A stretch of 64,000 nucleotides of DNA, taken from NCBI GenBank assembly GCA_015056495.1, contig SVGC01000001.1:154820-218819 (forward strand). The letters are read 5' to 3'. Position 1 is the stretch's first letter. Every line of letters starts with the position of its first letter. Position numbers and translations under genes: made by a program. Source of the stretch: Butyrivibrio sp. Its GTDB lineage: Bacteria > Bacillota > Clostridia > Lachnospirales > Lachnospiraceae. Below are positions 1 to 64,000 of the stretch, in pieces. The notes beneath the pieces were generated by a model. The model had not been told where the DNA came from. It saw nothing but the letters and a program-made list of their open reading frames with translations, and made no database searches.

Positions 1-690
1 CTTTTGCCGGACTGCGATAAGTGCCTGTATCTGGATGGAGATATTCTTGTAACAGGAGATATGTCAGAGCTGTTTGATATTGATATGGAAGGATATTATG
101 TGGGAGGTGTTAGAGATATAGAGGCTGACATCTGCATCAAAAAGTTTGATTATGATTGTACTCCTCCCGATTGTGAGAATTATATTAATGCTGGTTTATT
201 ACTTATGAATCTCCGTCTGATGAGAGAAGATGGCATTGAACAGAAGTTTATGGAATATGCCGGCAAGAAGCTGATGTTTGCAGATCAGGATATAGTAAAT
301 ATCGTATGTCATGGCAAGATCAGATTTTTAGAACTTAAGTTTAATACTATAGTTAAGTATACTTTTGTAAATTATAAGCAAAAACATTATAGCAGCTATA
401 TTACTGATAAATATCCAATCCAGGAAATATACGATGCTATTGATCATCCGGTAATGATACATTATGCTCAGGCAATAAAACCCTGGCAATGCAGGTATGT
501 ATACAAAGGCGAAAAATGGTACAGATACATCAAAAAGAATGTTCCAGATAATATCTACAGGGAACATATTTTGCCTTATATCAAAAAATATGATGATGTC
601 GATACAATAAAAAGAAGGATCTTTTTACGTTGGATATTATATAAATTAGGTATTTTCCGCTTGGTATTAAATAAGCAGCATAGATTGTAA
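1..690 (+). CDS. Glycosyltransferase family 8, C-terminal part (5' end outside window)
   Basis: The frame is open from the first base, so the gene begins upstream of the window; the TTG at position 4 is not a credible start because it lies directly before the catalytic DxD. The visible 229 residues carry YLDGDIL (the metal-binding DxD of GT8), an FADQDI segment and HYAQAIKPW near the C-terminus, matching the HxxxxxKPW motif that closes GT8 domains. GT8 enzymes are retaining transferases that use UDP-glucose or UDP-galactose in building surface glycans. The protein is closely related along its whole visible length to the complete GT8 at 6034-7011, which predicts about 97 missing N-terminal residues. 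Family assignment is firm; the sugar is unknown. Confidence 0.92.
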   Translation, partial: LLPDCDKCLYLDGDILVTGDMSELFDIDMEGYYVGGVRDIEADICIKKFDYDCTPPDCENYINAGLLLMNLRLMREDGIEQKFMEYAGKKLMFADQDIVNIVCHGKIRFLELKFNTIVKYTFVNYKQKHYSSYITDKYPIQEIYDAIDHPVMIHYAQAIKPWQCRYVYKGEKWYRYIKKNVPDNIYREHILPYIKKYDDVDTIKRRIFLRWILYKLGIFRLVLNKQHRL

Positions 691-734
691 TTCTGTTTTT
701 GAGTATAGTGTCAGATCTATAAGAGGGGTAGATA

Positions 735-2246
735 ATGTATAAAAAAATAGGATCTATATGCAAGGCGACTCTCAGTATTACTGCAGCAGTACTGATCATA
801 GCTGTCAGTGTGGCTTCCTCTGTCTCTTATGCTGCTAAGAGTAAGCAGACTAATAATGCTCATACTTTTGTAAAAAATATGAAGGTAGGCTGGAATCTTG
901 GCAATACCCTGGATGCGCATACAGGAGAATTAAACGGCCTTGAGAATCTAAACTACGAATACGTATATGGCAATGTGGAGACTACGCCGGAGATCATACA
1001 ATATGTTGCTGACTGCGGCTTTGATACCATAAGGATTCCTGTGTCATGGAGTTTTCATACATATATAGATGAGTCAGGACATTACAGAATCTATGATTCA
1101 TGGTTTCAGAGGGTTGAACGTATTGTCAATATGTCTCTGGATGCAGGTCTTAACGTCATCATCAATTCTCATCATGATTATAAGCTGATTTATGCTGGAA
1201 CTGATGAGGCTGATTTTGCTAAGGTCTGCAGTGCCGCCAGTGATATCTGGACTGCCGTTGCTGAGCGGTTTAAGGACTATGACAGTAGAGTCTTGTTTGA
1301 AGGCTATAATGAGATTGTCAATATACAGGAAGGCTTTGTATATAGTGATCTCTCAGCCAGTCAGACCAATGAACTTAATCAGGTATTCGTAGATGCTGTC
1401 AGGAGCACCGGCGGTAATAATGCAGACAGACTTCTGATATGTCCTACGCTTATGGACAAGTATGCTACACCTTTTTTGTCCTCTTTTAAATTGCCAAAGG
1501 ACAGTGCCAAAGATAAGCTTATAATTGAAGTTCATATGTATACTGACGAATTTGACCAGAGTATAGATAAGACTTTTTCCGCATTGGAAAAGTATAGTAA
1601 GAAATTGGGAGCACCAATCATTATAGGTGAGTTTGGATATAAGGCGTCCTATAAGCTTGCAGATAAAAGAGCTGTGGCAGCAGGCAATTTTGTGGCAAGA
1701 GCAGGAGAGCATGGAATCAAGACTATAGTATGGGACAATGGTGTATCAAGTGAATATGGTCTTATTGACAGGAAAAAGTTGTCTTCTTCTAATATAGATA
1801 TGATCAGGGCAATCACTAACCCTGTAAAATATGATGGAAGTGAGTATACGGATGTTACGAAATATCTGATTCCGGATGTAACTATCAAGCAGGATAATGG
1901 TGCTGTTGTCCATGATACATCCTGGGGATGCATGGTTGTATCTACCACCGACTATATGCAGTCATTTGATGCAAGTGCCAGATATCTGAAAATAAAATGT
2001 ATAAATGATGGCGATGCATATAGCAGAAATGTCCATCTTGTGGATTTTTATGATGCAAACGGGAATGCCATTGAGATCAATTCCAAAGGGTATCCCGGCT
2101 ATGATTTTTATTGTTATGAAATACCGCAGGGGGCTGCCTCTGCCAAAATCTGCATATACTCATCTAAATATGCAACCAGCAAAAATAAGTATATGCAATA
2201 CATAAAGCAAGGTGATCTCAAGCTTTATGTAGGATTTATTTACTAG
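735..2246 (+). CDS. Secreted endoglucanase-type glycoside hydrolase, family GH5
   Basis: A predicted extracellular glycanase of 503 residues. Residues 1-34 form a signal peptide (charged start, hydrophobic core, cleavage near SYA-A). The GH5 domain starts at KVGWNLGNTLDA (50-61) and contains the conserved Arg100, the HH pair (146-147), the acid/base Glu193 in GYNE, and the nucleophile Glu299 in IIIGEFG, so the active site is complete. About 120 residues after position 370 form a separate beta-rich C-terminal domain that I do not recognise; it could bind carbohydrate. No dockerin or sortase signal is seen. AGAGGGG precedes the ATG. The gene sits between a GT8 and a flippase gene, so it may trim or release the polysaccharide made by the locus rather than digest plant cellulose; that is inference. 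Confidence 0.92.
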   Translation: MYKKIGSICKATLSITAAVLIIAVSVASSVSYAAKSKQTNNAHTFVKNMKVGWNLGNTLDAHTGELNGLENLNYEYVYGNVETTPEIIQYVADCGFDTIRIPVSWSFHTYIDESGHYRIYDSWFQRVERIVNMSLDAGLNVIINSHHDYKLIYAGTDEADFAKVCSAASDIWTAVAERFKDYDSRVLFEGYNEIVNIQEGFVYSDLSASQTNELNQVFVDAVRSTGGNNADRLLICPTLMDKYATPFLSSFKLPKDSAKDKLIIEVHMYTDEFDQSIDKTFSALEKYSKKLGAPIIIGEFGYKASYKLADKRAVAAGNFVARAGEHGIKTIVWDNGVSSEYGLIDRKKLSSSNIDMIRAITNPVKYDGSEYTDVTKYLIPDVTIKQDNGAVVHDTSWGCMVVSTTDYMQSFDASARYLKIKCINDGDAYSRNVHLVDFYDANGNAIEINSKGYPGYDFYCYEIPQGAASAKICIYSSKYATSKNKYMQYIKQGDLKLYVGFIY

Positions 2247-2264
2247 AAATAAGGGAGTTTGGGG

Positions 2265-3842
2265 ATGAAACTTAATAGAACAAAAAACGCTGTAAGGAAT
2301 ACTGTTTTTGGTGGACTTAATTTTGTATATTCCACTATAGCACCATTTGTGATGCGTACTTTGATGTTGTATTTCCTAGGCGTTGAATATACAGGCTTAA
2401 ATGGCCTTTTTGCATCTATCCTTCAGGTGCTCAATCTGACAGAGCTTGGTGTAGGAAGTGCCATGAATTATAGCATGTACAAAGCTATAGCAGATGATGA
2501 CGAGGACAGAATCCGTGCCTTGATGAAACTGTATAGAAAGTATTACAGGATAATCGGCTGTGTCATTGCTGTAATTGGCCTTGTGATCTTTCCGTTTGTT
2601 CCAAAGCTTATCAAGGGTGGAGTACCGGAAGACCTTAATGTTTTTGTGCTGTATCTCTTAAATCTGGCGACGACTGTTTGCAGTTATTTTCTTTTTGCCT
2701 ATAAAAACTGTCTGTTATCAGCCTTCCAGAGATCAGATGTAGCAAGTAAAGTTACTATCGGTGTAAATACTGTAACTTATGTCTTGCAGGCAATGGTTCT
2801 GGTATTATTCAGAAATTATTATATGTTTCTGATACTGTCACTATTGTCACAGCTCATGATCAATATCTGTACAGCCTTTTTCACCAACAGGATGTTCCCG
2901 AACTATCATCCTGAAGGGGAGTTGTCCAGAGATAATGTTGAAGTTATCAATAAGAGAGTCAGGGATGTATTTACTTCCAAGATTGCTACAGTAGTAATGC
3001 GTTCTGCGGATCCAATCGTAGTATCTTCTTTCCTTGGACTTAGTATACTTGCTATGTATCAGAATTACTATTACATAGTAAATGCATTGGGATCGGTGCT
3101 ATCTGTATTTTTAGGAGCAGTAATGGCAGGCTTTGGCAATAGCTTTCTTACAGAGACTCCTGAAAAAAATGAAAGGGATCTTAGGAAATTCACAATGATG
3201 ATCATGTGGATATCTATAATGATCACTGCTTGCTTATTATCTGTATTTGAACCTTTTATGGATGTATGGGTTGGAAAAGATCTTCAATTTGATTTTGGTG
3301 TAGTTATAAGCTTTTGTGCATTCTATTATACCGGCGCTATATGCAGATTATTAAACATGTACAAAGACGCCGCAGGAATATGGAGTTATGACAAATACAG
3401 ACCTCTTACCTCTGCACTAACCAATCTGACTCTTAATCTTTTGACAGTGCAGACATTTGGAATATATGGAGTAATTCTTTCTTCGGTATTTGCAAGAGTG
3501 GTAGTAGAGATTCCATGGGTGCTGCGTAATCTCTTTAAATATGTATTTAAAAAAGATGCACTTATACCATTTGCAAAGAGGATATTGTTTTATTCTTTTG
3601 ACGCAGTAGTAATCTGCGCTGTTACCTGGTTTGCTACCCGTTACATAGATTTTACACATTCAATATATACCTTTTTTGTAAGAGGAATAGTCTGCGCATT
3701 GCTGGCCAATATCTTACTGTTGATTACACTTCGAAAACTGCCTGAATACAATGACTGCAAGACTTTCTTTATTAAAATGGTGAACAAGACTAAATTGGTT
3801 AAAGCTATTAAGAGAAAACAGAGACAGGAATTAGTTGGTTGA
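2265..3842 (+). CDS. Polysaccharide flippase, Wzx/MVF-MATE-like
   Basis: A 525-residue polytopic membrane protein of the oligosaccharide flippase superfamily, with about 12-14 hydrophobic segments and the typical N-terminal half containing an LGVEYTGLNGLF motif and the TELGVGSAMNYSMYK segment. Such proteins move undecaprenyl-linked repeat units across the cytoplasmic membrane for Wzy-type polymerisation. The start is set at the ATG at 2265, seven bases after AAGGGAG; the in-frame TTG at 2259 would overlap the ribosome binding site. It pairs with the Wzy-like polymerase at 11632 and the Wzz-like protein at 8256, giving a complete Wzx/Wzy system. It is followed by a strong inverted repeat shared with the convergent gene. 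Confidence 0.9.
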   Translation: MKLNRTKNAVRNTVFGGLNFVYSTIAPFVMRTLMLYFLGVEYTGLNGLFASILQVLNLTELGVGSAMNYSMYKAIADDDEDRIRALMKLYRKYYRIIGCVIAVIGLVIFPFVPKLIKGGVPEDLNVFVLYLLNLATTVCSYFLFAYKNCLLSAFQRSDVASKVTIGVNTVTYVLQAMVLVLFRNYYMFLILSLLSQLMINICTAFFTNRMFPNYHPEGELSRDNVEVINKRVRDVFTSKIATVVMRSADPIVVSSFLGLSILAMYQNYYYIVNALGSVLSVFLGAVMAGFGNSFLTETPEKNERDLRKFTMMIMWISIMITACLLSVFEPFMDVWVGKDLQFDFGVVISFCAFYYTGAICRLLNMYKDAAGIWSYDKYRPLTSALTNLTLNLLTVQTFGIYGVILSSVFARVVVEIPWVLRNLFKYVFKKDALIPFAKRILFYSFDAVVICAVTWFATRYIDFTHSIYTFFVRGIVCALLANILLLITLRKLPEYNDCKTFFIKMVNKTKLVKAIKRKQRQELVG

Positions 3843-3853
3843 GTAAATTAAAA

Positions 3854-3921
3854 ACCCCTCTTTTCTTGAATTTGCCTTTTCAAAAGAACAATAGAAAAGG
3901 TAAAGATAAGAAAAGAGGGGT
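3854..3921 (-). terminator. Long hairpin terminator between convergent genes
   Basis: A 14-bp perfect stem, ACCCCTCTTTTCTT (3854-3867) with its complement at 3908-3921, encloses a second 7-bp stem (3875-3881 with 3894-3900). Read on the minus strand the hairpin is followed by GGGGTTTTTAATTT, a good intrinsic terminator for the ATP-grasp gene. On the plus strand the T-run is poor, so it is a weaker stop for the flippase gene. Confidence 0.8.
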
Positions 3922-3943
3922 ATTCGATTTATATGTTAAATTG

Positions 3944-4861
3944 TCAGCTGACACATTTTTCCGGAAGAGTAATCCAGCTTCCAAGGAGTTTGTCCTGCTC
4001 ATCGGTCATGAATGGACTGAAACCTGATGCAGGGAATAATGTCAATTCTCCAAAGTATGTTTTACCCTTGATGCTGTATAGATCTACTCGCAGAAATGGA
4101 AAACCGGTTGAAAGCTTTTGGGCAATTTGAATCATTTCATCCCAGTTTGAGGGTTTATCAAGTTTGTGATCGGGGTCTGGTCTGCAGCCTTTTTTGCCTA
4201 TTTCAAGGAGCTTAAATTCCGGAGAGTAGTAATTGGCATGGTGATCAGTGAAACGATTAAAATCAACGCTGACGCATTTTACCTCACCATTGAAACAGAA
4301 GAATTTATAGTCTTTTAGTTCTATTCCTCCTTCATCAACCATGAACTGATCAATGATGATCCTAGGCTGTACTTGGCCATAAGGCCATTCTCTGCCAAGC
4401 ATGTGATAGTGTTTTTTTAAACATTTGTTTATCTGCTTTTTGGCTTTTTTGAAATCAAAAGTCTTTTTATCAGAACATACTAAAGTGCTTGCACTATCGT
4501 GTGTACATTTGATGACAAACTGATTCGGAAGCTTATCGAAATCAATATCTTCAAATCTGTCATATATTCCCAAAGTAGGGATGATATGTTCAGAACCGAT
4601 TGTTTCTGCAATATAATCTTTGACTGCAACCTTATCAACCAGTTTTACAAATTCCGGTTTTTTATAGTAGAGTTTGAGCCACTGAAGTTTTTCATTAAAA
4701 TAAACGGGATTGTCTAGATTTAGATCGTGATGCATCAGACATTTGTATTTCCTTTTCAGAAATTCCTCGTCTGGCATATTATTATAAAATTCTTTTCTGC
4801 TTAAATATACAAAGCGAAAATCCTTATCTGTAATCAAGGCTTTGAGAATTTGCCAATTCAT
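3944..4861 (-). CDS. TupA-like ATP-grasp protein
   Basis: A 305-residue cytoplasmic protein matching the TupA-like ATP-grasp family found in surface polysaccharide and teichuronopeptide loci. Visible features are the N-terminal KYKCLMHHDLNLDNPVYFNE-type segment (NP..FNEKLQWLKLY), the VIKCTHDSAST nucleotide-binding strand, LKDYKFFCFNGEVK in the centre, and FLRVDLYSIKGKTYFGELTLFPASG at the metal and nucleotide site. ATP-grasp enzymes ligate a carboxylate to an amine or thiol, so an amino-acid or peptide decoration of the glycan is plausible. The start is the ATG at 4861, eight bases after AGGGGGA; the TTG seven codons upstream lies before the ribosome binding site. It is the only minus-strand gene in the first 23 kb and has its own promoter. 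Confidence 0.88.
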   Translation of the reverse strand: MNWQILKALITDKDFRFVYLSRKEFYNNMPDEEFLKRKYKCLMHHDLNLDNPVYFNEKLQWLKLYYKKPEFVKLVDKVAVKDYIAETIGSEHIIPTLGIYDRFEDIDFDKLPNQFVIKCTHDSASTLVCSDKKTFDFKKAKKQINKCLKKHYHMLGREWPYGQVQPRIIIDQFMVDEGGIELKDYKFFCFNGEVKCVSVDFNRFTDHHANYYSPEFKLLEIGKKGCRPDPDHKLDKPSNWDEMIQIAQKLSTGFPFLRVDLYSIKGKTYFGELTLFPASGFSPFMTDEQDKLLGSWITLPEKCVS

Positions 4862-4903
4862 TATGTAATTTCCCCCTAACAAAAATTAAAAATAAACACC
4901 ACT

Positions 4904-4932
4904 ATTATAAGCATGGAAAGTACAAAGGTAAA
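4904..4932 (-). promoter_or_regulatory. Promoter of the ATP-grasp gene
   Basis: On the minus strand, TTTACC (4932-4927), a 17-bp spacer and a perfect TATAAT (4909-4904) lie about 43 bases upstream of the ATG at 4861. The -10 box is strong and the -35 box matches four of six positions. Confidence 0.6.
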
Positions 4933-5010
4933 GAATATTTTCTTGTCAAAAACAGCCAAAATTATAAAGAAAAATTTTATGTTAATACGACAGAAAGAAA
5001 TAAAAAAATA

Positions 5011-5039
5011 TAGCAAAAAACAAATTCTGATTATATAAT
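5011..5039 (+). promoter_or_regulatory. Possible promoter of the GT32 gene
   Basis: A perfect TATAAT (5034-5039) lies 65 bases before the GT32 start, in an intergenic stretch that separates it from a divergent gene, so a plus-strand promoter is expected here. The -35 region at 17-bp spacing (TAGCAA) is a poor match. Confidence 0.45.
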
Positions 5040-5104
5040 GTTTCAGTATAAGTGTTGAATGGTTCATCCAAAGTATAGTTATGCTGGAATATGGGGGATA
5101 AAGT

Positions 5105-6007
5105 ATGGCTTCTAAAGTTAAATGGACTTCTGATATTAATGATCTTAAGGATATAATGCCACAGGGGAGTGACAGGATTCCTAAGATTCTTCATTATTGC
5201 TGGTTCGGAGGCAATCCAATTCCGGAAGATCTTCAAAAATGCCTTGATTCATGGGAAAAATTAGCTGGTTTTACTATTATGAGATGGGATGAAACAAATT
5301 GCACCTTTGATGAGTGCGTATTTGTTCAGAAGGCTTATAGTGATAAAAAATGGTGTTTTGTAGGAGATTACTACAGACTTAAATACCTATGTGAATATGG
5401 TGGAATATATCTTGATACTGATGTTTTTGTGAATAAGAGTTTTGACAAGCTCCTTGTAAATAGGGCGTTCCTTAATTTTATCTTTGACAGCGCCGTTGGA
5501 ACAGCAGTTATGGGATGTGAGAAGAACAATCCACTGTTTGTGGCACTTTTGGATATGTACAACAATACTGTTTTTGATACTGCTGCAGAGGAAAAGCAGG
5601 TAGATAAAAGACTTTATTATAAGGATGGCAAGTATCATATAAAAGGATATATTACCAATAATTATTACTTTACATATTACATTTTAAAAAATTATCCGGA
5701 GTTTAAATTGGGTAATATATATCAGGAACTTGGAGATTTTACTATTTATCCGAAGGAGTTTTTTGAGATAGGGAGGCTATCTCTGGATCATTATGCTATC
5801 CATCTGTGCGCAGGTGAGTGGAGGAGCAAGGGAAATGCTGCTAACATGAAAGCCAGGATTAAGAACCTTCTCATGAGCTGCCCGTTTTTGTTTGACTATA
5901 TAAGGATCATTGTCAGGAAGAAACGATATAAGAATCTTAATAAGAGCAATCCTTTCTATAAATGCTATCTCGCACAAAAGAGCGGGCAACCTATGCCTGA
6001 ATTGTGA
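5105..6007 (+). CDS. Glycosyltransferase family 32 (OCH1-like, DXD)
   Basis: A 300-residue cytoplasmic sugar transferase. IPKILHYCWFGGNPIP (25-40) is the standard opening of GT32 capsular polysaccharide transferases; the DxD motif is in GGIYLDTDVFV (Asp104, Asp106), preceded by DYYRLKYLCEYGG, which contributes to the nucleotide-sugar pocket. The HLCAGEW near residue 240 corresponds to the conserved C-terminal H..xGSW motif. GT32 proteins are retaining enzymes, often alpha-mannosyl or galactosyl transferases; the donor cannot be read from sequence. It is the first gene of a plus-strand run after the divergent ATP-grasp gene and is followed 26 bp later by a GT8. Confidence 0.9.
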   Translation: MASKVKWTSDINDLKDIMPQGSDRIPKILHYCWFGGNPIPEDLQKCLDSWEKLAGFTIMRWDETNCTFDECVFVQKAYSDKKWCFVGDYYRLKYLCEYGGIYLDTDVFVNKSFDKLLVNRAFLNFIFDSAVGTAVMGCEKNNPLFVALLDMYNNTVFDTAAEEKQVDKRLYYKDGKYHIKGYITNNYYFTYYILKNYPEFKLGNIYQELGDFTIYPKEFFEIGRLSLDHYAIHLCAGEWRSKGNAANMKARIKNLLMSCPFLFDYIRIIVRKKRYKNLNKSNPFYKCYLAQKSGQPMPEL

Positions 6008-6033
6008 TCAAAATAAATTAAAAAGGATTTGAA

Positions 6034-7011
6034 ATGAATAATTTAACTTTTGTTTTTTCTGCAGATGATAACTATATAGTACCTACATATATTGCTGCAC
6101 ATTCATTGATATATAATGCAGCAAGAGATAAGAGGTATGATATTTATGTCCTGGCACCAGGAGATATCAGTGATTCCAACAAGGCTGTAATCAGTACTAT
6201 AGAAAAAGAATTTGATAATGTAAAAATACATTTTGTGAATATGGGAGATGCTTTTGCTACTTCTAATCTGGTAATAAAACATACCACTATTCCAACAATG
6301 TATAGATTGCTTCTTCCAAGTATATTAAAAGATTGCGATAAATGTATATATATGGATGGCGATATTCTGGTAAAAGGAGATTTATCACCATTATTTGAAC
6401 GTGATATTGACGGATATTACGTTGGAGCCGTCAGGGACATTGAGGCTGAGCAATATATCACAAGGTTTAATTATACCCATGAGAAACCTGATTCAAAAGA
6501 TTATGTCAATGCTGGTTTTTTATTGATGAATCTTGAACTGATGCGCAGGGATAATGTAGAAGAGAGGTTCCTGAATCTGTCGGACAAGAGATTACTGTTT
6601 GCTGATCAGGATATTTTAAATATTGTATGCAGAGGCAAGATTCTTTTTCTTGAGCTTAAATACAATGCACTCGTTAAGTATCGTTTTATTAATTATAAAC
6701 AGAGATCATACAGCAGTTTCATAACTGATCATTTTGCTGTTGATGAGATTCTTGAAGCAATTGATCATCCAGTAATGATTCATTATGCGCAGCCTGTTAA
6801 ACCGTGGCAATGCAGGTATGTTTATAAAGCAGATGAATGGTACAAATATATTAAAAGCCGGATTCCAAAAGACATTTATACTGAATATATTTTGCCATAC
6901 ATAAGTAGCCATCTGGTTACAGGCAAAGAGAAAAACAAGATGTTTCTACATTGGCTGTTATACAAGCTAGGTGTACTGCAGCTGATATTGAATATACAGC
7001 ATAAATTATAA
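6034..7011 (+). CDS. Glycosyltransferase family 8
   Basis: A complete 325-residue GT8 enzyme. It has an N-terminal Rossmann-like start (FVFSADDNYI), the substrate segment PTMYRLLLPSIL, the DxD in YMDGDIL (Asp108, Asp110), FADQDILNIV and HYAQPVKPW (about 255-263). The C-terminal tail ends in a short amphipathic hydrophobic region (LLYKLGVLQLILN) that may hold it to the membrane. It is a close paralogue of the partial gene at 1-690, including the same C-terminal tail, so the pair arose by duplication. Its role is probably transfer of a UDP-linked hexose to the lipid-linked repeat unit. A terminator follows. Confidence 0.92.
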   Translation: MNNLTFVFSADDNYIVPTYIAAHSLIYNAARDKRYDIYVLAPGDISDSNKAVISTIEKEFDNVKIHFVNMGDAFATSNLVIKHTTIPTMYRLLLPSILKDCDKCIYMDGDILVKGDLSPLFERDIDGYYVGAVRDIEAEQYITRFNYTHEKPDSKDYVNAGFLLMNLELMRRDNVEERFLNLSDKRLLFADQDILNIVCRGKILFLELKYNALVKYRFINYKQRSYSSFITDHFAVDEILEAIDHPVMIHYAQPVKPWQCRYVYKADEWYKYIKSRIPKDIYTEYILPYISSHLVTGKEKNKMFLHWLLYKLGVLQLILNIQHKL

Positions 7012-7019
7012 ATAATGAG

Positions 7020-7052
7020 GGGCGGATTCCAGGCTTGGAGTCTGCTCTTTTT
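7020..7052 (+). terminator. Intrinsic terminator after GT8
   Basis: GCGGATTCC (7022-7030) pairs with GGAGTCTGC (7037-7045), nine pairs including two G-U, with a six-base loop and then CTCTTTTT. It sits nine bases after the GT8 stop codon. Confidence 0.65.
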
Positions 7053-7080
7053 GACTAATTAAGAATTTAATGACAATAAT
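7051..7080 (+). promoter_or_regulatory. Possible promoter of the acyltransferase/Wzz/GT operon
   Basis: TTGACT (7051-7056), an 18-bp spacer and AATAAT (7075-7080) follow the terminator and precede the acyltransferase by 91 bases. The -35 overlaps the terminator T-run; other AT-rich hexamers downstream could serve instead. Confidence 0.35.
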
Positions 7081-7171
7081 AAGCATTTTTAGTGCCATAT
7101 AGTTGTTTTTGTCTAAATAAATATGGTATATTAGGTAACTGAAATTTGAATTATTTGTTGAGGGATTATGT

Positions 7172-8263
7172 ATGGGGAGAAATGATTCTAAACGAATGGC
7201 GTATATAGATGTCATGAAGGGGATTTCTATAATCCTTGTGGTAGTCATGCATGCATTAATGAATAATGCAGTGCGGAATACTGACTCTGAATATGCTGTA
7301 CTCATCAATTTCTGCGCATACGCTGCAGTTCCAGCCTTTTTTTTCATTAATGGTTATTTATACAATCATAATTATTCGCTGACGCCGGTCAGATCGGTGA
7401 TCAGGAAATTTAAAGCATATTATATTCCCTTTGTATGTTTTAGCTTTTTTTTCTGGCTGTTTCATAATGTATTTGTTTCTTTGTATATGACTTCAGAACC
7501 AGCCTATAGTATTACAGATTATATTAAAAATTTCGTGCTTATTTTCATGCTTCATATGGAATCGGAATTAAACGGACCAATGTGGTTTCTCAGAGCTCTA
7601 TTGATCATGGTTTGTATGTACATTGTAATTGAATATTTCTGCTACAAGCTGCAGACTAGGAAGAGTAGATACATAGTTCTCACAGCTATTGTCATATTGA
7701 TGTTTTTGCTTGGAAAGTTTGGATTGATAACTAAAGTATACAATTTGAACCGAATTTTTTATAGCATGAGTTTTTTTTATATGGGTATACTCTTTAGGGA
7801 GTTTCGGCTGGAAAGCTTTGCTACCAGATACAAAGTGGGTGTATTTGTAGTAGGTTTGGCTGTGCATGCTATATACAGCCTCGTTTATATGGGAGGGCTG
7901 GGTGTGAATGTTGGATTAAGAGATCTTCCTGCTAGTTATTTCGGAATATTATGGATATTTGCATTTTCAATGTTCCCACTTATACATAAGAGCAGATTGT
8001 TGGAGCTTTTAGGAAGAGCGTCTCTGGATATCATGGCACTCCATTTTGTGGTTTTTAAACTGGTTTCTTTTGTATACATAACCTTACTTGATCTAGAGAT
8101 AACACGGCTTAGAGAGATGCCTGTTCTCAAGGATTTTCATGGTTTATTCTATGTTCCATATATAATAGTTGCTCTTGTAGTATGTACTATTGAATATAAG
8201 ATTCGCATAAAAATAAAAAACATTATAAAAAAGTCAGAAATTAAGGAGTCAAGATATGTTTAA
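7172..8263 (+). CDS. Membrane acyltransferase, family 3
   Basis: A 363-residue polytopic protein with about ten hydrophobic segments. The N-terminus MAYIDVMKGISIILVVVMHA has the D..KG..I..VV..H pattern of the acyltransferase 3 family, in which the His and the following transmembrane Arg/Asp residues are catalytic; GPMWFLRALLIM supplies the conserved W-F-L/R element. Members O-acetylate or succinylate extracellular glycans. The start ATG at 7172 follows GAGGGAT. Its last eight bases overlap the Wzz/kinase gene, so the two are translationally linked. A second member of the family lies at 33439. Confidence 0.9.
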   Translation: MGRNDSKRMAYIDVMKGISIILVVVMHALMNNAVRNTDSEYAVLINFCAYAAVPAFFFINGYLYNHNYSLTPVRSVIRKFKAYYIPFVCFSFFFWLFHNVFVSLYMTSEPAYSITDYIKNFVLIFMLHMESELNGPMWFLRALLIMVCMYIVIEYFCYKLQTRKSRYIVLTAIVILMFLLGKFGLITKVYNLNRIFYSMSFFYMGILFREFRLESFATRYKVGVFVVGLAVHAIYSLVYMGGLGVNVGLRDLPASYFGILWIFAFSMFPLIHKSRLLELLGRASLDIMALHFVVFKLVSFVYITLLDLEITRLREMPVLKDFHGLFYVPYIIVALVVCTIEYKIRIKIKNIIKKSEIKESRYV

Positions 8264-9647
8264 CACAATAATTGAGAACTTTCACATTGAGAAGATTCTA
8301 TCAACATTAAAAAATAACATAGTATATATGATCATCACAGGTGTTGTGATAGCACTTGTTTCCAGTATTGCCGGAAGTTATTTTTCCTATGCTTATTATC
8401 GCGTAGATGTATCTTTTTATGTATATTCCAATCCGGATAATGTGACTAACACCGGAGTGAATCTGTCTACATCAGATATTTCACAGGCTAATAAGCTCAT
8501 ATCATCTTATGTGCAGGTGCTTAGAAGTTCAGCATTCCTGTCTCAGGTAGTAGATGCACTTCCTCTTGAAGGATATACAGTCAAAAAGCTCCAGGAAAAT
8601 ATATCGGCAAAGGCAGTTTCTGATACTGCGATATTTATAGTATATGTATATGATGAAAATCCTAATAATGCGCTTACTATTGCCAATACAATAACAGAAC
8701 TTGCACCTACAGCTGTACATGACATAGTCAAGGCCGGTGGTTTTACAGTTCTTGATGCAGCCAAGCTTCCTACATCTCCAATTGATTCACTTCATGTATA
8801 TCAGATAATGCTGGTTGGTTTTGCCGGTGGTTTTGCTCTTGCATTTGTATTTTTCTTACTTAAAGGAATGCTTGATACAACTATCAAGAGAATCTACGAA
8901 GTTGAGGATATATTTACAATTCCTGTTCTCGGACAGGTTCCTGATGTTTCTTCTAAAAAGAAGGGTGAAGAGAATAAGATTACTGATATTATCCTCAAGG
9001 ATGATAGCAGATTTATAGTCAAAGAAGCTTATAACGATATCAGATCTAACCTCCTGTTTGGAAATGAAGATGAAGGATGTCAGATATATGTAGTTACAAG
9101 TGCTGATGCATTAGAGGGTAAGACAGTTAATGCATATAATATGGCAAGATCTTTTGCTGGTATTGGTAAAAAAGTGCTTCTTATTGATGCAGATATGCGA
9201 AGCAGCATCCTTAGAACAATTGCTCCAAATGAGCATGCAGATGGACTTGCAGATTATCTTAATGGTCAGCTTACAGCAGCTCCTGTAATAAGTATTGATA
9301 GTAACATGGACATAGTATATTCAAGTGAGAATATCAAGGATAGAGCAGAATTATTATCTACTCAGAAGTGGTATGATTTCATAGCTCAGATGCAGGAAAA
9401 ATATGATGAGATCATCATTGATATGCCTTGTCTTGGAGTATATTCAGATGCGCTTAACATGGTCAAGACCTCTGCTAAATATGTGATCATCATAAGAGAG
9501 GGCATGACTAAGTTTGTAAGGACCAAGATGATCGTCAGAAGGATTGAAGAACTTAAAGGTGAGATTGTTGGTATCATCTACAATGGTATTTCAATCAAGT
9601 CAAAAGACTATGTATTTAGAAATTATAAAGAAGAAGCTAAAGGGTGA
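8256..9647 (+). CDS. Fused Wzz chain-length regulator and bacterial tyrosine kinase
   Basis: A 463-residue protein controlling polysaccharide chain length and export. Residues 1-205 form a Wzz domain: a transmembrane helix near 23-43, an outside loop, and a second helix near 182-203 preceded by the proline-containing APTSPID-like segment (LPTSPIDSLH). Residues 250-463 form a BY-kinase domain with Walker A (TSADALEGKT, Lys289), Walker A' (LLIDADMR, Asp311 and Asp313) and Walker B (IIIDMP, Asp389). The usual PGEGKS/T loop is changed to ALEGKT. Only two tyrosines (452 and 457) lie in the C-terminal tail, instead of a tyrosine cluster. Firmicutes usually encode these halves separately, so the fusion is noteworthy. 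No cognate CpsB phosphatase is adjacent; the PHP protein at 49644 is distant and looks like a histidinol phosphatase. Confidence 0.9.
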   Translation: MFNTIIENFHIEKILSTLKNNIVYMIITGVVIALVSSIAGSYFSYAYYRVDVSFYVYSNPDNVTNTGVNLSTSDISQANKLISSYVQVLRSSAFLSQVVDALPLEGYTVKKLQENISAKAVSDTAIFIVYVYDENPNNALTIANTITELAPTAVHDIVKAGGFTVLDAAKLPTSPIDSLHVYQIMLVGFAGGFALAFVFFLLKGMLDTTIKRIYEVEDIFTIPVLGQVPDVSSKKKGEENKITDIILKDDSRFIVKEAYNDIRSNLLFGNEDEGCQIYVVTSADALEGKTVNAYNMARSFAGIGKKVLLIDADMRSSILRTIAPNEHADGLADYLNGQLTAAPVISIDSNMDIVYSSENIKDRAELLSTQKWYDFIAQMQEKYDEIIIDMPCLGVYSDALNMVKTSAKYVIIIREGMTKFVRTKMIVRRIEELKGEIVGIIYNGISIKSKDYVFRNYKEEAKG

Positions 9648-9710
9648 TTCACTTTTTTACAAATTATTATAGGCATGTCTTAAGTACATGCATCAGGGGA
9701 ATTTAGGGGT

Positions 9711-10691
9711 ATGGCAAAAGTTAGCATAATAGTTCCTGTCTATAATACTTCCAGATATCTTAAGAGAAGTATGGATGCTCTTACAGGTCAGACGATTCAG
9801 GATATTGAGATCATAGTAATCAATGACGGATCTACTGATGATTCAGTTGATATCGTTAATGAATATGTAGCGAGATATCCTGATAAGATAAGACTGATAT
9901 CCAAAGAAAATGGAGGTCAGGGAACTGCCAGAAATATAGGCATAAAAGAGGCTACAGGGGAATATATAGGTTTTGCTGATTCAGATGACTGCGTTGATAC
10001 AGCTATGTTTGAGGCTATGTATAACGTGGCAGTGAGAGAAGATGCAGATCTTGTAGAGTGTAGTTTTCATTATGTTTATGAACATGAAGATGGTAGCAGG
10101 GATGAGTTAAAGCCGAGGGGAGTAGTCGGTCAACATCATGACAACAGGGATATGTTCTTAAATCCTCAGGTATCTCCATGGAATAAATTATATAAAGCAA
10201 GCATTTTAAAAGATAACGATATTACTTTTCCGGAAGGGCTTATATATGAAGATACATCCTTTTATATCAAATCGATTCCGTACCTTCATAAGACTTCCTA
10301 TATAGATGAGAAATATGTCTACTACTTCCTTAGAGGTCAGTCTACCATGAACTCCAATAAGGGTAAGAGAGTAGCAGATATATTCCGTGTTATAGATGAC
10401 ATGGTTACTTTTTATAAAGCCAAAGGCTTTTATGATGAGTACAAAGAAGAGCTGGAGTATTTTTGCAGTAAGATTCTCTTATGCAGTTCACTTAGCAGGA
10501 TAGGCAGGATCAATGACAGAAAGCTTCGTAATGAACTTCTTGATAAGACATGCGAATATATCAAATCCAATTTCCCGCAGTATCTTGAAAACAGATATTA
10601 TGGCGGCAAGGTAGGAATGTATGTAAAAACTGTCAGAAGATGGAATATGGGATTATATGCTCCAGTTCTTGGCAGGGTTATGAAGGGGTAA
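9711..10691 (+). CDS. Glycosyltransferase family 2
   Basis: A 326-residue GT-A fold transferase. VSIIVPVYNTSRYLKRSMDA opens the nucleotide-binding domain, VINDGSTDDS binds the nucleotide, and GFADSDDCVD is the DxD-type site. The NGGQGTARNIGIKEATGEY segment is typical of GT2 enzymes that add hexoses to a lipid-linked repeat unit. The C-terminal region (from about 230) is specific and may bind the acceptor. An AGGGG lies close to the ATG and another GGGGA about 11 bases upstream. It is followed three bases later by another GT2, so both are one transcript. Confidence 0.9.
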   Translation: MAKVSIIVPVYNTSRYLKRSMDALTGQTIQDIEIIVINDGSTDDSVDIVNEYVARYPDKIRLISKENGGQGTARNIGIKEATGEYIGFADSDDCVDTAMFEAMYNVAVREDADLVECSFHYVYEHEDGSRDELKPRGVVGQHHDNRDMFLNPQVSPWNKLYKASILKDNDITFPEGLIYEDTSFYIKSIPYLHKTSYIDEKYVYYFLRGQSTMNSNKGKRVADIFRVIDDMVTFYKAKGFYDEYKEELEYFCSKILLCSSLSRIGRINDRKLRNELLDKTCEYIKSNFPQYLENRYYGGKVGMYVKTVRRWNMGLYAPVLGRVMKG

Positions 10692-10694
10692 AAA

Positions 10695-11621
10695 GTGAAG
10701 ACTTCGGTAGTTGTATGCACATATAATGGCTCAGACACGATCATCGAACAGTTGGAGTCTATAAGAAATCAGACAAGGGCTGTTGATGAAGTCATAGTGT
10801 GCGATGACAGATCTACAGATAATACTGTAGAAGTGGTCAGAAATTATATAGAAAAAGAAACTCTGCAAAACTGGAGCGTCCATGTTAATGATAAAAATCT
10901 TGGCTACGGATTTAACTTTTTTAACGGCGTAGAAAAGACCCATGGAGATTATGTTTTTTTCTGTGATCAGGATGACATCTGGGTAAAGGACAGAGTTGAG
11001 AAGATGACAGATGTGATGGAGAAAAACAGCAATATACTCCTACTCGGTTCTGAGTTTGAGCCCTTTACTGTTTCAGAGGATGCACTGAGAGTTCCTTCCT
11101 GGGAATTAAAGACCTTTAAAAATGACGGCTCCTTAGAACATCTGGAGTTTGGCCCTCATAACATATTCATAGGATGTCAGGGTTGTACCATGTGTGTGAG
11201 AAAATCCTTCTGGGATTCGATAGTACCATACTATTTTGAGGGATGGGCTCATGATGAATTTGTATGGAAGATGGCTCTTGTCGCTGGAGGATTATATTTC
11301 TACCATTTCACATCTCTAAAAAGAAGAGTACATTCAGGCAATGTCTCATTACACAAGATGAGAGATCTGAAAAAGAGAATAGATTTTTTGAAGGCTCTCA
11401 AAATGAGTCATGAAGCTACTCTTAAATATGTGGAAGATAAAAAAGGTAGTGTTCATCAGGTCGAGCTGCTTGAAAAAAATATAAGAGCAACTGATCTTAG
11501 AATAGAACTGATGAGTAAAAGAAAATACTTTAATACATTTCCACTTACTCTTTTCTACAGAGACTGCTATCACAAGGCAAGAGCAATTCCTGTAGAGTTA
11601 TATATGGCTATCAAGCAGTAA
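10695..11621 (+). CDS. Glycosyltransferase family 2 (rhamnosyltransferase-like)
   Basis: A 308-residue GT2 protein starting at GTG (10695) after GAAGGGG. The opening TSVVVCTYNGSDTIIEQLES, the IVCDDRSTDNT loop and the FFCDQDDIW metal site are the pattern of the rhamnosyl/galactosyl transferase branch that includes RgpB-like enzymes. The rest has HDEFVWKMAL, containing the likely catalytic Asp/Glu, and HSGNVS. Donor specificity cannot be fixed. It sits three bases after the preceding GT2 and ten before the polymerase gene. Confidence 0.88.
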   Translation: MKTSVVVCTYNGSDTIIEQLESIRNQTRAVDEVIVCDDRSTDNTVEVVRNYIEKETLQNWSVHVNDKNLGYGFNFFNGVEKTHGDYVFFCDQDDIWVKDRVEKMTDVMEKNSNILLLGSEFEPFTVSEDALRVPSWELKTFKNDGSLEHLEFGPHNIFIGCQGCTMCVRKSFWDSIVPYYFEGWAHDEFVWKMALVAGGLYFYHFTSLKRRVHSGNVSLHKMRDLKKRIDFLKALKMSHEATLKYVEDKKGSVHQVELLEKNIRATDLRIELMSKRKYFNTFPLTLFYRDCYHKARAIPVELYMAIKQ

Positions 11622-11631
11622 AGGTTTTGCG

Positions 11632-12981
11632 ATGACAATTAACAAAGACAGTAAATATATAAAAAATACACAAGAACGGGTTTTTTATGGAGCATCTGTT
11701 GCTTTTATACTGGCTACAATCATAATGCCGCCTTATTTTGGCATTCCTGTTCCGGGATTTGATATGACTGCAGTCAGGATTATGATCGTATTTATAATGC
11801 TTATGATACTTACTGATAGAGACCGATTATATGATTTTATAGTATCGATCAAATATAACAAGTTTTTTTTAGCTACATTGCCCTATCTGTTTGTTATTTC
11901 ATACACTATGGTCTACAGAGTAGATGTGAAGGCTTTTCTAAATCCGTTTATAGATCTATATACATTATTTATGTTGATGTATGTGATAGATAAGGCACTG
12001 GGAGTAGACAAAACGCTTGATCTTATAATTGGTTCTTATTATCTTCTGGCAATTCAGGGGATTGCTGAGTATATCAATGGAGAGTCTTTTTTTAAGTATT
12101 TAAGAACTCTGGATGGAACTCTTGTAGGTGGTAATTTCGTTAGAAGTGGACAGTACAGGATAATGGGTCCGACAGCTCATTCGATAGCCTACGGTATCTT
12201 ACTTACTTTGGGAATACCGCTGCTGATGCTGGATACCAAGACCAAAAAAATGTATATGTTCAAAAGACCGGTTTTATTATTGCTGATGATTACCAATATA
12301 GTTTTTACAGGTTCAAGGTCGGCCATGGCAGTCCTTGGTGTAGAGCTTATTGCTGTATTTGTTTTGTCTGATAAAAAGGATATGAAGAAGACTCTGGTTC
12401 TTGGGTTGTTATCGGTTATTACACTTGGTACTTTGATAGTTGGAACATCTGGGACAAGTGTTAGTAATTATTTTATGTTACAAATAACCAGTGTAATAGA
12501 TGAGCTGTTTGGAACGTCTTATTCACTTAATTATGGTGCTACAGCCATAACGCAGCAGAGTTCTGATTATAGAGATGCACTTTGGGACATCTTTAAGATC
12601 AAATGGCTCAATCCTCTGATTGGAATAGGCAGGAAAAGAGGATTTGCCTCTGTTATAAATGGAGTTATTGTCAAATCAATTGATAATTACTATGTTGCAG
12701 AATATATACGCTATGCTTATCCCGGTATGTATTCTTATATATTTTATAGTTTTTATGCCATGATAAAAATGCTGATAAGGATATTCAGATTTAAAGACGG
12801 TTATTCCAAGGCATTTTTCATAGCTAGCGCCGGATATGCGATTTCGTTGTTGTATGTTGATTCCCTTGGCACATTGAAATATGCATATCTGATAGTTGCA
12901 ATGTTTATATGCCATGCAAAAGAAGATTTTGTGTTTGATAGAAGGCAGAAGAAGAGTAAATATTTGAGACAGGCGATATGA
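11632..12981 (+). CDS. O-antigen polymerase/ligase-like membrane protein (Wzy type)
   Basis: A 449-residue membrane protein with about ten to twelve hydrophobic segments and a long outside loop around residues 280-350 containing SSDYRDALWDIFKIKWLNPL and IGIGRKRGF, typical of Wzy/O-antigen ligase family proteins. Within it the VFTGSRSAMAVLG segment matches the conserved family pattern (TgSRsaxl). It would polymerise the repeat units flipped by the Wzx-like protein at 2265. The stop overlaps the start of the next gene as ATGA. Confidence 0.87.
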   Translation: MTINKDSKYIKNTQERVFYGASVAFILATIIMPPYFGIPVPGFDMTAVRIMIVFIMLMILTDRDRLYDFIVSIKYNKFFLATLPYLFVISYTMVYRVDVKAFLNPFIDLYTLFMLMYVIDKALGVDKTLDLIIGSYYLLAIQGIAEYINGESFFKYLRTLDGTLVGGNFVRSGQYRIMGPTAHSIAYGILLTLGIPLLMLDTKTKKMYMFKRPVLLLLMITNIVFTGSRSAMAVLGVELIAVFVLSDKKDMKKTLVLGLLSVITLGTLIVGTSGTSVSNYFMLQITSVIDELFGTSYSLNYGATAITQQSSDYRDALWDIFKIKWLNPLIGIGRKRGFASVINGVIVKSIDNYYVAEYIRYAYPGMYSYIFYSFYAMIKMLIRIFRFKDGYSKAFFIASAGYAISLLYVDSLGTLKYAYLIVAMFICHAKEDFVFDRRQKKSKYLRQAI

Positions 12982-13592
12982 TAATGGATATGTTGAAAAT
13001 CTATTTTGATTATTTCATGTTTCTTGTAAGGCAGCAGATGGAAGGCGCTTCTGTAACAGTATTTTTGATGACCTGTGCAATAGCTGTTATAGCATTTTTG
13101 CTATTGTTTTTTCTTATAGAAAAGTTCACAGGTAAAAAGATATCTTCGAATAAAAAAAGAGCAATCATACTGATGGCAGTATATGCCTGTTTTATTTTTC
13201 AGATTGCTTTTTACAGAAGATTTGGACTTGAGAAGTCTGTTATACATACAAGAATATATTTTGGATTTAAAAAGTATGATGGGACGATGGATGAAAAGCA
13301 GGTAGTATACAGCTTTTTGAACGTTATATTTTTTATTCCATGGGGAGTGCTCATAGCCAGCGCTATGAACAATAATTTTAGAAGAGTCATAATGACGGTA
13401 GTTTACAGTTTTCTGACCAGTCTTTTAATAGAAGTGATGCAATATGTTACTATGACCGGAGCTACTGAGGTAACAGATCTTGTAACCAATGTTACCGGAG
13501 GTTTTATAGGCTGCCTGCTATTTATGATTGCTGATCAGTTATACGAAAAAGTAAAGGGGCTAAGAAAGAACGAACATGAAGAAACTATTTGA
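12978..13592 (+). CDS. VanZ-like membrane protein
   Basis: A 204-residue protein with about five hydrophobic segments. The FLNVIFFIPWGVLI segment followed by SLLIEVMQYVTMTGATEVTDLVTNVTGGFIG is the VanZ family signature (N..F.P.G, S..IE..Q......D..D...N..G). VanZ proteins are linked to teicoplanin tolerance in van clusters but are common in surface glycan loci, where their function is unknown. Start and stop overlaps on both sides (4 bases with the polymerase, 17 with the CotH gene) show tight translational coupling. Confidence 0.88.
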   Translation: MIMDMLKIYFDYFMFLVRQQMEGASVTVFLMTCAIAVIAFLLLFFLIEKFTGKKISSNKKRAIILMAVYACFIFQIAFYRRFGLEKSVIHTRIYFGFKKYDGTMDEKQVVYSFLNVIFFIPWGVLIASAMNNNFRRVIMTVVYSFLTSLLIEVMQYVTMTGATEVTDLVTNVTGGFIGCLLFMIADQLYEKVKGLRKNEHEETI

Positions 13593-15816
13593 AAATTTTA
13601 AGAAAAGAGACCTGATTGTCATACTTATAAGTATAGCTGCACTGGTGCTTTTGTTTTTTGCTATCAGAATGACTAAACATCAGGAGGAGGCAGATCAGGA
13701 GGCACTTATTGAGAGTGGCGCAGAAGGCAGTAATAGTGATACTGCTGAGGCAGTTATAGATGAGAGTACATTTGTAATAAATGAAGTAAGCAGTAATGGA
13801 CAGATTGAATTATATAATGATTCCACAAAAGAAATTGATATAAGTGGTTATGAAGTCTTTGTTAGAGGAGAATCAGTTTATACAGTTCCTGAAAATACAC
13901 AGATTGAAGTAAACAGCTTTTATACTATTGAGACTGGTGAGGATTTTGCGAACAGGATCAATAATGTGATCAGTTTTTATGATACTGATAAAAAAATTGT
14001 AAGAGCAATTAGTTTTGATGATATTGCTGATGGTCAGAGTTACGGCTTGGTAACAGATGGCGGAATTGAGAGCGGATATATGTCTTCTACTATAGGCAGC
14101 AGTAATGCAGATGCTACTATATCATCTGTAGAGGATGATCTGACGTTCTCAGTTCCCAGCGGGTTTTATGACAGTGCTTTTAATCTAACGATCAGTGCAC
14201 CTGAGAGCTGCAAGGTTTATTACACAGTAGATGGAACAGAACCAACTACAGAATCAACAGAATATACTGGAGAAATCAATATATATAGACCTAGCGGCTC
14301 AAGTTACGTATATGCTGTATCAGATGGAAATGGCTATACCTATAACGAGGATGCTCCCTCTAATGTAGATATGGGATTGGTTGTAAAGGCTATTGCTGTA
14401 GATGGCACAGGTGAGATCCAGTATAAAAAGAGCGCTGCATATTTTATCGGATTTTCTAAAGACATCAACTATATTGATTTACCTGTTATCTCTATCGAAG
14501 TAGATCCTGTTGATATGTTTGGATTTGATTCAGGTATATATGTTCCGGGTAAAGCTTATTATGAAGGATTTATCCAGGGAAATAGTGCTCAGGCCAATTA
14601 TCTTAAGAAATGGTCTGCTCCGATCCAAATGGAATATTATGAAGCCAGTAAAGATAAGACATTTGCAACTAGAGCTTCTATTACAATATTTAATGACCAG
14701 CATACAAAAGAAGCTCAGAAGGCATTTGTTATAAAGACTACTGACTTATATCCGGAAGGAACAGCAATTGATGATTATTTAAATGATACATCTAATGCTT
14801 TATATCTCCTGTCCGGTGCCTGGGATAACCCAACCAAGATCAGGAATTATCTGGTCAATGGACTTTTAGATGGTACAGATATTTTGCAGAAAGATTATAC
14901 TCCTTGCATTGTGTTTATCAATGGCGAGTATTGGGGATTATATACACTGGCAACCAACTATGATTCCAGATATTTTGAAGATGAACTTGGTATAAAGGAT
15001 AGAGTGTTGACTGTTACATCAGATTATGGTGCGCCGCAGGAGTATTCAGAGTTCTATGAATATGTTGTCAGTACGGATTTTTCTGTAGATGAGAATTATC
15101 AGCAGGTTCAGACAATGATGGATATTGATAACTACATAGAATTTATGTGTGCCAATATTTATATGGGTAACACACTTATGTGGAAAAATGAATCTGCCTG
15201 TGTATGGAGAACAGTAGATGGCAATGGCTCCGGCTATAGTGATAACAGATGGAGATGGGCACTTAATAATGTGGATAATACCCTTGGCAATACTCAGAGT
15301 TTTATCGACCCATATAATCGAGGAGATTATGCTGAGCCTATTATTAATACCTATCTTTCTAATGGTATTAAAAATAATGCATTTTTTAATTCATTATTAC
15401 AAAGTGATGATTTTTGCAAACAGTATCTTGAGACAATGGATACACTTATTGCCAATAACTTTACTCAGGAACATGCAGATGAGATACTTGCAGATCTTAG
15501 CAGCAGTATTTCAAAAGCAGTTAATGCTACCAATAAGAGATTTGCCATATCTGACGGCGATGTGTTTGGAGCAGAAGTCAGAAGACTTGGAAAATTCTTT
15601 GATGAGAGAACAAGATATATCACAAAATATACTGAAGAATATATTGGCCTCAAGGGTGATGTTCCAGGAAAGCTTTCAGGCAATGAAGAAAGTAATGCTG
15701 AAGGATTTGATGTTATGGACGAAAGCGGTACTATTCAGACGGATACGGATATAACCGGTGAAGAGCCTGCTGAGGAAGAAGAAGCTGATGAAAGCGCTGA
15801 AGCAGGAAGTAATTAA
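13576..15816 (+). CDS. Membrane-anchored lamin-tail / CotH-kinase protein
   Basis: A 746-residue protein predicted to be anchored by one N-terminal helix (14-30) and exposed outside. In order: a lamin-tail domain (about 65-160, FVINEVSSNGQIELYN), a chitobiase/beta-hexosaminidase C-terminal-like domain (about 190-290, CKVYYTVDGTEPT), a CotH kinase-like domain (about 300-660) and an acidic tail rich in Glu and Ser. CotH proteins are atypical kinases; the conserved VFINGEYWGLYTL is present (446-458). The metal-site motif, usually DxD after W-R-W, reads NNVDN (564-568), so the first Asp is Asn565 and activity is uncertain. Such fusions occur next to cellulosomal or polysaccharide genes. It overlaps the VanZ gene by 17 bases. 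Substrate is unknown. Confidence 0.87.
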   Translation: MKKLFENFKKRDLIVILISIAALVLLFFAIRMTKHQEEADQEALIESGAEGSNSDTAEAVIDESTFVINEVSSNGQIELYNDSTKEIDISGYEVFVRGESVYTVPENTQIEVNSFYTIETGEDFANRINNVISFYDTDKKIVRAISFDDIADGQSYGLVTDGGIESGYMSSTIGSSNADATISSVEDDLTFSVPSGFYDSAFNLTISAPESCKVYYTVDGTEPTTESTEYTGEINIYRPSGSSYVYAVSDGNGYTYNEDAPSNVDMGLVVKAIAVDGTGEIQYKKSAAYFIGFSKDINYIDLPVISIEVDPVDMFGFDSGIYVPGKAYYEGFIQGNSAQANYLKKWSAPIQMEYYEASKDKTFATRASITIFNDQHTKEAQKAFVIKTTDLYPEGTAIDDYLNDTSNALYLLSGAWDNPTKIRNYLVNGLLDGTDILQKDYTPCIVFINGEYWGLYTLATNYDSRYFEDELGIKDRVLTVTSDYGAPQEYSEFYEYVVSTDFSVDENYQQVQTMMDIDNYIEFMCANIYMGNTLMWKNESACVWRTVDGNGSGYSDNRWRWALNNVDNTLGNTQSFIDPYNRGDYAEPIINTYLSNGIKNNAFFNSLLQSDDFCKQYLETMDTLIANNFTQEHADEILADLSSSISKAVNATNKRFAISDGDVFGAEVRRLGKFFDERTRYITKYTEEYIGLKGDVPGKLSGNEESNAEGFDVMDESGTIQTDTDITGEEPAEEEEADESAEAGSN

Positions 15817-15838
15817 AATAGTATAGAACAGGTGAAGT

Positions 15839-17008
15839 ATGGAATTAGAGAAAATCAAATTGCTTTCTGAACTTATCAATGCAAGCCTAAGTGGAAAAAA
15901 AATAGAGAAAGTACCTTCAGGGCTGGATTTTGATGAACTGACAGAACTTGCAAGTAAACAAAAAATGCAGACTATGCTATTAAAGCCTCTTCTTGGGGCA
16001 GAAGGATTATCTGAGAAGCAGGCAGAATATATCAAAAATGCCAGCATGAGATCATTTATTAAATCTGCAAATCAGTTGCACGATGTTGATATCATTGATA
16101 AAGCCTTAGAGGGTGCAGGATTAAAGCATCAGTTTTTAAAGGGAACAATATTAAAGGATATCTACCCGAATAAAGAACTTAGAGATATGGGAGATATTGA
16201 CATCCTTGTTGATGAAGATGAACTAGGCAGAGTCGATGAGGTACTTATAGCCAATGGTTTTACTATGTCCAACAGTGTAAAACATCATGATATTTATGTT
16301 AAAAAACCATTTACTGTGTTGGAGGTGCATAGATATCTGTCTGAGGATAAGCACCTGGGGCTGGATTGCAGATATTTTAGAGAAGGCGGCAACAATCTTC
16401 TTGTGGATGGAACAGGTTATACTTACAGGTATTCTCCAGAGTATTTCTATATATTTATGATCATGCACATGGCACGCCATTTTTATGAGAGAGGGTGCGG
16501 CGTCAGAGGACTTGTAGATCTGTATGTATATAAGAACAGATATGCAGGTGAAATGGATGATAAATATTTGGATGCGAAGCTTAAAGAATATCACCTGTAT
16601 GATTTTGAAAAACATATGGACAGGCTCTCACAGATTTGGCTTGGTGGCGTGCAGTGGACTTCCTTTTATGAGAACCTCTTTGATTACATGATAGATGGAG
16701 ATGTGTATGGCAAAGAGGAGAATGGTATCTGGAGCCAGTTCGCCAGAGAAAAGACTGTAGAAGACAGCAAGCTTGCCAGATTAAAGCTGAGGATGTGGTA
16801 TCTTTTCCCTTCATATCAGTATATGGCCAATTATAACGAATGGCTTAGAGGAAAGCCTTATCTGCTCCCTGTTGCATGGCTTTACAGAGCAACCCACGTG
16901 AGTAAGAAGCACAGGTTCAGACAGAATCTTGCTAATAGCGCTGATTCTGCCAAGATACATTCAATACAGCATATATACAAAGAAATGAATTTTGCCTTTA
17001 GAGAATAA
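15839..17008 (+). CDS. Nucleotidyltransferase family protein (PF14907 type; lasso-cluster N protein)
   Basis: A 389-residue cytoplasmic protein of the family often called nucleotidyltransferase 5. The core reads HQFLKGTILKDIYP then RDMGDIDILVD (about 118-130), giving the G[ST] and DxD features of a polymerase-beta-like nucleotidyltransferase fold. MIMHMARHFYERGCGVRGLVDLYVY is typical of this family. Relatives are found both in polysaccharide loci and in paeninodin-type lasso peptide clusters, where the N protein acts on the phosphorylated C-terminal serine of the peptide. Its placement one base before a B2 gene, with PqqD, kinase and cyclase genes downstream, favours the second context; a sugar-nucleotide role in the glycan pathway remains possible. 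Confidence 0.82.
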   Translation: MELEKIKLLSELINASLSGKKIEKVPSGLDFDELTELASKQKMQTMLLKPLLGAEGLSEKQAEYIKNASMRSFIKSANQLHDVDIIDKALEGAGLKHQFLKGTILKDIYPNKELRDMGDIDILVDEDELGRVDEVLIANGFTMSNSVKHHDIYVKKPFTVLEVHRYLSEDKHLGLDCRYFREGGNNLLVDGTGYTYRYSPEYFYIFMIMHMARHFYERGCGVRGLVDLYVYKNRYAGEMDDKYLDAKLKEYHLYDFEKHMDRLSQIWLGGVQWTSFYENLFDYMIDGDVYGKEENGIWSQFAREKTVEDSKLARLKLRMWYLFPSYQYMANYNEWLRGKPYLLPVAWLYRATHVSKKHRFRQNLANSADSAKIHSIQHIYKEMNFAFRE

Positions 17009-17009
17009 G

Positions 17010-17444
17010 ATGAAATTTAATATTAAGAGATTTTTTACAGATAATAAATTTAAAAAACTAACTATCATGTCTTATATTTACTCTGCAATTTTTCGTTTTC
17101 AGATAAAATTCATCAAGCCTAAAAAGCTGAAAAAGCATTGGGGAAAAGAGGGTGTTGAATCTGATACAGAAGAGAGTAGGGAGCATTATCTGTTTGCAGC
17201 GCATGTGTCACAGACTGTAAATCGTATATGTAATAAGACTTCCTGGGAGAGTAAATGCCTTGTGAGAGCATTGACAGCTCAGAGGATGTTGGTAAAGCAG
17301 GGAATTCCATCAACGATGTATCTTGGAGTCAGAGAGGATAATGGCAAGATGCTGGCTCATGCGTGGCTGCGTGTTGGCAAGATGATCGTAACAGGCGGGG
17401 AAGTATGTGATGGATTTACTGTAGTTGATAAGTTTTGTAAGTGA
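17010..17444 (+). CDS. Lasso peptide biosynthesis B2 protein (transglutaminase-like leader peptidase)
   Basis: A 144-residue protein matching the B2/Transglut_core3 family, the cysteine protease that removes the leader of lasso-peptide precursors. The catalytic Cys83 is in SKCLVRALTAQRML, followed by KQGIPSTMYLGVRED and the catalytic His117 in AHAWLRVG; the third residue of the triad cannot be fixed by eye. Length and motif order fit stand-alone B2 proteins. The ATG at 17010 follows the preceding stop by one base, so it is translationally coupled; a TTG six codons upstream overlaps that gene and is less likely. The B1 partner is the PqqD-like protein at 20984, separated by three glycan genes. 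Confidence 0.86.
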   Translation: MKFNIKRFFTDNKFKKLTIMSYIYSAIFRFQIKFIKPKKLKKHWGKEGVESDTEESREHYLFAAHVSQTVNRICNKTSWESKCLVRALTAQRMLVKQGIPSTMYLGVREDNGKMLAHAWLRVGKMIVTGGEVCDGFTVVDKFCK

Positions 17445-17465
17445 TTTTTTAGGGGATTGTGAAAA

Positions 17466-18506
17466 ATGATTGATCTGATAAAAAAGTACGATGTACCTAT
17501 TTATTTTGGATTGTTTAGAAAAATAGAAGATCGTGAACTTAGGAAAAGGCTTTATATCGCCCTTGCACCAGTACTGTTCATATATGGTTTTTTTTATTTT
17601 ATCTATGAGAATACTATTGACAGATTGTTTGTTCAGCATGAACTAAAGAGTTTTATATCAAAAAAATATAAATACAATCTTGCATTTGTTGCCTGTGTGC
17701 TTAATGAAGGCAGGTATCTGGAAGAATGGATTGAGTATCACAGACTTGTGGGTGTGGATAAATTTTATATTTTTGATAATGGAAGTACAGACAATACTAA
17801 AGAAATCCTCAGAAAATATATTGATGAGGGAATTGTAGAACTTGAGTATTTCCCAGGTAAGGGAAAACAGCTGGATATGTATTATGCAGGACTTAAGAAA
17901 TGCAGAAGGAAAGCCAAGTATGTTGGATTCATTGATCTTGATGAGTTTGTAGTACCAGCTGATGAGAATAAGAACCTTGTGGAAGTGCTGGATGATCGTT
18001 TTTCACATTTTAAAAATATGGCAGCCCTGTCTATCAACTGGCTGGTTTTTGGTTCTTCAGGACACAAGCTTAGACCTGAAGGCCTTGTGATAGATAACTA
18101 TCTCAATAGAGCAGAGTATGATTCTTCAACTAACAGACTGCTTAAATTTATAGCTAATCCTCGCCTCATCAAGGGGTGTATCACAAGTCCGCATTTTGCT
18201 TATCTTAGAAATGATACATTAAAACAGCTCAACGAGAGTGGCGTTGAGATTGATTCACCTTGGAATGACTATCCAAATAATACCTATGACTACATCAGGA
18301 TCAATCATTATTATGGTAAATCTGAGGAAGACTGCAAAGCCAAGTTTAACAGAGGAAATGTGAGTCGGCCTGATTATATTAAGAGAAAATGGGATCAGTT
18401 TGTCTTATATGACAGGAATGAAGTGCATGATGAGAGGATGCTTGTGTACAGTGATAGAATCAAGCAAGCAATAGAGGGGTATGGAGTTAATGAAAAAATC
18501 GTATGA
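17466..18506 (+). CDS. Glycosyltransferase family 92-type protein
   Basis: A 346-residue GT-A fold protein of the GT92/DUF23-like type. After a short N-terminal region with one hydrophobic segment (about 32-47), FVACVLNEGRYLEEWIEYHR, YIFDNGSTDNT and VGFIDLDEFVVP (metal site) appear in order, matching this family closely. Related enzymes add galactose or other hexoses; the substrate here is unknown. The hydrophobic segment suggests membrane association. AGGGGA precedes the ATG at 17466. The gene end overlaps the pyruvyl transferase start. Confidence 0.87.
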   Translation: MIDLIKKYDVPIYFGLFRKIEDRELRKRLYIALAPVLFIYGFFYFIYENTIDRLFVQHELKSFISKKYKYNLAFVACVLNEGRYLEEWIEYHRLVGVDKFYIFDNGSTDNTKEILRKYIDEGIVELEYFPGKGKQLDMYYAGLKKCRRKAKYVGFIDLDEFVVPADENKNLVEVLDDRFSHFKNMAALSINWLVFGSSGHKLRPEGLVIDNYLNRAEYDSSTNRLLKFIANPRLIKGCITSPHFAYLRNDTLKQLNESGVEIDSPWNDYPNNTYDYIRINHYYGKSEEDCKAKFNRGNVSRPDYIKRKWDQFVLYDRNEVHDERMLVYSDRIKQAIEGYGVNEKIV

Positions 18507-19653
18507 AATTTCCTTGATTGGATTAGAGATAGGAAATGAAAATATGGGGTGCGTTGCTCTTTCATATGCTTTTTTGAATCTGTTGCGGCAGGTTGGTGAG
18601 GAATTGGATATCACTATGAATATAACTGCTATCAGCTATGATGATAAAAAATTTGAAGGCGATGATGTTATCAAAAGTTATGAGGTCATAAGAGTTCATC
18701 CGAAGCAGATTTCTTTTTGGAAGAGTCTTAAAGATAATTTTAAAAATGCAGATATTATTTTTGATTTTACTCTGGGAGATAGTTTCTCTGACATCTATGG
18801 TTCAGAGAGATATATCAAGACAAATCTTCTGAAAGCAGCGGCTATAAAGTATAATTCAAGGTTTATACTTGGTCCTCAGACCTATGGCCCTTATACAAGA
18901 GGATGGGCCAGAAGTTGGGCTTCAAAGATAATAGGCAAGAGTTACAAAGTTTATTCTAGAGATGAAGCTTCTGCTGTAGTACTTGAAAAGATGGGTAATA
19001 GGGATGTGACTGTAGTTACAGATATAGCATTTGCTCTTCCGTATGATAAAAAAGATATCCAATGCGGGGATAAGATAAAAGTTGCGATCAATCCATCAGG
19101 ATTATTGTGGCGTGGTGGTTATACCGGAGATAATCAGTTCGGGCTGTCGATAGATTATCAGGATTATTGCAAAGGTATAGTTGAGAGCCTGCTAAATAGA
19201 GGTGATGTAGAGATTTATCTACTACCTCATGTAGGAACATCAGATGGGAATATGGAAAATGATCGTGAAGCATGCAAAAGGCTTCATGAATTATATCCAG
19301 CTACCCATGTAATTGACGATATTAATTCTCCTATGTTAGCCAAAGATTATATAGCAGCCATGGATGTACTGGTAGCAGCCAGAATGCATGCTACGGTTGG
19401 TGGAGTGTCTGCCGGAGTTGCTACTATTCCTGTGGCTTATAGCAGAAAATTCAAAGGCTTATTTGATAATATAGGTTATGAATATGTCCTTGATGTAAAA
19501 AAACTCAGCACTAAAGAAGCTATAGATCAGACCCTTGAATGGATCAGTGATTATAAGAATCTTCAGAAAGCTGCTGTACTTGCCGGCGAATCTGCGTCTG
19601 GTAAGCTGGACAGTTTTAAAAAAGATCTTATCAAAATTTTTAAGGCAATATGA
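18490..19653 (+). CDS. Polysaccharide pyruvyl transferase family protein
   Basis: A 387-residue protein of the CsaB/WcaK type that adds pyruvate ketals (or related groups) to glycans. The pattern is GNENMGCVALSYAF at the start, IILGPQTYGP-like FILGPQTYGPY near 120, YSRDEASAVVLEKMG, a VAINPSGLLWRGGYTGD strand and VAARMHATVGGVSAGVATIPVAYSRKF near the C-terminus (H-A...G.P). The ATG at 18490 is preferred because GGAG lies upstream at a workable distance; the ATG at 18481 is only two bases after AGAGGGG. It overlaps the GT92 gene. The FrhB-like protein that follows is a common partner of pyruvyl transferases in glycan loci. Confidence 0.85.
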   Translation: MKKSYEISLIGLEIGNENMGCVALSYAFLNLLRQVGEELDITMNITAISYDDKKFEGDDVIKSYEVIRVHPKQISFWKSLKDNFKNADIIFDFTLGDSFSDIYGSERYIKTNLLKAAAIKYNSRFILGPQTYGPYTRGWARSWASKIIGKSYKVYSRDEASAVVLEKMGNRDVTVVTDIAFALPYDKKDIQCGDKIKVAINPSGLLWRGGYTGDNQFGLSIDYQDYCKGIVESLLNRGDVEIYLLPHVGTSDGNMENDREACKRLHELYPATHVIDDINSPMLAKDYIAAMDVLVAARMHATVGGVSAGVATIPVAYSRKFKGLFDNIGYEYVLDVKKLSTKEAIDQTLEWISDYKNLQKAAVLAGESASGKLDSFKKDLIKIFKAI

Positions 19654-19654
19654 T

Positions 19655-20830
19655 ATGAAAAATAATAAATATGTTGAGTACTGCAGTGCCTGCGGACTAT
19701 GTCAGGCCAAAGGATATGCTGACTTTTCATATAAAAAAGGTTTCCTGACTCCGAACATTAAAACTGATGACTTTGGATTTTTTGATAAGGTATGTCCCGT
19801 ATCAGGAACTGCTTATAAGATTCAGGGAGAGTGGGGAGGCTATAACAGCGTATATTTAGGATATTCAACTGATCCTGATGTAAGGCTTAAGGCTTCCAGT
19901 GGAGGAGTTATTACGGCAATTTCTACATATCTTCTTGAAGAAAAAAAAGTAGATGGGATTATCCATTCAGGAAAAGATGATGAAAAGCCATGGCGTACGA
20001 AAACTTATTGCAGCACGACTATAGAAGAGATAAATAAAAGATGCGGATCCAGATATTCACAATCAATGCCTCTGGCAGATATTTTTAATCTGACTAGCAA
20101 AGATAAAAAGTATGCCTATATCGGTAAGCCTTGTGATGTCCTGGCTCTTACTAATTATTTTAATATTGATCCGGAGTTTAGAAAGAGGTTTGTCTGTACA
20201 ATATCTTTTTTCTGTGCAGGTGCTCCAAGTGAAAAAGCACAAATGGAGCTTCTTGAAGAACTAAAGTGTAGTCCTGATGATTGCGCAGATCTTAGGTACA
20301 GAGGAAATGGCTGGCCAGGATATGCCACCGCTATATCTAAAAACGGGAAAGAGACTCAGATGACTTACAACGAGTCCTGGGGCAGGATACTTGGACGGGA
20401 TATCAGAAAATCCTGTAAGTTCTGTATGAATGGAACCGGTGAGCCTGCTGATATATCCTGTGGTGATGCATGGTATCTAAATGATGATGGTACACCGGAT
20501 TTTACCGAAGGAACAGGTAGAAACATAGTATTTGGTAGATCTCTTGTAGGAGCTGATATATTGCGTAACGCTATGGAAGCAGGCTATGTGGATCTAAGTG
20601 ATTATTCCGGTGAGATTTCTGAGTTTAAGAAAGCGCAGAAGTTTCAGTATGAGCGAAAAGCTACTATGCTAGAGAAGTGTCTTGCAATGCTGATTATGTT
20701 TAAAAAGACGCCTTCCTATAAATATTGCGATCTGTGCAGGGTTTCAAGAAGTTCTACAGGCATCAGTTTTAAGCGCAGATGTAATATTTTTCTAGGAACG
20801 ATAAAGCGAATAGTTAAAGGAAAAATCTGA
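19655..20830 (+). CDS. FrhB/FdhB-type coenzyme F420 hydrogenase beta-subunit-like protein
   Basis: A 391-residue iron-sulfur/flavin protein. The N-terminus has a short cysteine motif (YCSACGLCQ), then ASSGGVITAISTYLL, KKYAYIGKPCDVLAL and TISFFCAGAPS, with further cysteines in SCKFCMNGTGEPADISCGDAW: the pattern of the FrhB_FdhB N and C domains. In anaerobic Firmicutes without F420 these proteins occur in surface glycan loci directly after a pyruvyl transferase, as here, but their substrate is undefined. A much longer open frame starts inside the previous gene; the ATG at 19655, overlapping no coding bases and preceded by AAGG, is the natural start because family homology begins there. Confidence 0.85.
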   Translation: MKNNKYVEYCSACGLCQAKGYADFSYKKGFLTPNIKTDDFGFFDKVCPVSGTAYKIQGEWGGYNSVYLGYSTDPDVRLKASSGGVITAISTYLLEEKKVDGIIHSGKDDEKPWRTKTYCSTTIEEINKRCGSRYSQSMPLADIFNLTSKDKKYAYIGKPCDVLALTNYFNIDPEFRKRFVCTISFFCAGAPSEKAQMELLEELKCSPDDCADLRYRGNGWPGYATAISKNGKETQMTYNESWGRILGRDIRKSCKFCMNGTGEPADISCGDAWYLNDDGTPDFTEGTGRNIVFGRSLVGADILRNAMEAGYVDLSDYSGEISEFKKAQKFQYERKATMLEKCLAMLIMFKKTPSYKYCDLCRVSRSSTGISFKRRCNIFLGTIKRIVKGKI

Positions 20831-20919
20831 GTAAGGATAACGTTTGTAGTTTGTGAAAGATGTTAGCGAAAGGTAACAGAAAAACTATAAAAAACCTAGT
20901 AAAAAACTATAGATTTTCC

Positions 20920-20948
20920 TTGTTTTTACAAGGTTTATATTGTAAAAT
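20920..20948 (+). promoter_or_regulatory. Promoter upstream of the PqqD-like gene
   Basis: TTGTTT (20920-20925), a 17-bp spacer and TAAAAT (20943-20948) lie 35 bases before the ATG of the PqqD gene, in a 153-bp gap after the glycan genes. The RiPP genes from here on may therefore be transcribed independently of the glycan operon. Confidence 0.6.
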
Positions 20949-20983
20949 TCTTCTAGCAAAATTGTTATTTTAAGGGGTTTGTT

Positions 20984-21262
20984 ATGGGTATTAATAGGGA
21001 TTCAAAAGTTGTTATCGGAAAAACTGTAAGTACATCAGAAATTGATAACGAAAAGGTCATGGTTGATTTTGAAACAGGTAAATATTTCATGATCAAGGGA
21101 GTTGGAAATGATATTTGGGAGAGAGTTCAGGCTGAAACATCAGTAGATGATCTTATAGCTTCTCTTTTATCAGAATATGAAATAGATGAACCAACATGCG
21201 AAAAGCAGGTCATAGCTTTTCTTGATAAGCTTAATGAATATGGATTTTTAAAAGTGGTATGA
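20984..21262 (+). CDS. PqqD-family RiPP recognition protein (lasso B1-like)
   Basis: A 92-residue protein with the PqqD/RRE fold pattern: VMVDFETGKYFMIKGVGNDIWERV followed by two predicted helices and LDKLNEYGFLKVV. PqqD-like B1 proteins bind the leader of a precursor peptide and deliver it to the B2 protease and the cyclase. Length fits a stand-alone B1. Aggggt-type ribosome binding site (AAGGGG) precedes the ATG. It is 63 bases upstream of a HPr-kinase-like gene and in the same region as two precursor genes whose leaders carry a WxxP motif comparable to the YxxP motif recognised by lasso B1 proteins. In glycan loci of Proteobacteria a similar PqqD-kinase pair exists, so family membership is firm but the lasso role is inferred. 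Confidence 0.88.
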   Translation: MGINRDSKVVIGKTVSTSEIDNEKVMVDFETGKYFMIKGVGNDIWERVQAETSVDDLIASLLSEYEIDEPTCEKQVIAFLDKLNEYGFLKVV

Positions 21263-21265
21263 AAG

Positions 21266-21300
21266 TGAGTCAAAGGGGACGTATCAGATTGACTCATTTT
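21266..21300. repeat. REP-like hairpin, TGAGTCA type (copy A)
   Basis: TGAGTCA (21266-21272) pairs with TGACTCA (21290-21296) around a 17-base loop containing GGGGACGTATCA, followed by TTTT. The same arrangement, with the same loop length, occurs twice at 58751-58830. Located between the PqqD and kinase genes, it could also act as a weak terminator or attenuator. Confidence 0.75.
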
Positions 21301-21325
21301 GTCTCATTTGTTGAAAAAGAGGATT

Positions 21326-22219
21326 ATGTACAGATATTATGCATATGGTCTCAAGATCATTTCTGATACTGCTTTTGAACAGTTTGTCAGAAATGATTTT
21401 GAGGGTGAGGCAGATTTACAGATACACCACTATGTTGAAGATGGTGTAAAGAAAATACTAAAAAATGATAATCAGGTCTGCGTAAGAGGAAAGGATATCT
21501 TCTTTAGAAATTATGCTGGGCTCTTTGAAGCAAGGCTTGGTGATGAGATTTTTTTTGAAGAGCATGAAGGCGTTAACGAAGCAGTAGCAAAAGAATTTGT
21601 CATGGGTAATGTCATGGCATTACTTTTTTTAGAGAGAGGGTTAAATGTCATTCATGGAGCAGCAGTCAGATATAGGGATAAGACCATTATAATATCTGGC
21701 AATAGTGGTGCGGGCAAATCTACTGTTACTACAGAGTTTATACGACGCGGAGCAAAACTTATAACAGATGATCAGGCAGTTATAAGCTTTGAAAATGGCG
21801 AACCTGTTATTATCCCAGGTTATCCTTCTCAGAAATTGTGTGAGGATGCTGCCAGGAGAAATGAAATTGATATTGACGAACTAATCAAAGTTGATGATAC
21901 CAAGAATAAATATGCTATTTCAAGAATGGATAGTTTTTATCCGGAGATATCAAGGATTGATGCAGCCTTTTTTATCAGCAGACATGAGGAAGGTGAGAAT
22001 CTGGTTGCAGGGCAGGTGACAGGAGCCAGAAAGGCAGATGTGATCACCAAAAATCTTTTCTTAAAGCCATTCTTTACAACGACAATGCCTATTCCACCTA
22101 AGATGATGATGGATTGTATTACTCTTGCAGGCAAGATTGTAGTGTACGAGGTTTCAAGGAAATCTAATGCTCAAACATTGGATGGTATTATAGATTATAT
22201 AGACAGTACGTTAGGATAA
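21326..22219 (+). CDS. HPr-kinase-like protein, RiPP tailoring kinase K1
   Basis: A 297-residue protein related to the C-terminal catalytic domain of HPr kinase/phosphorylase. It has His110 in VIHGAAV, a P-loop GNSGAGKST (125-133), the acidic pair in LITDDQAVI (Asp148, Asp149) and PGYPSQKLCEDAARR, typical of kinases that accompany PqqD and lasso genes. True HprK has an N-terminal domain and regulates sugar uptake through HPr Ser46; this protein lacks that context. In the paeninodin pathway the homologue phosphorylates the C-terminal serine of the precursor. The ATG at 21326 follows AAGAGG; the upstream in-frame extension overlaps the REP-like hairpin. It ends 148 bases before precursor 1. Confidence 0.86.
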   Translation: MYRYYAYGLKIISDTAFEQFVRNDFEGEADLQIHHYVEDGVKKILKNDNQVCVRGKDIFFRNYAGLFEARLGDEIFFEEHEGVNEAVAKEFVMGNVMALLFLERGLNVIHGAAVRYRDKTIIISGNSGAGKSTVTTEFIRRGAKLITDDQAVISFENGEPVIIPGYPSQKLCEDAARRNEIDIDELIKVDDTKNKYAISRMDSFYPEISRIDAAFFISRHEEGENLVAGQVTGARKADVITKNLFLKPFFTTTMPIPPKMMMDCITLAGKIVVYEVSRKSNAQTLDGIIDYIDSTLG

Positions 22220-22273
22220 ATCATTCACTTGATTATCCATATGCGTTGTCTGAATAGAGCGTTTTTTTAATTC

Positions 22274-22302
22274 TTACAATTGTGTTAGATTGCTTTTATG
22301 AA
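22274..22302 (+). promoter_or_regulatory. Candidate promoter of precursor gene 1
   Basis: TTACAA (22274-22279), a 17-bp spacer and TATGAA (22297-22302) lie 65 bases before the precursor ATG. Together with the terminator at 22556 this would give a short, separately expressed mRNA. Confidence 0.4.
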
Positions 22303-22367
22303 GTGATGATAGATGCTAGTATTCTTCTTGTAGTATATTAGATATATTTGAAAAGGAGAATAGAGCT

Positions 22368-22508
22368 ATGAAGAAGTGGACAACTCCAGAAGTTACAGAA
22401 CTTGAGATTTCTGAGACAGCTCAGGGTAAGAAGATTAAGCCAACATTTGATGCCGTCAGAGTTGATGAAAAAAATAATTTATGGGTTAGTTTCCCAAGTG
22501 GAGAATGA
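22368..22508 (+). CDS. RiPP (lasso-type) precursor peptide 1
   Basis: A 46-residue peptide with a strong ribosome binding site (AAGGAG, 9 bases before ATG). The first 18 residues, MKKWTTPEVTELEISETA, match the leader of the peptide at 25787 at 12 positions: W4, P7, E8, V9, E11, L12, I14, E16, T17 and A18 plus M1 and K2. W-xx-P resembles the YxxP recognition motif and T17 resembles the conserved penultimate leader Thr of lasso precursors. The remaining 28 residues (from Q19) include GKKIKPTFD and end in SFPSGE. If the core starts at G20, D28 is residue 9, fitting a nine-member lasso ring; if cleavage follows A18, the Asp is at 10, which does not fit known rings. It is monocistronic by terminator position. 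Confidence 0.8.
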   Translation: MKKWTTPEVTELEISETAQGKKIKPTFDAVRVDEKNNLWVSFPSGE

Positions 22509-22555
22509 TAAATCTTTGAATGTATCTAATGGAGATCTCTTATTATTTGTTAAGG

Positions 22556-22585
22556 TGATGCCTGTCAATAGGCATCATTTTTTTT
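22556..22585 (+). terminator. Strong intrinsic terminator after precursor 1
   Basis: TGATGCCT (22556-22563) and AGGCATCA (22570-22577) form a perfect 8-bp stem with a six-base loop, followed by eight T. It lies 47 bases after the precursor stop and shields the following GT2 gene. Confidence 0.9.
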
Positions 22586-22606
22586 GAAGTGAAAAGTGGG
22601 GACGAG

Positions 22607-23575
22607 ATGAATAAACTGATAAGTGTGATCATTCCTGTATATAATACAGAAAAATATGTAGAAAAGGCTTTATCATCAGTAATTGAACAGACATACAAAA
22701 ATCTTGAGATAATTGTTATTGATGATAAATCTACAGATGATTCACCAAGAATCATAGATGAGATAGCTGCGAAGGACAGCAGAGTACGAGTTTATCATAG
22801 CGCTGAAAATGTGGGACATTCTCTGGCGAGAAACAAAGGGCTGGAATTGGCTCAGGGCGACTATATTGGCTTTGTGGATTCTGATGATTATATTCACCCG
22901 CAGTTATATGAGAGACTATTATCGATAATGGAAGAAAATGATACTGATATTGCCATTTGTCGTAATATTGCTTTCAAGGATGAAAAAGAATTACCTGACT
23001 TTAAAGAAGCATTGACCGGAAAAGCAAAAGTTGAGACCAGAAGTCAGTATATGGAACACTTTATGGATCCTTTTACCGGTCCTGTTTCTTGGGTTGGAAC
23101 TAAGCTGTATAAGGCTGAACTTTTTGAGAATACTAGGTTTAAAGATTTTTTTGGCGAAGATCTTGTTATTAATGCTGAGATGGCATTGAAAGTTAAAAAG
23201 GTAGTATGGACTGAAGATAAGCTATATGCATACAGAGTCAGAACTGGTAGTACAACAGCAGCATGGACAAAAGATCTCTCGGTTCCATCCGCCCTTTCAT
23301 ATCTTGCAGCAATGGATGTATTAAAAGATGAAGATGAGCAGTATACCAACAGACTGACAATTTATACAATAGGCAAGTTGGCCAATTTATATGCCAACTG
23401 TAATAATGATTATGGTAAAGAGGCCGCATCCAAGGTATATGAAATATTTGCAAGAGAATATGATAATCAGAGAGCAGCACTCTCTAAGGCAGGCGCCAGA
23501 GATACCTTTAAACTCTTCATTGCAAGAAGACTCCCGGCTGTCTACTGTAGACTTGCAACACGTATAACTGTATGA
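22607..23575 (+). CDS. Glycosyltransferase family 2 next to the RiPP precursor
   Basis: A 322-residue GT2 with LISVIIPVYNTEKYVEKALS, IVIDDKSTDDS, NVGHSLARNKGLELAQGDY and GFVDSDDYIHP (DxD site). The ATG at 22607 follows GTGGGGACGAG; a GTG six codons upstream is disfavoured because the ribosome binding site would fall inside. It is isolated between the precursor terminator and the convergent cyclase gene, away from the main glycosyltransferase operons, so it could either glycosylate the peptide or belong to the glycan pathway. Sequence alone does not distinguish these. Related to the GT2 at 9711. Confidence 0.87.
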   Translation: MNKLISVIIPVYNTEKYVEKALSSVIEQTYKNLEIIVIDDKSTDDSPRIIDEIAAKDSRVRVYHSAENVGHSLARNKGLELAQGDYIGFVDSDDYIHPQLYERLLSIMEENDTDIAICRNIAFKDEKELPDFKEALTGKAKVETRSQYMEHFMDPFTGPVSWVGTKLYKAELFENTRFKDFFGEDLVINAEMALKVKKVVWTEDKLYAYRVRTGSTTAAWTKDLSVPSALSYLAAMDVLKDEDEQYTNRLTIYTIGKLANLYANCNNDYGKEAASKVYEIFAREYDNQRAALSKAGARDTFKLFIARRLPAVYCRLATRITV

Positions 23576-23600
23576 GCTGTGTTTGTTTGTGAGTCATTTT

Positions 23601-25535
23601 TTATTTCAGCAAAAACAGCAATAAAGATAACTGATTTAATGATTGAATATCTTGTAGTCTGTCATCGGGATCGAATTTCAAATCCTGAGTATTTATATAT
23701 TTATCCAGAAGTTGCCTGTTTGCTTCAAATATTGAAGAGTAGTCCATATAGTTCTTTCTTAGTCTGTAGACAAAGTCGGCGCTTTGGATACCGCGGTTGT
23801 ATATCTGACGGATGATGTGTTTGGGGACTATGTTTTTCATATAATCTGTTATTAATCGTCTTTCATATTTTCCATCACAAAAGCATCTGATTGGCATAGC
23901 CATGCAGAGTTCTATCATGCGCTTATCTCTGGTAGGATCTCTTGATATGATGCCGTAGCACAGTTCAAATATAGCATTGGCATAGGATACCTGCTGAAAA
24001 CTATTTGGAAAAAATATACTTCTTCTTCTCTGGATTTCAGAAAAAATCCTATCGCTTCCCATGTATTTGGCATTATCTAAATATACGTTTTTTAGAGAGT
24101 ACTTTTTAATAAGGTCTTCTCTTGTAAGGCAGTCATCTAATGATACCGTTGGATGGATATACTCAGATAGATTTGATAGTACGTCTTGCAAAAAAAGTTT
24201 TCTATTAATCTTAAAACTATGTGAAAAATCCCTATACTGCCTGATCATTGTCATAAAATGTAATGCCTTGAATTCATACCATAGCCTTGTTATAAGACCT
24301 CCTGATGAGACTGTGCAGTTGCCGTGTTGGCCTGCAAGCAGGAGCTTACACCCATCAGCGGCGGCAGTTTTATATATTTCATCCATCCATACTGCATTTA
24401 CAGAGTATTTGATAGGTGAGCAGAAAAGGTTTACAAAGCGCTGCATTTCAGTGAGAGCACTCTTTCCTTCGCAGGAGATATATTTCGGTACTATATTGCC
24501 AAAAGCTTTGCAGAATTTTTCTACAGGTTCTTTTTCATTTGCAAGTCTGCCGTTGTTTTCTGGTGTGTAGTCACTTAAAGGCACTGAGGTGTATGTGTGC
24601 AGCTCTTCGCCGGTCTCTTGCAATCTGATTGCAGCAAGGGATGCAACGGAACTTGAATCCAGACCACTACTTAAGAAAGAGCCTTTTTTGCCATATACTC
24701 GCAGAGTATCTGTAACACATTTGGTATAGGTCTCCAGGAATAGTTTTTTGTAGTCACTGTCATTTGGCAGATTTAGAGGTTCTACATCCCTTATAGGATC
24801 CCAGTAGGAGATTGTTGTGTAAGAGACTGTTTTATCTTCGTTGAGAGTGACTTTAAGATATTGACCTGCCAGAAGCTGATATACGCCCTCGTAGGGAGAC
24901 AGCCCCGGAAATACTACCATATCAGCTGATAGATTGGATTCGCAGGCAGCTATATATTTTTCAGATACTTCAATTGAATGGTCTGTAGCTTCTAATACGG
25001 GTTTTATCAGGGTAGAAAAAATTAGTTGATCATCCTTGATATAATAGTGGATACACCTGTCGCCACAGTGGTCCACAAACAGATAGAATTCATTGTTGTC
25101 ATAGTCATAGATTGCAAAAGCAAATACACCTAAAAGATGATCACATAAGCTTATTCCCCATTTAAGATAGGCTAGGTAGATAAGCATACCATCAGGGGTA
25201 TCCCCGGTTGGAATCATTGATGTGCTAACAGATGTTGCGGAATCAGATATTTGAAATGCCAGTCCGCTTGAAAGTTCCCGGATAAGTTCATCTCTGTTAT
25301 CCAGATATGCATCCGCCGTAAAGAGATTATGATTGACCTCATCATAATAGGGAAGAATTTCTTTCTCAGATTCTTTTGTAATAAACTGAATGCCGGCACC
25401 CATGTAAGCATTGTCGTGACATGAACCTTCCATGCGGTCTATCTTAAAAACAGAATATGCTTTTTCAAATTTGTTGCATATATCTTTTGATATATTATCT
25501 ATATTAAAGTCAATAACTCCCCAGATAGCTGACAT
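23601..25535 (-). CDS. Asparagine-synthetase-like lasso macrolactam cyclase (C protein)
   Basis: A 644-residue AsnB-fold protein. The N-terminal Ntn-hydrolase-like half keeps landmarks such as YLDNRDEL (77-84) and LLGVFAFAIYD, but the sequence begins M-S-A-I, so the glutaminase Cys2 is Ser and glutamine cannot be the ammonia source. The C-terminal synthetase half has the ATP PP-loop SSGLDSSS (289-296), needed for adenylation. Loss of Cys2 with an intact PP-loop is the pattern of lasso cyclases, which activate an Asp/Glu side chain for ring closure by the core N-terminus. AGAGG precedes the ATG. It is transcribed convergently to the GT2 gene and divergently from precursor 2. An alternative is the amidotransferase-like proteins of glycan loci. 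Confidence 0.85.
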   Translation of the reverse strand: MSAIWGVIDFNIDNISKDICNKFEKAYSVFKIDRMEGSCHDNAYMGAGIQFITKESEKEILPYYDEVNHNLFTADAYLDNRDELIRELSSGLAFQISDSATSVSTSMIPTGDTPDGMLIYLAYLKWGISLCDHLLGVFAFAIYDYDNNEFYLFVDHCGDRCIHYYIKDDQLIFSTLIKPVLEATDHSIEVSEKYIAACESNLSADMVVFPGLSPYEGVYQLLAGQYLKVTLNEDKTVSYTTISYWDPIRDVEPLNLPNDSDYKKLFLETYTKCVTDTLRVYGKKGSFLSSGLDSSSVASLAAIRLQETGEELHTYTSVPLSDYTPENNGRLANEKEPVEKFCKAFGNIVPKYISCEGKSALTEMQRFVNLFCSPIKYSVNAVWMDEIYKTAAADGCKLLLAGQHGNCTVSSGGLITRLWYEFKALHFMTMIRQYRDFSHSFKINRKLFLQDVLSNLSEYIHPTVSLDDCLTREDLIKKYSLKNVYLDNAKYMGSDRIFSEIQRRRSIFFPNSFQQVSYANAIFELCYGIISRDPTRDKRMIELCMAMPIRCFCDGKYERRLITDYMKNIVPKHIIRQIYNRGIQSADFVYRLRKNYMDYSSIFEANRQLLDKYINTQDLKFDPDDRLQDIQSLNQLSLLLFLLK

Positions 25536-25576
25536 AAAAATACCTCTGTTACTTGTTTTGAATAAATACTCTACTA

Positions 25577-25605
25577 ATGATATCCAACCAAAATTCCATT
25601 TTCAA
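25577..25605 (-). promoter_or_regulatory. Promoter of the cyclase gene
   Basis: On the minus strand TTGAAA (25605-25600), a 17-bp spacer and TATCAT (25582-25577) lie about 42 bases upstream of the cyclase ATG. Both boxes match the sigma-A consensus well. Confidence 0.65.
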
Positions 25606-25786
25606 TAGAGTACAAAAATAAGATTGTTACAATTTTGATAGAATTCTTTTCCGAATAAATGCTGTATGTTAATTTAGACTAAGCCCTAATTTTCGCTGAT
25701 TTAGTTTGAAAATTGCAAAAGAAATGCATTTTATTTGGGGAAATGAAAAAAGGGGCAAAAGCATAGAAAAAGTGGAGGAAAATGTA

Positions 25787-25990
25787 ATGAAAAATTGGGT
25801 TAGACCAGAGGTAAGTGAATTAAATATTGAGGAGACAGCTTGTTATATAGGATGGTTTATTGAAATTCATTCTTGGAATTGTAAACATCAGCGTAAACCG
25901 AGCGTTCCTGCAACACCATTGATGCCAGCTACTCCAATCATTCCAAGTAATAATGGCGGATGTGATGAAGATATCAATGAATTAAGTTAA
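25787..25990 (+). CDS. RiPP (lasso-type) precursor peptide 2
   Basis: A 67-residue peptide starting at the ATG at 25787, eight bases after GGAGG; the frame is open 27 codons further upstream but that part has no ribosome binding site and no relation to the other precursor. The leader MKNWVRPEVSELNIEETA shares 12 of 18 positions and exact length with precursor 1. With cleavage after A18 the core begins at Cys19, and Glu26 is core residue 8, which fits an eight-member Cys1-Glu8 macrolactam. The core is long (49 residues), has three Cys (19, 32, 59), a Pro/Thr-rich stretch with PATP twice, and ends in acidic residues and a C-terminal Ser67, the type of residue phosphorylated by paeninodin kinases. 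The gene is divergent from the cyclase. Confidence 0.82.
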   Translation: MKNWVRPEVSELNIEETACYIGWFIEIHSWNCKHQRKPSVPATPLMPATPIIPSNNGGCDEDINELS

Positions 25991-26034
25991 AAATGTAATA
26001 GAAAGAAATAATAAGCCAGAAAGAATAAATAGTT

Positions 26035-26054
26035 GATACGTAGTATCTTTTTTT
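26035..26054 (+). terminator. Terminator after precursor 2
   Basis: GATAC and GTATC (26035-26039, 26043-26047) form a short hairpin followed by seven T. The stem is only five pairs, so efficiency is uncertain. Confidence 0.5.
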
Positions 26055-26075
26055 CGAATAATTACTTCTGTAAGT

Positions 26076-26108
26076 AAAAACCGGGTAGGCATGTGGCTAC
26101 TCGGTTTT
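26076..26108 (-). terminator. Terminator overlapping the end of the sensor kinase gene
   Basis: On the minus strand AAAACCGAGTAG (which includes the stop codon TAG) pairs with CTACCCGGTTTTT around a seven-to-eight-base loop; the second arm supplies the T-run. Confidence 0.6.
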
Positions 26109-26894
26109 ACTGTAAGGAATCTTAATGCTGAATATACTGCCCTTGCCAAGTCCAGGTGACGAACACCAGATACTGCCGCCATGTTTTTCGACGATGGATC
26201 TGCATATTGACAGACCAAGTCCTGCACCCTGGCTTGAGCCGGGAGTTCTGGCATTGCTGACTCTAAATGACCGGTTAAAGATAAGGTCCAGATTACCCTC
26301 TTCAATTCCGATACCTGTATCTGCAATTGAGATGACAAAGCAGTTTTCATTCTCATTTTTTTGCAGAGATAATGTGATGGTATCTCCATCGGAAGAGTAA
26401 TTGAAAGCGTTGTTAAATATATTGTCTAAGACTTTTTTCATATTGTCAGTATCAATTTTTACGACATCCATGTAGTCGGAATCAATATCCAGAACCATGT
26501 GTCTTTTAGCGTATTTAGGATCTTCTTCGTAAGAGAAAAAGATTTCTTCCAGAAATGGTGCAATAGGAATATCTTCAAGATTGAGGTTGTAGGATGCTGA
26601 ATCCATTTTGGTCAGAGTAAATATGTCACCGATCATTTTTTCAAGGACTATGCTGCGTTCGTTTATCAGCTTTAAGGCAGAATCGATTTCCTCTTTTGAA
26701 GGATCATCCAGAGATCTCAGATATTCAACACTTGAACGGATGGCAGTGATCGGTGATCTCAGATCATGTGATATATTGGCATATATTTCGTCTCGCTCTT
26801 TTATAGTGCTCATCAGTTTTTGATTGGACTCGTAAAGAGCACGGGATAGATCTTCAACTGACAGTTCAGGTTTTTCAAAAGATTTTTTTGACAT
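26097..26894 (-). CDS. Soluble sensor histidine kinase
   Basis: A 265-residue kinase without membrane segments or a recognisable sensor domain. After a short coiled N-terminal region come the dimerisation/phosphoacceptor domain with His43 in ISHDLRSPITAIRSS, the N box (DNIFNNAFNYSSDG), the G1 box (IADTGIGIEEG), the F box (LIFNRSFRVSN) and the G2 box (GAGLGLSI). A small cytoplasmic kinase of this type may sense an intracellular partner, possibly the neighbouring ABC exporter. It is downstream of its response regulator in a minus-strand operon (76-bp gap). Confidence 0.9.
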   Translation of the reverse strand: MSKKSFEKPELSVEDLSRALYESNQKLMSTIKERDEIYANISHDLRSPITAIRSSVEYLRSLDDPSKEEIDSALKLINERSIVLEKMIGDIFTLTKMDSASYNLNLEDIPIAPFLEEIFFSYEEDPKYAKRHMVLDIDSDYMDVVKIDTDNMKKVLDNIFNNAFNYSSDGDTITLSLQKNENENCFVISIADTGIGIEEGNLDLIFNRSFRVSNARTPGSSQGAGLGLSICRSIVEKHGGSIWCSSPGLGKGSIFSIKIPYSKTE

Positions 26895-26970
26895 GACCTT
26901 TTTCCTTCCAAGATATTATTAGTATAGGAAATTTGCTTTTGCAAAACGAAGAAGTTATGTGTTATGTGCA

Positions 26971-27654
26971 TTATCCGCGTTTTAGCGTAAAACGGTAACC
27001 TTTGCCATATAGGCTTTCGATGGCATTTTCAAGGCCTGTATATAAGCCTAGCTTTTTTCGAAGGCGGCTTGTCAGCACCATGATAGAGCGTCTGTCTTCA
27101 TCAATGTAGGCATTGTAAAGCGTGTTTCCAATCTCTTCGTAACCAATAGATTGACCGGCTTTGCTTGCGAGAAGTAGAAGCAGATCGTATTCCTTATTGG
27201 ACAGGGCTATCTCTTCTTCATAGTAGTAAGCTTTGTGCTTGCGGGTATTGATATTTAGCGGTGTGAAATTGAGGATGCTGTCATCCTTGACTGTAGTGTT
27301 TTTTCTGATCTGCAACTGTATCCTGGCTGCAAGCTCGCCCAGACTGTAGGGCTTGACCATGTAGTCATCGGCACCGGACAGGAGCCCTTTTATCTTGTCG
27401 TCCTCAGAATCTTTTCCGGACAAGAAGATTACAGGACAGTGGCATAGATTTTTGATCTTTGGAAGTGCATCAAAACCATCAATCTCCGGCATCATTACAT
27501 CAAGGATGATGCAATCAGGCTTATTTTTACTGATAGCATTCAGTGCGCTTTTGACATTATCAAATACCTGAACTGAGTATCCGGCATTTGTAAAATATTT
27601 TTTGTTGATCTGTAAAACGTCCAGGTCGTCATCAATGAAAAAAATGAGATTCAT
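26971..27654 (-). CDS. OmpR-family response regulator
   Basis: A 227-residue regulator: receiver domain (1-120) with acidic pocket Asp8-Asp10, phosphoacceptor Asp52 in ILDVMMPEIDG, Ser/Lys positions in FLSGKDS and MVKPYS; and a C-terminal winged helix (about 130-227) ending YGKGYRFTLKRG. The start is the ATG at 27654 after GAGGA; the open frame extends further upstream but with no receiver homology. It lies divergent to the ABC exporter, whose promoter is 23 bases away, so it is a likely regulator of the exporter and perhaps of the precursor genes. Target sites cannot be named. Confidence 0.91.
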   Translation of the reverse strand: MNLIFFIDDDLDVLQINKKYFTNAGYSVQVFDNVKSALNAISKNKPDCIILDVMMPEIDGFDALPKIKNLCHCPVIFLSGKDSEDDKIKGLLSGADDYMVKPYSLGELAARIQLQIRKNTTVKDDSILNFTPLNINTRKHKAYYYEEEIALSNKEYDLLLLLASKAGQSIGYEEIGNTLYNAYIDEDRRSIMVLTSRLRKKLGLYTGLENAIESLYGKGYRFTLKRG

Positions 27655-27676
27655 AGGAATTTCCTCTAATATTTTA

Positions 27677-27705
27677 CTGACACTATTTATAAAATATGGT
27701 ATAAA
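27677..27705 (+). promoter_or_regulatory. Promoter of the ABC exporter gene
   Basis: CTGACA (27677-27682), a 17-bp spacer and TATAAA (27700-27705) form a good sigma-A promoter, leaving a leader of about 125 bases before the ATG at 27839. It faces the divergent response-regulator gene. Confidence 0.6.
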
Positions 27706-27715
27706 AAAAGAGTCT

Positions 27716-27776
27716 CTTTTGGTTGCTATTTCGATGGGACCAAAAGTATGAAAACAGTAGTATATAGCACTGTTTT
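27716..27776 (+). promoter_or_regulatory. Two tandem hairpins in the exporter 5' leader
   Basis: CTTTTGGT (27716-27723) pairs with ACCAAAAG (27739-27746), and AAAACAGT (27751-27758) pairs with ACTGTTTT (27769-27776). Both stems are perfect 8-mers four bases apart and lie in the presumed untranslated leader. They could be an attenuator, an RNA stability element, or the second could be a DNA operator; none is proven. Confidence 0.55.
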
Positions 27777-27838
27777 GGACAAATAAAGCTGTCTTATATA
27801 TTTTACGAAAACAGCAGGGAATAAGCAAGGTAATCGTT

Positions 27839-29560
27839 ATGGGGTACAGGGAAAAAGTTAAAAATTTGTGGGAGGATCGAGAAAATCAAAAGCACTATGT
27901 GAAATGGCTTATGTCATATTCCAAGCCTTATTATGGCAGAGTGATGCTTTTGATGTTGATCAGATTGTTTGGGGTGTTTGCAGGAATCTACATGGCTATA
28001 TTATCTCAGAAAGCCATTGATACTGCAGGTGATGGTTCTAATATACTCATTCCCCTTATTGGATACGTAATATTGATGATAATAATGCAAGGTGCGACTA
28101 TTGTGTATTCACTGGTCAATACCATGCTTAATGAAAAATATGGATTTGGTATCAGAAAACAGGTCTATGATAAGATTCTGGATTCTGTCTGGATGGATGT
28201 ACAAAAATATCATACAGGTGACTTGATGACGCGTATGACAAGTGATGCAGGTATCATTGCTGACGGTGTCGTATCTGTAGTCCCAAATATCATAATGTTG
28301 GCGGTAGAGTTGGTGGCTGTATTTATTACGCTATACTCATATTCACCATTTTTAGCTATATCAGCGCTGTGCATGGCGCCTCTTGCAGTCGTACTTAGTT
28401 TTGTTCTGGGAAGGATACTTAAGAGGATACAGGTCAAGGTACAAGAGTCAGAAACGGCCTACAGGTCATTTATTCAGGAAAGTATTGCCAATATCCTTAT
28501 AGTTAAGGCTTTTTCTAATGAGGAGCGATTTTCTGACAATCTTGTAAAACTTAGAGAAGAGAGATTTAGATGGGTCTGGAAAAAGAGTAAAGTCTCTCTC
28601 GGATCATCTGTTGTAATAGGAATAGCTTTTCAGCTGGGATATATCCTGGCTTTTGGTTATGGCGTGTACCAGATATCTCTGGGGCTTATTACTTATGGTA
28701 CTATGACAGTTTTTCTTACCCTTTTTAACAGGGTCATGTCTCCTGTAATAGAGCTTGCTTCACAGCTTCCTAGAGTGGTTGCAATAATTGCTTCTGCAGG
28801 CCGAGTTATGGAGATTGGAAATCTTAAGATAGAAGATCGGAAGGGAACTGGTAATATAAGTGGCAATGTTGGAATAAGAGCCGAGGGTATATCTTTTGGT
28901 TATAACAAAGATATAGTTATAAAAGACAGTTCTTTTAATATAAAACCAGGAGAATTTGTTGCAATTGTAGGCGATTCCGGTATCGGTAAGACTACTCTCA
29001 TAAGGCTTCTTTTAGGCTTTGTCAATGCCGGAAGCGGAGAGATCACTTATTATGATCAGGATGGACGTACAGCAGGAATTAATGCTGATATCAGAAATAT
29101 AGTGTCATATGTACCACAGGGCAATACTCTTTTTTCAGGAACCATCAGGAGAAATCTTCTTATGGGATGTCCTGAGGCCAGTGAAGAAGAAATCAATGAA
29201 GCTCTTAAAATGGCTGATTGTCTGTCATTTATCTCAGAGATGCCTGATGGAATTGACACTGTGATAGGAGAGAGAGGAACTGGTCTTTCAGAGGGACAGG
29301 CCCAGCGAATTGCCATTGCCAGAGCATTTATAAGGAAGTCTCCATTCCTTCTTATGGATGAGGCAACATCTGCACTTGATGAGAGAACAGAGCTTAAGGT
29401 AATAGACGGACTCCGAAATATTACTCCGAAACCAACCTGTTTATTTATTACTCATAGAAGAAGTGTACTTAAGTATTGTGATAGACAGCTTAGGATTAGT
29501 GATGGACATATATATGAGGAAACGATTTCTGATGCAGTTATAGATAATAGTAATATATAG
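27839..29560 (+). CDS. ABC exporter with fused permease and ATPase (lasso D-like)
   Basis: A 573-residue half-transporter. Residues 30-310 form a six-helix exporter domain; the nucleotide-binding domain has Walker A GDSGIGKTT (378-386), LSEGQ signature (483-487), Walker B FLLMDE (Glu508 catalytic) and the H-loop His539, so it is fully active in sequence and probably works as a homodimer. There is no C39 peptidase domain, which fits a system with a separate B2 leader protease. Its place among lasso-type genes and next to a two-component system makes it the likely peptide exporter and self-immunity protein. Export of a glycan precursor is an alternative. Confidence 0.9.
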   Translation: MGYREKVKNLWEDRENQKHYVKWLMSYSKPYYGRVMLLMLIRLFGVFAGIYMAILSQKAIDTAGDGSNILIPLIGYVILMIIMQGATIVYSLVNTMLNEKYGFGIRKQVYDKILDSVWMDVQKYHTGDLMTRMTSDAGIIADGVVSVVPNIIMLAVELVAVFITLYSYSPFLAISALCMAPLAVVLSFVLGRILKRIQVKVQESETAYRSFIQESIANILIVKAFSNEERFSDNLVKLREERFRWVWKKSKVSLGSSVVIGIAFQLGYILAFGYGVYQISLGLITYGTMTVFLTLFNRVMSPVIELASQLPRVVAIIASAGRVMEIGNLKIEDRKGTGNISGNVGIRAEGISFGYNKDIVIKDSSFNIKPGEFVAIVGDSGIGKTTLIRLLLGFVNAGSGEITYYDQDGRTAGINADIRNIVSYVPQGNTLFSGTIRRNLLMGCPEASEEEINEALKMADCLSFISEMPDGIDTVIGERGTGLSEGQAQRIAIARAFIRKSPFLLMDEATSALDERTELKVIDGLRNITPKPTCLFITHRRSVLKYCDRQLRISDGHIYEETISDAVIDNSNI

Positions 29561-29673
29561 ACACTATTTTGAAATAAAAAATCGGTTTTTTATAGATAAA
29601 AAATGATAAAATGTGATGGAATTGTGAACTTATATATGCTATATTTTTAGTGATAAATTTTTTAGGGGATATA

Positions 29674-29699
29674 TCAGGGGGATAATTTCAGGGGGATAA
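29674..29699 (+). repeat. Duplicated ribosome-binding-like element before PssD
   Basis: TCAGGGGGATAA occurs twice (29674-29685 and 29688-29699), 14 bases apart, immediately before the ATG at 29703; a related TTAGGGGATAT lies just upstream. Only the second copy is close enough to act as Shine-Dalgarno sequence, and its G-run ends seven bases from the ATG. Confidence 0.6.
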
Positions 29700-29702
29700 A
29701 GT

Positions 29703-30164
29703 ATGAAGAAGGTCTTATTAGTTGCGTCTTCTGGTGGGCACATGGAGGAACTTACCAGATTACACAATCTCACAGCCAAGTATGATTGCTGCTGGGTTAC
29801 TGAGAAAAATGACTTCCAAAAGTATGGGAAAGCTGAAGAAGTACAATATTATGTACCTCAGATGAATCGTAGAGAGGTATTCTTTTTCTTTAAATTCATA
29901 TATCTTGTTTTTCGTTCATTATATATTTTATTTAAAGAAAATCCAGATTGTGTTATTTCTACCGGTGCATTAATATCATATCCTTTTTGCAGAATTGCTA
30001 AGGCCATGGGCAAAAAAGTCATCTTTATAGAGTCTTTTGCGCGTGTTAATGAATTATCACTTACAGGAAGACTTTTGTATAACCATGTAAGTATGTTTAT
30101 AGTTCAGTGGCCTGAGATTGCCCAGAAATATGACAAGGCGATTGTGGGAGGTGGTATTTTTTGA
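29703..30164 (+). CDS. Alg14-like glycosyltransferase membrane subunit (PssD type)
   Basis: A 153-residue protein homologous to PssD/Cps14F/Alg14. KKVLLVASSGGHMEELTRL is the classic opening, with one hydrophobic stretch around 60-77 (FFFKFIYLVFRSLYILF) and VISTGALISYPFCRIAKAMGKKVIFIESFAR. This subunit anchors the catalytic PssE/Alg13 partner to the membrane; together they make the N- and C-halves of a GT28-like enzyme adding the second sugar (often glucuronate, galactose or GlcNAc) to the lipid carrier. Its stop overlaps the start of the partner by four bases. Confidence 0.92.
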   Translation: MKKVLLVASSGGHMEELTRLHNLTAKYDCCWVTEKNDFQKYGKAEEVQYYVPQMNRREVFFFFKFIYLVFRSLYILFKENPDCVISTGALISYPFCRIAKAMGKKVIFIESFARVNELSLTGRLLYNHVSMFIVQWPEIAQKYDKAIVGGGIF

Positions 30165-30727
30165 TCTTTGTTACCGTAGGAACACAAAAATTTCAGATGA
30201 ACAGGTTGATGAAGCAGATCGAGAAGATGGCAGAGAATATGCCGCAGGAGCGATTTGTTGTTCAGTATGGTAACTGTACTTATGTACCAAAGCATTGTGA
30301 GACTTATCAATTTATGGATAGACCACAATTTGAACAGTGCGTTTCAGAATGTTCAGTTCTTATCACACATGGCGGCGTTGGTACCATAATGTCAGGAATC
30401 AGAGCTGGCAAGCCTGTAGTAGTAGTGCCTAGAAGGCGCCAGTATGGTGAGCATGTCGATGATCATCAGATAGAAGCAGCCAGAGCGCTTAGTGCGCATA
30501 AATGCCTTGTAATCTGTATGAACACAGAATTTCTCGGATATATAATCGATCATATTTCAGAATATGTATTTAATAGATATGAAGAGCCTGAGAAAAAGGT
30601 TGAAGATCTGGTACTTGGATTTATCGAGTCACCTGAGCCTGTGAAAAGAAGGACTCCATGTTTTTTTAAATTTTTAAGGAAAAAGAAACAAGCTGCTGAA
30701 ATACCGCAGGCAATCAAACAGATTTAG
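30161..30727 (+). CDS. Alg13-like glycosyltransferase catalytic subunit (PssE type)
   Basis: A 188-residue protein of the GT28 C-terminal type. IFVTVGTQKFQMNRLMKQ, then CSVLITHGGVGTIMSGIRAGKPVVVVPR and YGEHVDDHQIEAA form the donor-nucleotide site. It starts with TTG at 30161, overlapping the stop of the PssD gene as TTGA, and has the ribosome binding site GGGAGGTGG. Forms a heterodimer with the preceding product. The last 30 residues are Lys-rich and may touch the membrane. Confidence 0.92.
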   Translation: MIFVTVGTQKFQMNRLMKQIEKMAENMPQERFVVQYGNCTYVPKHCETYQFMDRPQFEQCVSECSVLITHGGVGTIMSGIRAGKPVVVVPRRRQYGEHVDDHQIEAARALSAHKCLVICMNTEFLGYIIDHISEYVFNRYEEPEKKVEDLVLGFIESPEPVKRRTPCFFKFLRKKKQAAEIPQAIKQI

Positions 30728-30834
30728 AAAACAAAGCTGTGAAGATAAGGCTAGTACTTATTTTCATGGCTTTTCTATTACTACTAAATGGCGCATCGCC
30801 CGATATTTTTTTACTGCAGAAATACAAAAATCTA

Positions 30835-30863
30835 TAGATAATTCGCTTGGTTTTATATAAAAT
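30835..30863 (+). promoter_or_regulatory. Possible promoter of kinase K2
   Basis: TAGATA (30835-30840), 17-bp spacer, TAAAAT (30858-30863) in the 171-bp gap before the second kinase gene. The -10 is good, the -35 moderate. Confidence 0.35.
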
Positions 30864-30898
30864 ACTTTTGTGTAGAAAAAAGCTAGCGAGGGGATTTT

Positions 30899-31780
30899 AT
30901 GTATTATTACAAATTATATGGTCAGATAATCGAGAGTGATGTCAGTTTCAGGCAATTAGTGCTCTCAGATGACCATAATGCTTCTATTACTATTCATAGT
31001 GGTGCTATTCCAGAAGATATAAGAGATAAAGAAAATACCTGCAATTTCGGTGACAGCTATAGTTGGCTCTCAAACAGAACCTGTTATCTTGTGATAAAAA
31101 ATGGTAATGAGATCATATATGAACTAAAGCCTGGCAAAAACCATGCCTACATGCTCTCATTTATCCTTGGCTATGGAATCGCAATGTTGCACATGCAAAG
31201 AGGCGAGATTTCAATCCATTGTTCAGCACTTTCATTCAATGATAAAGCTATTCTGGTAGCAGGGAAAAGTGGCAGCGGTAAATCAACTGTAACAACAGCT
31301 CTTATTGCTAAAGGCTGCAAACTGATGGCAGATGATATGGCTGTTATACAGATAAATGAAGCATCTGCAATTGCATATCCTGCATTTCCGTATCAAAAGC
31401 TATGTAGAGATGCGGCATTGGCTAATGGATACGACTTGGACCAACTTATATATATTGATGAAGAGAAAGATAAATTTCTTATTCATTTTGAAGATGATTT
31501 TTCAACTTCAGGAAAAGAAATTGCTGCAATGTTTATCCTCATGGGAGAAGTAAATTCTAAAGAAGTGGTCACTCAGCAGATAAAAGGCATAGCAAAGATA
31601 CCAGCACTTGCGGACAACCTGTTTTTAAAAGCTTTGATGAAAGACGAGCGCTTCAAAGGTGTCTGCGGACAGAGTTGTGTAAAAGCTGCTGACAAGTTCC
31701 CTATATATGCCATAGGTCGCCCGGCTGGAGCGAATACGGTAGATATAGTACGAGACTTCGTAATAGATAACATCAACTAA
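30899..31780 (+). CDS. HPr-kinase-like protein, RiPP tailoring kinase K2
   Basis: A 293-residue paralogue of the kinase at 21326. It keeps His107 in SIHCSAL, the P-loop AGKSGSGKST (121-130), the acidic pair in LMADDMAVI (Asp145, Asp146) and YPAFPYQKLCRDAA. Both proteins also share the short N-terminal region beginning YYxYG-like and the C-terminal FLKAL..D/..F segment. AGCGAGGGG precedes the ATG. It stands apart from the other RiPP genes, between PssE and the initiating transferase. With two kinases and two precursors, one per peptide is a simple hypothesis; a redundant copy or a role in glycan control is also possible. Confidence 0.85.
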   Translation: MYYYKLYGQIIESDVSFRQLVLSDDHNASITIHSGAIPEDIRDKENTCNFGDSYSWLSNRTCYLVIKNGNEIIYELKPGKNHAYMLSFILGYGIAMLHMQRGEISIHCSALSFNDKAILVAGKSGSGKSTVTTALIAKGCKLMADDMAVIQINEASAIAYPAFPYQKLCRDAALANGYDLDQLIYIDEEKDKFLIHFEDDFSTSGKEIAAMFILMGEVNSKEVVTQQIKGIAKIPALADNLFLKALMKDERFKGVCGQSCVKAADKFPIYAIGRPAGANTVDIVRDFVIDNIN

Positions 31781-31871
31781 TAAAAAGTAATATCAAGATT
31801 CTAAAATAGTAATATAGTTGAAAAAATTTGAGTAGAAAATGAGAACTTATTAATGTAGAATATATGAAGTT

Positions 31872-31918
31872 GTAGATAGCCTGGTGTGGTCAATGACCAT
31901 ATAAATGGCTGAAACTAC
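31872..31918 (+). ncRNA. Candidate structured leader upstream of the initiating transferase
   Basis: Nested complementary segments: GTAG (31872) with CTAC (31915), AGCC (31878) with GGCT (31907), and TGGTCA (31887-31892) with TGACCA (31894-31899). They build one long, interrupted stem in the 225-bp space before the operon that starts polysaccharide assembly. It does not match a riboswitch consensus that I can recall. Confidence 0.35.
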
Positions 31919-32005
31919 GATGAAATCTGCTACTGGAGAAATTGAAGAGTGGCTGATATTTCCTTATTAGGGGAGTCTTTATTTTTTAGGTTTTTGGAGG
32001 AAAGT

Positions 32006-33433
32006 ATGAATCAAAAGCAAAAGGGGATTCAGACCTATGGTTTGTGGCTATTAGATATCATATGTATTTTCAGTACATATCAGATAGCTACTTTGCTTCG
32101 TTTTAATTCCAACAATGATTGGGGTAACCGAAGCCTTCACTATATGGTGGTTGTTATTTTTATTCTGTTTAGTACATTGTATAGTTTCTTCAGAGATTGG
32201 AATGGCAATTTCATGAAGAGAGGATACTTTGATGAATTTATTGCTATCACCAAGTATATTGTTGTAATGTTTGCAGTTTCACTGACAACAGTATTCTTTC
32301 TGCAGTGGGCATATATCTTGTCCCGTATAGTTATCATCAATTTTGCATGGATGAATTTTCTGATGACTTATATTGTTCATCAGTTATATAAGAAGTTTCT
32401 GCTTAAAATATATGACAATGAGATGCTGGCATCCCAGGTAGTTGTTGTTGCAGAAAAAGAGCTTATGCAGAGCACGATAGAGCAGCTTCTTGATCAGACC
32501 AAGGATCAGAGCTATCACATTGTAGGTGCAGCATATGCTGATGTCAAAGAAGTTGATACAACATCTGCACCTGAGCAGATCCATGGTGTTCCGGTATTTG
32601 CAGGATACAAGAATCTTACAGAGAAGATGATCACACTTCCTTTTGATGAAGTATTTATCAATGCGCCTACACTGCCTAGAGAATATATCTCACCTATGAT
32701 CAAGGGCTTTAAGGAGATGGGTGTTACCTGTCATTACAGTCTTGATATACCTGAATTTGGTGATTCCAGTAAGGCAGGAATGTTTGGTACCTACAACGTA
32801 ATATCATACGTAGGACCTGAATACAGCTATAAAAAGATGTTTGTAAAACGTCTTATAGATATACTCGGAGCACTGGTTGGACTGTTCTTTACAGTGATCA
32901 TCACTATATTCCTTGCTCCTGCTATTTGGCTTGAAGACAGAGGACCGATCTTCTTTTCACAGGTCAGAGTTGGTAAAAATGGACGTAGATTCAGGATCTA
33001 CAAGTTCCGTTCTATGTACAGGGACGCTGAGGACAGACTTAAGGATCTTCAGAGCCAGAACGAGATGAGTGGTCTGATGTTCAAGATGGAAAATGATCCT
33101 AGAGTTACCAAGGTGGGCAAGTTCATCAGAAAGACAAGTCTTGATGAATTTCCTCAGTTCCTCAATATATTAAAGGGTGATATGAGCCTTGTAGGAACAA
33201 GACCACCGACAGAGAAAGAGTTTGAACAGTACAATGAACACTACCGTCGTCGTATCAGTATGACTCCGGGTCTTACAGGTATGTGGCAGGTTAGTGGTAG
33301 AAGTGATATTGAAGATTTTGATGAAGTCGTAAAGCTTGACCTTGAGTACATTGATAACTGGAGTCTCAAGCTGGATTTCAAGATTTTGTTTATGACAGTT
33401 GGAGCAGTATTTGCTTCTAAGGGGGCTAAATAA
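32006..33433 (+). CDS. Undecaprenyl-phosphate sugar-1-phosphate transferase (initiating enzyme)
   Basis: A 475-residue polyprenyl glycosylphosphotransferase that puts the first sugar phosphate on undecaprenyl phosphate. About four N-terminal membrane helices, a CoA-binding-like central domain (roughly 140-270), then one helix (VGLFFTVIITIFLAPAIW) and the catalytic PNPT domain: GPIFFSQVRVGKNGR, FRIYKFRSM, VTKVGKFIRKTSLDEFPQ (with the catalytic Asp-Glu), SLVGTRPP and LTGMWQVSGRS. The start is the ATG at 32006 behind GGAGG; a GTG 19 codons upstream extends the frame but lacks a binding site. It is the commitment step for the polysaccharide and is followed six bases later by an acyltransferase gene. 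Confidence 0.93.
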   Translation: MNQKQKGIQTYGLWLLDIICIFSTYQIATLLRFNSNNDWGNRSLHYMVVVIFILFSTLYSFFRDWNGNFMKRGYFDEFIAITKYIVVMFAVSLTTVFFLQWAYILSRIVIINFAWMNFLMTYIVHQLYKKFLLKIYDNEMLASQVVVVAEKELMQSTIEQLLDQTKDQSYHIVGAAYADVKEVDTTSAPEQIHGVPVFAGYKNLTEKMITLPFDEVFINAPTLPREYISPMIKGFKEMGVTCHYSLDIPEFGDSSKAGMFGTYNVISYVGPEYSYKKMFVKRLIDILGALVGLFFTVIITIFLAPAIWLEDRGPIFFSQVRVGKNGRRFRIYKFRSMYRDAEDRLKDLQSQNEMSGLMFKMENDPRVTKVGKFIRKTSLDEFPQFLNILKGDMSLVGTRPPTEKEFEQYNEHYRRRISMTPGLTGMWQVSGRSDIEDFDEVVKLDLEYIDNWSLKLDFKILFMTVGAVFASKGAK

Positions 33434-33438
33434 TAAAT

Positions 33439-34428
33439 ATGGGTAAGTCAGGACTTATTACTTACAGTAAGGCAGTGGCTATACTTGGTGTTATAATATA
33501 CCATTTATGTCTTGGATACTTGGCAGTTCCATCGATCGTAAAAACAGCTTCAGGTTTTGGAGGAGCTGGGGTACATATATTTATTTTTTGTTCAGGTTTT
33601 GGTTTAATGGTTTCCTATATTAGGAAACCATTAAATTTTATAGATTTTATAAAAAGAAGATTTGTAAAAATATATGTCCCATACATAATAGTCGTACTTG
33701 TTGCCTTTTGTATTCCTGCGTTGTTTCCTACTGCAAGGAATAGGGTACTGGTATTATGCAGTCATGTGTTTCTTTTTAAGATGTTTGACCCATCTCTGCT
33801 AGATACATTTGGAGGTCAGTTTTGGTATATCTCAACTATCATTCAGTTTTACCTTGTGTTTATCCTGCTTGCCAAGATAATGGTTAAGCTTGGGCAAAAG
33901 AAGTATCTGATCATTTGCTGCTGCATCAGCTTTTTGTGGGCACTTATGATCTATCTGCTTGGCATGAATGAAAACAGAGCTTTAACAAATTTCTTTTTGC
34001 AATATCTATGGGAATTTGCAATGGGAATGGTGATCGCCAGAGAGTATAGTGATACCGGACTTATCAGATTTGAAAAGATAGGGTTCTTGCCACTACTACT
34101 CATTATCATCGCATCCTTTGGAATCTATTCAGTGATGAGCCTTGTTGGCGGACCTGGTAAGAGCTTCAATGATCCATTTAGCTTTGCTGCAATCTTTGGT
34201 ATAGCGCTTCTTCTATATAAACTAAATTTTCTCACTGGCTTTATGGAGTTCACTTCAAAGATTTCCTATGAAATGTATCTGCTTCATATTTTTGTATTTA
34301 AGATTTTCTTTATAGCATTAAAAGGCTTGCTTCCACAAACCGTGATGGTGTTGCTTTCAATGGCTGGTATATATGTACTGTCTTATCTGTATAACAGATT
34401 GTGTAGACTTATATTTGGCAGGCGTTGA
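33439..34428 (+). CDS. Membrane acyltransferase, family 3 (second copy)
   Basis: A 329-residue polytopic protein with about ten helices. ITYSKAVAILGVIIYHL has the K....I..V..H start of the family, followed by GAGVHIFIFCSGFGL and RRFVKIYVPYI; the FGGQFWYISTIIQFYL segment supplies the W-[FY]-[IL] element. It is only distantly related to the protein at 7172. Likely O-acylates the polysaccharide or a lipid-linked intermediate. A terminator follows, closing the glycan locus. Confidence 0.87.
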   Translation: MGKSGLITYSKAVAILGVIIYHLCLGYLAVPSIVKTASGFGGAGVHIFIFCSGFGLMVSYIRKPLNFIDFIKRRFVKIYVPYIIVVLVAFCIPALFPTARNRVLVLCSHVFLFKMFDPSLLDTFGGQFWYISTIIQFYLVFILLAKIMVKLGQKKYLIICCCISFLWALMIYLLGMNENRALTNFFLQYLWEFAMGMVIAREYSDTGLIRFEKIGFLPLLLIIIASFGIYSVMSLVGGPGKSFNDPFSFAAIFGIALLLYKLNFLTGFMEFTSKISYEMYLLHIFVFKIFFIALKGLLPQTVMVLLSMAGIYVLSYLYNRLCRLIFGRR

Positions 34429-34494
34429 AGGGCTTGACAGTGTGCTGTTTCATTCATATATAAGTAATTTTGTTTAAGATGAAAAGGTATTAAC

Positions 34495-34538
34495 GAGAGG
34501 TTCTCATTAACTATTTTGTTATGAGACTCTCTTTTTTT
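34495..34538 (+). terminator. Terminator closing the polysaccharide locus
   Basis: In the 349-bp gap 34429-34777, GAGAGGTTCTCAT (34495-34507) pairs with ATGAGACTCTC (34521-34531), with a two-base mismatch, and is followed by seven T. The rest of this gap holds the promoter at 34684 and nothing else recognisable. Confidence 0.75.
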
Positions 34539-34683
34539 ATTGAAAATGTAAAAATGCTGTTTTTTCCGCAATACAGTCATTTTTACCGAAGTTAAAATCA
34601 AGAATTTGTGAAATATTTTAGATAAATACAAAATATACTGATTTATCAGGCACGACAGGCTATACAATAGTTTTTTTATCGCA

Positions 34684-34712
34684 TTGACTTTTAGATAAGA
34701 TGATAATAGAAT
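34684..34712 (+). promoter_or_regulatory. Promoter of the sugar-uptake operon
   Basis: TTGACT (34684-34689), 17-bp spacer, TAGAAT (34707-34712), 65 bases before the solute-binding protein gene. Both boxes match five of six consensus positions. Confidence 0.7.
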
Positions 34713-34777
34713 AGAAAAAGCTAAAGTAATTTACAAAAAAATAAATTTCTAAAGTATTAGAAGGATAGGAAAAGTTC

Positions 34778-37700
34778 ATGGGGCGTAAAAAACTTCAAAA
34801 GTTATTATCACTTGGTCTGATGATGTCAATGATGGTTACAACTGCAGTTGGAGGTTCTACAACTGCGCTTGCTTCTGATGCAAGCTCTGTTGCAAGCAGT
34901 GAAGCTTCTGACTCGGATGATGCTGCACAGGAAAGCTCTGAAGTGGCAACTGAATCTGCAGAAGAGACTGGCGAAACAGAGAATGAAGCTGAGTCTACAG
35001 AAGAGACTGGCGAAACAGAAGATGAAGCTGAGACATCAGAAACATCTGAAGAATATGTTAGTGAGCGCATATCTACTAACTATTCTGTTATCAGCAGTGG
35101 TTATATTATGTCAAAATATGCAGGCGAAGACATGTTTTTCCCTGTAGCTGAAAATGTAACATCTGGAGAGGAACATCTTTCAACTGATGTGAAAGATTAT
35201 ACTGAGAGCAGCCAGGTACTTGATCTGACAATTGATGATACAGTAACGCTGTCAATTGATGTTCCTAGCGATGGGTTATATTTCCTGGAATATGATTATC
35301 TATCTTATGATGAATCAATTCTTCCAATTGAACTCTCTATGATGATCGATGGAGAGTATCCATTTTATGAATGCAGAAATATCGAACTGGAGACTATCTG
35401 GGTACCGGATGAAGAACCTTCCTACGACAGATATGGCAACGAAGTTGTCACAGTTCCAAATAAAGATATCAAATGGCTGAGCACATACCTGTACGATTCA
35501 AGTTATCGTCACAGTGCGCCACTTATGCTTGAGCTTACAGCCGGAGAGCATGAGATCAGCCTGGAAGTAGGAGAGGGAACTTTCCTGCTGGGTGGTTTAA
35601 GGCTTGTAGCACCATTTGAAACAGAGAGCTACACAGGCAGTGAGGTTGCTGAAGGCGATGCTCTTATCACACTGCAGGGTGAAGATTTTACATCAGCTAA
35701 TGACTCATCAATACATGGAGTTGTTGAGTATGATACAAGTCTTTTACCTTACGAAGTATCAGATACAGTACTTAATACAATTGATTCTGATTCTTTTGAT
35801 ACAGCAGGTCAGAGAGTCAGCTACGAGTTTGAAGCACCGGCTGATGGTTATTACTATGTAGCACTTAATTACAGACAGTCTGAAAAAACAGATTTCCCTG
35901 TATTCGTTGATGTAAGAGTAGATGGAACCATTCCAAATGAGACATTTGAGAATTATCCTCTTGCATACACAACTAAGTATAAGACCAGCACACTGGTTGA
36001 TGAAGATGGAAACAAATTAAGCGTATACCTTGAAGAGGGTGTCCACGAAATCTCATTTACTATAAGTATGGATCCTATTTCATATGTAATGGATGAACTG
36101 GATGTGATCATGTCTGAGGTCAATGACCTGGCACTTGAGATCACCAAGGTAGCAGGTACCAACTCAGATAAGTACAGAGACTTAAAGCTTTCAAGATATA
36201 TACCTGATCTTGAAGAAACACTTTATGACTATGCTACAAGACTTCGCGAGCTTGAGTCTTCAGCGCTTGTATATAGTGACAGTGATAAGACAGTAGCTGT
36301 TATGTCATCAATGCTGATCGCAGCGGCACAGCTGGAAAGTCTTGCTGACAGTCCTGATGAGATCCCATATCGTATCAGTGAGCTTTCAACAAGTACTAAC
36401 TCAGTCAACCATTATCTTGCTACAACAGTTGATAATCTTATTGCCAACGATCTTGCTATTGATCGTGTATACATCTATCAGGAAGATGCAACACTTCCAA
36501 AGAAGCCAAATATCTTTGTTTCCTGCTGGATGAACATTAAGAGATTCATAGCTTCCTTTACAGAAAAAGCTTACTCAACAAGCAATACTGATCCTGAACA
36601 TCTTCAGGTATGGGTAAACCGCTCAAGCCAGTATGTTCAGATCATGCAGAAGATGATCGATGAGTACTTTACACCAGAGACTGGCATAGAGGTTGATATC
36701 AGTATCATGCCTGATCAGTACAAGCTGGTATTGTCCAATTCATCTGGCAATGCTCCGGATGTGGCGACAGGTATCAACTACACAATTCCATATGAGTTGG
36801 CGGTAAGAGGTGCTTTGGTAGATATGGCACAGTTCGATGACTTCCAGGAAGTAGCTGCTCCATATGAGCCGGGTTACTTCATGACAGGTACTATCGGTGA
36901 CAGTGTTTATTCAATGCCTGAGACTACCAACTTCTGGGTATTGTTCTATAGAACAGATACAATGGAAAAACTTGGTCTTGAGATACCTCAGACTATGGAT
37001 GATGTAATAGATATGCTTCCTGATCTGCAGATGAGAGGTCTTAACTTCTATTATCCAACAGCAGGAATGACACTTATGAGAAACTTCCATGGTACAACAC
37101 CACTTATCATGCAGAATGGTGGTTCACTGTACTACACAACAGCTTCACAGGGTACAGCATTTGGCTCTGAAGCTTCTGTAACAGGATTTACACAGCTCAC
37201 AGATCTCTTTACTCTTTATGATCTGCCGGTAAATATTGATAATTTTTACCAGCACTTTAGAAACGGAGATCTTCCTATAGGAATAGCTGATTTTGCTACA
37301 TATAACATGATGGTCAATGCAGCTCCTGAGCTTGCAAGCTCATGGGAGATAGCTCTTGCACCTGGAACACTTCAGGAAGATGGCACTATTGACAGAAGCA
37401 CCTGCGGATGCGCTGAGAGTACAGTAATCTTTAAGAGTGATTCTGAGAGAGAAGCAAAAGCCTGGGAATTTATCAAATGGTGGTCCAGCACAGAAGTGCA
37501 GGCTGAGTTTGGTCAGACTATCCAGATCACTTATGGTGATGAGTACATGTGGCCAACAGCCAATATGGAAGCATTTGCTCAGCTTCCTTGGGATACAGCA
37601 GACAAGGAAGTTATAGAAGAATTTGCTAAAAACGTTAAGGATATCGCGAGAGTACCTGGTACATACCTTCTCGAAAGAGAGATGAGTAACGCGTTCAATG

Positions 37701-37876
37701 ACATAGTTGTAAATGGTGAAAATGAGCAGACTCGTATAGATGAAGCCGTCAAGACCATTAACAGAGAGTTTGAGCGTAAGCTTGAAGAGTTCGGATATAA
37801 TGACGATCAGGGCAATGTTCTCGAGGAATACGAAATTCCTACATATGAGAGCGAATGCGAATTACTTGGTAGATAA
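34778..37876 (+). CDS. Large multidomain extracellular solute-binding protein (CUT1 sugar ABC)
   Basis: A 1032-residue secreted protein. Residues 1-32 are a signal peptide (cleavage near ALA-S); no lipobox cysteine is seen at the cleavage site. Residues 33-95 are a Ser/Glu/Thr-rich linker with a 13-residue tandem repeat. Two beta-rich modules (about 110-275 and 285-445) resemble carbohydrate-binding modules in spacing (TAGEHEISLEVGEGTFLLGGLRLV; EEGVHEISFTI). A helical spacer (445-590) leads to a family 1 sugar-binding domain (about 600-1010), recognisable by VWVNRSSQYVQIMQKMIDEYF, APDVATG, VYSMPETTNFWVLFYRTDTMEKLG and AWEFIKWWSSTEVQAEFGQ. Usual family 1 proteins are 400-550 residues, so this one is twice normal size. 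It heads the operon that encodes the permeases; the substrate is probably an oligosaccharide. Confidence 0.87.
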   Translation: MGRKKLQKLLSLGLMMSMMVTTAVGGSTTALASDASSVASSEASDSDDAAQESSEVATESAEETGETENEAESTEETGETEDEAETSETSEEYVSERISTNYSVISSGYIMSKYAGEDMFFPVAENVTSGEEHLSTDVKDYTESSQVLDLTIDDTVTLSIDVPSDGLYFLEYDYLSYDESILPIELSMMIDGEYPFYECRNIELETIWVPDEEPSYDRYGNEVVTVPNKDIKWLSTYLYDSSYRHSAPLMLELTAGEHEISLEVGEGTFLLGGLRLVAPFETESYTGSEVAEGDALITLQGEDFTSANDSSIHGVVEYDTSLLPYEVSDTVLNTIDSDSFDTAGQRVSYEFEAPADGYYYVALNYRQSEKTDFPVFVDVRVDGTIPNETFENYPLAYTTKYKTSTLVDEDGNKLSVYLEEGVHEISFTISMDPISYVMDELDVIMSEVNDLALEITKVAGTNSDKYRDLKLSRYIPDLEETLYDYATRLRELESSALVYSDSDKTVAVMSSMLIAAAQLESLADSPDEIPYRISELSTSTNSVNHYLATTVDNLIANDLAIDRVYIYQEDATLPKKPNIFVSCWMNIKRFIASFTEKAYSTSNTDPEHLQVWVNRSSQYVQIMQKMIDEYFTPETGIEVDISIMPDQYKLVLSNSSGNAPDVATGINYTIPYELAVRGALVDMAQFDDFQEVAAPYEPGYFMTGTIGDSVYSMPETTNFWVLFYRTDTMEKLGLEIPQTMDDVIDMLPDLQMRGLNFYYPTAGMTLMRNFHGTTPLIMQNGGSLYYTTASQGTAFGSEASVTGFTQLTDLFTLYDLPVNIDNFYQHFRNGDLPIGIADFATYNMMVNAAPELASSWEIALAPGTLQEDGTIDRSTCGCAESTVIFKSDSEREAKAWEFIKWWSSTEVQAEFGQTIQITYGDEYMWPTANMEAFAQLPWDTADKEVIEEFAKNVKDIARVPGTYLLEREMSNAFNDIVVNGENEQTRIDEAVKTINREFERKLEEFGYNDDQGNVLEEYEIPTYESECELLGR
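34955..35032 (+). repeat. 39-bp tandem repeat in the solute-binding protein linker
   Basis: Two adjacent 39-bp copies (34955-34993 and 34994-35032) encode SAEETGETENEAE and STEETGETEDEAE. They differ at a few bases only, which suggests recent slippage duplication in a flexible acidic linker. Confidence 0.85.
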
Positions 37877-37897
37877 TAGCGAATATCATTCCAGAGA

Positions 37898-37927
37898 GCT
37901 GTCATGGTAGCTTAGTGACATGGCAGC
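37898..37927 (+). promoter_or_regulatory. Intercistronic hairpin after the solute-binding protein gene
   Basis: GCTGTCATG (37898-37906) pairs with CATGGCAGC (37919-37927), one G-U pair, 12-base loop, no T-run. Such hairpins after binding-protein genes commonly protect the upstream mRNA and reduce permease expression. Confidence 0.55.
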
Positions 37928-37955
37928 CCACTGGTAACGGAAATGGAGCTTAGAT

Positions 37956-38888
37956 ATGACTAATAAAGCAGTGGCTACCAAAAGGCCAAACAAAATAGCC
38001 AAGCGAAATAACAACAAGAACGGATATTTCTTCATAGCACCTTATGCCATCGTATTTACAATATTCATTCTGATTCCAGTTGTGCTGGCTGTAATTCTTT
38101 CATTTACAAACTTTAATGCAATCGAATTTCCAAGCCCGGTTGGATTCCTTAACTACATAACACTCATTACAAGTGATGAAGTGTTCATGCAGTATGTACT
38201 TCCAAATACAGTTGTTTATGCAGTAGTAGTCGGAATTGGAGGATATGTACTTTCCTTTATCCTTGCCTGGGCATTATGTAACCTGACCAAGCTTCCAAGA
38301 ACTATTTTTGCACTTATCCTGTATTCACCTAGTATGACAACAGGTGTAGCAATGACAGTGCTTTGGAAGGTTATCTTCTCAGGTGACCAGACAGGACTTC
38401 TTAACAGCTGGCTGATCAACCTGGGAATCATTACAGATCCTATCATATGGCTTGTAAATACCAATTACCTGTTGCCAATCGTTATCATCATTGGTCTGTG
38501 GTCATCAATGGGTATCGGATTTTTGTCTATGATAGCCGGAATACTTAACTCTGATGAGTCACTGTATGAAGCAGCTGCTATCGATGGTGTCAGAAACAGA
38601 TTTCAGGAAATGATCTATATCACAATTCCTCAGATGAAACCGCAGATGCTCTTTGCAGCAGTTATGTCCATTGTTGGAGCTTTTCAGAATGGTATGATCT
38701 CAACACTTCTTACAGGAAACCCTTCACCTGGATATGCAGCCCAGCTGATAGTTAACCATATTGAAGACTATGGTTTCCAGAGATATGAAATGGGTTATGC
38801 AGCAGCAGTTTCAGTTGTGCTCCTGCTTATAGTACAGCTCTTCTCAAGAGGTGCTAACTCACTTCTTACTGATAAAGATGTATATTAA
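37956..38888 (+). CDS. CUT1 sugar ABC transporter permease (MalF/UgpA type), pair 1
   Basis: A 310-residue permease with six membrane helices. The EAA loop reads [20 protein letters not shown] then IPQMKP, the contact site for the ATPase. The long basic N-terminus ([14 protein letters not shown]) stays in the cytoplasm. It forms the membrane pore with the next gene product and takes substrate from the binding protein upstream. No ATPase gene is in the cluster, as is common in Firmicutes that use a shared MsmX-like ATPase. Confidence 0.92.
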
Positions 38889-38914
38889 AACGCAAAAGTA
38901 AAGGGGTAAACACA

Positions 38915-39784
38915 ATGGCATATCATGGTAAAAGAATAAACCCATCAAGATTTGAAAAGGGGCAGCTAAAGATCATAATCATTCTTCTTCCACTGGTAAT
39001 TTTCATGGCACTGCCGATCATATTTATTGCAAACCATGCCTTTAAACCAATGGATGAGCTTTTCGCTTTCCCACCAACATTTTTTGTAAAAAATCCAACG
39101 CTTGAAAACTTTACCAAGCTGATCAAATTCAGTCGTACATCAGGCGTGCCGATGAGCAGATACATCTTCAACAGCCTTATAGTTACTGTCTTGACTGTTG
39201 GATTATCACTGTTTTTCACAACCTGTGCAGCATTTGCTCTTTCCAAGATCAGATTCAAAGGAAGAGATACAATGCTTCAGATAAACCAGTTAGCGATCAT
39301 GTTTGTAGCAACAGCAGTTCTGATCCCAAGATATCTTGTAATATGCAAGATGGGTATGATCGATACAGTGTGGGCACATGTACTTCCACTTATCGCTTAT
39401 CCTGTAGCACTGTTTTTGGTAAAACAGTTCGTGGAACAGGTTCCGGATTCACTTATTGAAGCAGCTTATATGGATGGCGCTACTGATTTTCAGGTATATC
39501 GCAAGATCATCATTCCTATGATCAAGCCTGCTATTGCAACAGCAGCAATACTTGTTTTCCAGCAGGTATGGACCAACATGGAGACATCAAACTATTACAT
39601 TAACGATGACAGCATGAAGACACTTACCTTCTATATGAACTCACTTGTTAATGCTAATAACACAGTATCTGGACAGGGTATGGCAGCAGCGGCTTCACTT
39701 ATTCTGTTTTTGCCTAACCTGATACTATTTATCATCCTGCAGAACAGCGTTATGAATACAATGGCTAACTCAGGTATCAAGTAA
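38915..39784 (+). CDS. CUT1 sugar ABC transporter permease (MalG/UgpE type), pair 1
   Basis: A 289-residue permease with six helices. The EAA loop is LIEAAYMDGATDFQVYRKII then IPMIKPA. PMDELFAFPPTFFVKNPTLENF is the usual first outside loop of MalG-like proteins. Partner of the preceding permease, 26 bases downstream of it, with AAAGGGG before the ATG. Confidence 0.92.
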   Translation: MAYHGKRINPSRFEKGQLKIIIILLPLVIFMALPIIFIANHAFKPMDELFAFPPTFFVKNPTLENFTKLIKFSRTSGVPMSRYIFNSLIVTVLTVGLSLFFTTCAAFALSKIRFKGRDTMLQINQLAIMFVATAVLIPRYLVICKMGMIDTVWAHVLPLIAYPVALFLVKQFVEQVPDSLIEAAYMDGATDFQVYRKIIIPMIKPAIATAAILVFQQVWTNMETSNYYINDDSMKTLTFYMNSLVNANNTVSGQGMAAAASLILFLPNLILFIILQNSVMNTMANSGIK

Positions 39785-39802
39785 GGAGCGATAGAGGGTT
39801 TT

Positions 39803-41866
39803 ATGAGAAAAGTAAGAAACATCTTAAAAAAGACTGTTATGTCCATAGGCCTTTCAGCTTTTATATGTGCCTTGGGGTTTGGCAGTATTACTGCTCAGGC
39901 TGAGACTCCGTATAAAACATACACTGTTGATGGATACGGCTCAGTTCAGGAAACGCAGACAGCATATCTGGCATATGAGACCATTACCAAATTTGGGGAT
40001 AAGTTCCTTTCAAGTCCAAGTGATCTGTTTGTTACAGATGATGGTGAGATATATGTTGCAGATACAGGCAATTCAAGAATTGTCGTTGGAGACATTGAAG
40101 GAAATGAGATAAAGACTATCGGTGAGGGCACACTTGTAACTCCTAAGGGCGTATTTGTAACAGAAGACAAGCATGTCTATGTAGCAGACAGAGACGCTCA
40201 GGCAGTTTTTGAGTTTGATTCAGATGGAACTTTATTAAATACATATACCAAGCCTACAAGCCCGTTATACGGCGATGACTTAACATTTTTGCCAATCAAG
40301 CTTGTAGTAAATGATGCAGGCATCATGTATGTTATCTGCGAATCCAATACTAACGGTATTGTAGAAATATCACCTGCCGAAGGCGGAACCTTCCTTGGAT
40401 ATTTCGGTACCAACTTTGCATCAACATCTTTCCAGACTATTCTGTACAGAGCAATCCTTACAGATGAGCAGAGAGCCAAGATGGTAAGTAATATACCGGC
40501 AACACCTGATAATCTTGGAATTGATGCCAAAGGTCTTATTTATACAGTTACAAGAGGTGACGAAGAAAAATCACTTAAGAGACTGAATATTGCAGGTACC
40601 AACCTTATAGAGAGCACAGACAGAGGTCCGGATATTCCTGCAGCAGTAGCAGCCGGCAATCATGACAACGTATACGTAGCAGACCAGCAGGGTTATATCT
40701 ATGAATACAACAACGAAGGTGAACTGATCTATGTATTTGGCGGTCTTGATGATGGTACACAGCGAGTAGGTCTTTCAACTCTTGTTACAGCTATCAATGT
40801 AGATACAGAAGACAGGATATATGTCCTTGATTCAGATAAATGTCAGATCCAGGTTTATGAGCCGACAGAGTTTACAAGTCTTCTTCATGAAGCATTGTAT
40901 CTCTATTCCAAGGGTAGATACACAGAGTCCAAGACTCCTCTTGAAGAAGTGCTCAAGATGAACAGCATGTTTGACTATGCCAATAAGGCTATGGGCAGAG
41001 CTTATTTCCAGGAAGAAAACTATGAAATGGCTCTTAAATATGCCAAGCTTGCCAAAGACTATGAAGGATACTCAGATGCATTCTGGGAAGTTCGTAATCA
41101 GTGGTTAAAGAAAAATATTGTAACTGCAATACTTCTGATCGTTGGCCTATGGATCCTTGTAAAGATAATAAAACTGCTCGATGCCAAGAAGGGTATTTTA
41201 AACGGCGTAAGAGCTTTCTGGGAAAAGAAGAAAGAGAACAGATTTATCTCTAATCTTGTTTATACCAAATATTTCATGAAGCACCCATTTGACGGTTCTT
41301 ATGGAATTGCCAGAGAGGGCAGGGCTTCCTGGAGTGTAGCAACATTTATGCTTGTGATCTTCATAGCAGAATATGTCATAAACAAGTACTTATGCGGATT
41401 CCTGCAAAAGACTATTAGAGAAGGACGTTATGAGATCTTCTCTGATATAGGAATGATACTGCTGGCAGTAATTGCGATCACAGCTTGTAACTATCTGGTC
41501 TGCACTATCAACGATGGTGAAGCTACAGTTAAAAAGATATACACATATCTGTGCTATAGCCTTAGACCATATATTATTTTGACACCTGTAATATTTATAC
41601 TGTCACATGTACTAACTAATAATGAGCAGTTCCTGATCACAATGTGCCAGATAGTAATGGTTGTCTGGGTATTGGTACTCCTTGTTATTGCAATCAAAGA
41701 AGTTAATGACTATACACCTGGTGAGACATTTAAGGTCATCTGCCTTACAATATTCACTATTTTGATACTGGCATTACTTATATTTATTGTTTATGTACTC
41801 TGGGCTCAGGTATTTGAATTCATCAGTGCATTATTCGGAGAGGTGGTGTATAGAATTGGGTATTAA
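39803..41866 (+). CDS. NHL-propeller / TPR / YIP1-domain membrane protein
   Basis: A 687-residue protein with a signal peptide (1-34, AQA-E), an extracellular NHL-type beta-propeller (about 60-350: LFVTDDGEIYVADTGNSRIVV, VFVTEDKHVYVADRDAQAV, VYVADQQGYIYEYN, DRIYVLDSDKCQIQVY), a TPR-like segment (about 360-430), one membrane helix (about 437-455) and a C-terminal YIP1-like domain with four to five helices (510-687). It lies between two permease pairs and immediately before a DUF5696 protein, an arrangement I know from related Firmicutes sugar loci. It may dock on the transporter or hold substrate at the surface; the function is not established. Confidence 0.82.
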   Translation: MRKVRNILKKTVMSIGLSAFICALGFGSITAQAETPYKTYTVDGYGSVQETQTAYLAYETITKFGDKFLSSPSDLFVTDDGEIYVADTGNSRIVVGDIEGNEIKTIGEGTLVTPKGVFVTEDKHVYVADRDAQAVFEFDSDGTLLNTYTKPTSPLYGDDLTFLPIKLVVNDAGIMYVICESNTNGIVEISPAEGGTFLGYFGTNFASTSFQTILYRAILTDEQRAKMVSNIPATPDNLGIDAKGLIYTVTRGDEEKSLKRLNIAGTNLIESTDRGPDIPAAVAAGNHDNVYVADQQGYIYEYNNEGELIYVFGGLDDGTQRVGLSTLVTAINVDTEDRIYVLDSDKCQIQVYEPTEFTSLLHEALYLYSKGRYTESKTPLEEVLKMNSMFDYANKAMGRAYFQEENYEMALKYAKLAKDYEGYSDAFWEVRNQWLKKNIVTAILLIVGLWILVKIIKLLDAKKGILNGVRAFWEKKKENRFISNLVYTKYFMKHPFDGSYGIAREGRASWSVATFMLVIFIAEYVINKYLCGFLQKTIREGRYEIFSDIGMILLAVIAITACNYLVCTINDGEATVKKIYTYLCYSLRPYIILTPVIFILSHVLTNNEQFLITMCQIVMVVWVLVLLVIAIKEVNDYTPGETFKVICLTIFTILILALLIFIVYVLWAQVFEFISALFGEVVYRIGY

Positions 41867-44198
41867 TATAAAAAGAGCTGTTTTAAGTATGATGGCAGCT
41901 GCAGTAATAACAACATCACTGCCTTCCATGGCTGTTTTTGCAACTGATGGTGAAACACTTGAGGTAGCTACAGCTGAAACAGACAGCACAACAACTACTG
42001 AATCTGCTGAGACAGATCAGGGAGCCGCAGCAAACGGCGAGACAGTAACAGAAGATGGTGAAGTAGTAATGGAAGGCGCTCTTGGCGAGATTGACGAGTC
42101 AGAGTGGATCACTATCAAAGATTATGAAAAAGTAGCTGAGAGTGATAATTACATCATGTATTACTATGAGCCAAGACTCTCTGTCATTCTTGAAAATAAA
42201 GAGACAGGAGCACTTATAGAATCAACTCTTAGCGATGAGATGGATGATGGTTATTCCAACGCAACATGGAATGGATATATGAAATCCGGAATCGTCATCT
42301 CTGCTATAAAAGGTACAACTAATACATATCAGGTTGATGTAAATACAGTTTCTAACACTATAGAGACAACATACCTTGATAATGGAATATCTGCCAAAGT
42401 GTTCTGGCCTGAGTATGGTTTTGGCCTTACTCTCAATGTAACACTTGAGGGAGACGAGCTTGTAGCCAATGTTCCAGATGATTCCATTACTGAGACAAAA
42501 GATGGGATCTATATTTCAACAGTAAGTGTTTTCCCATTTATGGGATACACATTCCTTGATGACAAGGAAGGATACATGCTGATCCCTGATGGAAACGGAG
42601 CACTTATCTACCTTGATAACAAAGAAGGCCGTTATTCCACAGGCTTTTCACAGATGATATATGGTACAGATGCTGGTTTTACAGATAGCTCAACAGCCAA
42701 TTATCTGTGGGAGAAATACGATACAGTTGTTGACGTAAATAACGTTCTGGCTCCTGTATTCGGAATGGCACATACAGATGATAACCTGGGGTATCTTGCG
42801 ATAGTTGAATCGGGAGAAAAACGTGCAAGCATAGAAGCGCATCCAAATGGGGTAATGGTCAACTACAACAGGTGCTTTGCCAAGTTCAAGCTTCGTGATA
42901 TATACACACAGCCGCTGAATCAGTCCAATTCAGGTACTATGACCAGCGTCGAGCAGGACAGAGTGCATGAAGATCTCCAGGTTAGATATATACTTCTTGA
43001 TGGCGAAGATGCAGATTATTCCGGAATGGCAGTAGCTTATAGAAATTACCTTCTTGATAATGATCTGGTACAGCCAAAGGACAGTTCTTACAACACAAGA
43101 GTGGATTTTCTTGGAAGTGACCGCGAAGAGTTCCTCATGGGAACAAAAGCAGTTACCATGACAACAGTTGATGATATTGAAGAGATATATGATGATCTAC
43201 AGGCTGCCGGTATTTCCTCTATGTTCTCCGTATACAAGGGATGGCAGAAAGGCGGTATCTACAATACTCCTATAAATAAGTACAAGGCTGACAGTTCAAT
43301 TGGTTCAACTTCAAGCCTTACAGATCTCATCAGTTCTTCCGAGGAAGAAGGTTATCATCTGTATCTGTACAACAACGCTTTGGAAGTAAATGCCAAGACC
43401 AATACTACAACATTTAATGTTGTAAAAAAGGTCAATAAGAGAACTTTGAAGATAGAAGATAATGGTCAGGTTTATAATCTTTTCTATTACCTGATGCCTA
43501 ATAAGATCCAAAAGACACTTAGCAAATTTGTTTCATCCTATACAGATAAAGGTGTTGATAATCTGGCACTTGCAGGCATTACTAATGAGATCTTTTCATA
43601 TAGCTCTCAGGGAAGCTACTATGACAGAAATTATACTGCATCTCTGATAGAAGAGACTGTAGCTTCAATTGATAGCGAAACTGATCTTGTAATGGAGCAG
43701 CCTTTTGCATATCTGTGGGATTACACAGATGCATTTCTGGATATGCCTCTTGGCTCATCTGATTATATGTATGTTGATGAAGAAGTTCCATTTTTATCAA
43801 TGGTACTAAAGGGCATCGTTCCTATGTATTCAGACTATGTCAACTTTGAAGCCAATAAGACAGAGTTCTTCCTTCAGATGGTTGAATCAGGTGTTTATCC
43901 ATCCTTCTATGTAACCAAGGAAAACTCATCAGCACTTATTTATACAAGGTCTTCAAACCTTTACACTACTGAGTACACAACATATAGAGATACGATCATT
44001 GCATATGACTCTGAGCTTAGAGCTATTGCTGAGCAGGTTGAAGGTTCTTACATAATAGATCATGAAAAAGATGATAGTGGAGTTACCAAAGTAACCTATG
44101 ATAACGGTGTTGTGATTTATGTAAATTATTCAGATAGTGATGCAACAGTTGATGGAGTCAAGGTTGAGGCTCTGTCATATGTGGTAAAGGCAGATTGA
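41856..44198 (+). CDS. Secreted DUF5696-type protein in a sugar ABC cluster
   Basis: A 780-residue secreted protein. The TTG at 41856 is chosen because AGGTGG lies nine bases upstream and the translation then begins with a perfect signal peptide (basic INIKRA, hydrophobic core, cleavage VFA-T near residue 29). It overlaps the preceding gene by 11 bases. A Thr/Glu/Ala-rich linker (30-70) precedes a large domain with no recognisable catalytic motif; the pattern around KVAESDNYIMYYYEPRLSVI and YMLIPDGNGALIYLDN matches what I recall of DUF5696 proteins, which accompany YIP1 proteins and sugar permeases. The second half (430-720) has alternating helix/strand character that could be a TIM-barrel-like fold, hence a hydrolase role is conceivable but not shown. 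Confidence 0.78.
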   Translation: MGINIKRAVLSMMAAAVITTSLPSMAVFATDGETLEVATAETDSTTTTESAETDQGAAANGETVTEDGEVVMEGALGEIDESEWITIKDYEKVAESDNYIMYYYEPRLSVILENKETGALIESTLSDEMDDGYSNATWNGYMKSGIVISAIKGTTNTYQVDVNTVSNTIETTYLDNGISAKVFWPEYGFGLTLNVTLEGDELVANVPDDSITETKDGIYISTVSVFPFMGYTFLDDKEGYMLIPDGNGALIYLDNKEGRYSTGFSQMIYGTDAGFTDSSTANYLWEKYDTVVDVNNVLAPVFGMAHTDDNLGYLAIVESGEKRASIEAHPNGVMVNYNRCFAKFKLRDIYTQPLNQSNSGTMTSVEQDRVHEDLQVRYILLDGEDADYSGMAVAYRNYLLDNDLVQPKDSSYNTRVDFLGSDREEFLMGTKAVTMTTVDDIEEIYDDLQAAGISSMFSVYKGWQKGGIYNTPINKYKADSSIGSTSSLTDLISSSEEEGYHLYLYNNALEVNAKTNTTTFNVVKKVNKRTLKIEDNGQVYNLFYYLMPNKIQKTLSKFVSSYTDKGVDNLALAGITNEIFSYSSQGSYYDRNYTASLIEETVASIDSETDLVMEQPFAYLWDYTDAFLDMPLGSSDYMYVDEEVPFLSMVLKGIVPMYSDYVNFEANKTEFFLQMVESGVYPSFYVTKENSSALIYTRSSNLYTTEYTTYRDTIIAYDSELRAIAEQVEGSYIIDHEKDDSGVTKVTYDNGVVIYVNYSDSDATVDGVKVEALSYVVKAD

Positions 44199-44212
44199 AT
44201 CAAGAGCTTATT

Positions 44213-44234
44213 AGAGTGGTGATGTCACCACTCT
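44213..44234 (+). promoter_or_regulatory. Perfect intercistronic hairpin before permease pair 2
   Basis: AGAGTGGTGA (44213-44222) and TCACCACTCT (44225-44234) are perfect complements with almost no loop. There is no T-run, so it is more likely an mRNA processing or stability element than a terminator. Confidence 0.6.
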
Positions 44235-44264
44235 ATAAGAAATCAAGAAAGGTTGATTTTTACT

Positions 44265-45338
44265 ATGGAAACTTCTATTAGTCGTAAGAGGCTGACAAAA
44301 GAAGAAAAAGCAAAACTAAAAAAGATAAAACCTGGAAGACTTGCTAAAAGAGAAGCAGTGACAGGTGTCATATTTATCCTGCCGTGGATAATCGGAGCTT
44401 TGGTTTTTCTGGCATATCCTCTTATAACATCTTTTTGGTATGCGCTTAATAACATTCGTATAACTCCTATTGGTAAGGTGTTTACATTTGTAGGACATGG
44501 CAATTTTACAGAGATACTTTTGGCAGATGCGGATTTCCCGACACAGCTTATTGAGTATCTTGCATCAACAATCCTTTCAGTTCCTGTCATTGTTGTATTT
44601 GCACTTATTATAGCGATGATGCTCAATGAAAAAATAAAGGCAAGAGGCTTCTTTAGAATGATATTCTTTATTCCGGTTATCATCGTAAGTGGTCCTATCC
44701 TTGGAATGTTGACAGAGCAGGGCGCAGGCAGTATCACTGCTATTGATACACAGGCAATCACAAGTGCCATCAGTTCTTTTTTACCAGGTCCTGTAGCAGA
44801 GCCTATTTCAGAGCTGTTTGAAAATATGATCATGATACTGTGGTATTCAGGAGTTCAGATATTGATATTCCTGTCAGGTCTTCAGAAGATCGACCGCTCA
44901 ATGTATGAAGCTGCACAGATTGATGGTGGTTCAGGTTGGGAATGTTTCTGGAAGATCACACTTCCTACAATCAAGCCTTTGATCCTGTTAAACTGCATCT
45001 ACACAATAGTATTTATTTCTAATAATGACCAGAACGAGATCATCGAGCTCATCAAGGCATCTATGTTCTCAGGTATTCAGGAAAAAGGTTACGGCTATGC
45101 TTCAGCAATGGCCTGGCTGTACTCAATAGTAGTACTTCTTCTTGTTGGCTTATTTGCACTGCTCTTTACAGCCCGTAAGGATGTCTACGAGAGACAGGTC
45201 AAGAAAGCTAAAAAGCAGATGAAGAAGGAAGAAAGAGAAGCAAGAAAGATAGAAAGGAGGAGCATCAGAAATGCCAAGAAGATCGAAAAGAGAAGAAAAT
45301 CAGGCAGGTACAAGAGTTATGCAGGAAGCGATGACTAA
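44265..45338 (+). CDS. CUT1 sugar ABC transporter permease (MalF type), pair 2
   Basis: A 357-residue permease with six helices and an EAA loop reading YEAAQIDGGSGWECFWKITL then PTIKPL. It differs from pair 1 in having a large insert in the outside loop (EQGAGSITAIDTQAITSAIS) and a long, highly basic C-terminal tail (KKAKKQMKKEEREARKIERR). The ATG at 44265 is used; the TTG at 44253 abuts the AAGAAAGG ribosome binding site. The gene overlaps its partner by 68 bases. Confidence 0.9.
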   Translation: METSISRKRLTKEEKAKLKKIKPGRLAKREAVTGVIFILPWIIGALVFLAYPLITSFWYALNNIRITPIGKVFTFVGHGNFTEILLADADFPTQLIEYLASTILSVPVIVVFALIIAMMLNEKIKARGFFRMIFFIPVIIVSGPILGMLTEQGAGSITAIDTQAITSAISSFLPGPVAEPISELFENMIMILWYSGVQILIFLSGLQKIDRSMYEAAQIDGGSGWECFWKITLPTIKPLILLNCIYTIVFISNNDQNEIIELIKASMFSGIQEKGYGYASAMAWLYSIVVLLLVGLFALLFTARKDVYERQVKKAKKQMKKEEREARKIERRSIRNAKKIEKRRKSGRYKSYAGSDD

Positions 45339-46320
45339 AGATAAAAAAATGAAAACTTCAAAAGCTGTCAGACCTTGGTATCAGGATATGACTAAGGAAA
45401 AGGTACAGAGATTCTTATTTGGTTCAAAAGAAAAAGAAGGCTTTATCAAGATGTTCGTTATCTATGCCCTCCTTATCTGTATCGGTTTTATATACATATA
45501 TCCGATCATGTACATGATCAGTAAGAGCTTTATGTCACTGGATGATCTGTTGGATTCTTCTATAAGCTGGATCCCTAGTAGTATCAATTTATCCAATTAT
45601 GTGCAGGCAGCCAATAGTATGGATTTCTGGAAGTCACTAATGCAGAGCATCCTGATTGCTGGAATTCCTACACTGTGTAATGTTGTATCCTGTTCACTTA
45701 TAGGATATGGTCTTGCCAGATTTGAATTTCCATTTAAAAAGCTTGTGCTTGCAATAATCATTTTTACATTTGTATTACCAAGCCAGATCACTATGATCCC
45801 GACATACGTTATGTATTCCAACATGGGTATCCTCGGAACCCTGTGGTCATTTATCCTTCCATCACTTCTTGGAATGGGTATCAATGCACCAATATTCATA
45901 CTCATTTTCTATCAGTTCTTTAAGCAGGTACCAAAAGTATTGATAGAGGCAGCGCAGATCGATGGAGCAGGCTATTTTAAATCATTCCTTCGCATCTCTC
46001 TGCCATCTGCAGCACCTGCGCTGATTACAGTTACACTGTTTTCATTTGTATGGTACTGGAATGAGTCATACCTCACAGAGATGTATGTGCACGGTGTTCT
46101 CACCAGCTCAGGTTGGACTACACTTGTTATCCAGCTGGATCAGTTTGCTGCCAACTATTCTTCCTACGCTACTACAGCAACTAACGCAGCAACCAGCCTA
46201 AATGAGTCAATCAGCATGGCTGGTACGATGCTTTCAATACTTCCACTTTTACTGATGTACTTTGTCCTTCAGAGATACTTCGTTGAAAGTATTGATAGAA
46301 CTGGTATTACAGGTGAGTAA
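45271..46320 (+). CDS. CUT1 sugar ABC transporter permease (MalG type), pair 2
   Basis: A 349-residue permease. The ATG at 45271 is supported by GAAAGGAGG ten bases upstream, located inside the coding region of the partner; this gives a 68-base overlap. A charged N-terminal region of about 55 residues precedes six helices. The EAA loop is LIEAAQIDGAGYFKSFLRIS then LPSAAPA. The final outside loop is longer than usual (TTATNAATSLNES). A second start at ATG 45319 cannot be excluded. A strong terminator follows, ending the operon. Confidence 0.9.
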   Translation: MPRRSKREENQAGTRVMQEAMTKDKKMKTSKAVRPWYQDMTKEKVQRFLFGSKEKEGFIKMFVIYALLICIGFIYIYPIMYMISKSFMSLDDLLDSSISWIPSSINLSNYVQAANSMDFWKSLMQSILIAGIPTLCNVVSCSLIGYGLARFEFPFKKLVLAIIIFTFVLPSQITMIPTYVMYSNMGILGTLWSFILPSLLGMGINAPIFILIFYQFFKQVPKVLIEAAQIDGAGYFKSFLRISLPSAAPALITVTLFSFVWYWNESYLTEMYVHGVLTSSGWTTLVIQLDQFAANYSSYATTATNAATSLNESISMAGTMLSILPLLLMYFVLQRYFVESIDRTGITGE

Positions 46321-46344
46321 AGCTTTATATGGTTATAATGAATG

Positions 46345-46380
46345 GAGTCAAAACTTAGGTAGTTTTGGCTCTGTTTTTTT
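46345..46380 (+). terminator. Terminator of the sugar-uptake operon
   Basis: GAGTCAAAAC (46345-46354) pairs with GTTTTGGCTC (46362-46371), one G-U pair, seven-base loop, followed by a run of seven T. Confidence 0.9.
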
Positions 46381-46473
46381 ATATTCATGATGGGGAAAAA
46401 CAGTTATACTATAAAAGGCAGGCGGGGTAACGGTTTGCTAGAAATAATGATATAAAAAGAAGGTTAGGTAATT

Positions 46474-48825
46474 ATGAGCGGTTCGAAATTATGGTATGAA
46501 AAGCCTGCTGAAAATTGGAATCAGGCACTTCCATTTGGAAATGGAAGATTAGGGGGAATGGTCTTTGGCAGAGTTGACAGAGAGCATATTCAGTTAAATG
46601 AAGATTCAATATGGCTCGGTGGATATCAGAATAGAAATAATCCAAAGGCTTTGGAGAATCTGCCACTTGTGAGAAAGCTCCTGATGGACGGGGAGATTGC
46701 CAAAGCGGAAGAACTTTTGTCTACTGCTTTTTGCGGAGTCCCACAGGGAATGAAGCCATATCAGACCCTTGGGGATATTGAGATTAATTTTTTTCATGAA
46801 AAATATGATGAATATAAAAGAGAACTGGATCTGAATACAGCAGTAGCTTCTGTAGAGTATCAGGTAGATGGGATACAGTTTGAAAGAAAAGTATTCTCAA
46901 GTCATCCGGACAATTGTATTGTTGCAAGTTTTGAGGCTTCAGAAAGAGCTTCAATATCAATGGAAGTTCTTGTTTCCAGGAATAGAAAAATAGCTGTTGA
47001 TGCTGGTTTCCATGGCAGTGCAATGGGTGAGGCGCCTGTATGTAAGGAATATGAAGCGATAAAAAGATTGTCTGAGGATACTCTTTTTCTATATGGACAA
47101 CTAGGTGAAGGCGGCATGGATTTTGGAATCTGCGTTAAAGTGGTCGCAAATGGCGGGAGAGTGTACGTGCAGGATGAAAGAATCGTTGTCGAAAAGGCTG
47201 ACAGCGCGCTGGTTTTTGTAAATGGCGGATCGTCTTTCAGATATGGTGAGTCTGATAAAAAGGATATAGTTTGTACGGGATTAGATAGTAGATATCAGGG
47301 AATCGCCAGTGGTTTATATGGAGAGGTGCTAAGTGCATCTCAAAAATCTTTTGACGAGCTTTTACAAAGACATATTCAGGACTATCAGAGTCTATATAAT
47401 AGGGTAAGGCTGAGTATAGGTAAATGTACTGGTACAGAGAATAATAAAGAGGCGTGTCTGGAACAGTCACCTGTATGTGAGAGTGGTTTGAAATCAGATA
47501 TAGAGCTTCCGACGGATAAGAGACTTGCTCAGATACGACAGTGTGATAAAGAAGGCAAGGCTAATGATGATTTGGAGCTGTACGAGCTCTATTTTAACTA
47601 TGGCAGATATCTTATGATATCAGGCAGTAGGCCGGGGTCACTACCACTAAATCTTCAAGGTATATGGAATGACAGTTTCAGGCCTGCCTGGGATAGTAAG
47701 TATACTATCAATATCAATGCAGAGATGAATTACTGGCCTGCAGAGATATGTAATCTGTCAGAGTGCCATCTTCCTCTTTTTGACCTTATGAACAGGATGG
47801 AAGAGCATGGCAGAGAGACAGCGAAGTCTATGTATGGATGTCGCGGAGTGGTAGCTCATCACAATACTGATATATGGGGAGATACAGCACCGCAGGATCT
47901 CTGGATACCGGGAACTTTCTGGGTAATGGGATTTGCATGGCTTTCAACTCATATTTGGAAGCATTATGAATATACTTGTGACAAGGAGTTTTTGCAGAGT
48001 AATTATCATCTGATGCTGGAATCCTGTAGATTTTTCCTGGATTTCCTGATTGAGGATGAAGATGGATATCTGGTTACTTGCCCGTCAGTATCACCTGAGA
48101 ATACGTATATCATCGATGCTGCCCATAAAGGCTGTAACGGAGTGGGAGTCACAATGGATAACATGATCCTGAGGGATCTGTTTGAGATGACAATCAAGGC
48201 AGCCAGGGTCCTTGATGAGGAAGATGAGGAGATTGCTCAGATAAAAGACTATCTTGGAAAATTGCGTCCAACACAGATTGGTAAGTATGGTCAGATCATG
48301 GAATGGAAAAAGGATTATGAAGAGGCAGAGCCAGGGCACAGGCATATATCTCATCTATATGGACTATTTCCTTCAGATCAGATATCTGAGTCTAAGACGC
48401 CGGAACTTGCCAAAGCTGCTTATAAGACCATAGAAAGAAGACTCTCAAACGGCGGTGGACACACCGGCTGGAGTATGGCATGGATCATTAACTTTTTTGC
48501 CAAGCTTCATGACGGACAGATGGCTCTTGAACATCTTGATAAGTTATTGGCCCACTCAACGTTGGACAATATGTTTGATAATCATCCGCCATTCCAGATT
48601 GATGGTAACTTTGGAGCGACAGCCGCTATTGCGCACATGCTCCTAGAGAGTAGGGAAGGTGAGATCATACTTCTTCCGGCACTTCCTGAACAATGGAAAG
48701 ATGGCTCAGTCAAAGGTCTTAAGGCAGTCGGCGGAGCTACAGTTGATATCAGCTGGAAGGATGGAAAACTTCTTGATTACGAGATCCATTGCGAAGGCGG
48801 ATATAAAGGTAAAGTGGTATATTGA
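46474..48825 (+). CDS. Glycoside hydrolase family 95 (alpha-L-fucosidase type)
   Basis: A 783-residue enzyme without a signal peptide, so cytoplasmic. [21 protein letters not shown] and [21 protein letters not shown] form the N-terminal GH95 domain; the (alpha/alpha)6 catalytic domain contains [19 protein letters not shown], whose paired Asn residues activate the water, and [17 protein letters not shown] with the conserved Asp. GH95 members remove alpha-1,2-L-fucose, or alpha-L-galactose, from xyloglucan or host and plant glycans. It follows the sugar transporter after a terminator, which suggests that imported oligosaccharides are its substrate. The insert around [15 protein letters not shown] is unusual. 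Start ATG 46474 follows AAGGTTAGG. Confidence 0.92.
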
Positions 48826-48840
48826 TTAGTTGATGTGGCC

Positions 48841-48877
48841 AAAATGACCCCAGGGGACGGGGTCAAGGGGTCATTTT
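48841..48877. repeat. REP-like hairpin, TGACCCC type (copy C)
   Basis: AAAATGACCCC (48841-48851) and GGGGTCATTTT (48867-48877) are perfect complements around a 15-base loop AGGGGACGGGGTCAA. It follows the GH95 stop by 15 bases and could serve as its terminator. The same AGGGGACGGGG core is found inverted at 50495-50576. Confidence 0.78.
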
Positions 48878-48891
48878 GTTGCACAAGACCG

Positions 48892-49001
48892 GCAAGCGAA
48901 TGGATGCTTGCATACAAATTCATTTGACGGTCGTAAGAACATGGAGCACTAAGTGCGGAATGTTCGCGTGCGAAATCGAGTAGGAGTCAGCCTACTCGAT
49001 T
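48892..49001. other. Structured intergenic region with successive hairpins
   Basis: The 327-bp gap 48826-49152 contains, after the REP-like hairpin, GCAAGC/GCTTGC (48892-48911), CAAAT/ATTTG (48915-48926), GCACT/AGTGC (48946-48956), TTCGC/GCGAA (48963-48974) and an 11-bp perfect stem AATCGAGTAGG/CCTACTCGATT (48974-49001). No open frame of note is present. It could be a non-coding RNA or a degraded mobile element. Confidence 0.5.
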
Positions 49002-49070
49002 GATGATGGAAACTCTTTATTAGCCTTGTTCTTAGAATTCATTTTTTGTACAAGTTACAGCGATAATGGA

Positions 49071-49099
49071 TTGCATGAGTCATCTTTTAAGCGTATAAT
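49071..49099 (+). promoter_or_regulatory. Promoter of the SCP2-type gene
   Basis: TTGCAT (49071-49076), 17-bp spacer and a perfect TATAAT (49094-49099) lie 53 bases before the ATG at 49153. Confidence 0.75.
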
Positions 49100-49152
49100 A
49101 AAATTTGTTATTCGGTATGATATAAGTTCCACAGATAAAGAGGAGGAAAGAC

Positions 49153-49581
49153 ATGACTTACGAGAACCTTGTTAAAGAGGCAAAAAAGGCTGTTAAGACA
49201 GTCGATGGTAAGACAATCAAAGAGCACCTTGCTGTTGAGTTTGATATCGAAGGCAAGGGGGAGGGCGCTTTTTATGTAGAGTTTACAGAAAAGGGCGCAG
49301 AAGTTGAGCCATATGAATATTATGACCACGACTTTAGAGTTAGAACAAGCGGAGACGTTGCACTGAAGGTACTTAGCGGAGAGCTGAATCCTGAAGAAGC
49401 ACTTGCTGCCGGTCAGCTCTGTGTTGAAGGTAACACAGATAAGATAGCACTTCTTAAAAGCGTTGTAGCTCCTGCACCAGAAGCTCCTAAGGAAAAGAAG
49501 GCTCCTGCAAAGGCAAAAGCTGAAGCTAAAAAGCCTGTTCCAAAGAAGACAACCAAGAAGCCTGCTACAAAGAAGAAATAA
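49153..49581 (+). CDS. SCP2 sterol-transfer-like protein with a basic histone-like tail
   Basis: A 142-residue cytoplasmic protein. Residues 1-110 match the SCP2-like lipid-binding fold: AVEFDIEGKGEGAFYVEF, DFRVRTSGDVALKVLSGEL and NPEEALAAGQLCVEGNTDKI, the last being the family's typical closing segment. The last 35 residues are almost only Ala, Pro, Lys, Thr and Glu (KAPAKAKAEAKKPVPKKTTK), like histone H1 tails, and could bind nucleic acid or acidic surfaces. The fold usually binds lipids or acyl-CoA; bacteria of this group make no sterols, so the ligand is unknown. A GAGGAGG precedes the ATG; it is a single-gene unit with its own promoter and terminator, apparently highly expressed. Confidence 0.85.
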   Translation: MTYENLVKEAKKAVKTVDGKTIKEHLAVEFDIEGKGEGAFYVEFTEKGAEVEPYEYYDHDFRVRTSGDVALKVLSGELNPEEALAAGQLCVEGNTDKIALLKSVVAPAPEAPKEKKAPAKAKAEAKKPVPKKTTKKPATKKK

Positions 49582-49595
49582 AATGATTATTATAG

Positions 49596-49636
49596 AAAAG
49601 GTTTTGCAGAGAGAATCATCTTTGCAAAACCTTTTT
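49596..49636. terminator. Bidirectional terminator between convergent genes
   Basis: AAAAGGTTTTGCA (49596-49608) and TGCAAAACCTTTT (49623-49635) form a perfect 13-bp stem. T-runs flank it in both orientations, so it can serve the SCP2 gene (plus) and the PHP phosphatase gene (minus). Confidence 0.9.
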
Positions 49637-49643
49637 CGTGTAT

Positions 49644-50411
49644 TTATAGCGCTCTAATATCTATATCCTGTGAATAATTGATATTATTCCTGTCAAGGAA
49701 TTCCATGAATCCTGGCAGTGCCTCTGGCTGCATTACAAGGTGTGGTTCGTGAGCATCGCAGCCTATTACAAACTTACATCCCATTTTTGATGCCATAGAG
49801 AAAAATCTGTCACTTGGATAATGGATACCGCGCTCAAATCCCAGCATATTGATTTCCAGTGGGATATCATGTTCCAGTGAAAACTCGCATATCCTGCGGG
49901 TATGCTTCTGGAATATTTCATCGGGTCCTTCATAATTGATCAGGTCTGGATGTGCCAGATATGTAAAGTATCCGGTTGAAAGACCTTCAATTACAAGATC
50001 TACATATGCTTTAAGTCTGTCCTCAGAAGTTGTCTCTTCTCCTGAATAAAAGCCCTCTATTTCATCAGGAACATGATGCTGTCCCATGATTATATAATCT
50101 ATAGGTCTTGCCTTAAGTTCTTCATGAAGCTTATCAAAGTACTTTGGATAATATTCTGTCTCCAGCCCGATCAATATCTTGATCTGATCCTTGTACTCGT
50201 CCCTCAGATTGACTAGTGTATTAACGTACTCATCTAACTGATCCATCTTCATACGCATTCCGGATACATATGAATCCGGATATGGCTGAGGGGTATGATC
50301 AGAAAACCCAAGAACCTTGAAACCATTTTGAATTGCACATTCTATATATTCTCTCTCTGTGCCTTTAGCATGACCACATCGAGTGGTATGTGTGTGATAA
50401 TTCTTATTCAT
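49644..50411 (-). CDS. PHP-domain phosphatase, histidinol-phosphatase (HisJ) type
   Basis: A 255-residue metal-dependent phosphatase. The PHP metal ligands are visible in order: YHTHTTRCGHAKG at the start, GFSDHTP, ILIGLETEYYP, IIMGQHHVP, YLAHPDLI and IGCDAHEPH at the end. This set is that of the HisJ branch, which hydrolyses L-histidinol phosphate. No other his genes are adjacent. PHP phosphatases also serve as CpsB-type tyrosine phosphatases for BY-kinases, but the motif spacing here fits the HisJ type better. It may act on another phosphomonoester. Confidence 0.87.
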   Translation of the reverse strand: MNKNYHTHTTRCGHAKGTEREYIECAIQNGFKVLGFSDHTPQPYPDSYVSGMRMKMDQLDEYVNTLVNLRDEYKDQIKILIGLETEYYPKYFDKLHEELKARPIDYIIMGQHHVPDEIEGFYSGEETTSEDRLKAYVDLVIEGLSTGYFTYLAHPDLINYEGPDEIFQKHTRRICEFSLEHDIPLEINMLGFERGIHYPSDRFFSMASKMGCKFVIGCDAHEPHLVMQPEALPGFMEFLDRNNINYSQDIDIRAL

Positions 50412-50494
50412 TCTTAAACCTCTAACTCTTTCACAATAACAAGAGAATATTATAACACTTATTTAGAAAAAAATTTGTGAAATTAATATAAAAG

Positions 50495-50576
50495 AAAATG
50501 ACCCTGAGGACAATGGTTAGGGGACATTTTGCAATCAGCAAAATGTCCCCCTAACCCCGTCCCCTAGGGTCATTTT
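50495..50576. repeat. Compound REP-like palindrome, TGACCC type (copy D)
   Basis: Outer arms AAAATGACCCT (50495-50505) and AGGGTCATTTT (50566-50576) enclose a second inverted repeat of about 18 bp (50515-50532 with 50538-50556, one bulge) around the loop AATCA. On the minus strand it contains AGGGGACGGGG exactly as copy C. It sits between ptsI and the PHP gene and probably terminates the PTS operon. Confidence 0.8.
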
Positions 50577-50580
50577 TGTA

Positions 50581-52287
50581 TTATTCTTTTGCGGCAGCTT
50601 TTAGTGTTGCGACAATCTCTTTTTCTGTTGGAAGAGAGAGTACTTTGGCTGCAAGGGCGTCTGCTTCTTCTTTGGTCCATTTGGAGATGATGCAGCGTGC
50701 TGTCAGTACAAGTACTGGATTGACGCTATACTCGGTAAGACCGAAGGACATGAGCAGAGGAATCATAAGAGGATCTGCAGCTGCTTCGCCGCACATACCT
50801 ACAGGGATTCCTGCTTTAACGCCGGATTCTATAATATATTTGATGGAGCGCAGGACAGAAGGCTGGAATGCTGAATACAGATATGCAACATCACTATTTC
50901 CTCTATCAACGCTCATTGTGTACTGAGTTAAGTCATTAGTTCCAATGGAGAAGAAATCAGCTTCTTTTGCAAGAAGGTCAGCAATAAGTGAAGCTGATGG
51001 TGTCTCGATCATACAACCGACTTTGATCTCAGGATCATACTTGATTCCCTTTTCATCAAAATCTTTTTTGATCTCAGCTACCATTGATTTAACTTCTCTA
51101 ATCTCATCAACAGTAGTAACAAGTGGAACCATGATCTTTACTTTGCCGTAAGCAGAAGCACGTACAAGAGCTCTGAGCTGTACCATGTAAGTATCCTTGT
51201 TTCCAAGGCAATATCTTACGGCTCTGTATCCAAGAAATGGGTTTTCTTCCGGTTTCATATTGAGGTAAGGGATTGCCTTATCACCACCAACATCAAGAGT
51301 TCTGATGATGACTTCCTTACCTGCCATGATTTCTACAGCCTCTTTATAGGCTTCAAACTGCTCATCTTCAGTAGGAAGATGATTGTTGTCCATGAATAGG
51401 AATTCTGAACGGAATAATCCGATTCCTTCGCCGTCACATTCAAGAGCTTTTTTGGCATCCTTTGGAGTACCGATATTGCAGTACAGATCAAGCTCTGTAC
51501 CATCTGCAGTAACAGTTTTCTTACCATAGAAGTTTTTAAGCTCTGCCTGTTTTTTGATGAACTGCTCACGCTTGATGATATAGCTGGATAAAACATCGCC
51601 ATCAGGGTTTATGTAAATCTCTCCCTCATTTCCATCTACGATAGCAGTATCTTTATCTTTAACAAGTTTGGTTATATCCGGAACAGATAGAACAGCAGGT
51701 ATTTCAAGTGCTCTTGCAAGGATAGCAGAGTGGGAAGTCTTTCCTCCGACCTCTGTTATGATACCAACCACGTTTTCTTTTACTATCTGAGAAGTCATGG
51801 AAGGTGTCAGATCTCTTGTTACCAGAACTGTACCTGGCGCCACTTTGCTGATATCAACGTCTTCAATACCCAGTAAGATCTTAAGGATACTGGTCTTAAC
51901 GTCTGCGATATCGCTGGCTCTCTGACGCATCATTTCGTCATCCATTGATGAGAACATTCCATAGAACATGTCACAAACAGAAGAGAGGGCACCTTCAGCA
52001 CACTGACCGTTTTCTATAAGCTTTAACATTTCACCGGACATAGCTGGATCTGAAGCCATTACAAGATGACCTTCAATGATTTCAGCCTCTTTTGCACCAA
52101 TTCGCTGTCTTACATCAGCGGCCTGAATAGTTGTTTCTTCTTTAAATTTTTCAAGAGCATCATTGAAACGCTTTTTCTCTGCTTCAATATCCTCAACTTT
52201 TTTGTTCTCGAAGCTCAAATCATGTTCTGAAAGAAGGCATATGCTACCTATACCTATTCCACGTGAAGCGGCTATTCCTTTATACAT
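50581..52287 (-). CDS. ptsI: PTS enzyme I
   Basis: A 568-residue phosphotransferase taking phosphate from phosphoenolpyruvate to HPr. KTSHSAILARALEIPAVLS contains the phosphorylated His; the C-terminal PEP-binding domain shows GIGLFRSEFLFMD, RTLDVGGDK, GCMIETPSA and VGMCGEAAADP (catalytic Cys). Length is normal. The start is the ATG at 52287, placed directly after a GGAGGTG; the ATG at 52299 contains that ribosome binding site. Fifteen bases downstream of ptsH, last gene of the fructose operon. Confidence 0.96.
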   Translation of the reverse strand: MYKGIAASRGIGIGSICLLSEHDLSFENKKVEDIEAEKKRFNDALEKFKEETTIQAADVRQRIGAKEAEIIEGHLVMASDPAMSGEMLKLIENGQCAEGALSSVCDMFYGMFSSMDDEMMRQRASDIADVKTSILKILLGIEDVDISKVAPGTVLVTRDLTPSMTSQIVKENVVGIITEVGGKTSHSAILARALEIPAVLSVPDITKLVKDKDTAIVDGNEGEIYINPDGDVLSSYIIKREQFIKKQAELKNFYGKKTVTADGTELDLYCNIGTPKDAKKALECDGEGIGLFRSEFLFMDNNHLPTEDEQFEAYKEAVEIMAGKEVIIRTLDVGGDKAIPYLNMKPEENPFLGYRAVRYCLGNKDTYMVQLRALVRASAYGKVKIMVPLVTTVDEIREVKSMVAEIKKDFDEKGIKYDPEIKVGCMIETPSASLIADLLAKEADFFSIGTNDLTQYTMSVDRGNSDVAYLYSAFQPSVLRSIKYIIESGVKAGIPVGMCGEAAADPLMIPLLMSFGLTEYSVNPVLVLTARCIISKWTKEEADALAAKVLSLPTEKEIVATLKAAAKE

Positions 52288-52302
52288 GGACACCTCCATT
52301 GA

Positions 52303-52566
52303 TCAGTCACCAAGTCCTCTTTCTACAAGTTCAACAGCTGCCTTTAATGCATCTTCTTCATCTGCACCATCAGCTATGATCTCAATCTCAGATCCGCACT
52401 TAATGCAGGCAGCCATGAGCATCATAACTGACTTAGCATCATACTCATTTCCGTTGAATCCGATTTTTACGCTACTTTCAAATGGTGTTAATGTCTGGCT
52501 CATAACACTTGCTGGACGCATGTGCATGCCCTGTTCATTAATAACCTTTACTTTCTGTGATACCAT
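52303..52566 (-). CDS. ptsH: HPr phosphocarrier protein
   Basis: An 87-residue HPr. His15 in GMHMRPAS is the PEP-dependent site and Ser46 in YDAKSVMMLM is the site of HPr kinase regulation, so this organism is expected to encode a true HprK elsewhere, distinct from the two HPr-kinase-like RiPP proteins in this window. AAAGGAG precedes the ATG. The 185-bp gap to fruA contains a hairpin and could allow separate expression. Confidence 0.97.
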   Translation of the reverse strand: MVSQKVKVINEQGMHMRPASVMSQTLTPFESSVKIGFNGNEYDAKSVMMLMAACIKCGSEIEIIADGADEEDALKAAVELVERGLGD

Positions 52567-52663
52567 AATTTTTTCTCCTTTCGAATATACAAAAATTGGA
52601 ATTGCTAATTGCTATTAGTCGTTTCAATCTATAAGCTGTACTGCATTAAGAAATTCCGAAATA

Positions 52664-52691
52664 TCAGGAGAAGGAGTGACCCCTCTCCTGA
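52664..52691 (-). promoter_or_regulatory. Hairpin between fruA and ptsH
   Basis: TCAGGAGA (52664-52671) and TCTCCTGA (52684-52691) form a perfect 8-bp stem with a 12-base loop. Read on the minus strand it is followed by an AU-rich but not uninterrupted T stretch, so it could be a partial terminator or an mRNA 3' end for fruA. The rest of the 185-bp gap shows no other signal. Confidence 0.45.
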
Positions 52692-52751
52692 CTGCGACCT
52701 GGTGACAAACACCAAAAGTCAGAAATAGTCATTTTTTATATTTAAGTATTA

Positions 52752-54851
52752 TTATCTAGCATCCTTTTTCAAGAATCCAAGCATTACACAAGTAACTGCT
52801 GAACCGATGAGCAGAGCTACGATGTACAGCAGCGGATTACCAACTGTTGCAAATACGAAGATTCCACCGTGTGGAGCCATAAGTGTGCATTTGAACAGAG
52901 CTGATAAAAGACCTGCTACAGCTGAACCAACAAGTGTACATGGGATAACATGTGCAGGATCAGCAGCTGCAAATGGGATAGCACCTTCAGTAATGAATGA
53001 GAATCCCATGATTATGTTAGAAATCTTGGTTTCACGCTCTGCAAGTGTAAATTTCTTTGGGAAGAACTGACATGCAAGAGCAATACCGATAGGAGGTACC
53101 ATACCACCGACCATGATAGATGCCATTGCGATGTAGCAAGCCTGAACTGCAGGATCAGTTGAAGCTGCGCCGCCATCCATAAGTGTTGCTGCTGTAGAAA
53201 GCATACCAGTACCAAATACATAAGCCGCCTTGTTGATAGGACCACCCATATCTATTGCCATCATTGCTCCAAGGATAAGTCCAAGAAGTACCAGCATTCC
53301 GGCATTTGAAATAGCTGTAAGCATCAGGCTAAGTCCTGTATTGATGAGACCGATCAGTGGGTTAAGTATGAAGCACATGATCACGCCTACACAGAATACG
53401 CCACATAATGGGTAGATGAGGATAGGCTTGATTCCTTCAAGTGACTTAGGAAATCCTGCTGTGAGTTTCTTGAGGACAAGGATGATTCCGCCTGCAAGGA
53501 AACCGGCTGCAATACCACCAAGGAAACCAGATACAGTATTACCACCGTTCTGGAAAGCAAACTTCATGATAAATGCCTGTACAGGACCAGGATTTTCCCA
53601 TCCTGGAGAATTGAATACATAATTTTCAAATACATCTGACATTCCGTCAGGCAGGTGCATGAAGCTTGTAAGTGCAGCATTACCATTGGCTGCAAGGAGA
53701 CCACCTGTGAAACCTACAGCAAGACCAGGTCTGTCTGCAATTGACTCAGCAATATATCCTGCAAGAACAGGAACCATAAGTCCCATAGCGAGACCACCCA
53801 CATATTTAAAGAAAGCGGAGAGTGGAACCATGTTACCAAAGTTGCCGCCACCTGTTGCACCATATCCATAGATTGTATCAATAAGGAATGCAAGAGCTAC
53901 CAGGATACCGCCACCAACTGTAAATGGAAGCATGTGTGATACACCATTCATAAGGTGTTTGTAGAACTTACGTCCCATTGTCTCGTCACCGCCTGCAGAC
54001 TTTGTTTCAGATGAGCCACCGCCTACATGGTTATATACAGGGATATTTCCCTCTTTTGCTTTATTAAGAAGATTGTCAGAATGGTGGATAGCGTCAGCTG
54101 TAGAAGCCTTGATCACTTTCTTACCATTGAAACGAGCCATCTCGACATTTCTGTCAGCAGCCACGATAACTACATCTGCAGCAGCAATGTCAGCATCTGT
54201 CAGAACGTTCTTGGCACCATCAGAACCATCGGTTTCAACCTTGATCTGGATACCCATTTCTTTTGCCTTCTGTTCAAGGGCTTCAGCTGCCATGTAGGTG
54301 TGAGCAATACCTGTAGGACAAGCTGTAACACCTATAACATTAAAGGAAGCGGCCTTTGGTTCAGGTTTATTCTTTGCTGCAGTTTCAGCATCCTTTTTTG
54401 CCTCAGCCTCATCAATGATCTTTACAAATTCATCAGGAGTCTTGGCATCTAACAGGCTCTGGGAGAAACCTGGAACCATGAGCATTGTCATAAGCTTTGA
54501 CAGTACTTCAAGGTGTGTGTCTGCACCCTTAGCAGGAGCAGCAATCATGAAAAAGAGTTTTGAAGGCTGATTATCAAGTGATTTGTAGTCAACGCCTTCT
54601 GGAATTGTAATTGCTACAACACCTGCTTTTGTAACTGCTTCAGATTTTGCATGTGGAACTGCAATGCCCATTCCTACTGCAGTAGATCCTTTTTCCTCGC
54701 GGGCGAGGATGTCAGCCTTATACTTGGCTACGTCTGATACATTACCAACTTTGGCCTGCATTTCTGTCATGATGTCAATGACAGCCTGTTTGTCAGCTGC
54801 GGATACACCCAACTGTACCCCATTTGGACTCAAAAAGTCTGTGATTTTCAT
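52752..54851 (-). CDS. fruA: PTS fructose-specific enzyme IIABC
   Basis: A 699-residue fusion importing fructose as fructose 1-phosphate. EIIA (1-150) with phosphorylated His67 in IAVPHAKSE; EIIB (about 170-270) with Cys178 in GVTACPTGIAHTYMAAEAL; EIIC (about 300-690) with eight or more membrane helices and GGPINKAAYVF. Domain order A-B-C is that of Firmicutes FruA. Start ATG at 54851 after GGAGAG; the longer frame upstream is not homologous. It is part of fruR-fruK-fruA-ptsH-ptsI. Confidence 0.96.
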   Translation of the reverse strand: MKITDFLSPNGVQLGVSAADKQAVIDIMTEMQAKVGNVSDVAKYKADILAREEKGSTAVGMGIAVPHAKSEAVTKAGVVAITIPEGVDYKSLDNQPSKLFFMIAAPAKGADTHLEVLSKLMTMLMVPGFSQSLLDAKTPDEFVKIIDEAEAKKDAETAAKNKPEPKAASFNVIGVTACPTGIAHTYMAAEALEQKAKEMGIQIKVETDGSDGAKNVLTDADIAAADVVIVAADRNVEMARFNGKKVIKASTADAIHHSDNLLNKAKEGNIPVYNHVGGGSSETKSAGGDETMGRKFYKHLMNGVSHMLPFTVGGGILVALAFLIDTIYGYGATGGGNFGNMVPLSAFFKYVGGLAMGLMVPVLAGYIAESIADRPGLAVGFTGGLLAANGNAALTSFMHLPDGMSDVFENYVFNSPGWENPGPVQAFIMKFAFQNGGNTVSGFLGGIAAGFLAGGIILVLKKLTAGFPKSLEGIKPILIYPLCGVFCVGVIMCFILNPLIGLINTGLSLMLTAISNAGMLVLLGLILGAMMAIDMGGPINKAAYVFGTGMLSTAATLMDGGAASTDPAVQACYIAMASIMVGGMVPPIGIALACQFFPKKFTLAERETKISNIIMGFSFITEGAIPFAAADPAHVIPCTLVGSAVAGLLSALFKCTLMAPHGGIFVFATVGNPLLYIVALLIGSAVTCVMLGFLKKDAR

Positions 54852-54911
54852 AAACTCTCCATTCTGCGCTTTTGCGCTTTTCCCTTTTGTAACTACCCTC
54901 AATGAAAATTC

Positions 54912-55823
54912 TTATAAGGTTTTATATAAATCCCTTATTGCCTCACCGCTTGCCAGGTCATCTGAAAAAGCTGTAGCGCTGCCGGAAGCAGTGCCCATCT
55001 TCAGTGCGGTCTCATAGTTCCCGGATTCCATGTAACCGGCGATGAAACCAGCTACCATAGAATCTCCTGCACCAACTGAATTTTTGACTTTTCCCTTTGG
55101 AACGCCTAATCTGAAGCGCTGTCCGTCTTCAGTTATCAGCATTGATCCATCGCCAGCCATGGAGATCAGAACATTACGTGCACCCATTTCCTGAAGTTTT
55201 TTAGCATACAACTCGATCTCATCATCGGAAGTAAGTACAACGTCGAACATTTCTCCAAGTTCGTGGTTATTTGGCTTTATAAGAAATGGATGATATTTCA
55301 GGACTTTCTTAAGAAGATCCTTTGTCGCATCCACAACGACCAGTACTTTTTTGCCCTGACTTTCAAGGCGGGAGAGTATTCTCTCGTAGATATCGCTCGG
55401 GAGAGTATTTGGAATACTTCCGGCAAGTATCAGTGTGTCATCGTTTTGAATCCTATCTATTTTTGTAAAAAGCTCATCCAGAGCTTCCTGACTGATAGCA
55501 GGTCCCTGAGCGTTGACCTCAGTTTCTTCATCGGATTTGATCTTTACATTGATCCTGGAAATGCCTTCTTTCAAATGGATAAAGTCTGCGATGATGCCTT
55601 TACCCTTAACGCTTTGCTCAATTGCATCTCCTGTGAATCCGGCAACAAAGCCAAGTGCTGTATTTTCTATACCAAGGTTCATGAGTATAGTGGATACATT
55701 GATTCCTTTGCCGCCAAAATAACATTCCTCCTTGGTTGTTCTGTTTGTCATACCCGGTTTAAGTTCATCGCTCATGTGTACAACATAGTCAATTGCTGGA
55801 TTAAATGTTACTGTGTAAATCAT
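54912..55823 (-). CDS. fruK: 1-phosphofructokinase
   Basis: A 303-residue PfkB-family kinase that converts fructose 1-phosphate to fructose 1,6-bisphosphate. MIYTVTFNPAIDY is the typical start, with GGKGINVSTIL, LAGSIPNTLP, LIKPNNHELGE and the anion-hole/catalytic GAGDSMVAGF near the C-terminus. AAAGGAG precedes the ATG. Sixty bases upstream of fruA and 14 downstream of fruR. Confidence 0.96.
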   Translation of the reverse strand: MIYTVTFNPAIDYVVHMSDELKPGMTNRTTKEECYFGGKGINVSTILMNLGIENTALGFVAGFTGDAIEQSVKGKGIIADFIHLKEGISRINVKIKSDEETEVNAQGPAISQEALDELFTKIDRIQNDDTLILAGSIPNTLPSDIYERILSRLESQGKKVLVVVDATKDLLKKVLKYHPFLIKPNNHELGEMFDVVLTSDDEIELYAKKLQEMGARNVLISMAGDGSMLITEDGQRFRLGVPKGKVKNSVGAGDSMVAGFIAGYMESGNYETALKMGTASGSATAFSDDLASGEAIRDLYKTL

Positions 55824-55837
55824 ATTTGTTTCTCCTT

Positions 55838-56593
55838 TTATAATTCTGACAACGCTTTTATAACCGTTTTATCCAGGTACCTTTTATCCGGAGTCTGATC
55901 AGTTATAATGGCACATTTTGATATTGGTGCAAAAGAAACTGAGCTAACCTGACCAAATTTAGAATGGTCAGCCAAAATGCACTTCATATAAGAATGATTT
56001 ATGGCTTCAGTTTTTAACCTGGCTTCCTCTACGTCCGGAGTAGTAAAACCTGCGTCAAGACTAACTCCATTTGTGCCCATAAAAGCTTTTGTAAAATGAT
56101 ATTTGGAAATAGCTTCAATACTGTCCGGGCCAACAATGGCCTCAGTAGCAGGCTTGAGCTTGCCTCCAATTATCATGGTGCTTAACCCCTTGTCTATCAT
56201 TTTTTTGGCATGGACGATTCCGTTGGTAATAAATTTTGCTTTAGTATTACCTATATAATCGATCATCTTTAAAGTAGATGTTCCGGAATCGATGTAGACA
56301 AAATCTGTATCCTGTATGAGTGAAGCTGCATATTTTCCTATAACATCTTTTTCTTCAACGTTTCTGGTAGATTTGATAGCAACAGCATCTTCAACTGTGT
56401 TGATCGTTGGTTGTGACAAAGACGTAGCACCGCCAAAGACTTTAATGATCTTGTGGGCATCATTTAAAGCATTTAGATCACGGCGAATAGTGGCGGCAGA
56501 TGCATCGAATCTGTCCATCAATTCAGCTACTGTAACAGCTCCCTCATCATTGATAAGTTTTACCATTAATTCACGTCGTTCCTCAGTAAGCAT
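55838..56593 (-). CDS. fruR: DeoR/GlpR-family regulator of fructose genes
   Basis: A 251-residue repressor. The N-terminal winged helix has EERRELMVKLINDEG and VTVAELMDRFDASAATIRRDLNAL, the DeoR signature; the C-terminal sugar-phosphate-sensing domain includes IQDTDFVYIDSGTSTLKM and FMGTNGVSLDAGFTTPDVEEA. It presumably responds to fructose 1-phosphate and represses its own operon; three direct repeats lie at the promoter. GAAGGGG precedes the ATG. Confidence 0.94.
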   Translation of the reverse strand: MLTEERRELMVKLINDEGAVTVAELMDRFDASAATIRRDLNALNDAHKIIKVFGGATSLSQPTINTVEDAVAIKSTRNVEEKDVIGKYAASLIQDTDFVYIDSGTSTLKMIDYIGNTKAKFITNGIVHAKKMIDKGLSTMIIGGKLKPATEAIVGPDSIEAISKYHFTKAFMGTNGVSLDAGFTTPDVEEARLKTEAINHSYMKCILADHSKFGQVSSVSFAPISKCAIITDQTPDKRYLDKTVIKALSEL

Positions 56594-56644
56594 ATATGTA
56601 CCCCTTCAATAGAAATAACAGAAATTTTTACTTTTTCTAATTAA

Positions 56645-56673
56645 AGAATAGCATTGCATATGTTCAAAGTCAA
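56645..56673 (-). promoter_or_regulatory. fruR: Promoter of the fructose PTS operon
   Basis: On the minus strand TTGACT (56673-56668), 17-bp spacer and TATTCT (56650-56645) lie 52 bases before the fruR ATG. It is in the 324-bp divergent gap 56594-56917. Confidence 0.75.
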
Positions 56674-56698
56674 TCACAAATAATCACAAACAATCACA
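56672..56698 (-). promoter_or_regulatory. Triple direct-repeat operator, probable FruR site
   Basis: TGTGATT occurs three times on the minus strand (AATCACA at 56672, 56682 and 56692), spaced exactly ten bases, immediately upstream of and touching the -35 box. One-turn spacing places all copies on one face of the helix, as expected for DeoR-family repressors that bind tandem repeats. Confidence 0.7.
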
Positions 56699-56750
56699 TA
56701 AAATAATAACAAAAAATCAAAAACGAGCACAATGCGCAATATATAACAGT

Positions 56751-56779
56751 TTGCGGATATGAATGCAAATATTTATATA
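56751..56779 (+). promoter_or_regulatory. Candidate promoter of the CheC-like gene
   Basis: TTGCGG (56751-56756), 17-bp spacer and TATATA (56774-56779), about 140 bases before the start codon. Other AT-rich hexamers lie closer, so this is provisional. Confidence 0.45.
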
Positions 56780-56917
56780 GTGTTTATGAAAAAATAATAG
56801 AGTATTCGTGAAAGATTAACGAAAATCTGATAATATATTCATATGATATTGGTGCGCTGGCACTGAGTTAATATTATCCATAGACAAGGCACACTGGCTG
56901 TGAGAAGGAGGTTACGT

Positions 56918-57523
56918 TTGGTTGAGCAGACTCTTACAAATGAACAAGTTGATGTTATAGGTGAAATTGCCAATATCAGTATGGGTAATGCAGCGACTAC
57001 GCTTAGCATGATGGTAAATCAGAAAGTTGATATTACAACACCTAGAGTTAGTATTATCAAGAGAAGTGAATCCCTTGATGATTATGATAAGACATGTGTT
57101 ATGGTCCAGATACAGTATGTAAAGGGCCTTAGTGGTAATAATGTTCTGATACTTAAGGAAAATGATGTTAAAGTCATGACCGATCTTATGATGGGAGGTG
57201 ACGGTTCCAATGCGACAGGTGAGTTAACTGAATTGCATCTGAGCGCTGCCTCTGAAGCTATGAATCAGATGATGGGTAAGAGTGCAACGTCACTTTCAGA
57301 TATGCTTGGCATTCCAACAGATATCAGTACGCCTGTTGTTAATACTATCGATGTAGAGAGTGTAAAGATTTTTGAAAAGATGTTCCAGACTCCATATGAG
57401 CGTTTCGTAAAGATTGCTTTCCATATGACAGTAGGAACACTGATCGATTCAATCATGGTCCAGTTATATCCCGTTCCATTTGCGGTTGAGATGTGCGATA
57501 AATTTTCTCAAGGCAATAAATGA
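56918..57523 (+). CDS. CheC/FliY-type CheY-P phosphatase, stand-alone
   Basis: A 201-residue protein with two intact phosphatase motifs: DVIGEIANISMGNA (D-xxx-E-xx-N) near the start and SAASEAMNQMMGKSA in the middle, as in CheC and the N-terminal domain of FliY. It lacks the FliN-like C-terminal domain of FliY. The start is taken as TTG at 56918, six bases after AAGGAGG; a GTG at 56900 would place that ribosome binding site inside the gene. No chemotaxis or flagellar genes are near, so it is an orphan. A terminator follows 25 bases later. Confidence 0.86.
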   Translation: MVEQTLTNEQVDVIGEIANISMGNAATTLSMMVNQKVDITTPRVSIIKRSESLDDYDKTCVMVQIQYVKGLSGNNVLILKENDVKVMTDLMMGGDGSNATGELTELHLSAASEAMNQMMGKSATSLSDMLGIPTDISTPVVNTIDVESVKIFEKMFQTPYERFVKIAFHMTVGTLIDSIMVQLYPVPFAVEMCDKFSQGNK

Positions 57524-57547
57524 TTTTTGTAGTATAATAATTTGGTA

Positions 57548-57581
57548 CGCACTGCATAGAAATGTGCAGTGCGATTTTTTT
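57548..57581 (+). terminator. Terminator after the CheC-like gene
   Basis: CGCACTGCA (57548-57556) and TGCAGTGCG (57565-57573) form a perfect 9-bp stem followed by A and seven T. Confidence 0.92.
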
Positions 57582-57602
57582 ACCTGTTTGGAGGAGGACT
57601 AT

Positions 57603-58742
57603 ATGAATAAAGCAGAAACACTTGAGATAAAGAAGCAGTTTAATCCTGATAGATGTACTATCGATCATATCTGCGGTTGTTACGTTGATCATGAGAAGAA
57701 TAAGCGACTGGTCACAAAGAGCGCTTTTGGCTCGATTCCGGAAGAGGAGATGTTTAAATATCTTGATATTTTTGCACATACCCTTACAGGAACATTTGGC
57801 AAAAACCTCATCAGTCTTGAATTCCCTCTTGAGCAGGAAGCAGTTGGCGGAACACAGGAATTTTTGCTTGCTTTAAGAGATTCTCATCTTGAAGATGATG
57901 CACTGATCGATCAGTTCTATGACAAGATCATCGCCAATTATGTAAATGGAGAAAACTATTACATCATCCTTGTTCACGCTATTTACGATATTCCTGGAAT
58001 GGCCAGCGATGGAACTACAATGGATGATGCTTCAGAGAATATTTATGACTACATTTTGTGCAGCATATGTCCTGTTAAGCTCTCAAAAGCAGCTCTTGGC
58101 TACAATGAAACCAAGAATGTCATTGAAGATCGTTTCAGAGACTGGGTTGTAGATGGACCTACAAAGGGATTTCTGTTCCCTGCATTTATTGAAAGAAATG
58201 CAGATATCCATAACATGCTGTATTTCACCAAGAAGCCTGAAGACATCCAGCCTGAATTCATCCAGGCAATGTTTGGTGGAAGAGCACCTATGTCAGCTCC
58301 TGAACAGAAGGATATCTTTAATACTATTGTTGCTGATACTGTTGGAGATGAAGGTGACTACGATATCATGAGAAATATCCATGAGAATCTTCAGACAATG
58401 ATCGACGATCACGAAGGAGATCCTGAACCACTTGAGCTTGGAAGAAAAGATGTTGAGCATCTTCTTGCAGACAGTGGAGTATCAGAAGATAAGATGCAGT
58501 ATTTCAAGAAAAATTATGACAATATTGTCGGTGAGAATGAGGACTACCCACTCCTTGCTTCCAATATTGCCAATACCAAAAAATTTGATATTGAAACTCC
58601 TGATGTTGTCATCAAAGTCAAGCCTGACAGAGCTGACCTTGTAGAGACCAAGATCATTGATGGAAGACAGTGCCTTGTAATTGCAGTTGATGATCATATT
58701 GAAGTAAATGGTATCAATGTCAGAACAATATTGAATAAATAA
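57603..58742 (+). CDS. DUF4317-type protein
   Basis: A 379-residue soluble protein of unknown function that matches what I recall of DUF4317 family members, which are frequent in Lachnospiraceae and related Clostridia. Characteristic parts are MNKAETLEIKKQFNPDRCTI, ICGCYVDHEKNK, PEEEMFKYLDIFAHTLTGT and GKNLISLEFPLEQE. No catalytic motif or membrane segment is visible. The ATG at 57603 follows GGAGGAGG; the longer open frame from 57480 runs through the upstream terminator. It has no functional neighbour: it is flanked by a terminator and by an inverted pair of REP-like hairpins. Confidence 0.87.
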   Translation: MNKAETLEIKKQFNPDRCTIDHICGCYVDHEKNKRLVTKSAFGSIPEEEMFKYLDIFAHTLTGTFGKNLISLEFPLEQEAVGGTQEFLLALRDSHLEDDALIDQFYDKIIANYVNGENYYIILVHAIYDIPGMASDGTTMDDASENIYDYILCSICPVKLSKAALGYNETKNVIEDRFRDWVVDGPTKGFLFPAFIERNADIHNMLYFTKKPEDIQPEFIQAMFGGRAPMSAPEQKDIFNTIVADTVGDEGDYDIMRNIHENLQTMIDDHEGDPEPLELGRKDVEHLLADSGVSEDKMQYFKKNYDNIVGENEDYPLLASNIANTKKFDIETPDVVIKVKPDRADLVETKIIDGRQCLVIAVDDHIEVNGINVRTILNK

Positions 58743-58750
58743 TCTTTTTA

Positions 58751-58830
58751 AATGAGTCACTGGGGACGTATCAAAGTGACTCATTTTTTTAAAACAAAAT
58801 GAGTCATTTTGATACGTCCCCAGTGACTCA
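58751..58830. repeat. Inverted pair of REP-like hairpins, TGAGTCA type (copies B1 and B2)
   Basis: Copy B1 has stem AATGAGTCAC (58751-58760) with GTGACTCATT (58776-58785) and loop TGGGGACGTATCAAA, then a T-run. Copy B2 is the inverse (58800-58830). Together they make a 23-bp perfect inverted repeat (58753-58775 with 58808-58830). B1 probably terminates the DUF4317 gene. Arrangement and loop match copy A at 21266. Confidence 0.85.
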
Positions 58831-58877
58831 CAAAAAAAGAGCTGTGAAAAAATGATTTCTCATTTCTTCACAGCTCT
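58831..58877 (-). terminator. Terminator of the DUF3048 lipoprotein gene
   Basis: AGAGCTGTGAA (58838-58848) and TTCACAGCTCT (58867-58877) form an 11-bp perfect stem; on the minus strand it is followed by seven T. Confidence 0.92.
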
Positions 58878-58896
58878 ACTATTTTAGGTTATAAGA

Positions 58897-60051
58897 TCAA
58901 TTACCGTAGATTGCAAGCTGATCCCATGTGTCATCAGGGATGAGGGCGATGTAAGTCTTACCTGTGTTCATTGTAATTTCATTACCATTTTCGTCGTAAT
59001 ATCTTGTAATCTCTGTTTCTGTAGTCTTTGTCCAGACAATATCTGTGATCTTGCCCTTTGTAGCATAGAGACCTGGCTGGTTGGTATCGATACAGTTGTA
59101 GATCAGATAGCCGTTTTCATCAAGCTGAGCGAATGAACATTTCTGAAGGATGACATTGTCAAATGTGAGTACTTCACCGTCTTCAGCATCTTCATGGATC
59201 TCACCATATTCATAGTAGTCATAGGTCTGAGTCTCTTCATTATATACAAGCTGACTGCCATTATGTGAGAAAGGCTTGATATCAATGAATGTAGCATCAG
59301 CACAATACTGATATCCGTTATCTGACAGGTCTACAGTTGTGCCATAGTCTGTAAATGTAAAGTGTGATGTATCTTCGTTGGCATATTCATTGTAATTAAC
59401 TGAATATCCTGAATCTTCGAAGTTGGCTTCAAGATCACCGCTTAATATATATTCTGTATACTCACGACTCTTGCCGTTTGATACACGAGAGAATGTTCCT
59501 GAGAAGTGGTCAGCCCAATCTCTTACGAAATACTGGTCATTGTAGTAAGGACCACCATCGTGGCAGAGAACCGCATTCCATTCAGACATGAGCAGGATAT
59601 TTGTAGGACGGGTACTTCTGATGCTACCCATCTGTTCAATATTACCCCAATCCTTGATGATGCACATAAGTCTTGTGATACGGTCATTCTTGGTGCTGTT
59701 CATCATTTCGTATACAACATCAGCTTCTGCGATGCCGTAGTGTGGAAGAGCAAGAGATTCATTATCAACCATTACTGCGATAGGGCGCTGGTCCTGGATC
59801 TCTTCGCTGATAGGCTCACCTGTAAGTTCGCTAAGGTACATGCCTTCAGGAATTTCATAACTTTCAGCTACTTCCTCTGTTGTTTCAGCAACTGTAGCAT
59901 CATCAGTAGATGCAGCAGTTGTTTCTTCAGCAGCAACAGTAGTCTCTGTTGTACCTGCAACATCTGCATTAGTGTCAGATCCGCATGCAGTAACTGTTGC
60001 GAGCATAGTAGTAGTCATGAGCATGCTTAAAACTCTTTTGTTCATTTTCAT
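58897..60051 (-). CDS. DUF3048 (YerB-like) lipoprotein
   Basis: A 384-residue exported lipoprotein. The signal sequence ends in the lipobox VTAC (Cys23); a Thr/Glu/Ala-rich linker (25-70) follows. The DUF3048 domain starts at YLSELTGEPISEEIQDQRPI and contains AVMVDNESLALPHYGIAEADVVYE, RLMCIIKDW, GSIRSTRP and CHDGGPYYNDQY. The family is widespread in Firmicutes with unknown function. The start is the ATG at 60051 after AAGGGAG; the longer frame upstream has no signal peptide character. Single-gene unit. Confidence 0.9.
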   Translation of the reverse strand: MKMNKRVLSMLMTTTMLATVTACGSDTNADVAGTTETTVAAEETTAASTDDATVAETTEEVAESYEIPEGMYLSELTGEPISEEIQDQRPIAVMVDNESLALPHYGIAEADVVYEMMNSTKNDRITRLMCIIKDWGNIEQMGSIRSTRPTNILLMSEWNAVLCHDGGPYYNDQYFVRDWADHFSGTFSRVSNGKSREYTEYILSGDLEANFEDSGYSVNYNEYANEDTSHFTFTDYGTTVDLSDNGYQYCADATFIDIKPFSHNGSQLVYNEETQTYDYYEYGEIHEDAEDGEVLTFDNVILQKCSFAQLDENGYLIYNCIDTNQPGLYATKGKITDIVWTKTTETEITRYYDENGNEITMNTGKTYIALIPDDTWDQLAIYGN

Positions 60052-60130
60052 AAATAACTCCCTTTTACATGGTTTAAGTGTAAATATAGGTGCACTTCCC
60101 CTAAAAAGCGCTCTACTTACGGCAATTACA

Positions 60131-60159
60131 TAAAAAAGGGGTCTAAAATAAAGACCCCT
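60131..60159 (-). terminator. Terminator of the NUDIX gene
   Basis: AGGGGTCT (60137-60144) and AGACCCCT (60152-60159) form a perfect 8-bp stem with a seven-base loop; on the minus strand a T-run follows (complement of 60132-60137). Confidence 0.88.
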
Positions 60160-60198
60160 AAGCATTCGCCTGTCTAAAATTATATCATAATTATTTGA

Positions 60199-60711
60199 TT
60201 AAGTATATAAAAGTTTTTCTTTTCTCCATTTTAATACTTTTTCAAAAGGCTCTATATTGCGCTCTCTGAATCTGTTCCTGGCAATGAGCTTACGTATTTC
60301 AGCCTCTGAGTACCATGCAACACTTTCAACCTCTGATTTCTGCAGGGTCATGTCGCCTGTGTTCATTTCTTTATCCGTATAATAAATATCACAAAAAGCC
60401 TTGGAAGTTGAAACCGAATCTATGAAAGTAACATCATTGGAAGTAAGCTGGATACCCAGTTCTTCTCTGGTTTCCTTAAGAATAGTATGCAGGCTGTCGT
60501 CACCAAAAGAAACGTGACCACCTGTAGAAGCAATCTTTCCATCTTTATAGATAGGAGTTTTTTGTAGAAGAAATTTATGGTCCTTATTTTCTATAAAAAT
60601 AAGAACTATCATAAAATGTTCTCCGGGAGTGACCTCCAGCTTCTTATTTCTAGCGATTTTGCCACCTGATATTTCGTTTTTGTTATTATCAAACAACTGC
60701 AAATATTCCAT
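60199..60711 (-). CDS. NUDIX hydrolase
   Basis: A 170-residue pyrophosphohydrolase. The NUDIX box region reads GGHVSFGDDSLHTILKETRE then ELGI; the glutamates of REUXEE are present as KETREE, while the first Glu of GX5E is Asp. The N-terminal part (FLLQKTPIYKDGKIASTGGH) is typical of the IDI/NUDIX branch that includes isopentenyl-diphosphate isomerase-like and nucleotide-cleaning enzymes. Substrate unknown. Monocistronic, divergent from the marR operon. Confidence 0.88.
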   Translation of the reverse strand: MEYLQLFDNNKNEISGGKIARNKKLEVTPGEHFMIVLIFIENKDHKFLLQKTPIYKDGKIASTGGHVSFGDDSLHTILKETREELGIQLTSNDVTFIDSVSTSKAFCDIYYTDKEMNTGDMTLQKSEVESVAWYSEAEIRKLIARNRFRERNIEPFEKVLKWRKEKLLYT

Positions 60712-60851
60712 AAAGCACCTCGCACAAATAATTATATATGAGTTAGGAAAAAAAGAAAGTAATTTTATATGTAGATTTTATTAATATTGGGATGAAATCG
60801 ATGAAAAGTAAGCTGTGACTATAAAAAAAGTATAAAGAATGATTATTTTTA

Positions 60852-60880
60852 TTGACAATATGTAGCAGGCTACTTATCAT
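60852..60880 (+). promoter_or_regulatory. Promoter of the marR-ABC operon
   Basis: TTGACA (perfect, 60852-60857), 17-bp spacer and TATCAT (60875-60880). It is one of the best sigma-A promoters in the window, and its spacer holds an inverted repeat. Confidence 0.85.
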
Positions 60881-60898
60881 ATCATATGTAGCTAGCTA
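60863..60898 (+). promoter_or_regulatory. Paired inverted-repeat operators, probable MarR autoregulation
   Basis: TAGCAGGCTA (60863-60872) lies between -35 and -10; TAGCTAGCTA (60889-60898) lies just after the -10. Both are preceded by TATG, so the half-sites ATATGTAGC are repeated. Binding would block RNA polymerase. Confidence 0.7.
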
Positions 60899-60930
60899 AA
60901 TATGGTTTGGCTAATAGAAAGGAAGGAGAA

Positions 60931-61383
60931 ATGGAATGTAACAATGATAAAGATCTATCCAAGATGCCTGTCGCATATAAATTCAAGGTTATAAGTGATC
61001 AGTTTGCAGCTAAGTTGAATTACAGGCGTGAGCAGGATGACATTACTTTTAGTCAGATGGCCATTTTAATCTATCTTTCTAAAAATACTGATCATGACGT
61101 TTCACTTAAGGAATTGAGTGAGGCGGTTCATGTCAAGCATCCGACAGCTATAGGTCTTATAAAAAGGCTTGAAGAAAAAGGTATGGTTTTAAATGTTGTG
61201 AGCGAGGTAAATCGTAAATTCAGGGTGATCTCGATCACAGATAAAGGTAAGGATTACCTGGAGTTTACAAGGAAGAGGCATGATGATATGAACAAATCTC
61301 TGCTTAGTCCTCTTGATCCTACACAGCAGCAACAACTCAGCATGATGCTGGATCTTATACTAGAGAATATTGATTCATTCTAA
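60931..61383 (+). CDS. MarR-family transcriptional regulator
   Basis: A 150-residue winged-helix regulator: DDITFSQMAILIYLSKN, VSLKELSEAVHVKHPTAIGLIKRLEEKGMV (recognition helix) and the wing VNRKFRVISITDKGKDYLE. The ATG at 60931 is used; the TTG at 60907 lies before the AAAGGAAGGAG. It is 19 bases upstream of an ABC exporter pair and likely represses it until an inducing compound (often a drug or metabolite) binds. Confidence 0.91.
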   Translation: MECNNDKDLSKMPVAYKFKVISDQFAAKLNYRREQDDITFSQMAILIYLSKNTDHDVSLKELSEAVHVKHPTAIGLIKRLEEKGMVLNVVSEVNRKFRVISITDKGKDYLEFTRKRHDDMNKSLLSPLDPTQQQQLSMMLDLILENIDSF

Positions 61384-61402
61384 AAAGAAAAGGTGATTAC
61401 AG

Positions 61403-63151
61403 ATGATAAAAACAATTCTAGCGCAGTTAAAGGAGTTTAAGCTCCCATCTATATTGACTCCACTATGTATGATTGGTGAAGTTTTATGTGAGATGATAAT
61501 CCCTATTTTAATGGGAAAAATAGTTGATAATGGTATCTATGGCGGAGATCTGGGATATATTGTCCGCACAGGTATCATGATGATTGTAATTGCAGTACTG
61601 GGACTTTTCAGTGGTCTCGGCGGAGCATATTTTGGTTCAAAGGCTTCTGCAGGTCTTGCAAGGAACCTTCGAAAGGCTATGTATGACAATATCCAGACAT
61701 ACTCTTTTGCCAACATAGACAAGTTCTCAACATCAGGTCTTGTAACACGTCTTACTACTGATGTAACGAATATTCAGAACGCTTATATGATGCTGCTTAG
61801 AATGGCAATGAGAGCTCCTGCTTCTATGATAGTTGCCATGATCATGTCATTCATCATAAGCCCTCAGCTGGCAAGCGTATATCTTATAGCAGTTGTATTT
61901 CTTGGAGCAGTGATGCTTCTGGTAATGAACAGTGCTACCAAGTATTTCAAGGCTGTATTTGAAAAATATGATGCTCTTAATGAGAGCGTACAGGAAAACG
62001 TATCAGCTATCAGAGTTGTAAAGGCATATGTTAGAGAGGATCACGAGATATCCAAGTTCCAGAAGGCTGCGAACAACATCTATCTGATGTTCGTTAAAGC
62101 TGAGAGTACTGTTGTAAAGATCTCACCTATCATGATGGGAACAGTATATGTTTGTATCCTTCTTATCAGCTGGCTTGGTGCTCACATGATCGTTGGCGGC
62201 AGTCTTACAACTGGTGAACTGATGAGTATGCTTACATATTGTCAGAATATCCTTATGAGTCTGATGATGCTCTCAATGATCTTTGTCATGATCACAATGT
62301 CAGAAGCAAGTGCTAAGCGTATTGCAGAAGTTATCAATGAAGAGACATCTCTTAAGAATCCTGAGAATCCGATCTTTGATGTAAAAGACGGATCTATCAG
62401 CTTTGAACATGTTGATTTTGCTTATAAGTCAGATTCCAAGGAGCCTGTTCTTAAAGATATCAATATAGATATTAAATCCGGTGAGACTATTGGTATCATT
62501 GGTGGTACAGGTTCTGCCAAGTCCAGTCTGGTCAATCTTATCAGCCGACTTTATGATGTTACCAAGGGTAGCCTTAAGGTAGGCGGAGTAGATGTAAGAG
62601 ATTATGATATGGAATCCCTTCGAAATCAGGTATCAGTTGTTCTTCAGAAAAACGTTCTTTTCAGTGGAACTATTTATGAGAACCTTCGCTGGGGTAACAA
62701 AGAAGCTTCAGATGAAGAGTGCAAGAGAGCAGCAGAGCTTGCTTGCGCAGATGAGTTTATAAAAGAGCTTCCTGATGGTTATGACACATATATTGAACAG
62801 GGCGGAACAAACGTATCAGGTGGTCAGAGACAGAGATTGTGTATCGCAAGAGCGCTTCTTAAAAAGCCTAAGATCCTGATCCTTGATGATAGTACAAGTG
62901 CCGTAGATACAGCTACTGACGCCAAGATCAGAAAAGCATTTGCTAATGATATTCCAGATACCACCAAGATCATTATTGCTCAGCGTATTTCAAGTGTTCA
63001 GTCTTGTGACAGGATCATTGTAATGGATGAAGGTAAGATCAATGGATTTGGAACTCATGAAGAACTTCTTGCTAATAATTCAATTTACAGAGAAGTATAT
63101 GAGTCACAGACCGGAAGCAGCGCAGACGCAGATTTTGACGAGAAAAACTAA
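61403..63151 (+). CDS. Heterodimeric ABC exporter, subunit with degenerate ATP site
   Basis: A 582-residue half-transporter: six-helix domain (15-310) and ATPase domain (330-575). Walker A is GGTGSAKSS (367-375), signature VSGGQ (471-475). The residue after Walker B Asp495 is Asp496 instead of Glu, and the switch His is Gln527 (IIIAQRIS), so this half carries the non-hydrolytic site typical of BmrC/LmrC-like subunits. It requires the next gene product. Probably exports drugs or peptides under MarR control. Confidence 0.93.
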   Translation: MIKTILAQLKEFKLPSILTPLCMIGEVLCEMIIPILMGKIVDNGIYGGDLGYIVRTGIMMIVIAVLGLFSGLGGAYFGSKASAGLARNLRKAMYDNIQTYSFANIDKFSTSGLVTRLTTDVTNIQNAYMMLLRMAMRAPASMIVAMIMSFIISPQLASVYLIAVVFLGAVMLLVMNSATKYFKAVFEKYDALNESVQENVSAIRVVKAYVREDHEISKFQKAANNIYLMFVKAESTVVKISPIMMGTVYVCILLISWLGAHMIVGGSLTTGELMSMLTYCQNILMSLMMLSMIFVMITMSEASAKRIAEVINEETSLKNPENPIFDVKDGSISFEHVDFAYKSDSKEPVLKDINIDIKSGETIGIIGGTGSAKSSLVNLISRLYDVTKGSLKVGGVDVRDYDMESLRNQVSVVLQKNVLFSGTIYENLRWGNKEASDEECKRAAELACADEFIKELPDGYDTYIEQGGTNVSGGQRQRLCIARALLKKPKILILDDSTSAVDTATDAKIRKAFANDIPDTTKIIIAQRISSVQSCDRIIVMDEGKINGFGTHEELLANNSIYREVYESQTGSSADADFDEKN

Positions 63152-63172
63152 CCTGATTTGGAGGATATAGAT

Positions 63173-64000
63173 ATGGCAGATGAAAAGATAAAAGAGGTTA
63201 AAGGCCCGGGAAGTGGTCCTAGAAGAGGACAGCCTAGACCTAAGGTTGAAAATCCTGGAAAACTTCTACTTAGAACAATGCGATATGTTTTTAAATTCTA
63301 TGGTGTTCAGTGCCTTGCAGTTCTTTTCTGCATAATTGTCAGTGTTTTTGCCAATGTACAGGGAACACTGTTTTTGAAAACACTAATAGATGGTTATATT
63401 CAGCCTATGCTGGATACAGGAAGTAATGATTTTACACCACTTCTTATGGCTATGGCCAGGGTTGCAGTATTTTATGCTATCGGTATAGCAGCAGCTTTTG
63501 CCCAGGCCAAGATGATGGTATACGTGGCTCAGGGTACTTTAAAGAGCCTCAGACAGGAACTCTTTAATCACATGGAGAGCCTGCCTATAAAGTATTTTGA
63601 TACTAATGCCCACGGTGATATCATGTCAGTCTACACCAATGATATTGATACACTCAGACAGATGATAAGCCAGAGTATTCCACAGATCATCAATAGTGTC
63701 ATCACTATTGTGTCTGTATTTGTTTCAATGATAGTGCTCAGCATACCGCTTACTCTTGTTACTTTGGTAATGGTTGCCGTTATGCTCTTTTGCACAGCCA
63801 AGGCTACTAAGGCTTCAGGTAAGAACTTCGTAGCTCAGCAGAAAAACCTCGGTAAACTTAATGGTTACATCGAGGAGATGGTAAATGGACAGAAGGTTGT
63901 AAAGGTATTCTGTCACGAGCAGGAAAGTATTGAAAAGTTTGATGAGTACAATGAAGAACTGTACCAGAGTGCATTTAAGGCCAATGCTTTTTCAGGTGCT
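63173..64000 (+). CDS. Heterodimeric ABC exporter, second subunit (3' end outside window)
   Basis: The frame is open from the ATG at 63173 (GGAGG eight bases upstream) to the window edge, 276 codons. After a basic, Gly/Pro-rich N-terminus (KGPGSGPRRGQPRPK) it has exporter-type helices, LKSLRQELFNHMESLPIKYF then DTNAHGDIMSVYTNDIDTL, the intracellular coupling segment of BmrD-like subunits, and KLNGYIEEMVNGQKVVKVFCHE. The ATPase domain lies beyond the window. It should carry the catalytically intact half of the pair with the preceding gene, 21 bases upstream. Confidence 0.93.
   Translation, partial: MADEKIKEVKGPGSGPRRGQPRPKVENPGKLLLRTMRYVFKFYGVQCLAVLFCIIVSVFANVQGTLFLKTLIDGYIQPMLDTGSNDFTPLLMAMARVAVFYAIGIAAAFAQAKMMVYVAQGTLKSLRQELFNHMESLPIKYFDTNAHGDIMSVYTNDIDTLRQMISQSIPQIINSVITIVSVFVSMIVLSIPLTLVTLVMVAVMLFCTAKATKASGKNFVAQQKNLGKLNGYIEEMVNGQKVVKVFCHEQESIEKFDEYNEELYQSAFKANAFSGA

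Follow-up and report, generated by a model that had tools for sequence, protein, structure and literature searches.

Two precursor peptides with a common leader, and a histidine kinase with a leader-like tail, in a lasso-type gene set within a Butyrivibrio surface polysaccharide locus

Why should the genes of a lasso peptide pathway lie among those of a surface polysaccharide, and what might two short peptides with one leader be doing there? The role of lasso peptides in polysaccharide loci is called unknown in the available text of Popov 2026 (PMC13381572). We address these questions with a 64,000-nucleotide stretch of Butyrivibrio sp. DNA from contig SVGC01000001.1 (below, "the window"). All of the genes that the initial annotation named in positions 15839–31780 are open frames at or near the places it gave for them. 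Open frames and profile matches bear out its list of parts (N, B2, B1, two HPr-kinase-like proteins, an AsnB, an exporter, a two-component system and two peptides), and Pfam matches do the same for the glycan genes between them (GT92, pyruvyl transferase, FrhB, GT2 and PssD/E-like). Two starts are corrected: that of the first HPr-like kinase is most likely 21326 rather than 21299, and that of the regulator about 27666 (Table 1).

Table 1. Features of the locus, with coordinates in the window
Feature	Position	Strand	Basis
N: NTP_transf_5 nucleotidyltransferase	15839..17008	+	PF14907 147 bits; PsmN-like by family alone
B2: lasso leader peptidase (Transglut_core3)	16992..17444	+	NF033537 81 bits (cut-off 33)
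Glycan gene, GT92	17466..18506	+	Pfam
Glycan gene, pyruvyl transferase	18481..19653	+	Pfam
Glycan gene, FrhB-like	19535..20830	+	Pfam
B1: PqqD-type RRE	20984..21262	+	NF033536 77.5 bits; nearest solved chain 9x90 (PbaB1)
K1: HPr-kinase-like peptide kinase, class-I lineage	21326..22219	+	Hpr_kinase_C 34.4 bits (cut-off 33.3); HKDD present
Peptide 1: class-I lasso precursor, 46 aa	22368..22508	+	Predicted core G1...D9, then ...SFPSGE
GT2 glycosyltransferase	22589..23575	+	PF00535
C: lasso-type AsnB cyclase, no Cys2, class-I lineage	23601..25535	-	NF033535 185 bits (below cut-off); tree
Peptide 2: class-II precursor, 67 aa	25787..25990	+	Common leader, Cys, Pro-rich spacer, C-terminal ...DINELS
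Soluble histidine kinase, leader-like N-terminal tail MSKKSFEKPEL	26097..26894	-	HisKA + HATPase
OmpR-type response regulator	26971..27666	-	PF00072 + PF00486
D: MsbA-like ABC exporter	27839..29560	+	PF00664 + PF00005 (ABC_membrane + ABC_tran)
PssD/PssE-like (Alg14/Alg13-like) glycosyltransferase pair	29703..30727	+	PF08660, PF04101
K2: second HPr-kinase-like peptide kinase, class-II (C-terminal Ser) lineage	30899..31780	+	Hpr_kinase_C 32.3 bits (slightly below cut-off 33.3); HKDD present
Initiating sugar transferase (Bac_transf)	31949..33433	+	PF02397 232 bits

The paeninodin-type list of parts proposed for this locus (A, B1, B2, C, K, N, D) is upheld, and profile searches favour lasso families. 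B2, well over the cut-off of its lasso model, is the single PF13471 match in the genome, and its Cys89 and His123 are invariant in a six-row alignment. B1 falls narrowly below the cut-off of its lasso model (80 bits); it matches the PbaB1 chain at E 6.7e-15 and is identical to it at 8 of 13 checked positions, the remaining five being conservative changes at 39, 41, 44 and 71 and a T in place of E75 (position 42 is K, where paeninodin RREs have G). The cyclase is the one lasso-type AsnB found in the genome, and its residue 2 is Ser, in agreement with the earlier remark that Cys2 is missing; NF033535, an "exception" model with a cut-off of 525 bits, is its best NCBIfam match. In a tree of 65 cyclases from relatives' loci (the cyclase and kinase trees are quick searches with SH-aLRT support only) it groups with cyclases that adjoin class-I precursors. 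This genome was searched for the cyclase lineages that go with other class-II precursors, and none was found. The initial annotation also proposed a search for dehydrated cores, which, given the known enzymology, are not expected from these enzymes.

The leader common to the two peptides, already pointed out in that annotation, is evident on inspection (MKKWTTPEVTELEISETA / MKNWVRPEVSELNIEETA), and a profile built from leaders matches the two at E 8e-11 and 6e-10, values that are partly circular because both leaders are among its 26 seeds. Peptide 1 has the pattern of a lasso precursor (WxxP leader, Thr at -3, G1 and D9) and a C-terminus that is not Ser; it scores 19.4 bits against the PadeA-family model, below the cut-off of 27, and resembles published predicted precursors, with Thr at -3 as in Table 3 of Sabino 2020 (PMC7533575), a source available in part. 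Peptide 2 has no match among NCBIfam models at E 0.1. It belongs to a second class, long-tailed and ending in Ser, that we did not find described in print; these class-II precursors have a head, a spacer of varying length and make-up, and the terminal Ser. Within the best 80 of 144 confirmed B2 relatives, which are the named loci below, a C-terminal Ser is present in 51 of 99 unique precursor candidates and in 77 of 1303 other ORFs of more than 100 aa (three matches that were too short or had no clear start are omitted, and the class labels "SG" and "Cterm" denote a simple pattern). Repeat-genome loci L047, L058, L060, L073 and L089 are omitted from these counts, from the kinase and cyclase trees, and from the counts of the kinase tail in intact kinases and within the first 30 residues given below. 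The initial annotation had made its reading depend on the families to which the enzymes belong and on conservation of both peptides: the enzymes do side with lasso families and peptide 1-like precursors are kept among relatives, whereas peptide 2 has its leader and its class in common with them but not its core.

The H-K-D-D residues are retained by 86 of 90 peptide kinases from the best 80 of 144 B2 relatives, a count in which the repeated genomes are kept. K1 and K2 belong to different clades, and these follow the division of the precursors into two classes, a relationship that we did not find in print. In a tree of 84 kinases (L110 omitted), the clade of K1 (n = 8) goes with class I in all six members that have a near precursor, and that of K2 (n = 16) with the C-terminal-Ser class in 10 of 10 members with a precursor within 2.5 kb. 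The pairing of K2 with peptide 2 rests on this tree, because 4.9 kb separates them in the window.

In relatives, too, such genes lie among glycan genes, in line with the earlier reading of the locus, with at least two glycan markers in 26 of 50 full-length B2 loci (fewer in the other 24) and in 0 of 20 control segments. That reading is supported in part: it is right on the lasso set and its glycan setting, peptide 2 is of a different class, and its suggestion that a peptide may be joined to the polysaccharide, leave the cell with it or regulate it is a hypothesis. A search of the intergenic regions for a common regulator-binding site returned only AT-rich words; AATTGT[AG], found 5' of peptide 1, C/peptide 2 and PssD, was dropped because its 18 sites in the window lie mostly outside these regions. 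Scans for promoter-like sites (71, against 64, sd 8, in shuffles) and terminator-like sites (6, against 9 in shuffles) are uninformative.

The histidine kinase of the locus is soluble and sensor-less, and its N-terminus carries K-x-x-[FY]-x-x-P-x-[LIV], the motif that leaders use to dock on B1, with F where the published motif has W or Y. The initial annotation did not mention this tail. Every one of the 28 intact soluble kinases of the B2-relative loci (best 80 of 144) has the motif, as against 0 of 28 homologous kinases from elsewhere that have no short tail. The latter were 29 before L152, itself a tail kinase, was set aside; L130 yielded no kinase, and L147 is a near miss, with FEKPDM at about residue 27. 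Within the first 30 residues the motif is found in 27 of 30 kinases and in 40 of 1357 other proteins of the best 80 of 144 B2 relatives (a background rate of 3% for the motif alone in other N-termini; frames shorter than 85 aa are omitted, which removes the kinase fragment L076), and the three misses are a truncated frame (L066), an unrelated membrane kinase (L099) and a kinase whose motif lies behind a later start (L064). All 25 aligned kinases have [FY]6, P9 and [LIV]11, and the residues between vary. A profile of precursor leaders ranks kinases in the top five places among 1174 N-termini, and gives no single kinase a significant score (best E 0.17). In the predicted structure residues 1–12 have neither helix nor strand, and a helix of residues 13–61 holds His43.

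Across 396 genomes of the family, 13 of the 49 matches listed carry the tail, and 12 of these 13 lie in loci with RiPP genes; the other, in G444, is on a short contig with no RiPP gene. Ten of the 13 tail-kinase genomes are among the 13 whose B2 match is over the family cut-off (42 genomes have any match), and in the other three the kinase adjoins a precursor or K/B1/exporter genes; among the matches listed, three of the 13 B2 genomes have no tail match. These searches scored at most 16 candidates per genome where more existed, so that a genome with no match may still have such a kinase, and the rows of the tail profile came partly from matched genomes or near-copies of them. In a class-wide search outside the family, full-length matches are listed in only 2 of 393 genomes: that of the window itself and another from its genus, which corresponds to L067 and was already in the set.

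The tail also varies together with B1. Asp79 of B1 binds the leader Tyr (Popov 2026, PMC13381572, available text), and this Asp is present in five of six loci whose kinase tail has Tyr versus none of 21 whose tail has Phe, a covariation that represents few independent changes (at most three pairs in the same direction and none in the opposite one; sign test p 0.25). The exception is L085; G005 and G097 have a second B1 that is non-Asp. The comparison covers kinases with a B1 in their stretch, and the longer stretches L167 and G376 replace L039 and L076 of the same genomes. A dependence of the tail's Tyr/Phe on the leader's Trp/Tyr was considered and rejected: in L085, G024 and G097 the leaders are of the WxxP or W-start kind although the kinases bear Tyr.

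The reading that we prefer, with a probability of roughly one half, is of two leader-tagged peptides served by one front end, and a leader-mimicking kinase on B1. B1 would bind the W-x-x-P-x-V leader of either peptide and B2 would remove it; C would then close peptide 1 into a lasso (predicted G1–D9 ring), with K1 acting on it. Peptide 2, with its Pro-rich spacer and K2-lineage kinase, probably remains linear or becomes disulfide-bonded, with phosphorylation of its C-terminal Ser; N might add a sugar or nucleotide to this phosphate, by analogy with PsmN in pseudomycoidin. The MsbA-like exporter would carry the products out of the cell alongside the surface polysaccharide. The tail of the sensor-less kinase, with Phe for Trp and directly before the His-bearing helix, might bind weakly in the pocket of free B1 until a precursor displaces it, so that the two-component system would report B1 loading and tune RiPP and glycan genes. 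Such an intracellular coupling of peptide supply, maturation capacity and polysaccharide expression is proposed tentatively, at slightly less than even odds; the docking and the direction and targets of signalling, like all of the chemistry, we infer from the sequences.

Three other explanations bear on the same observations. It is very improbable that the locus is a glycan-locus amidotransferase/HPr-rel-A system with no peptide pathway, the alternative that the initial annotation had named. PqqD, HPr-kinase-like and AsnB-like proteins do co-occur in proteobacterial polysaccharide loci, and B1 has a weak match to TIGR04353 (17.8 bits, cut-off 35), but its 77.5 bits on the lasso model, a B2 over the lasso cut-off, and a cyclase with 185 bits against 49.6 for the XrtA/PEP-CTERM amidotransferase model all argue for the other side, as do the precursors, of which the peptide 1-like ones are conserved. 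TIGR04352 (32.2/45.1 bits, cut-off 200) is likewise not reached, so that an HPr-rel-A or PEP-CTERM reading was rejected on scores far under those of the lasso models, and the locus appears to fit the paeninodin-type set. An unlikely idea that may coexist with our preferred one is that K2 and N link the peptide to the polysaccharide by a phosphodiester at the C-terminal Ser, the Pro-rich tail being a spacer. The class-II layout of head, varying spacer and terminal Ser and the recurring glycan context are consistent with this, and PsmK and PsmN place a phosphate and then 1–2 hexoses on the C-terminal Ser of pseudomycoidin (PMC9266682, in the part available); but these are 1–2 hexoses and not a polymer, and deletion of LppN was without effect in a heterologous host (Popov 2026, PMC13381572, available text).

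The third explanation, less probable than not, is an ordinary paeninodin-type lasso cluster that sits by chance in an exopolysaccharide locus, with peptide 2 a lasso as well and the kinase tail a structural cap unconnected with B1. The best models of the core genes are lasso models, and both multi-precursor lasso clusters (Popov 2026, PMC13381572) and lasso clusters inside the capsule loci of Bacillota have been described. The cyclase is nearer to peptide 2 (165 bases frame to frame) than to peptide 1. With Cys taken as the first residue of its core, peptide 2 has a Glu at position 8, and five of the seven precursors with a T-A-C start (best 80 of 144 B2 relatives) have an acid at 7–9; this cyclase might therefore make a lasso of peptide 2, and a linear peptide 2 is to that extent weakened. 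The cyclase lineages of other class-II precursors likewise suggest that such peptides can be cyclised. On the other hand, peptide 2 need not be a lasso, since its class is a different one and no cyclase lineage particular to it was found in this genome, and its likely kinase is in a separate clade. The T-A-C precursors L040 and L065 have no acid at 7–9 (only three of the seven, in the same 80 loci, end in Ser). Against a structural cap, the kinase tail has the spacing of the B1-binding motif, is tied to RRE loci and covaries with a B1 pocket residue.

Two-component regulation of RiPPs is generally taken to sense the finished peptide outside the cell. If our preferred reading is true, a range of gut and rumen Lachnospiraceae have a control logic based on RRE occupancy, without an extracellular signal. 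The precursor classes, with their class-specific kinases and cyclases, also lend themselves to the question of why lasso peptides sit in polysaccharide loci.

A lasso cluster in a glycan locus is by itself another member of a published kind, since predicted Butyrivibrio clusters (Sabino 2020) and capsule-locus clusters (Popov 2026) are in print, as the available parts of both papers make clear. Sabino 2020 (PMC7533575) lists for Butyrivibrio and Lachnospira peptide 1-like precursors, an HPr kinase, a nucleotidyltransferase, PqqD, GT2, a histidine kinase and a regulator, and its available part has no second precursor class, class-tied kinase or cyclase lineages, or leader-like tail. The Bacilli of Popov 2026 (PMC13381572) share with the window a lasso cluster in a polysaccharide locus, K, N, an MsbA-like exporter and, in part, the partner peptides, which there are linear and phosphorylated; the term "histidine kinase" does not occur in the text available. 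Their LPP (linear polyphosphorylated peptides) combine a YxxP leader with a B1 of their own and a SipW-like peptidase, whereas peptide 2 has a WxxP leader in a genome with one B2; LppB has N33 and D70 where the window's B1 has K and Q, and both window leaders are WxxP. Pseudomycoidin (PsmK, PsmN) is similar in having a kinase and a nucleotidyltransferase-type enzyme that act on a C-terminal Ser, and the available parts of reviews mention no glycan locus or two-component system with it, unlike the window. The paeninodin-type clusters of Bacillota have the same A, K, C, B1, B2, D and N, a WxxP leader and a discrete PqqD-type B1; the window differs from them in that its B1, C and peptide 1 score under the NCBI cut-offs, in the dispersal of its genes between those for glycans, and in having two kinases, a further class of precursor and a sensor-less two-component system.

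Open frames and profile searches recovered every gene that the initial annotation had named as a lasso-type set within a surface polysaccharide locus, and each matched its expected family (coordinates are listed in the table below; the source of the window is a 3.93-Mb draft genome in 77 contigs). The leader peptidase B2 scores 81 bits, above the NCBI lasso cut-off of 33, and the lasso model is the top NCBIfam match of B1, the PqqD-type RRE protein (77.5 bits, under the cut-off of 80), of the AsnB cyclase C (185 bits, under 525) and of the precursor peptide 1 (19.4 bits, under 27). An identity with HPr-rel-A, the proteobacterial glycan-locus system, was rejected, since its NCBIfam models score far below the lasso models. 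PF13471 has a single match in the whole genome, and besides C there are four Asn_synthase matches, in three proteins that all have Cys2. The CotH-domain protein and the small protein of unknown function directly upstream of the nucleotidyltransferase gene N are similarly placed in several relative loci and may be part of the unit. One relative cluster (genome G036, loci L037/L038) looks broken or misassembled, because its lasso cyclase (336 aa) and B2 (81 aa) frames are both short.

Table. Coordinates of the features discussed (window numbering unless a contig is named)
Feature	Position	Remark
Lasso-type gene set	15839-31780	interleaved with polysaccharide genes
CotH-domain protein and small protein	12978-15816	directly upstream of N
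Peptide 1	22368-22508	class-I precursor
Peptide 2	25787-25990	class-II precursor
LPP-like set of Butyrivibrio genome G005 (locus L030)	contig C11, about 105-106.8 kb	adjoins a lasso set

The soluble histidine kinase of the locus carries an N-terminal tail that resembles a precursor leader. The protein has 265 residues, and HisKA and HATPase are its only domains over the curated Pfam cut-offs; no membrane segment was found in it (the highest 19-residue hydropathy is 0.84, and no more than 1.5 in all 25 aligned relatives). Its N-terminus reads MSKKSFEKPEL. Among the aligned relatives position 3 is basic (K or R) in 20 of 23, position 6 is F in 22 and Y in 3, P9 is invariant and position 11 always L, I or V (both 25/25), while positions 5, 7, 8 and 10 vary freely, giving the consensus K-x-x-[FY]-x-x-P-x-[LIV]. 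In the PbaB1-leader crystal structure the contacts are made by K-18, W-15, P-12 and L-10 (Popov 2026, PMC13381572), and the spacing of the motif in the kinase tail is identical to that in this bound leader. Thirteen PbaB1 positions were checked in the window B1, which retains Y38, I48, L65, Y69, E70, Q79, F83 and L87 and departs at 39, 41, 44, 71 and 75.

Of the 30 kinases of the loci, 27 have the motif within their first 30 residues, compared with 40 of the 1357 other proteins; 19 of those 40 are ABC transporters, the majority of which share a recurrent N-terminal stretch. Of the three kinases that lack it, L066 is a truncated frame, L099 is a membrane kinase of an unrelated kind, and L064 has the motif behind a later start. 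When 1174 N-termini were ranked with the precursor-leader profile, kinases took the top five places and 12 of the top 30, although no single kinase is significant (best E 0.17). Homologous kinases without the short tail have no such motif in their first 40 residues (0/28). The 28 intact tail kinases were first collected with a profile of the whole kinase rather than of the tail; kinases added later are not independent evidence for the tail, because they were found through it.

A tail profile gave 49 matches in 396 genomes of the family, of which 36 start only at about position 13 and run to the active His, and 13 extend into the tail. Ten of the 13 tail-kinase genomes belong to the 13 with a B2 over the cut-off; no tail match was found in this search in the B2 genomes G203, G348 and G404. 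RiPP genes lie in the same stretch as 12 of the 13 tail kinases: in the three genomes outside those ten, the kinase adjoins a WxxP precursor in G422, K (an HPr-like peptide kinase), B1 and the exporter in G245, and N, K, the exporter, B1 and a YxxP precursor in G271. The last tail kinase, that of G444, shares a 14-kb contig with glycan genes, and the B2 of this genome is on another contig. In a set of 41 relatives, full tail matches occur in exactly the six genomes that have B2 over the cut-off. Loci L159 and L160 have K, exporter, N, an LPP-type B1 and a tail-bearing histidine kinase of the Tyr form, and the profiles found neither B2 nor cyclase in them.

In LppB, from the linear phosphorylated peptide (LPP) family of Bacilli, Asp70 is the residue that binds Tyr in the YxxP leader, and the substitutions Q79D and G42N, made together in PbaB1, strongly raise its binding of such a leader (Popov 2026, PMC13381572). 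We read B1 position 79 in 27 loci with a kinase, and it is Asp in 5 of 6 Tyr-kinase loci versus 0 of 21 Phe-kinase loci (Fisher p 7e-5). When kinship is allowed for, at most three independent contrasts are left, each pointing the expected way (sign test 0.25); the covariation of kinase Tyr with B1 Asp79 in these sequences is suggestive. Locus L085 is the exception to the pairing, and G005 and G097 have an additional second B1 without Asp.

The Phe motif of the tail may, by analogy, be a weak B1 ligand that a WxxP precursor easily displaces, since PbaB1 binds its own leader below 1 uM and a W-to-Y variant near 40 uM (Popov 2026, PMC13381572). In the predicted kinase structure (mean pLDDT 86.7) residues 1-12 have neither helix nor strand and are followed directly by helix 13-61, which contains His43; because the tail leads into this helix, docking of B1 could plausibly change kinase activity. 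We propose that the histidine kinase would report free B1.

The leader profile (E up to 0.1) finds 99 unique candidate precursors in the loci. Fifty-one end in Ser, versus 77 of 1303 other ORFs of >100 aa in the same loci, an excess whose p of 6e-36 is not literal because the sequences are related; a C-terminal Ser is the site of the paeninodin-type kinases (PMC9266682, PMC8498205). Class I, which includes peptide 1, has the pattern G1...D8/9 with an inner S-G motif. Class II, to which peptide 2 (...PSVPATPLMPATPIIPSNNGGCDEDINELS) belongs, has a head, then a hydrophilic spacer of widely varying length and make-up, then the terminal Ser. One class-II set (L043, L066, L079, L161 and G019) shares the head W.G...DGGYIGDG.ISGH or nearly so; its spacers vary between nearly absent and about 40 residues, and the members present in the cyclase tree (all except L161) adjoin a single cyclase lineage. 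The inner Ser-Gly of peptide 1 and its relatives is close to the C-terminal end, and a Lachnospira paralogue stops exactly at the inner Ser (...WASFES versus ...WASFPSGAEE); judged by sequence, it is as if some class-I precursors had a C-terminal extension past it. Clostridium loci L069, L082, L088 and L090 each encode multiple WxxP precursors, L069 about six, whose long cores are rich in Cys and His and in many cases end in Ser, and up to seven kinase copies (L090); no cyclase was found within 10 kb in these four.

Is peptide 2 a linear phosphopeptide or a lasso? In a tree of 84 peptide kinases, K2 falls in a clade of 16 (SH-aLRT 97) in which 10 members lie within 2.5 kb of a precursor, in every case one of the C-terminal-Ser class, and six, K2 included, have none so near; the pairing of K2 with peptide 2 rests on the tree because the two are 4.9 kb apart. 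The K1 clade (8 members, SH-aLRT 95) adjoins class I in 6 of 6 cases, with two lacking a near precursor. Of the two precursors, peptide 2 is the closer to cyclase C; in a tree of 65 cyclases C groups with the class-I cyclases (support 98, 18 rows: 13 adjoin class I, three are nearest to a C-terminal-Ser precursor, two other). Two further supported lineages (100, 10 rows; 100, 6 rows) adjoin class-II precursors, and the genome has none of these beyond weak AsnB matches. Seven precursors share the T-A-C start of peptide 2, three with a C-terminal Ser; five, including peptide 2, have an acid at core positions 7-9, and L040 and L065 do not and so could not close the usual ring. On balance these comparisons make it more probable that peptide 2 is linear and phosphorylated than that it is a lasso.

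At least two glycan markers occur in 26 of 50 full-length B2 loci (over 20.3 kb, from named genomes; 18 of 31 in Lachnospiraceae) and none in 14, versus 0 of 20 control segments with at least two (19.9 kb, at set positions in seven same-genus genomes), a comparison biased in favour of the B2 loci by profiles grown on those loci. Five of the seven B2 genomes of the genus have an initiating sugar transferase no more than about 21 kb from B2; of the other two, one contig ends 6 kb away and the other has none.

In the open-access papers searched we found no histidine kinase that mimics a leader toward an RRE, a scope that leaves novelty unproven. The interleaving of a lasso set with a polysaccharide locus is of a kind described before. 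Sabino et al. 2020 (PMC7533575) list predicted lasso clusters of Butyrivibrio and Lachnospira that contain HPr kinase, PqqD, nucleotidyltransferase, glycosyltransferases and a histidine kinase/regulator pair, and their Table 3 has precursors like peptide 1 (e.g., Lachnospira multipara ...ETAQ/GKSIKPSFDAFRIDENGNLWASFES). Popov et al. 2026 (PMC13381572) describe paeninodin-kind lasso clusters inside capsular polysaccharide loci of Bacilli, up-regulated together with an exopolysaccharide gene, and beside them the linear phosphorylated sister family LPP; they give the biological roles of these peptides as unknown. The LPP-like set of G005 (YxxP precursor MKKSYVKPVL, a second B1 with N42/D79, and an HPr-like kinase) would extend such genes to the Lachnospiraceae.
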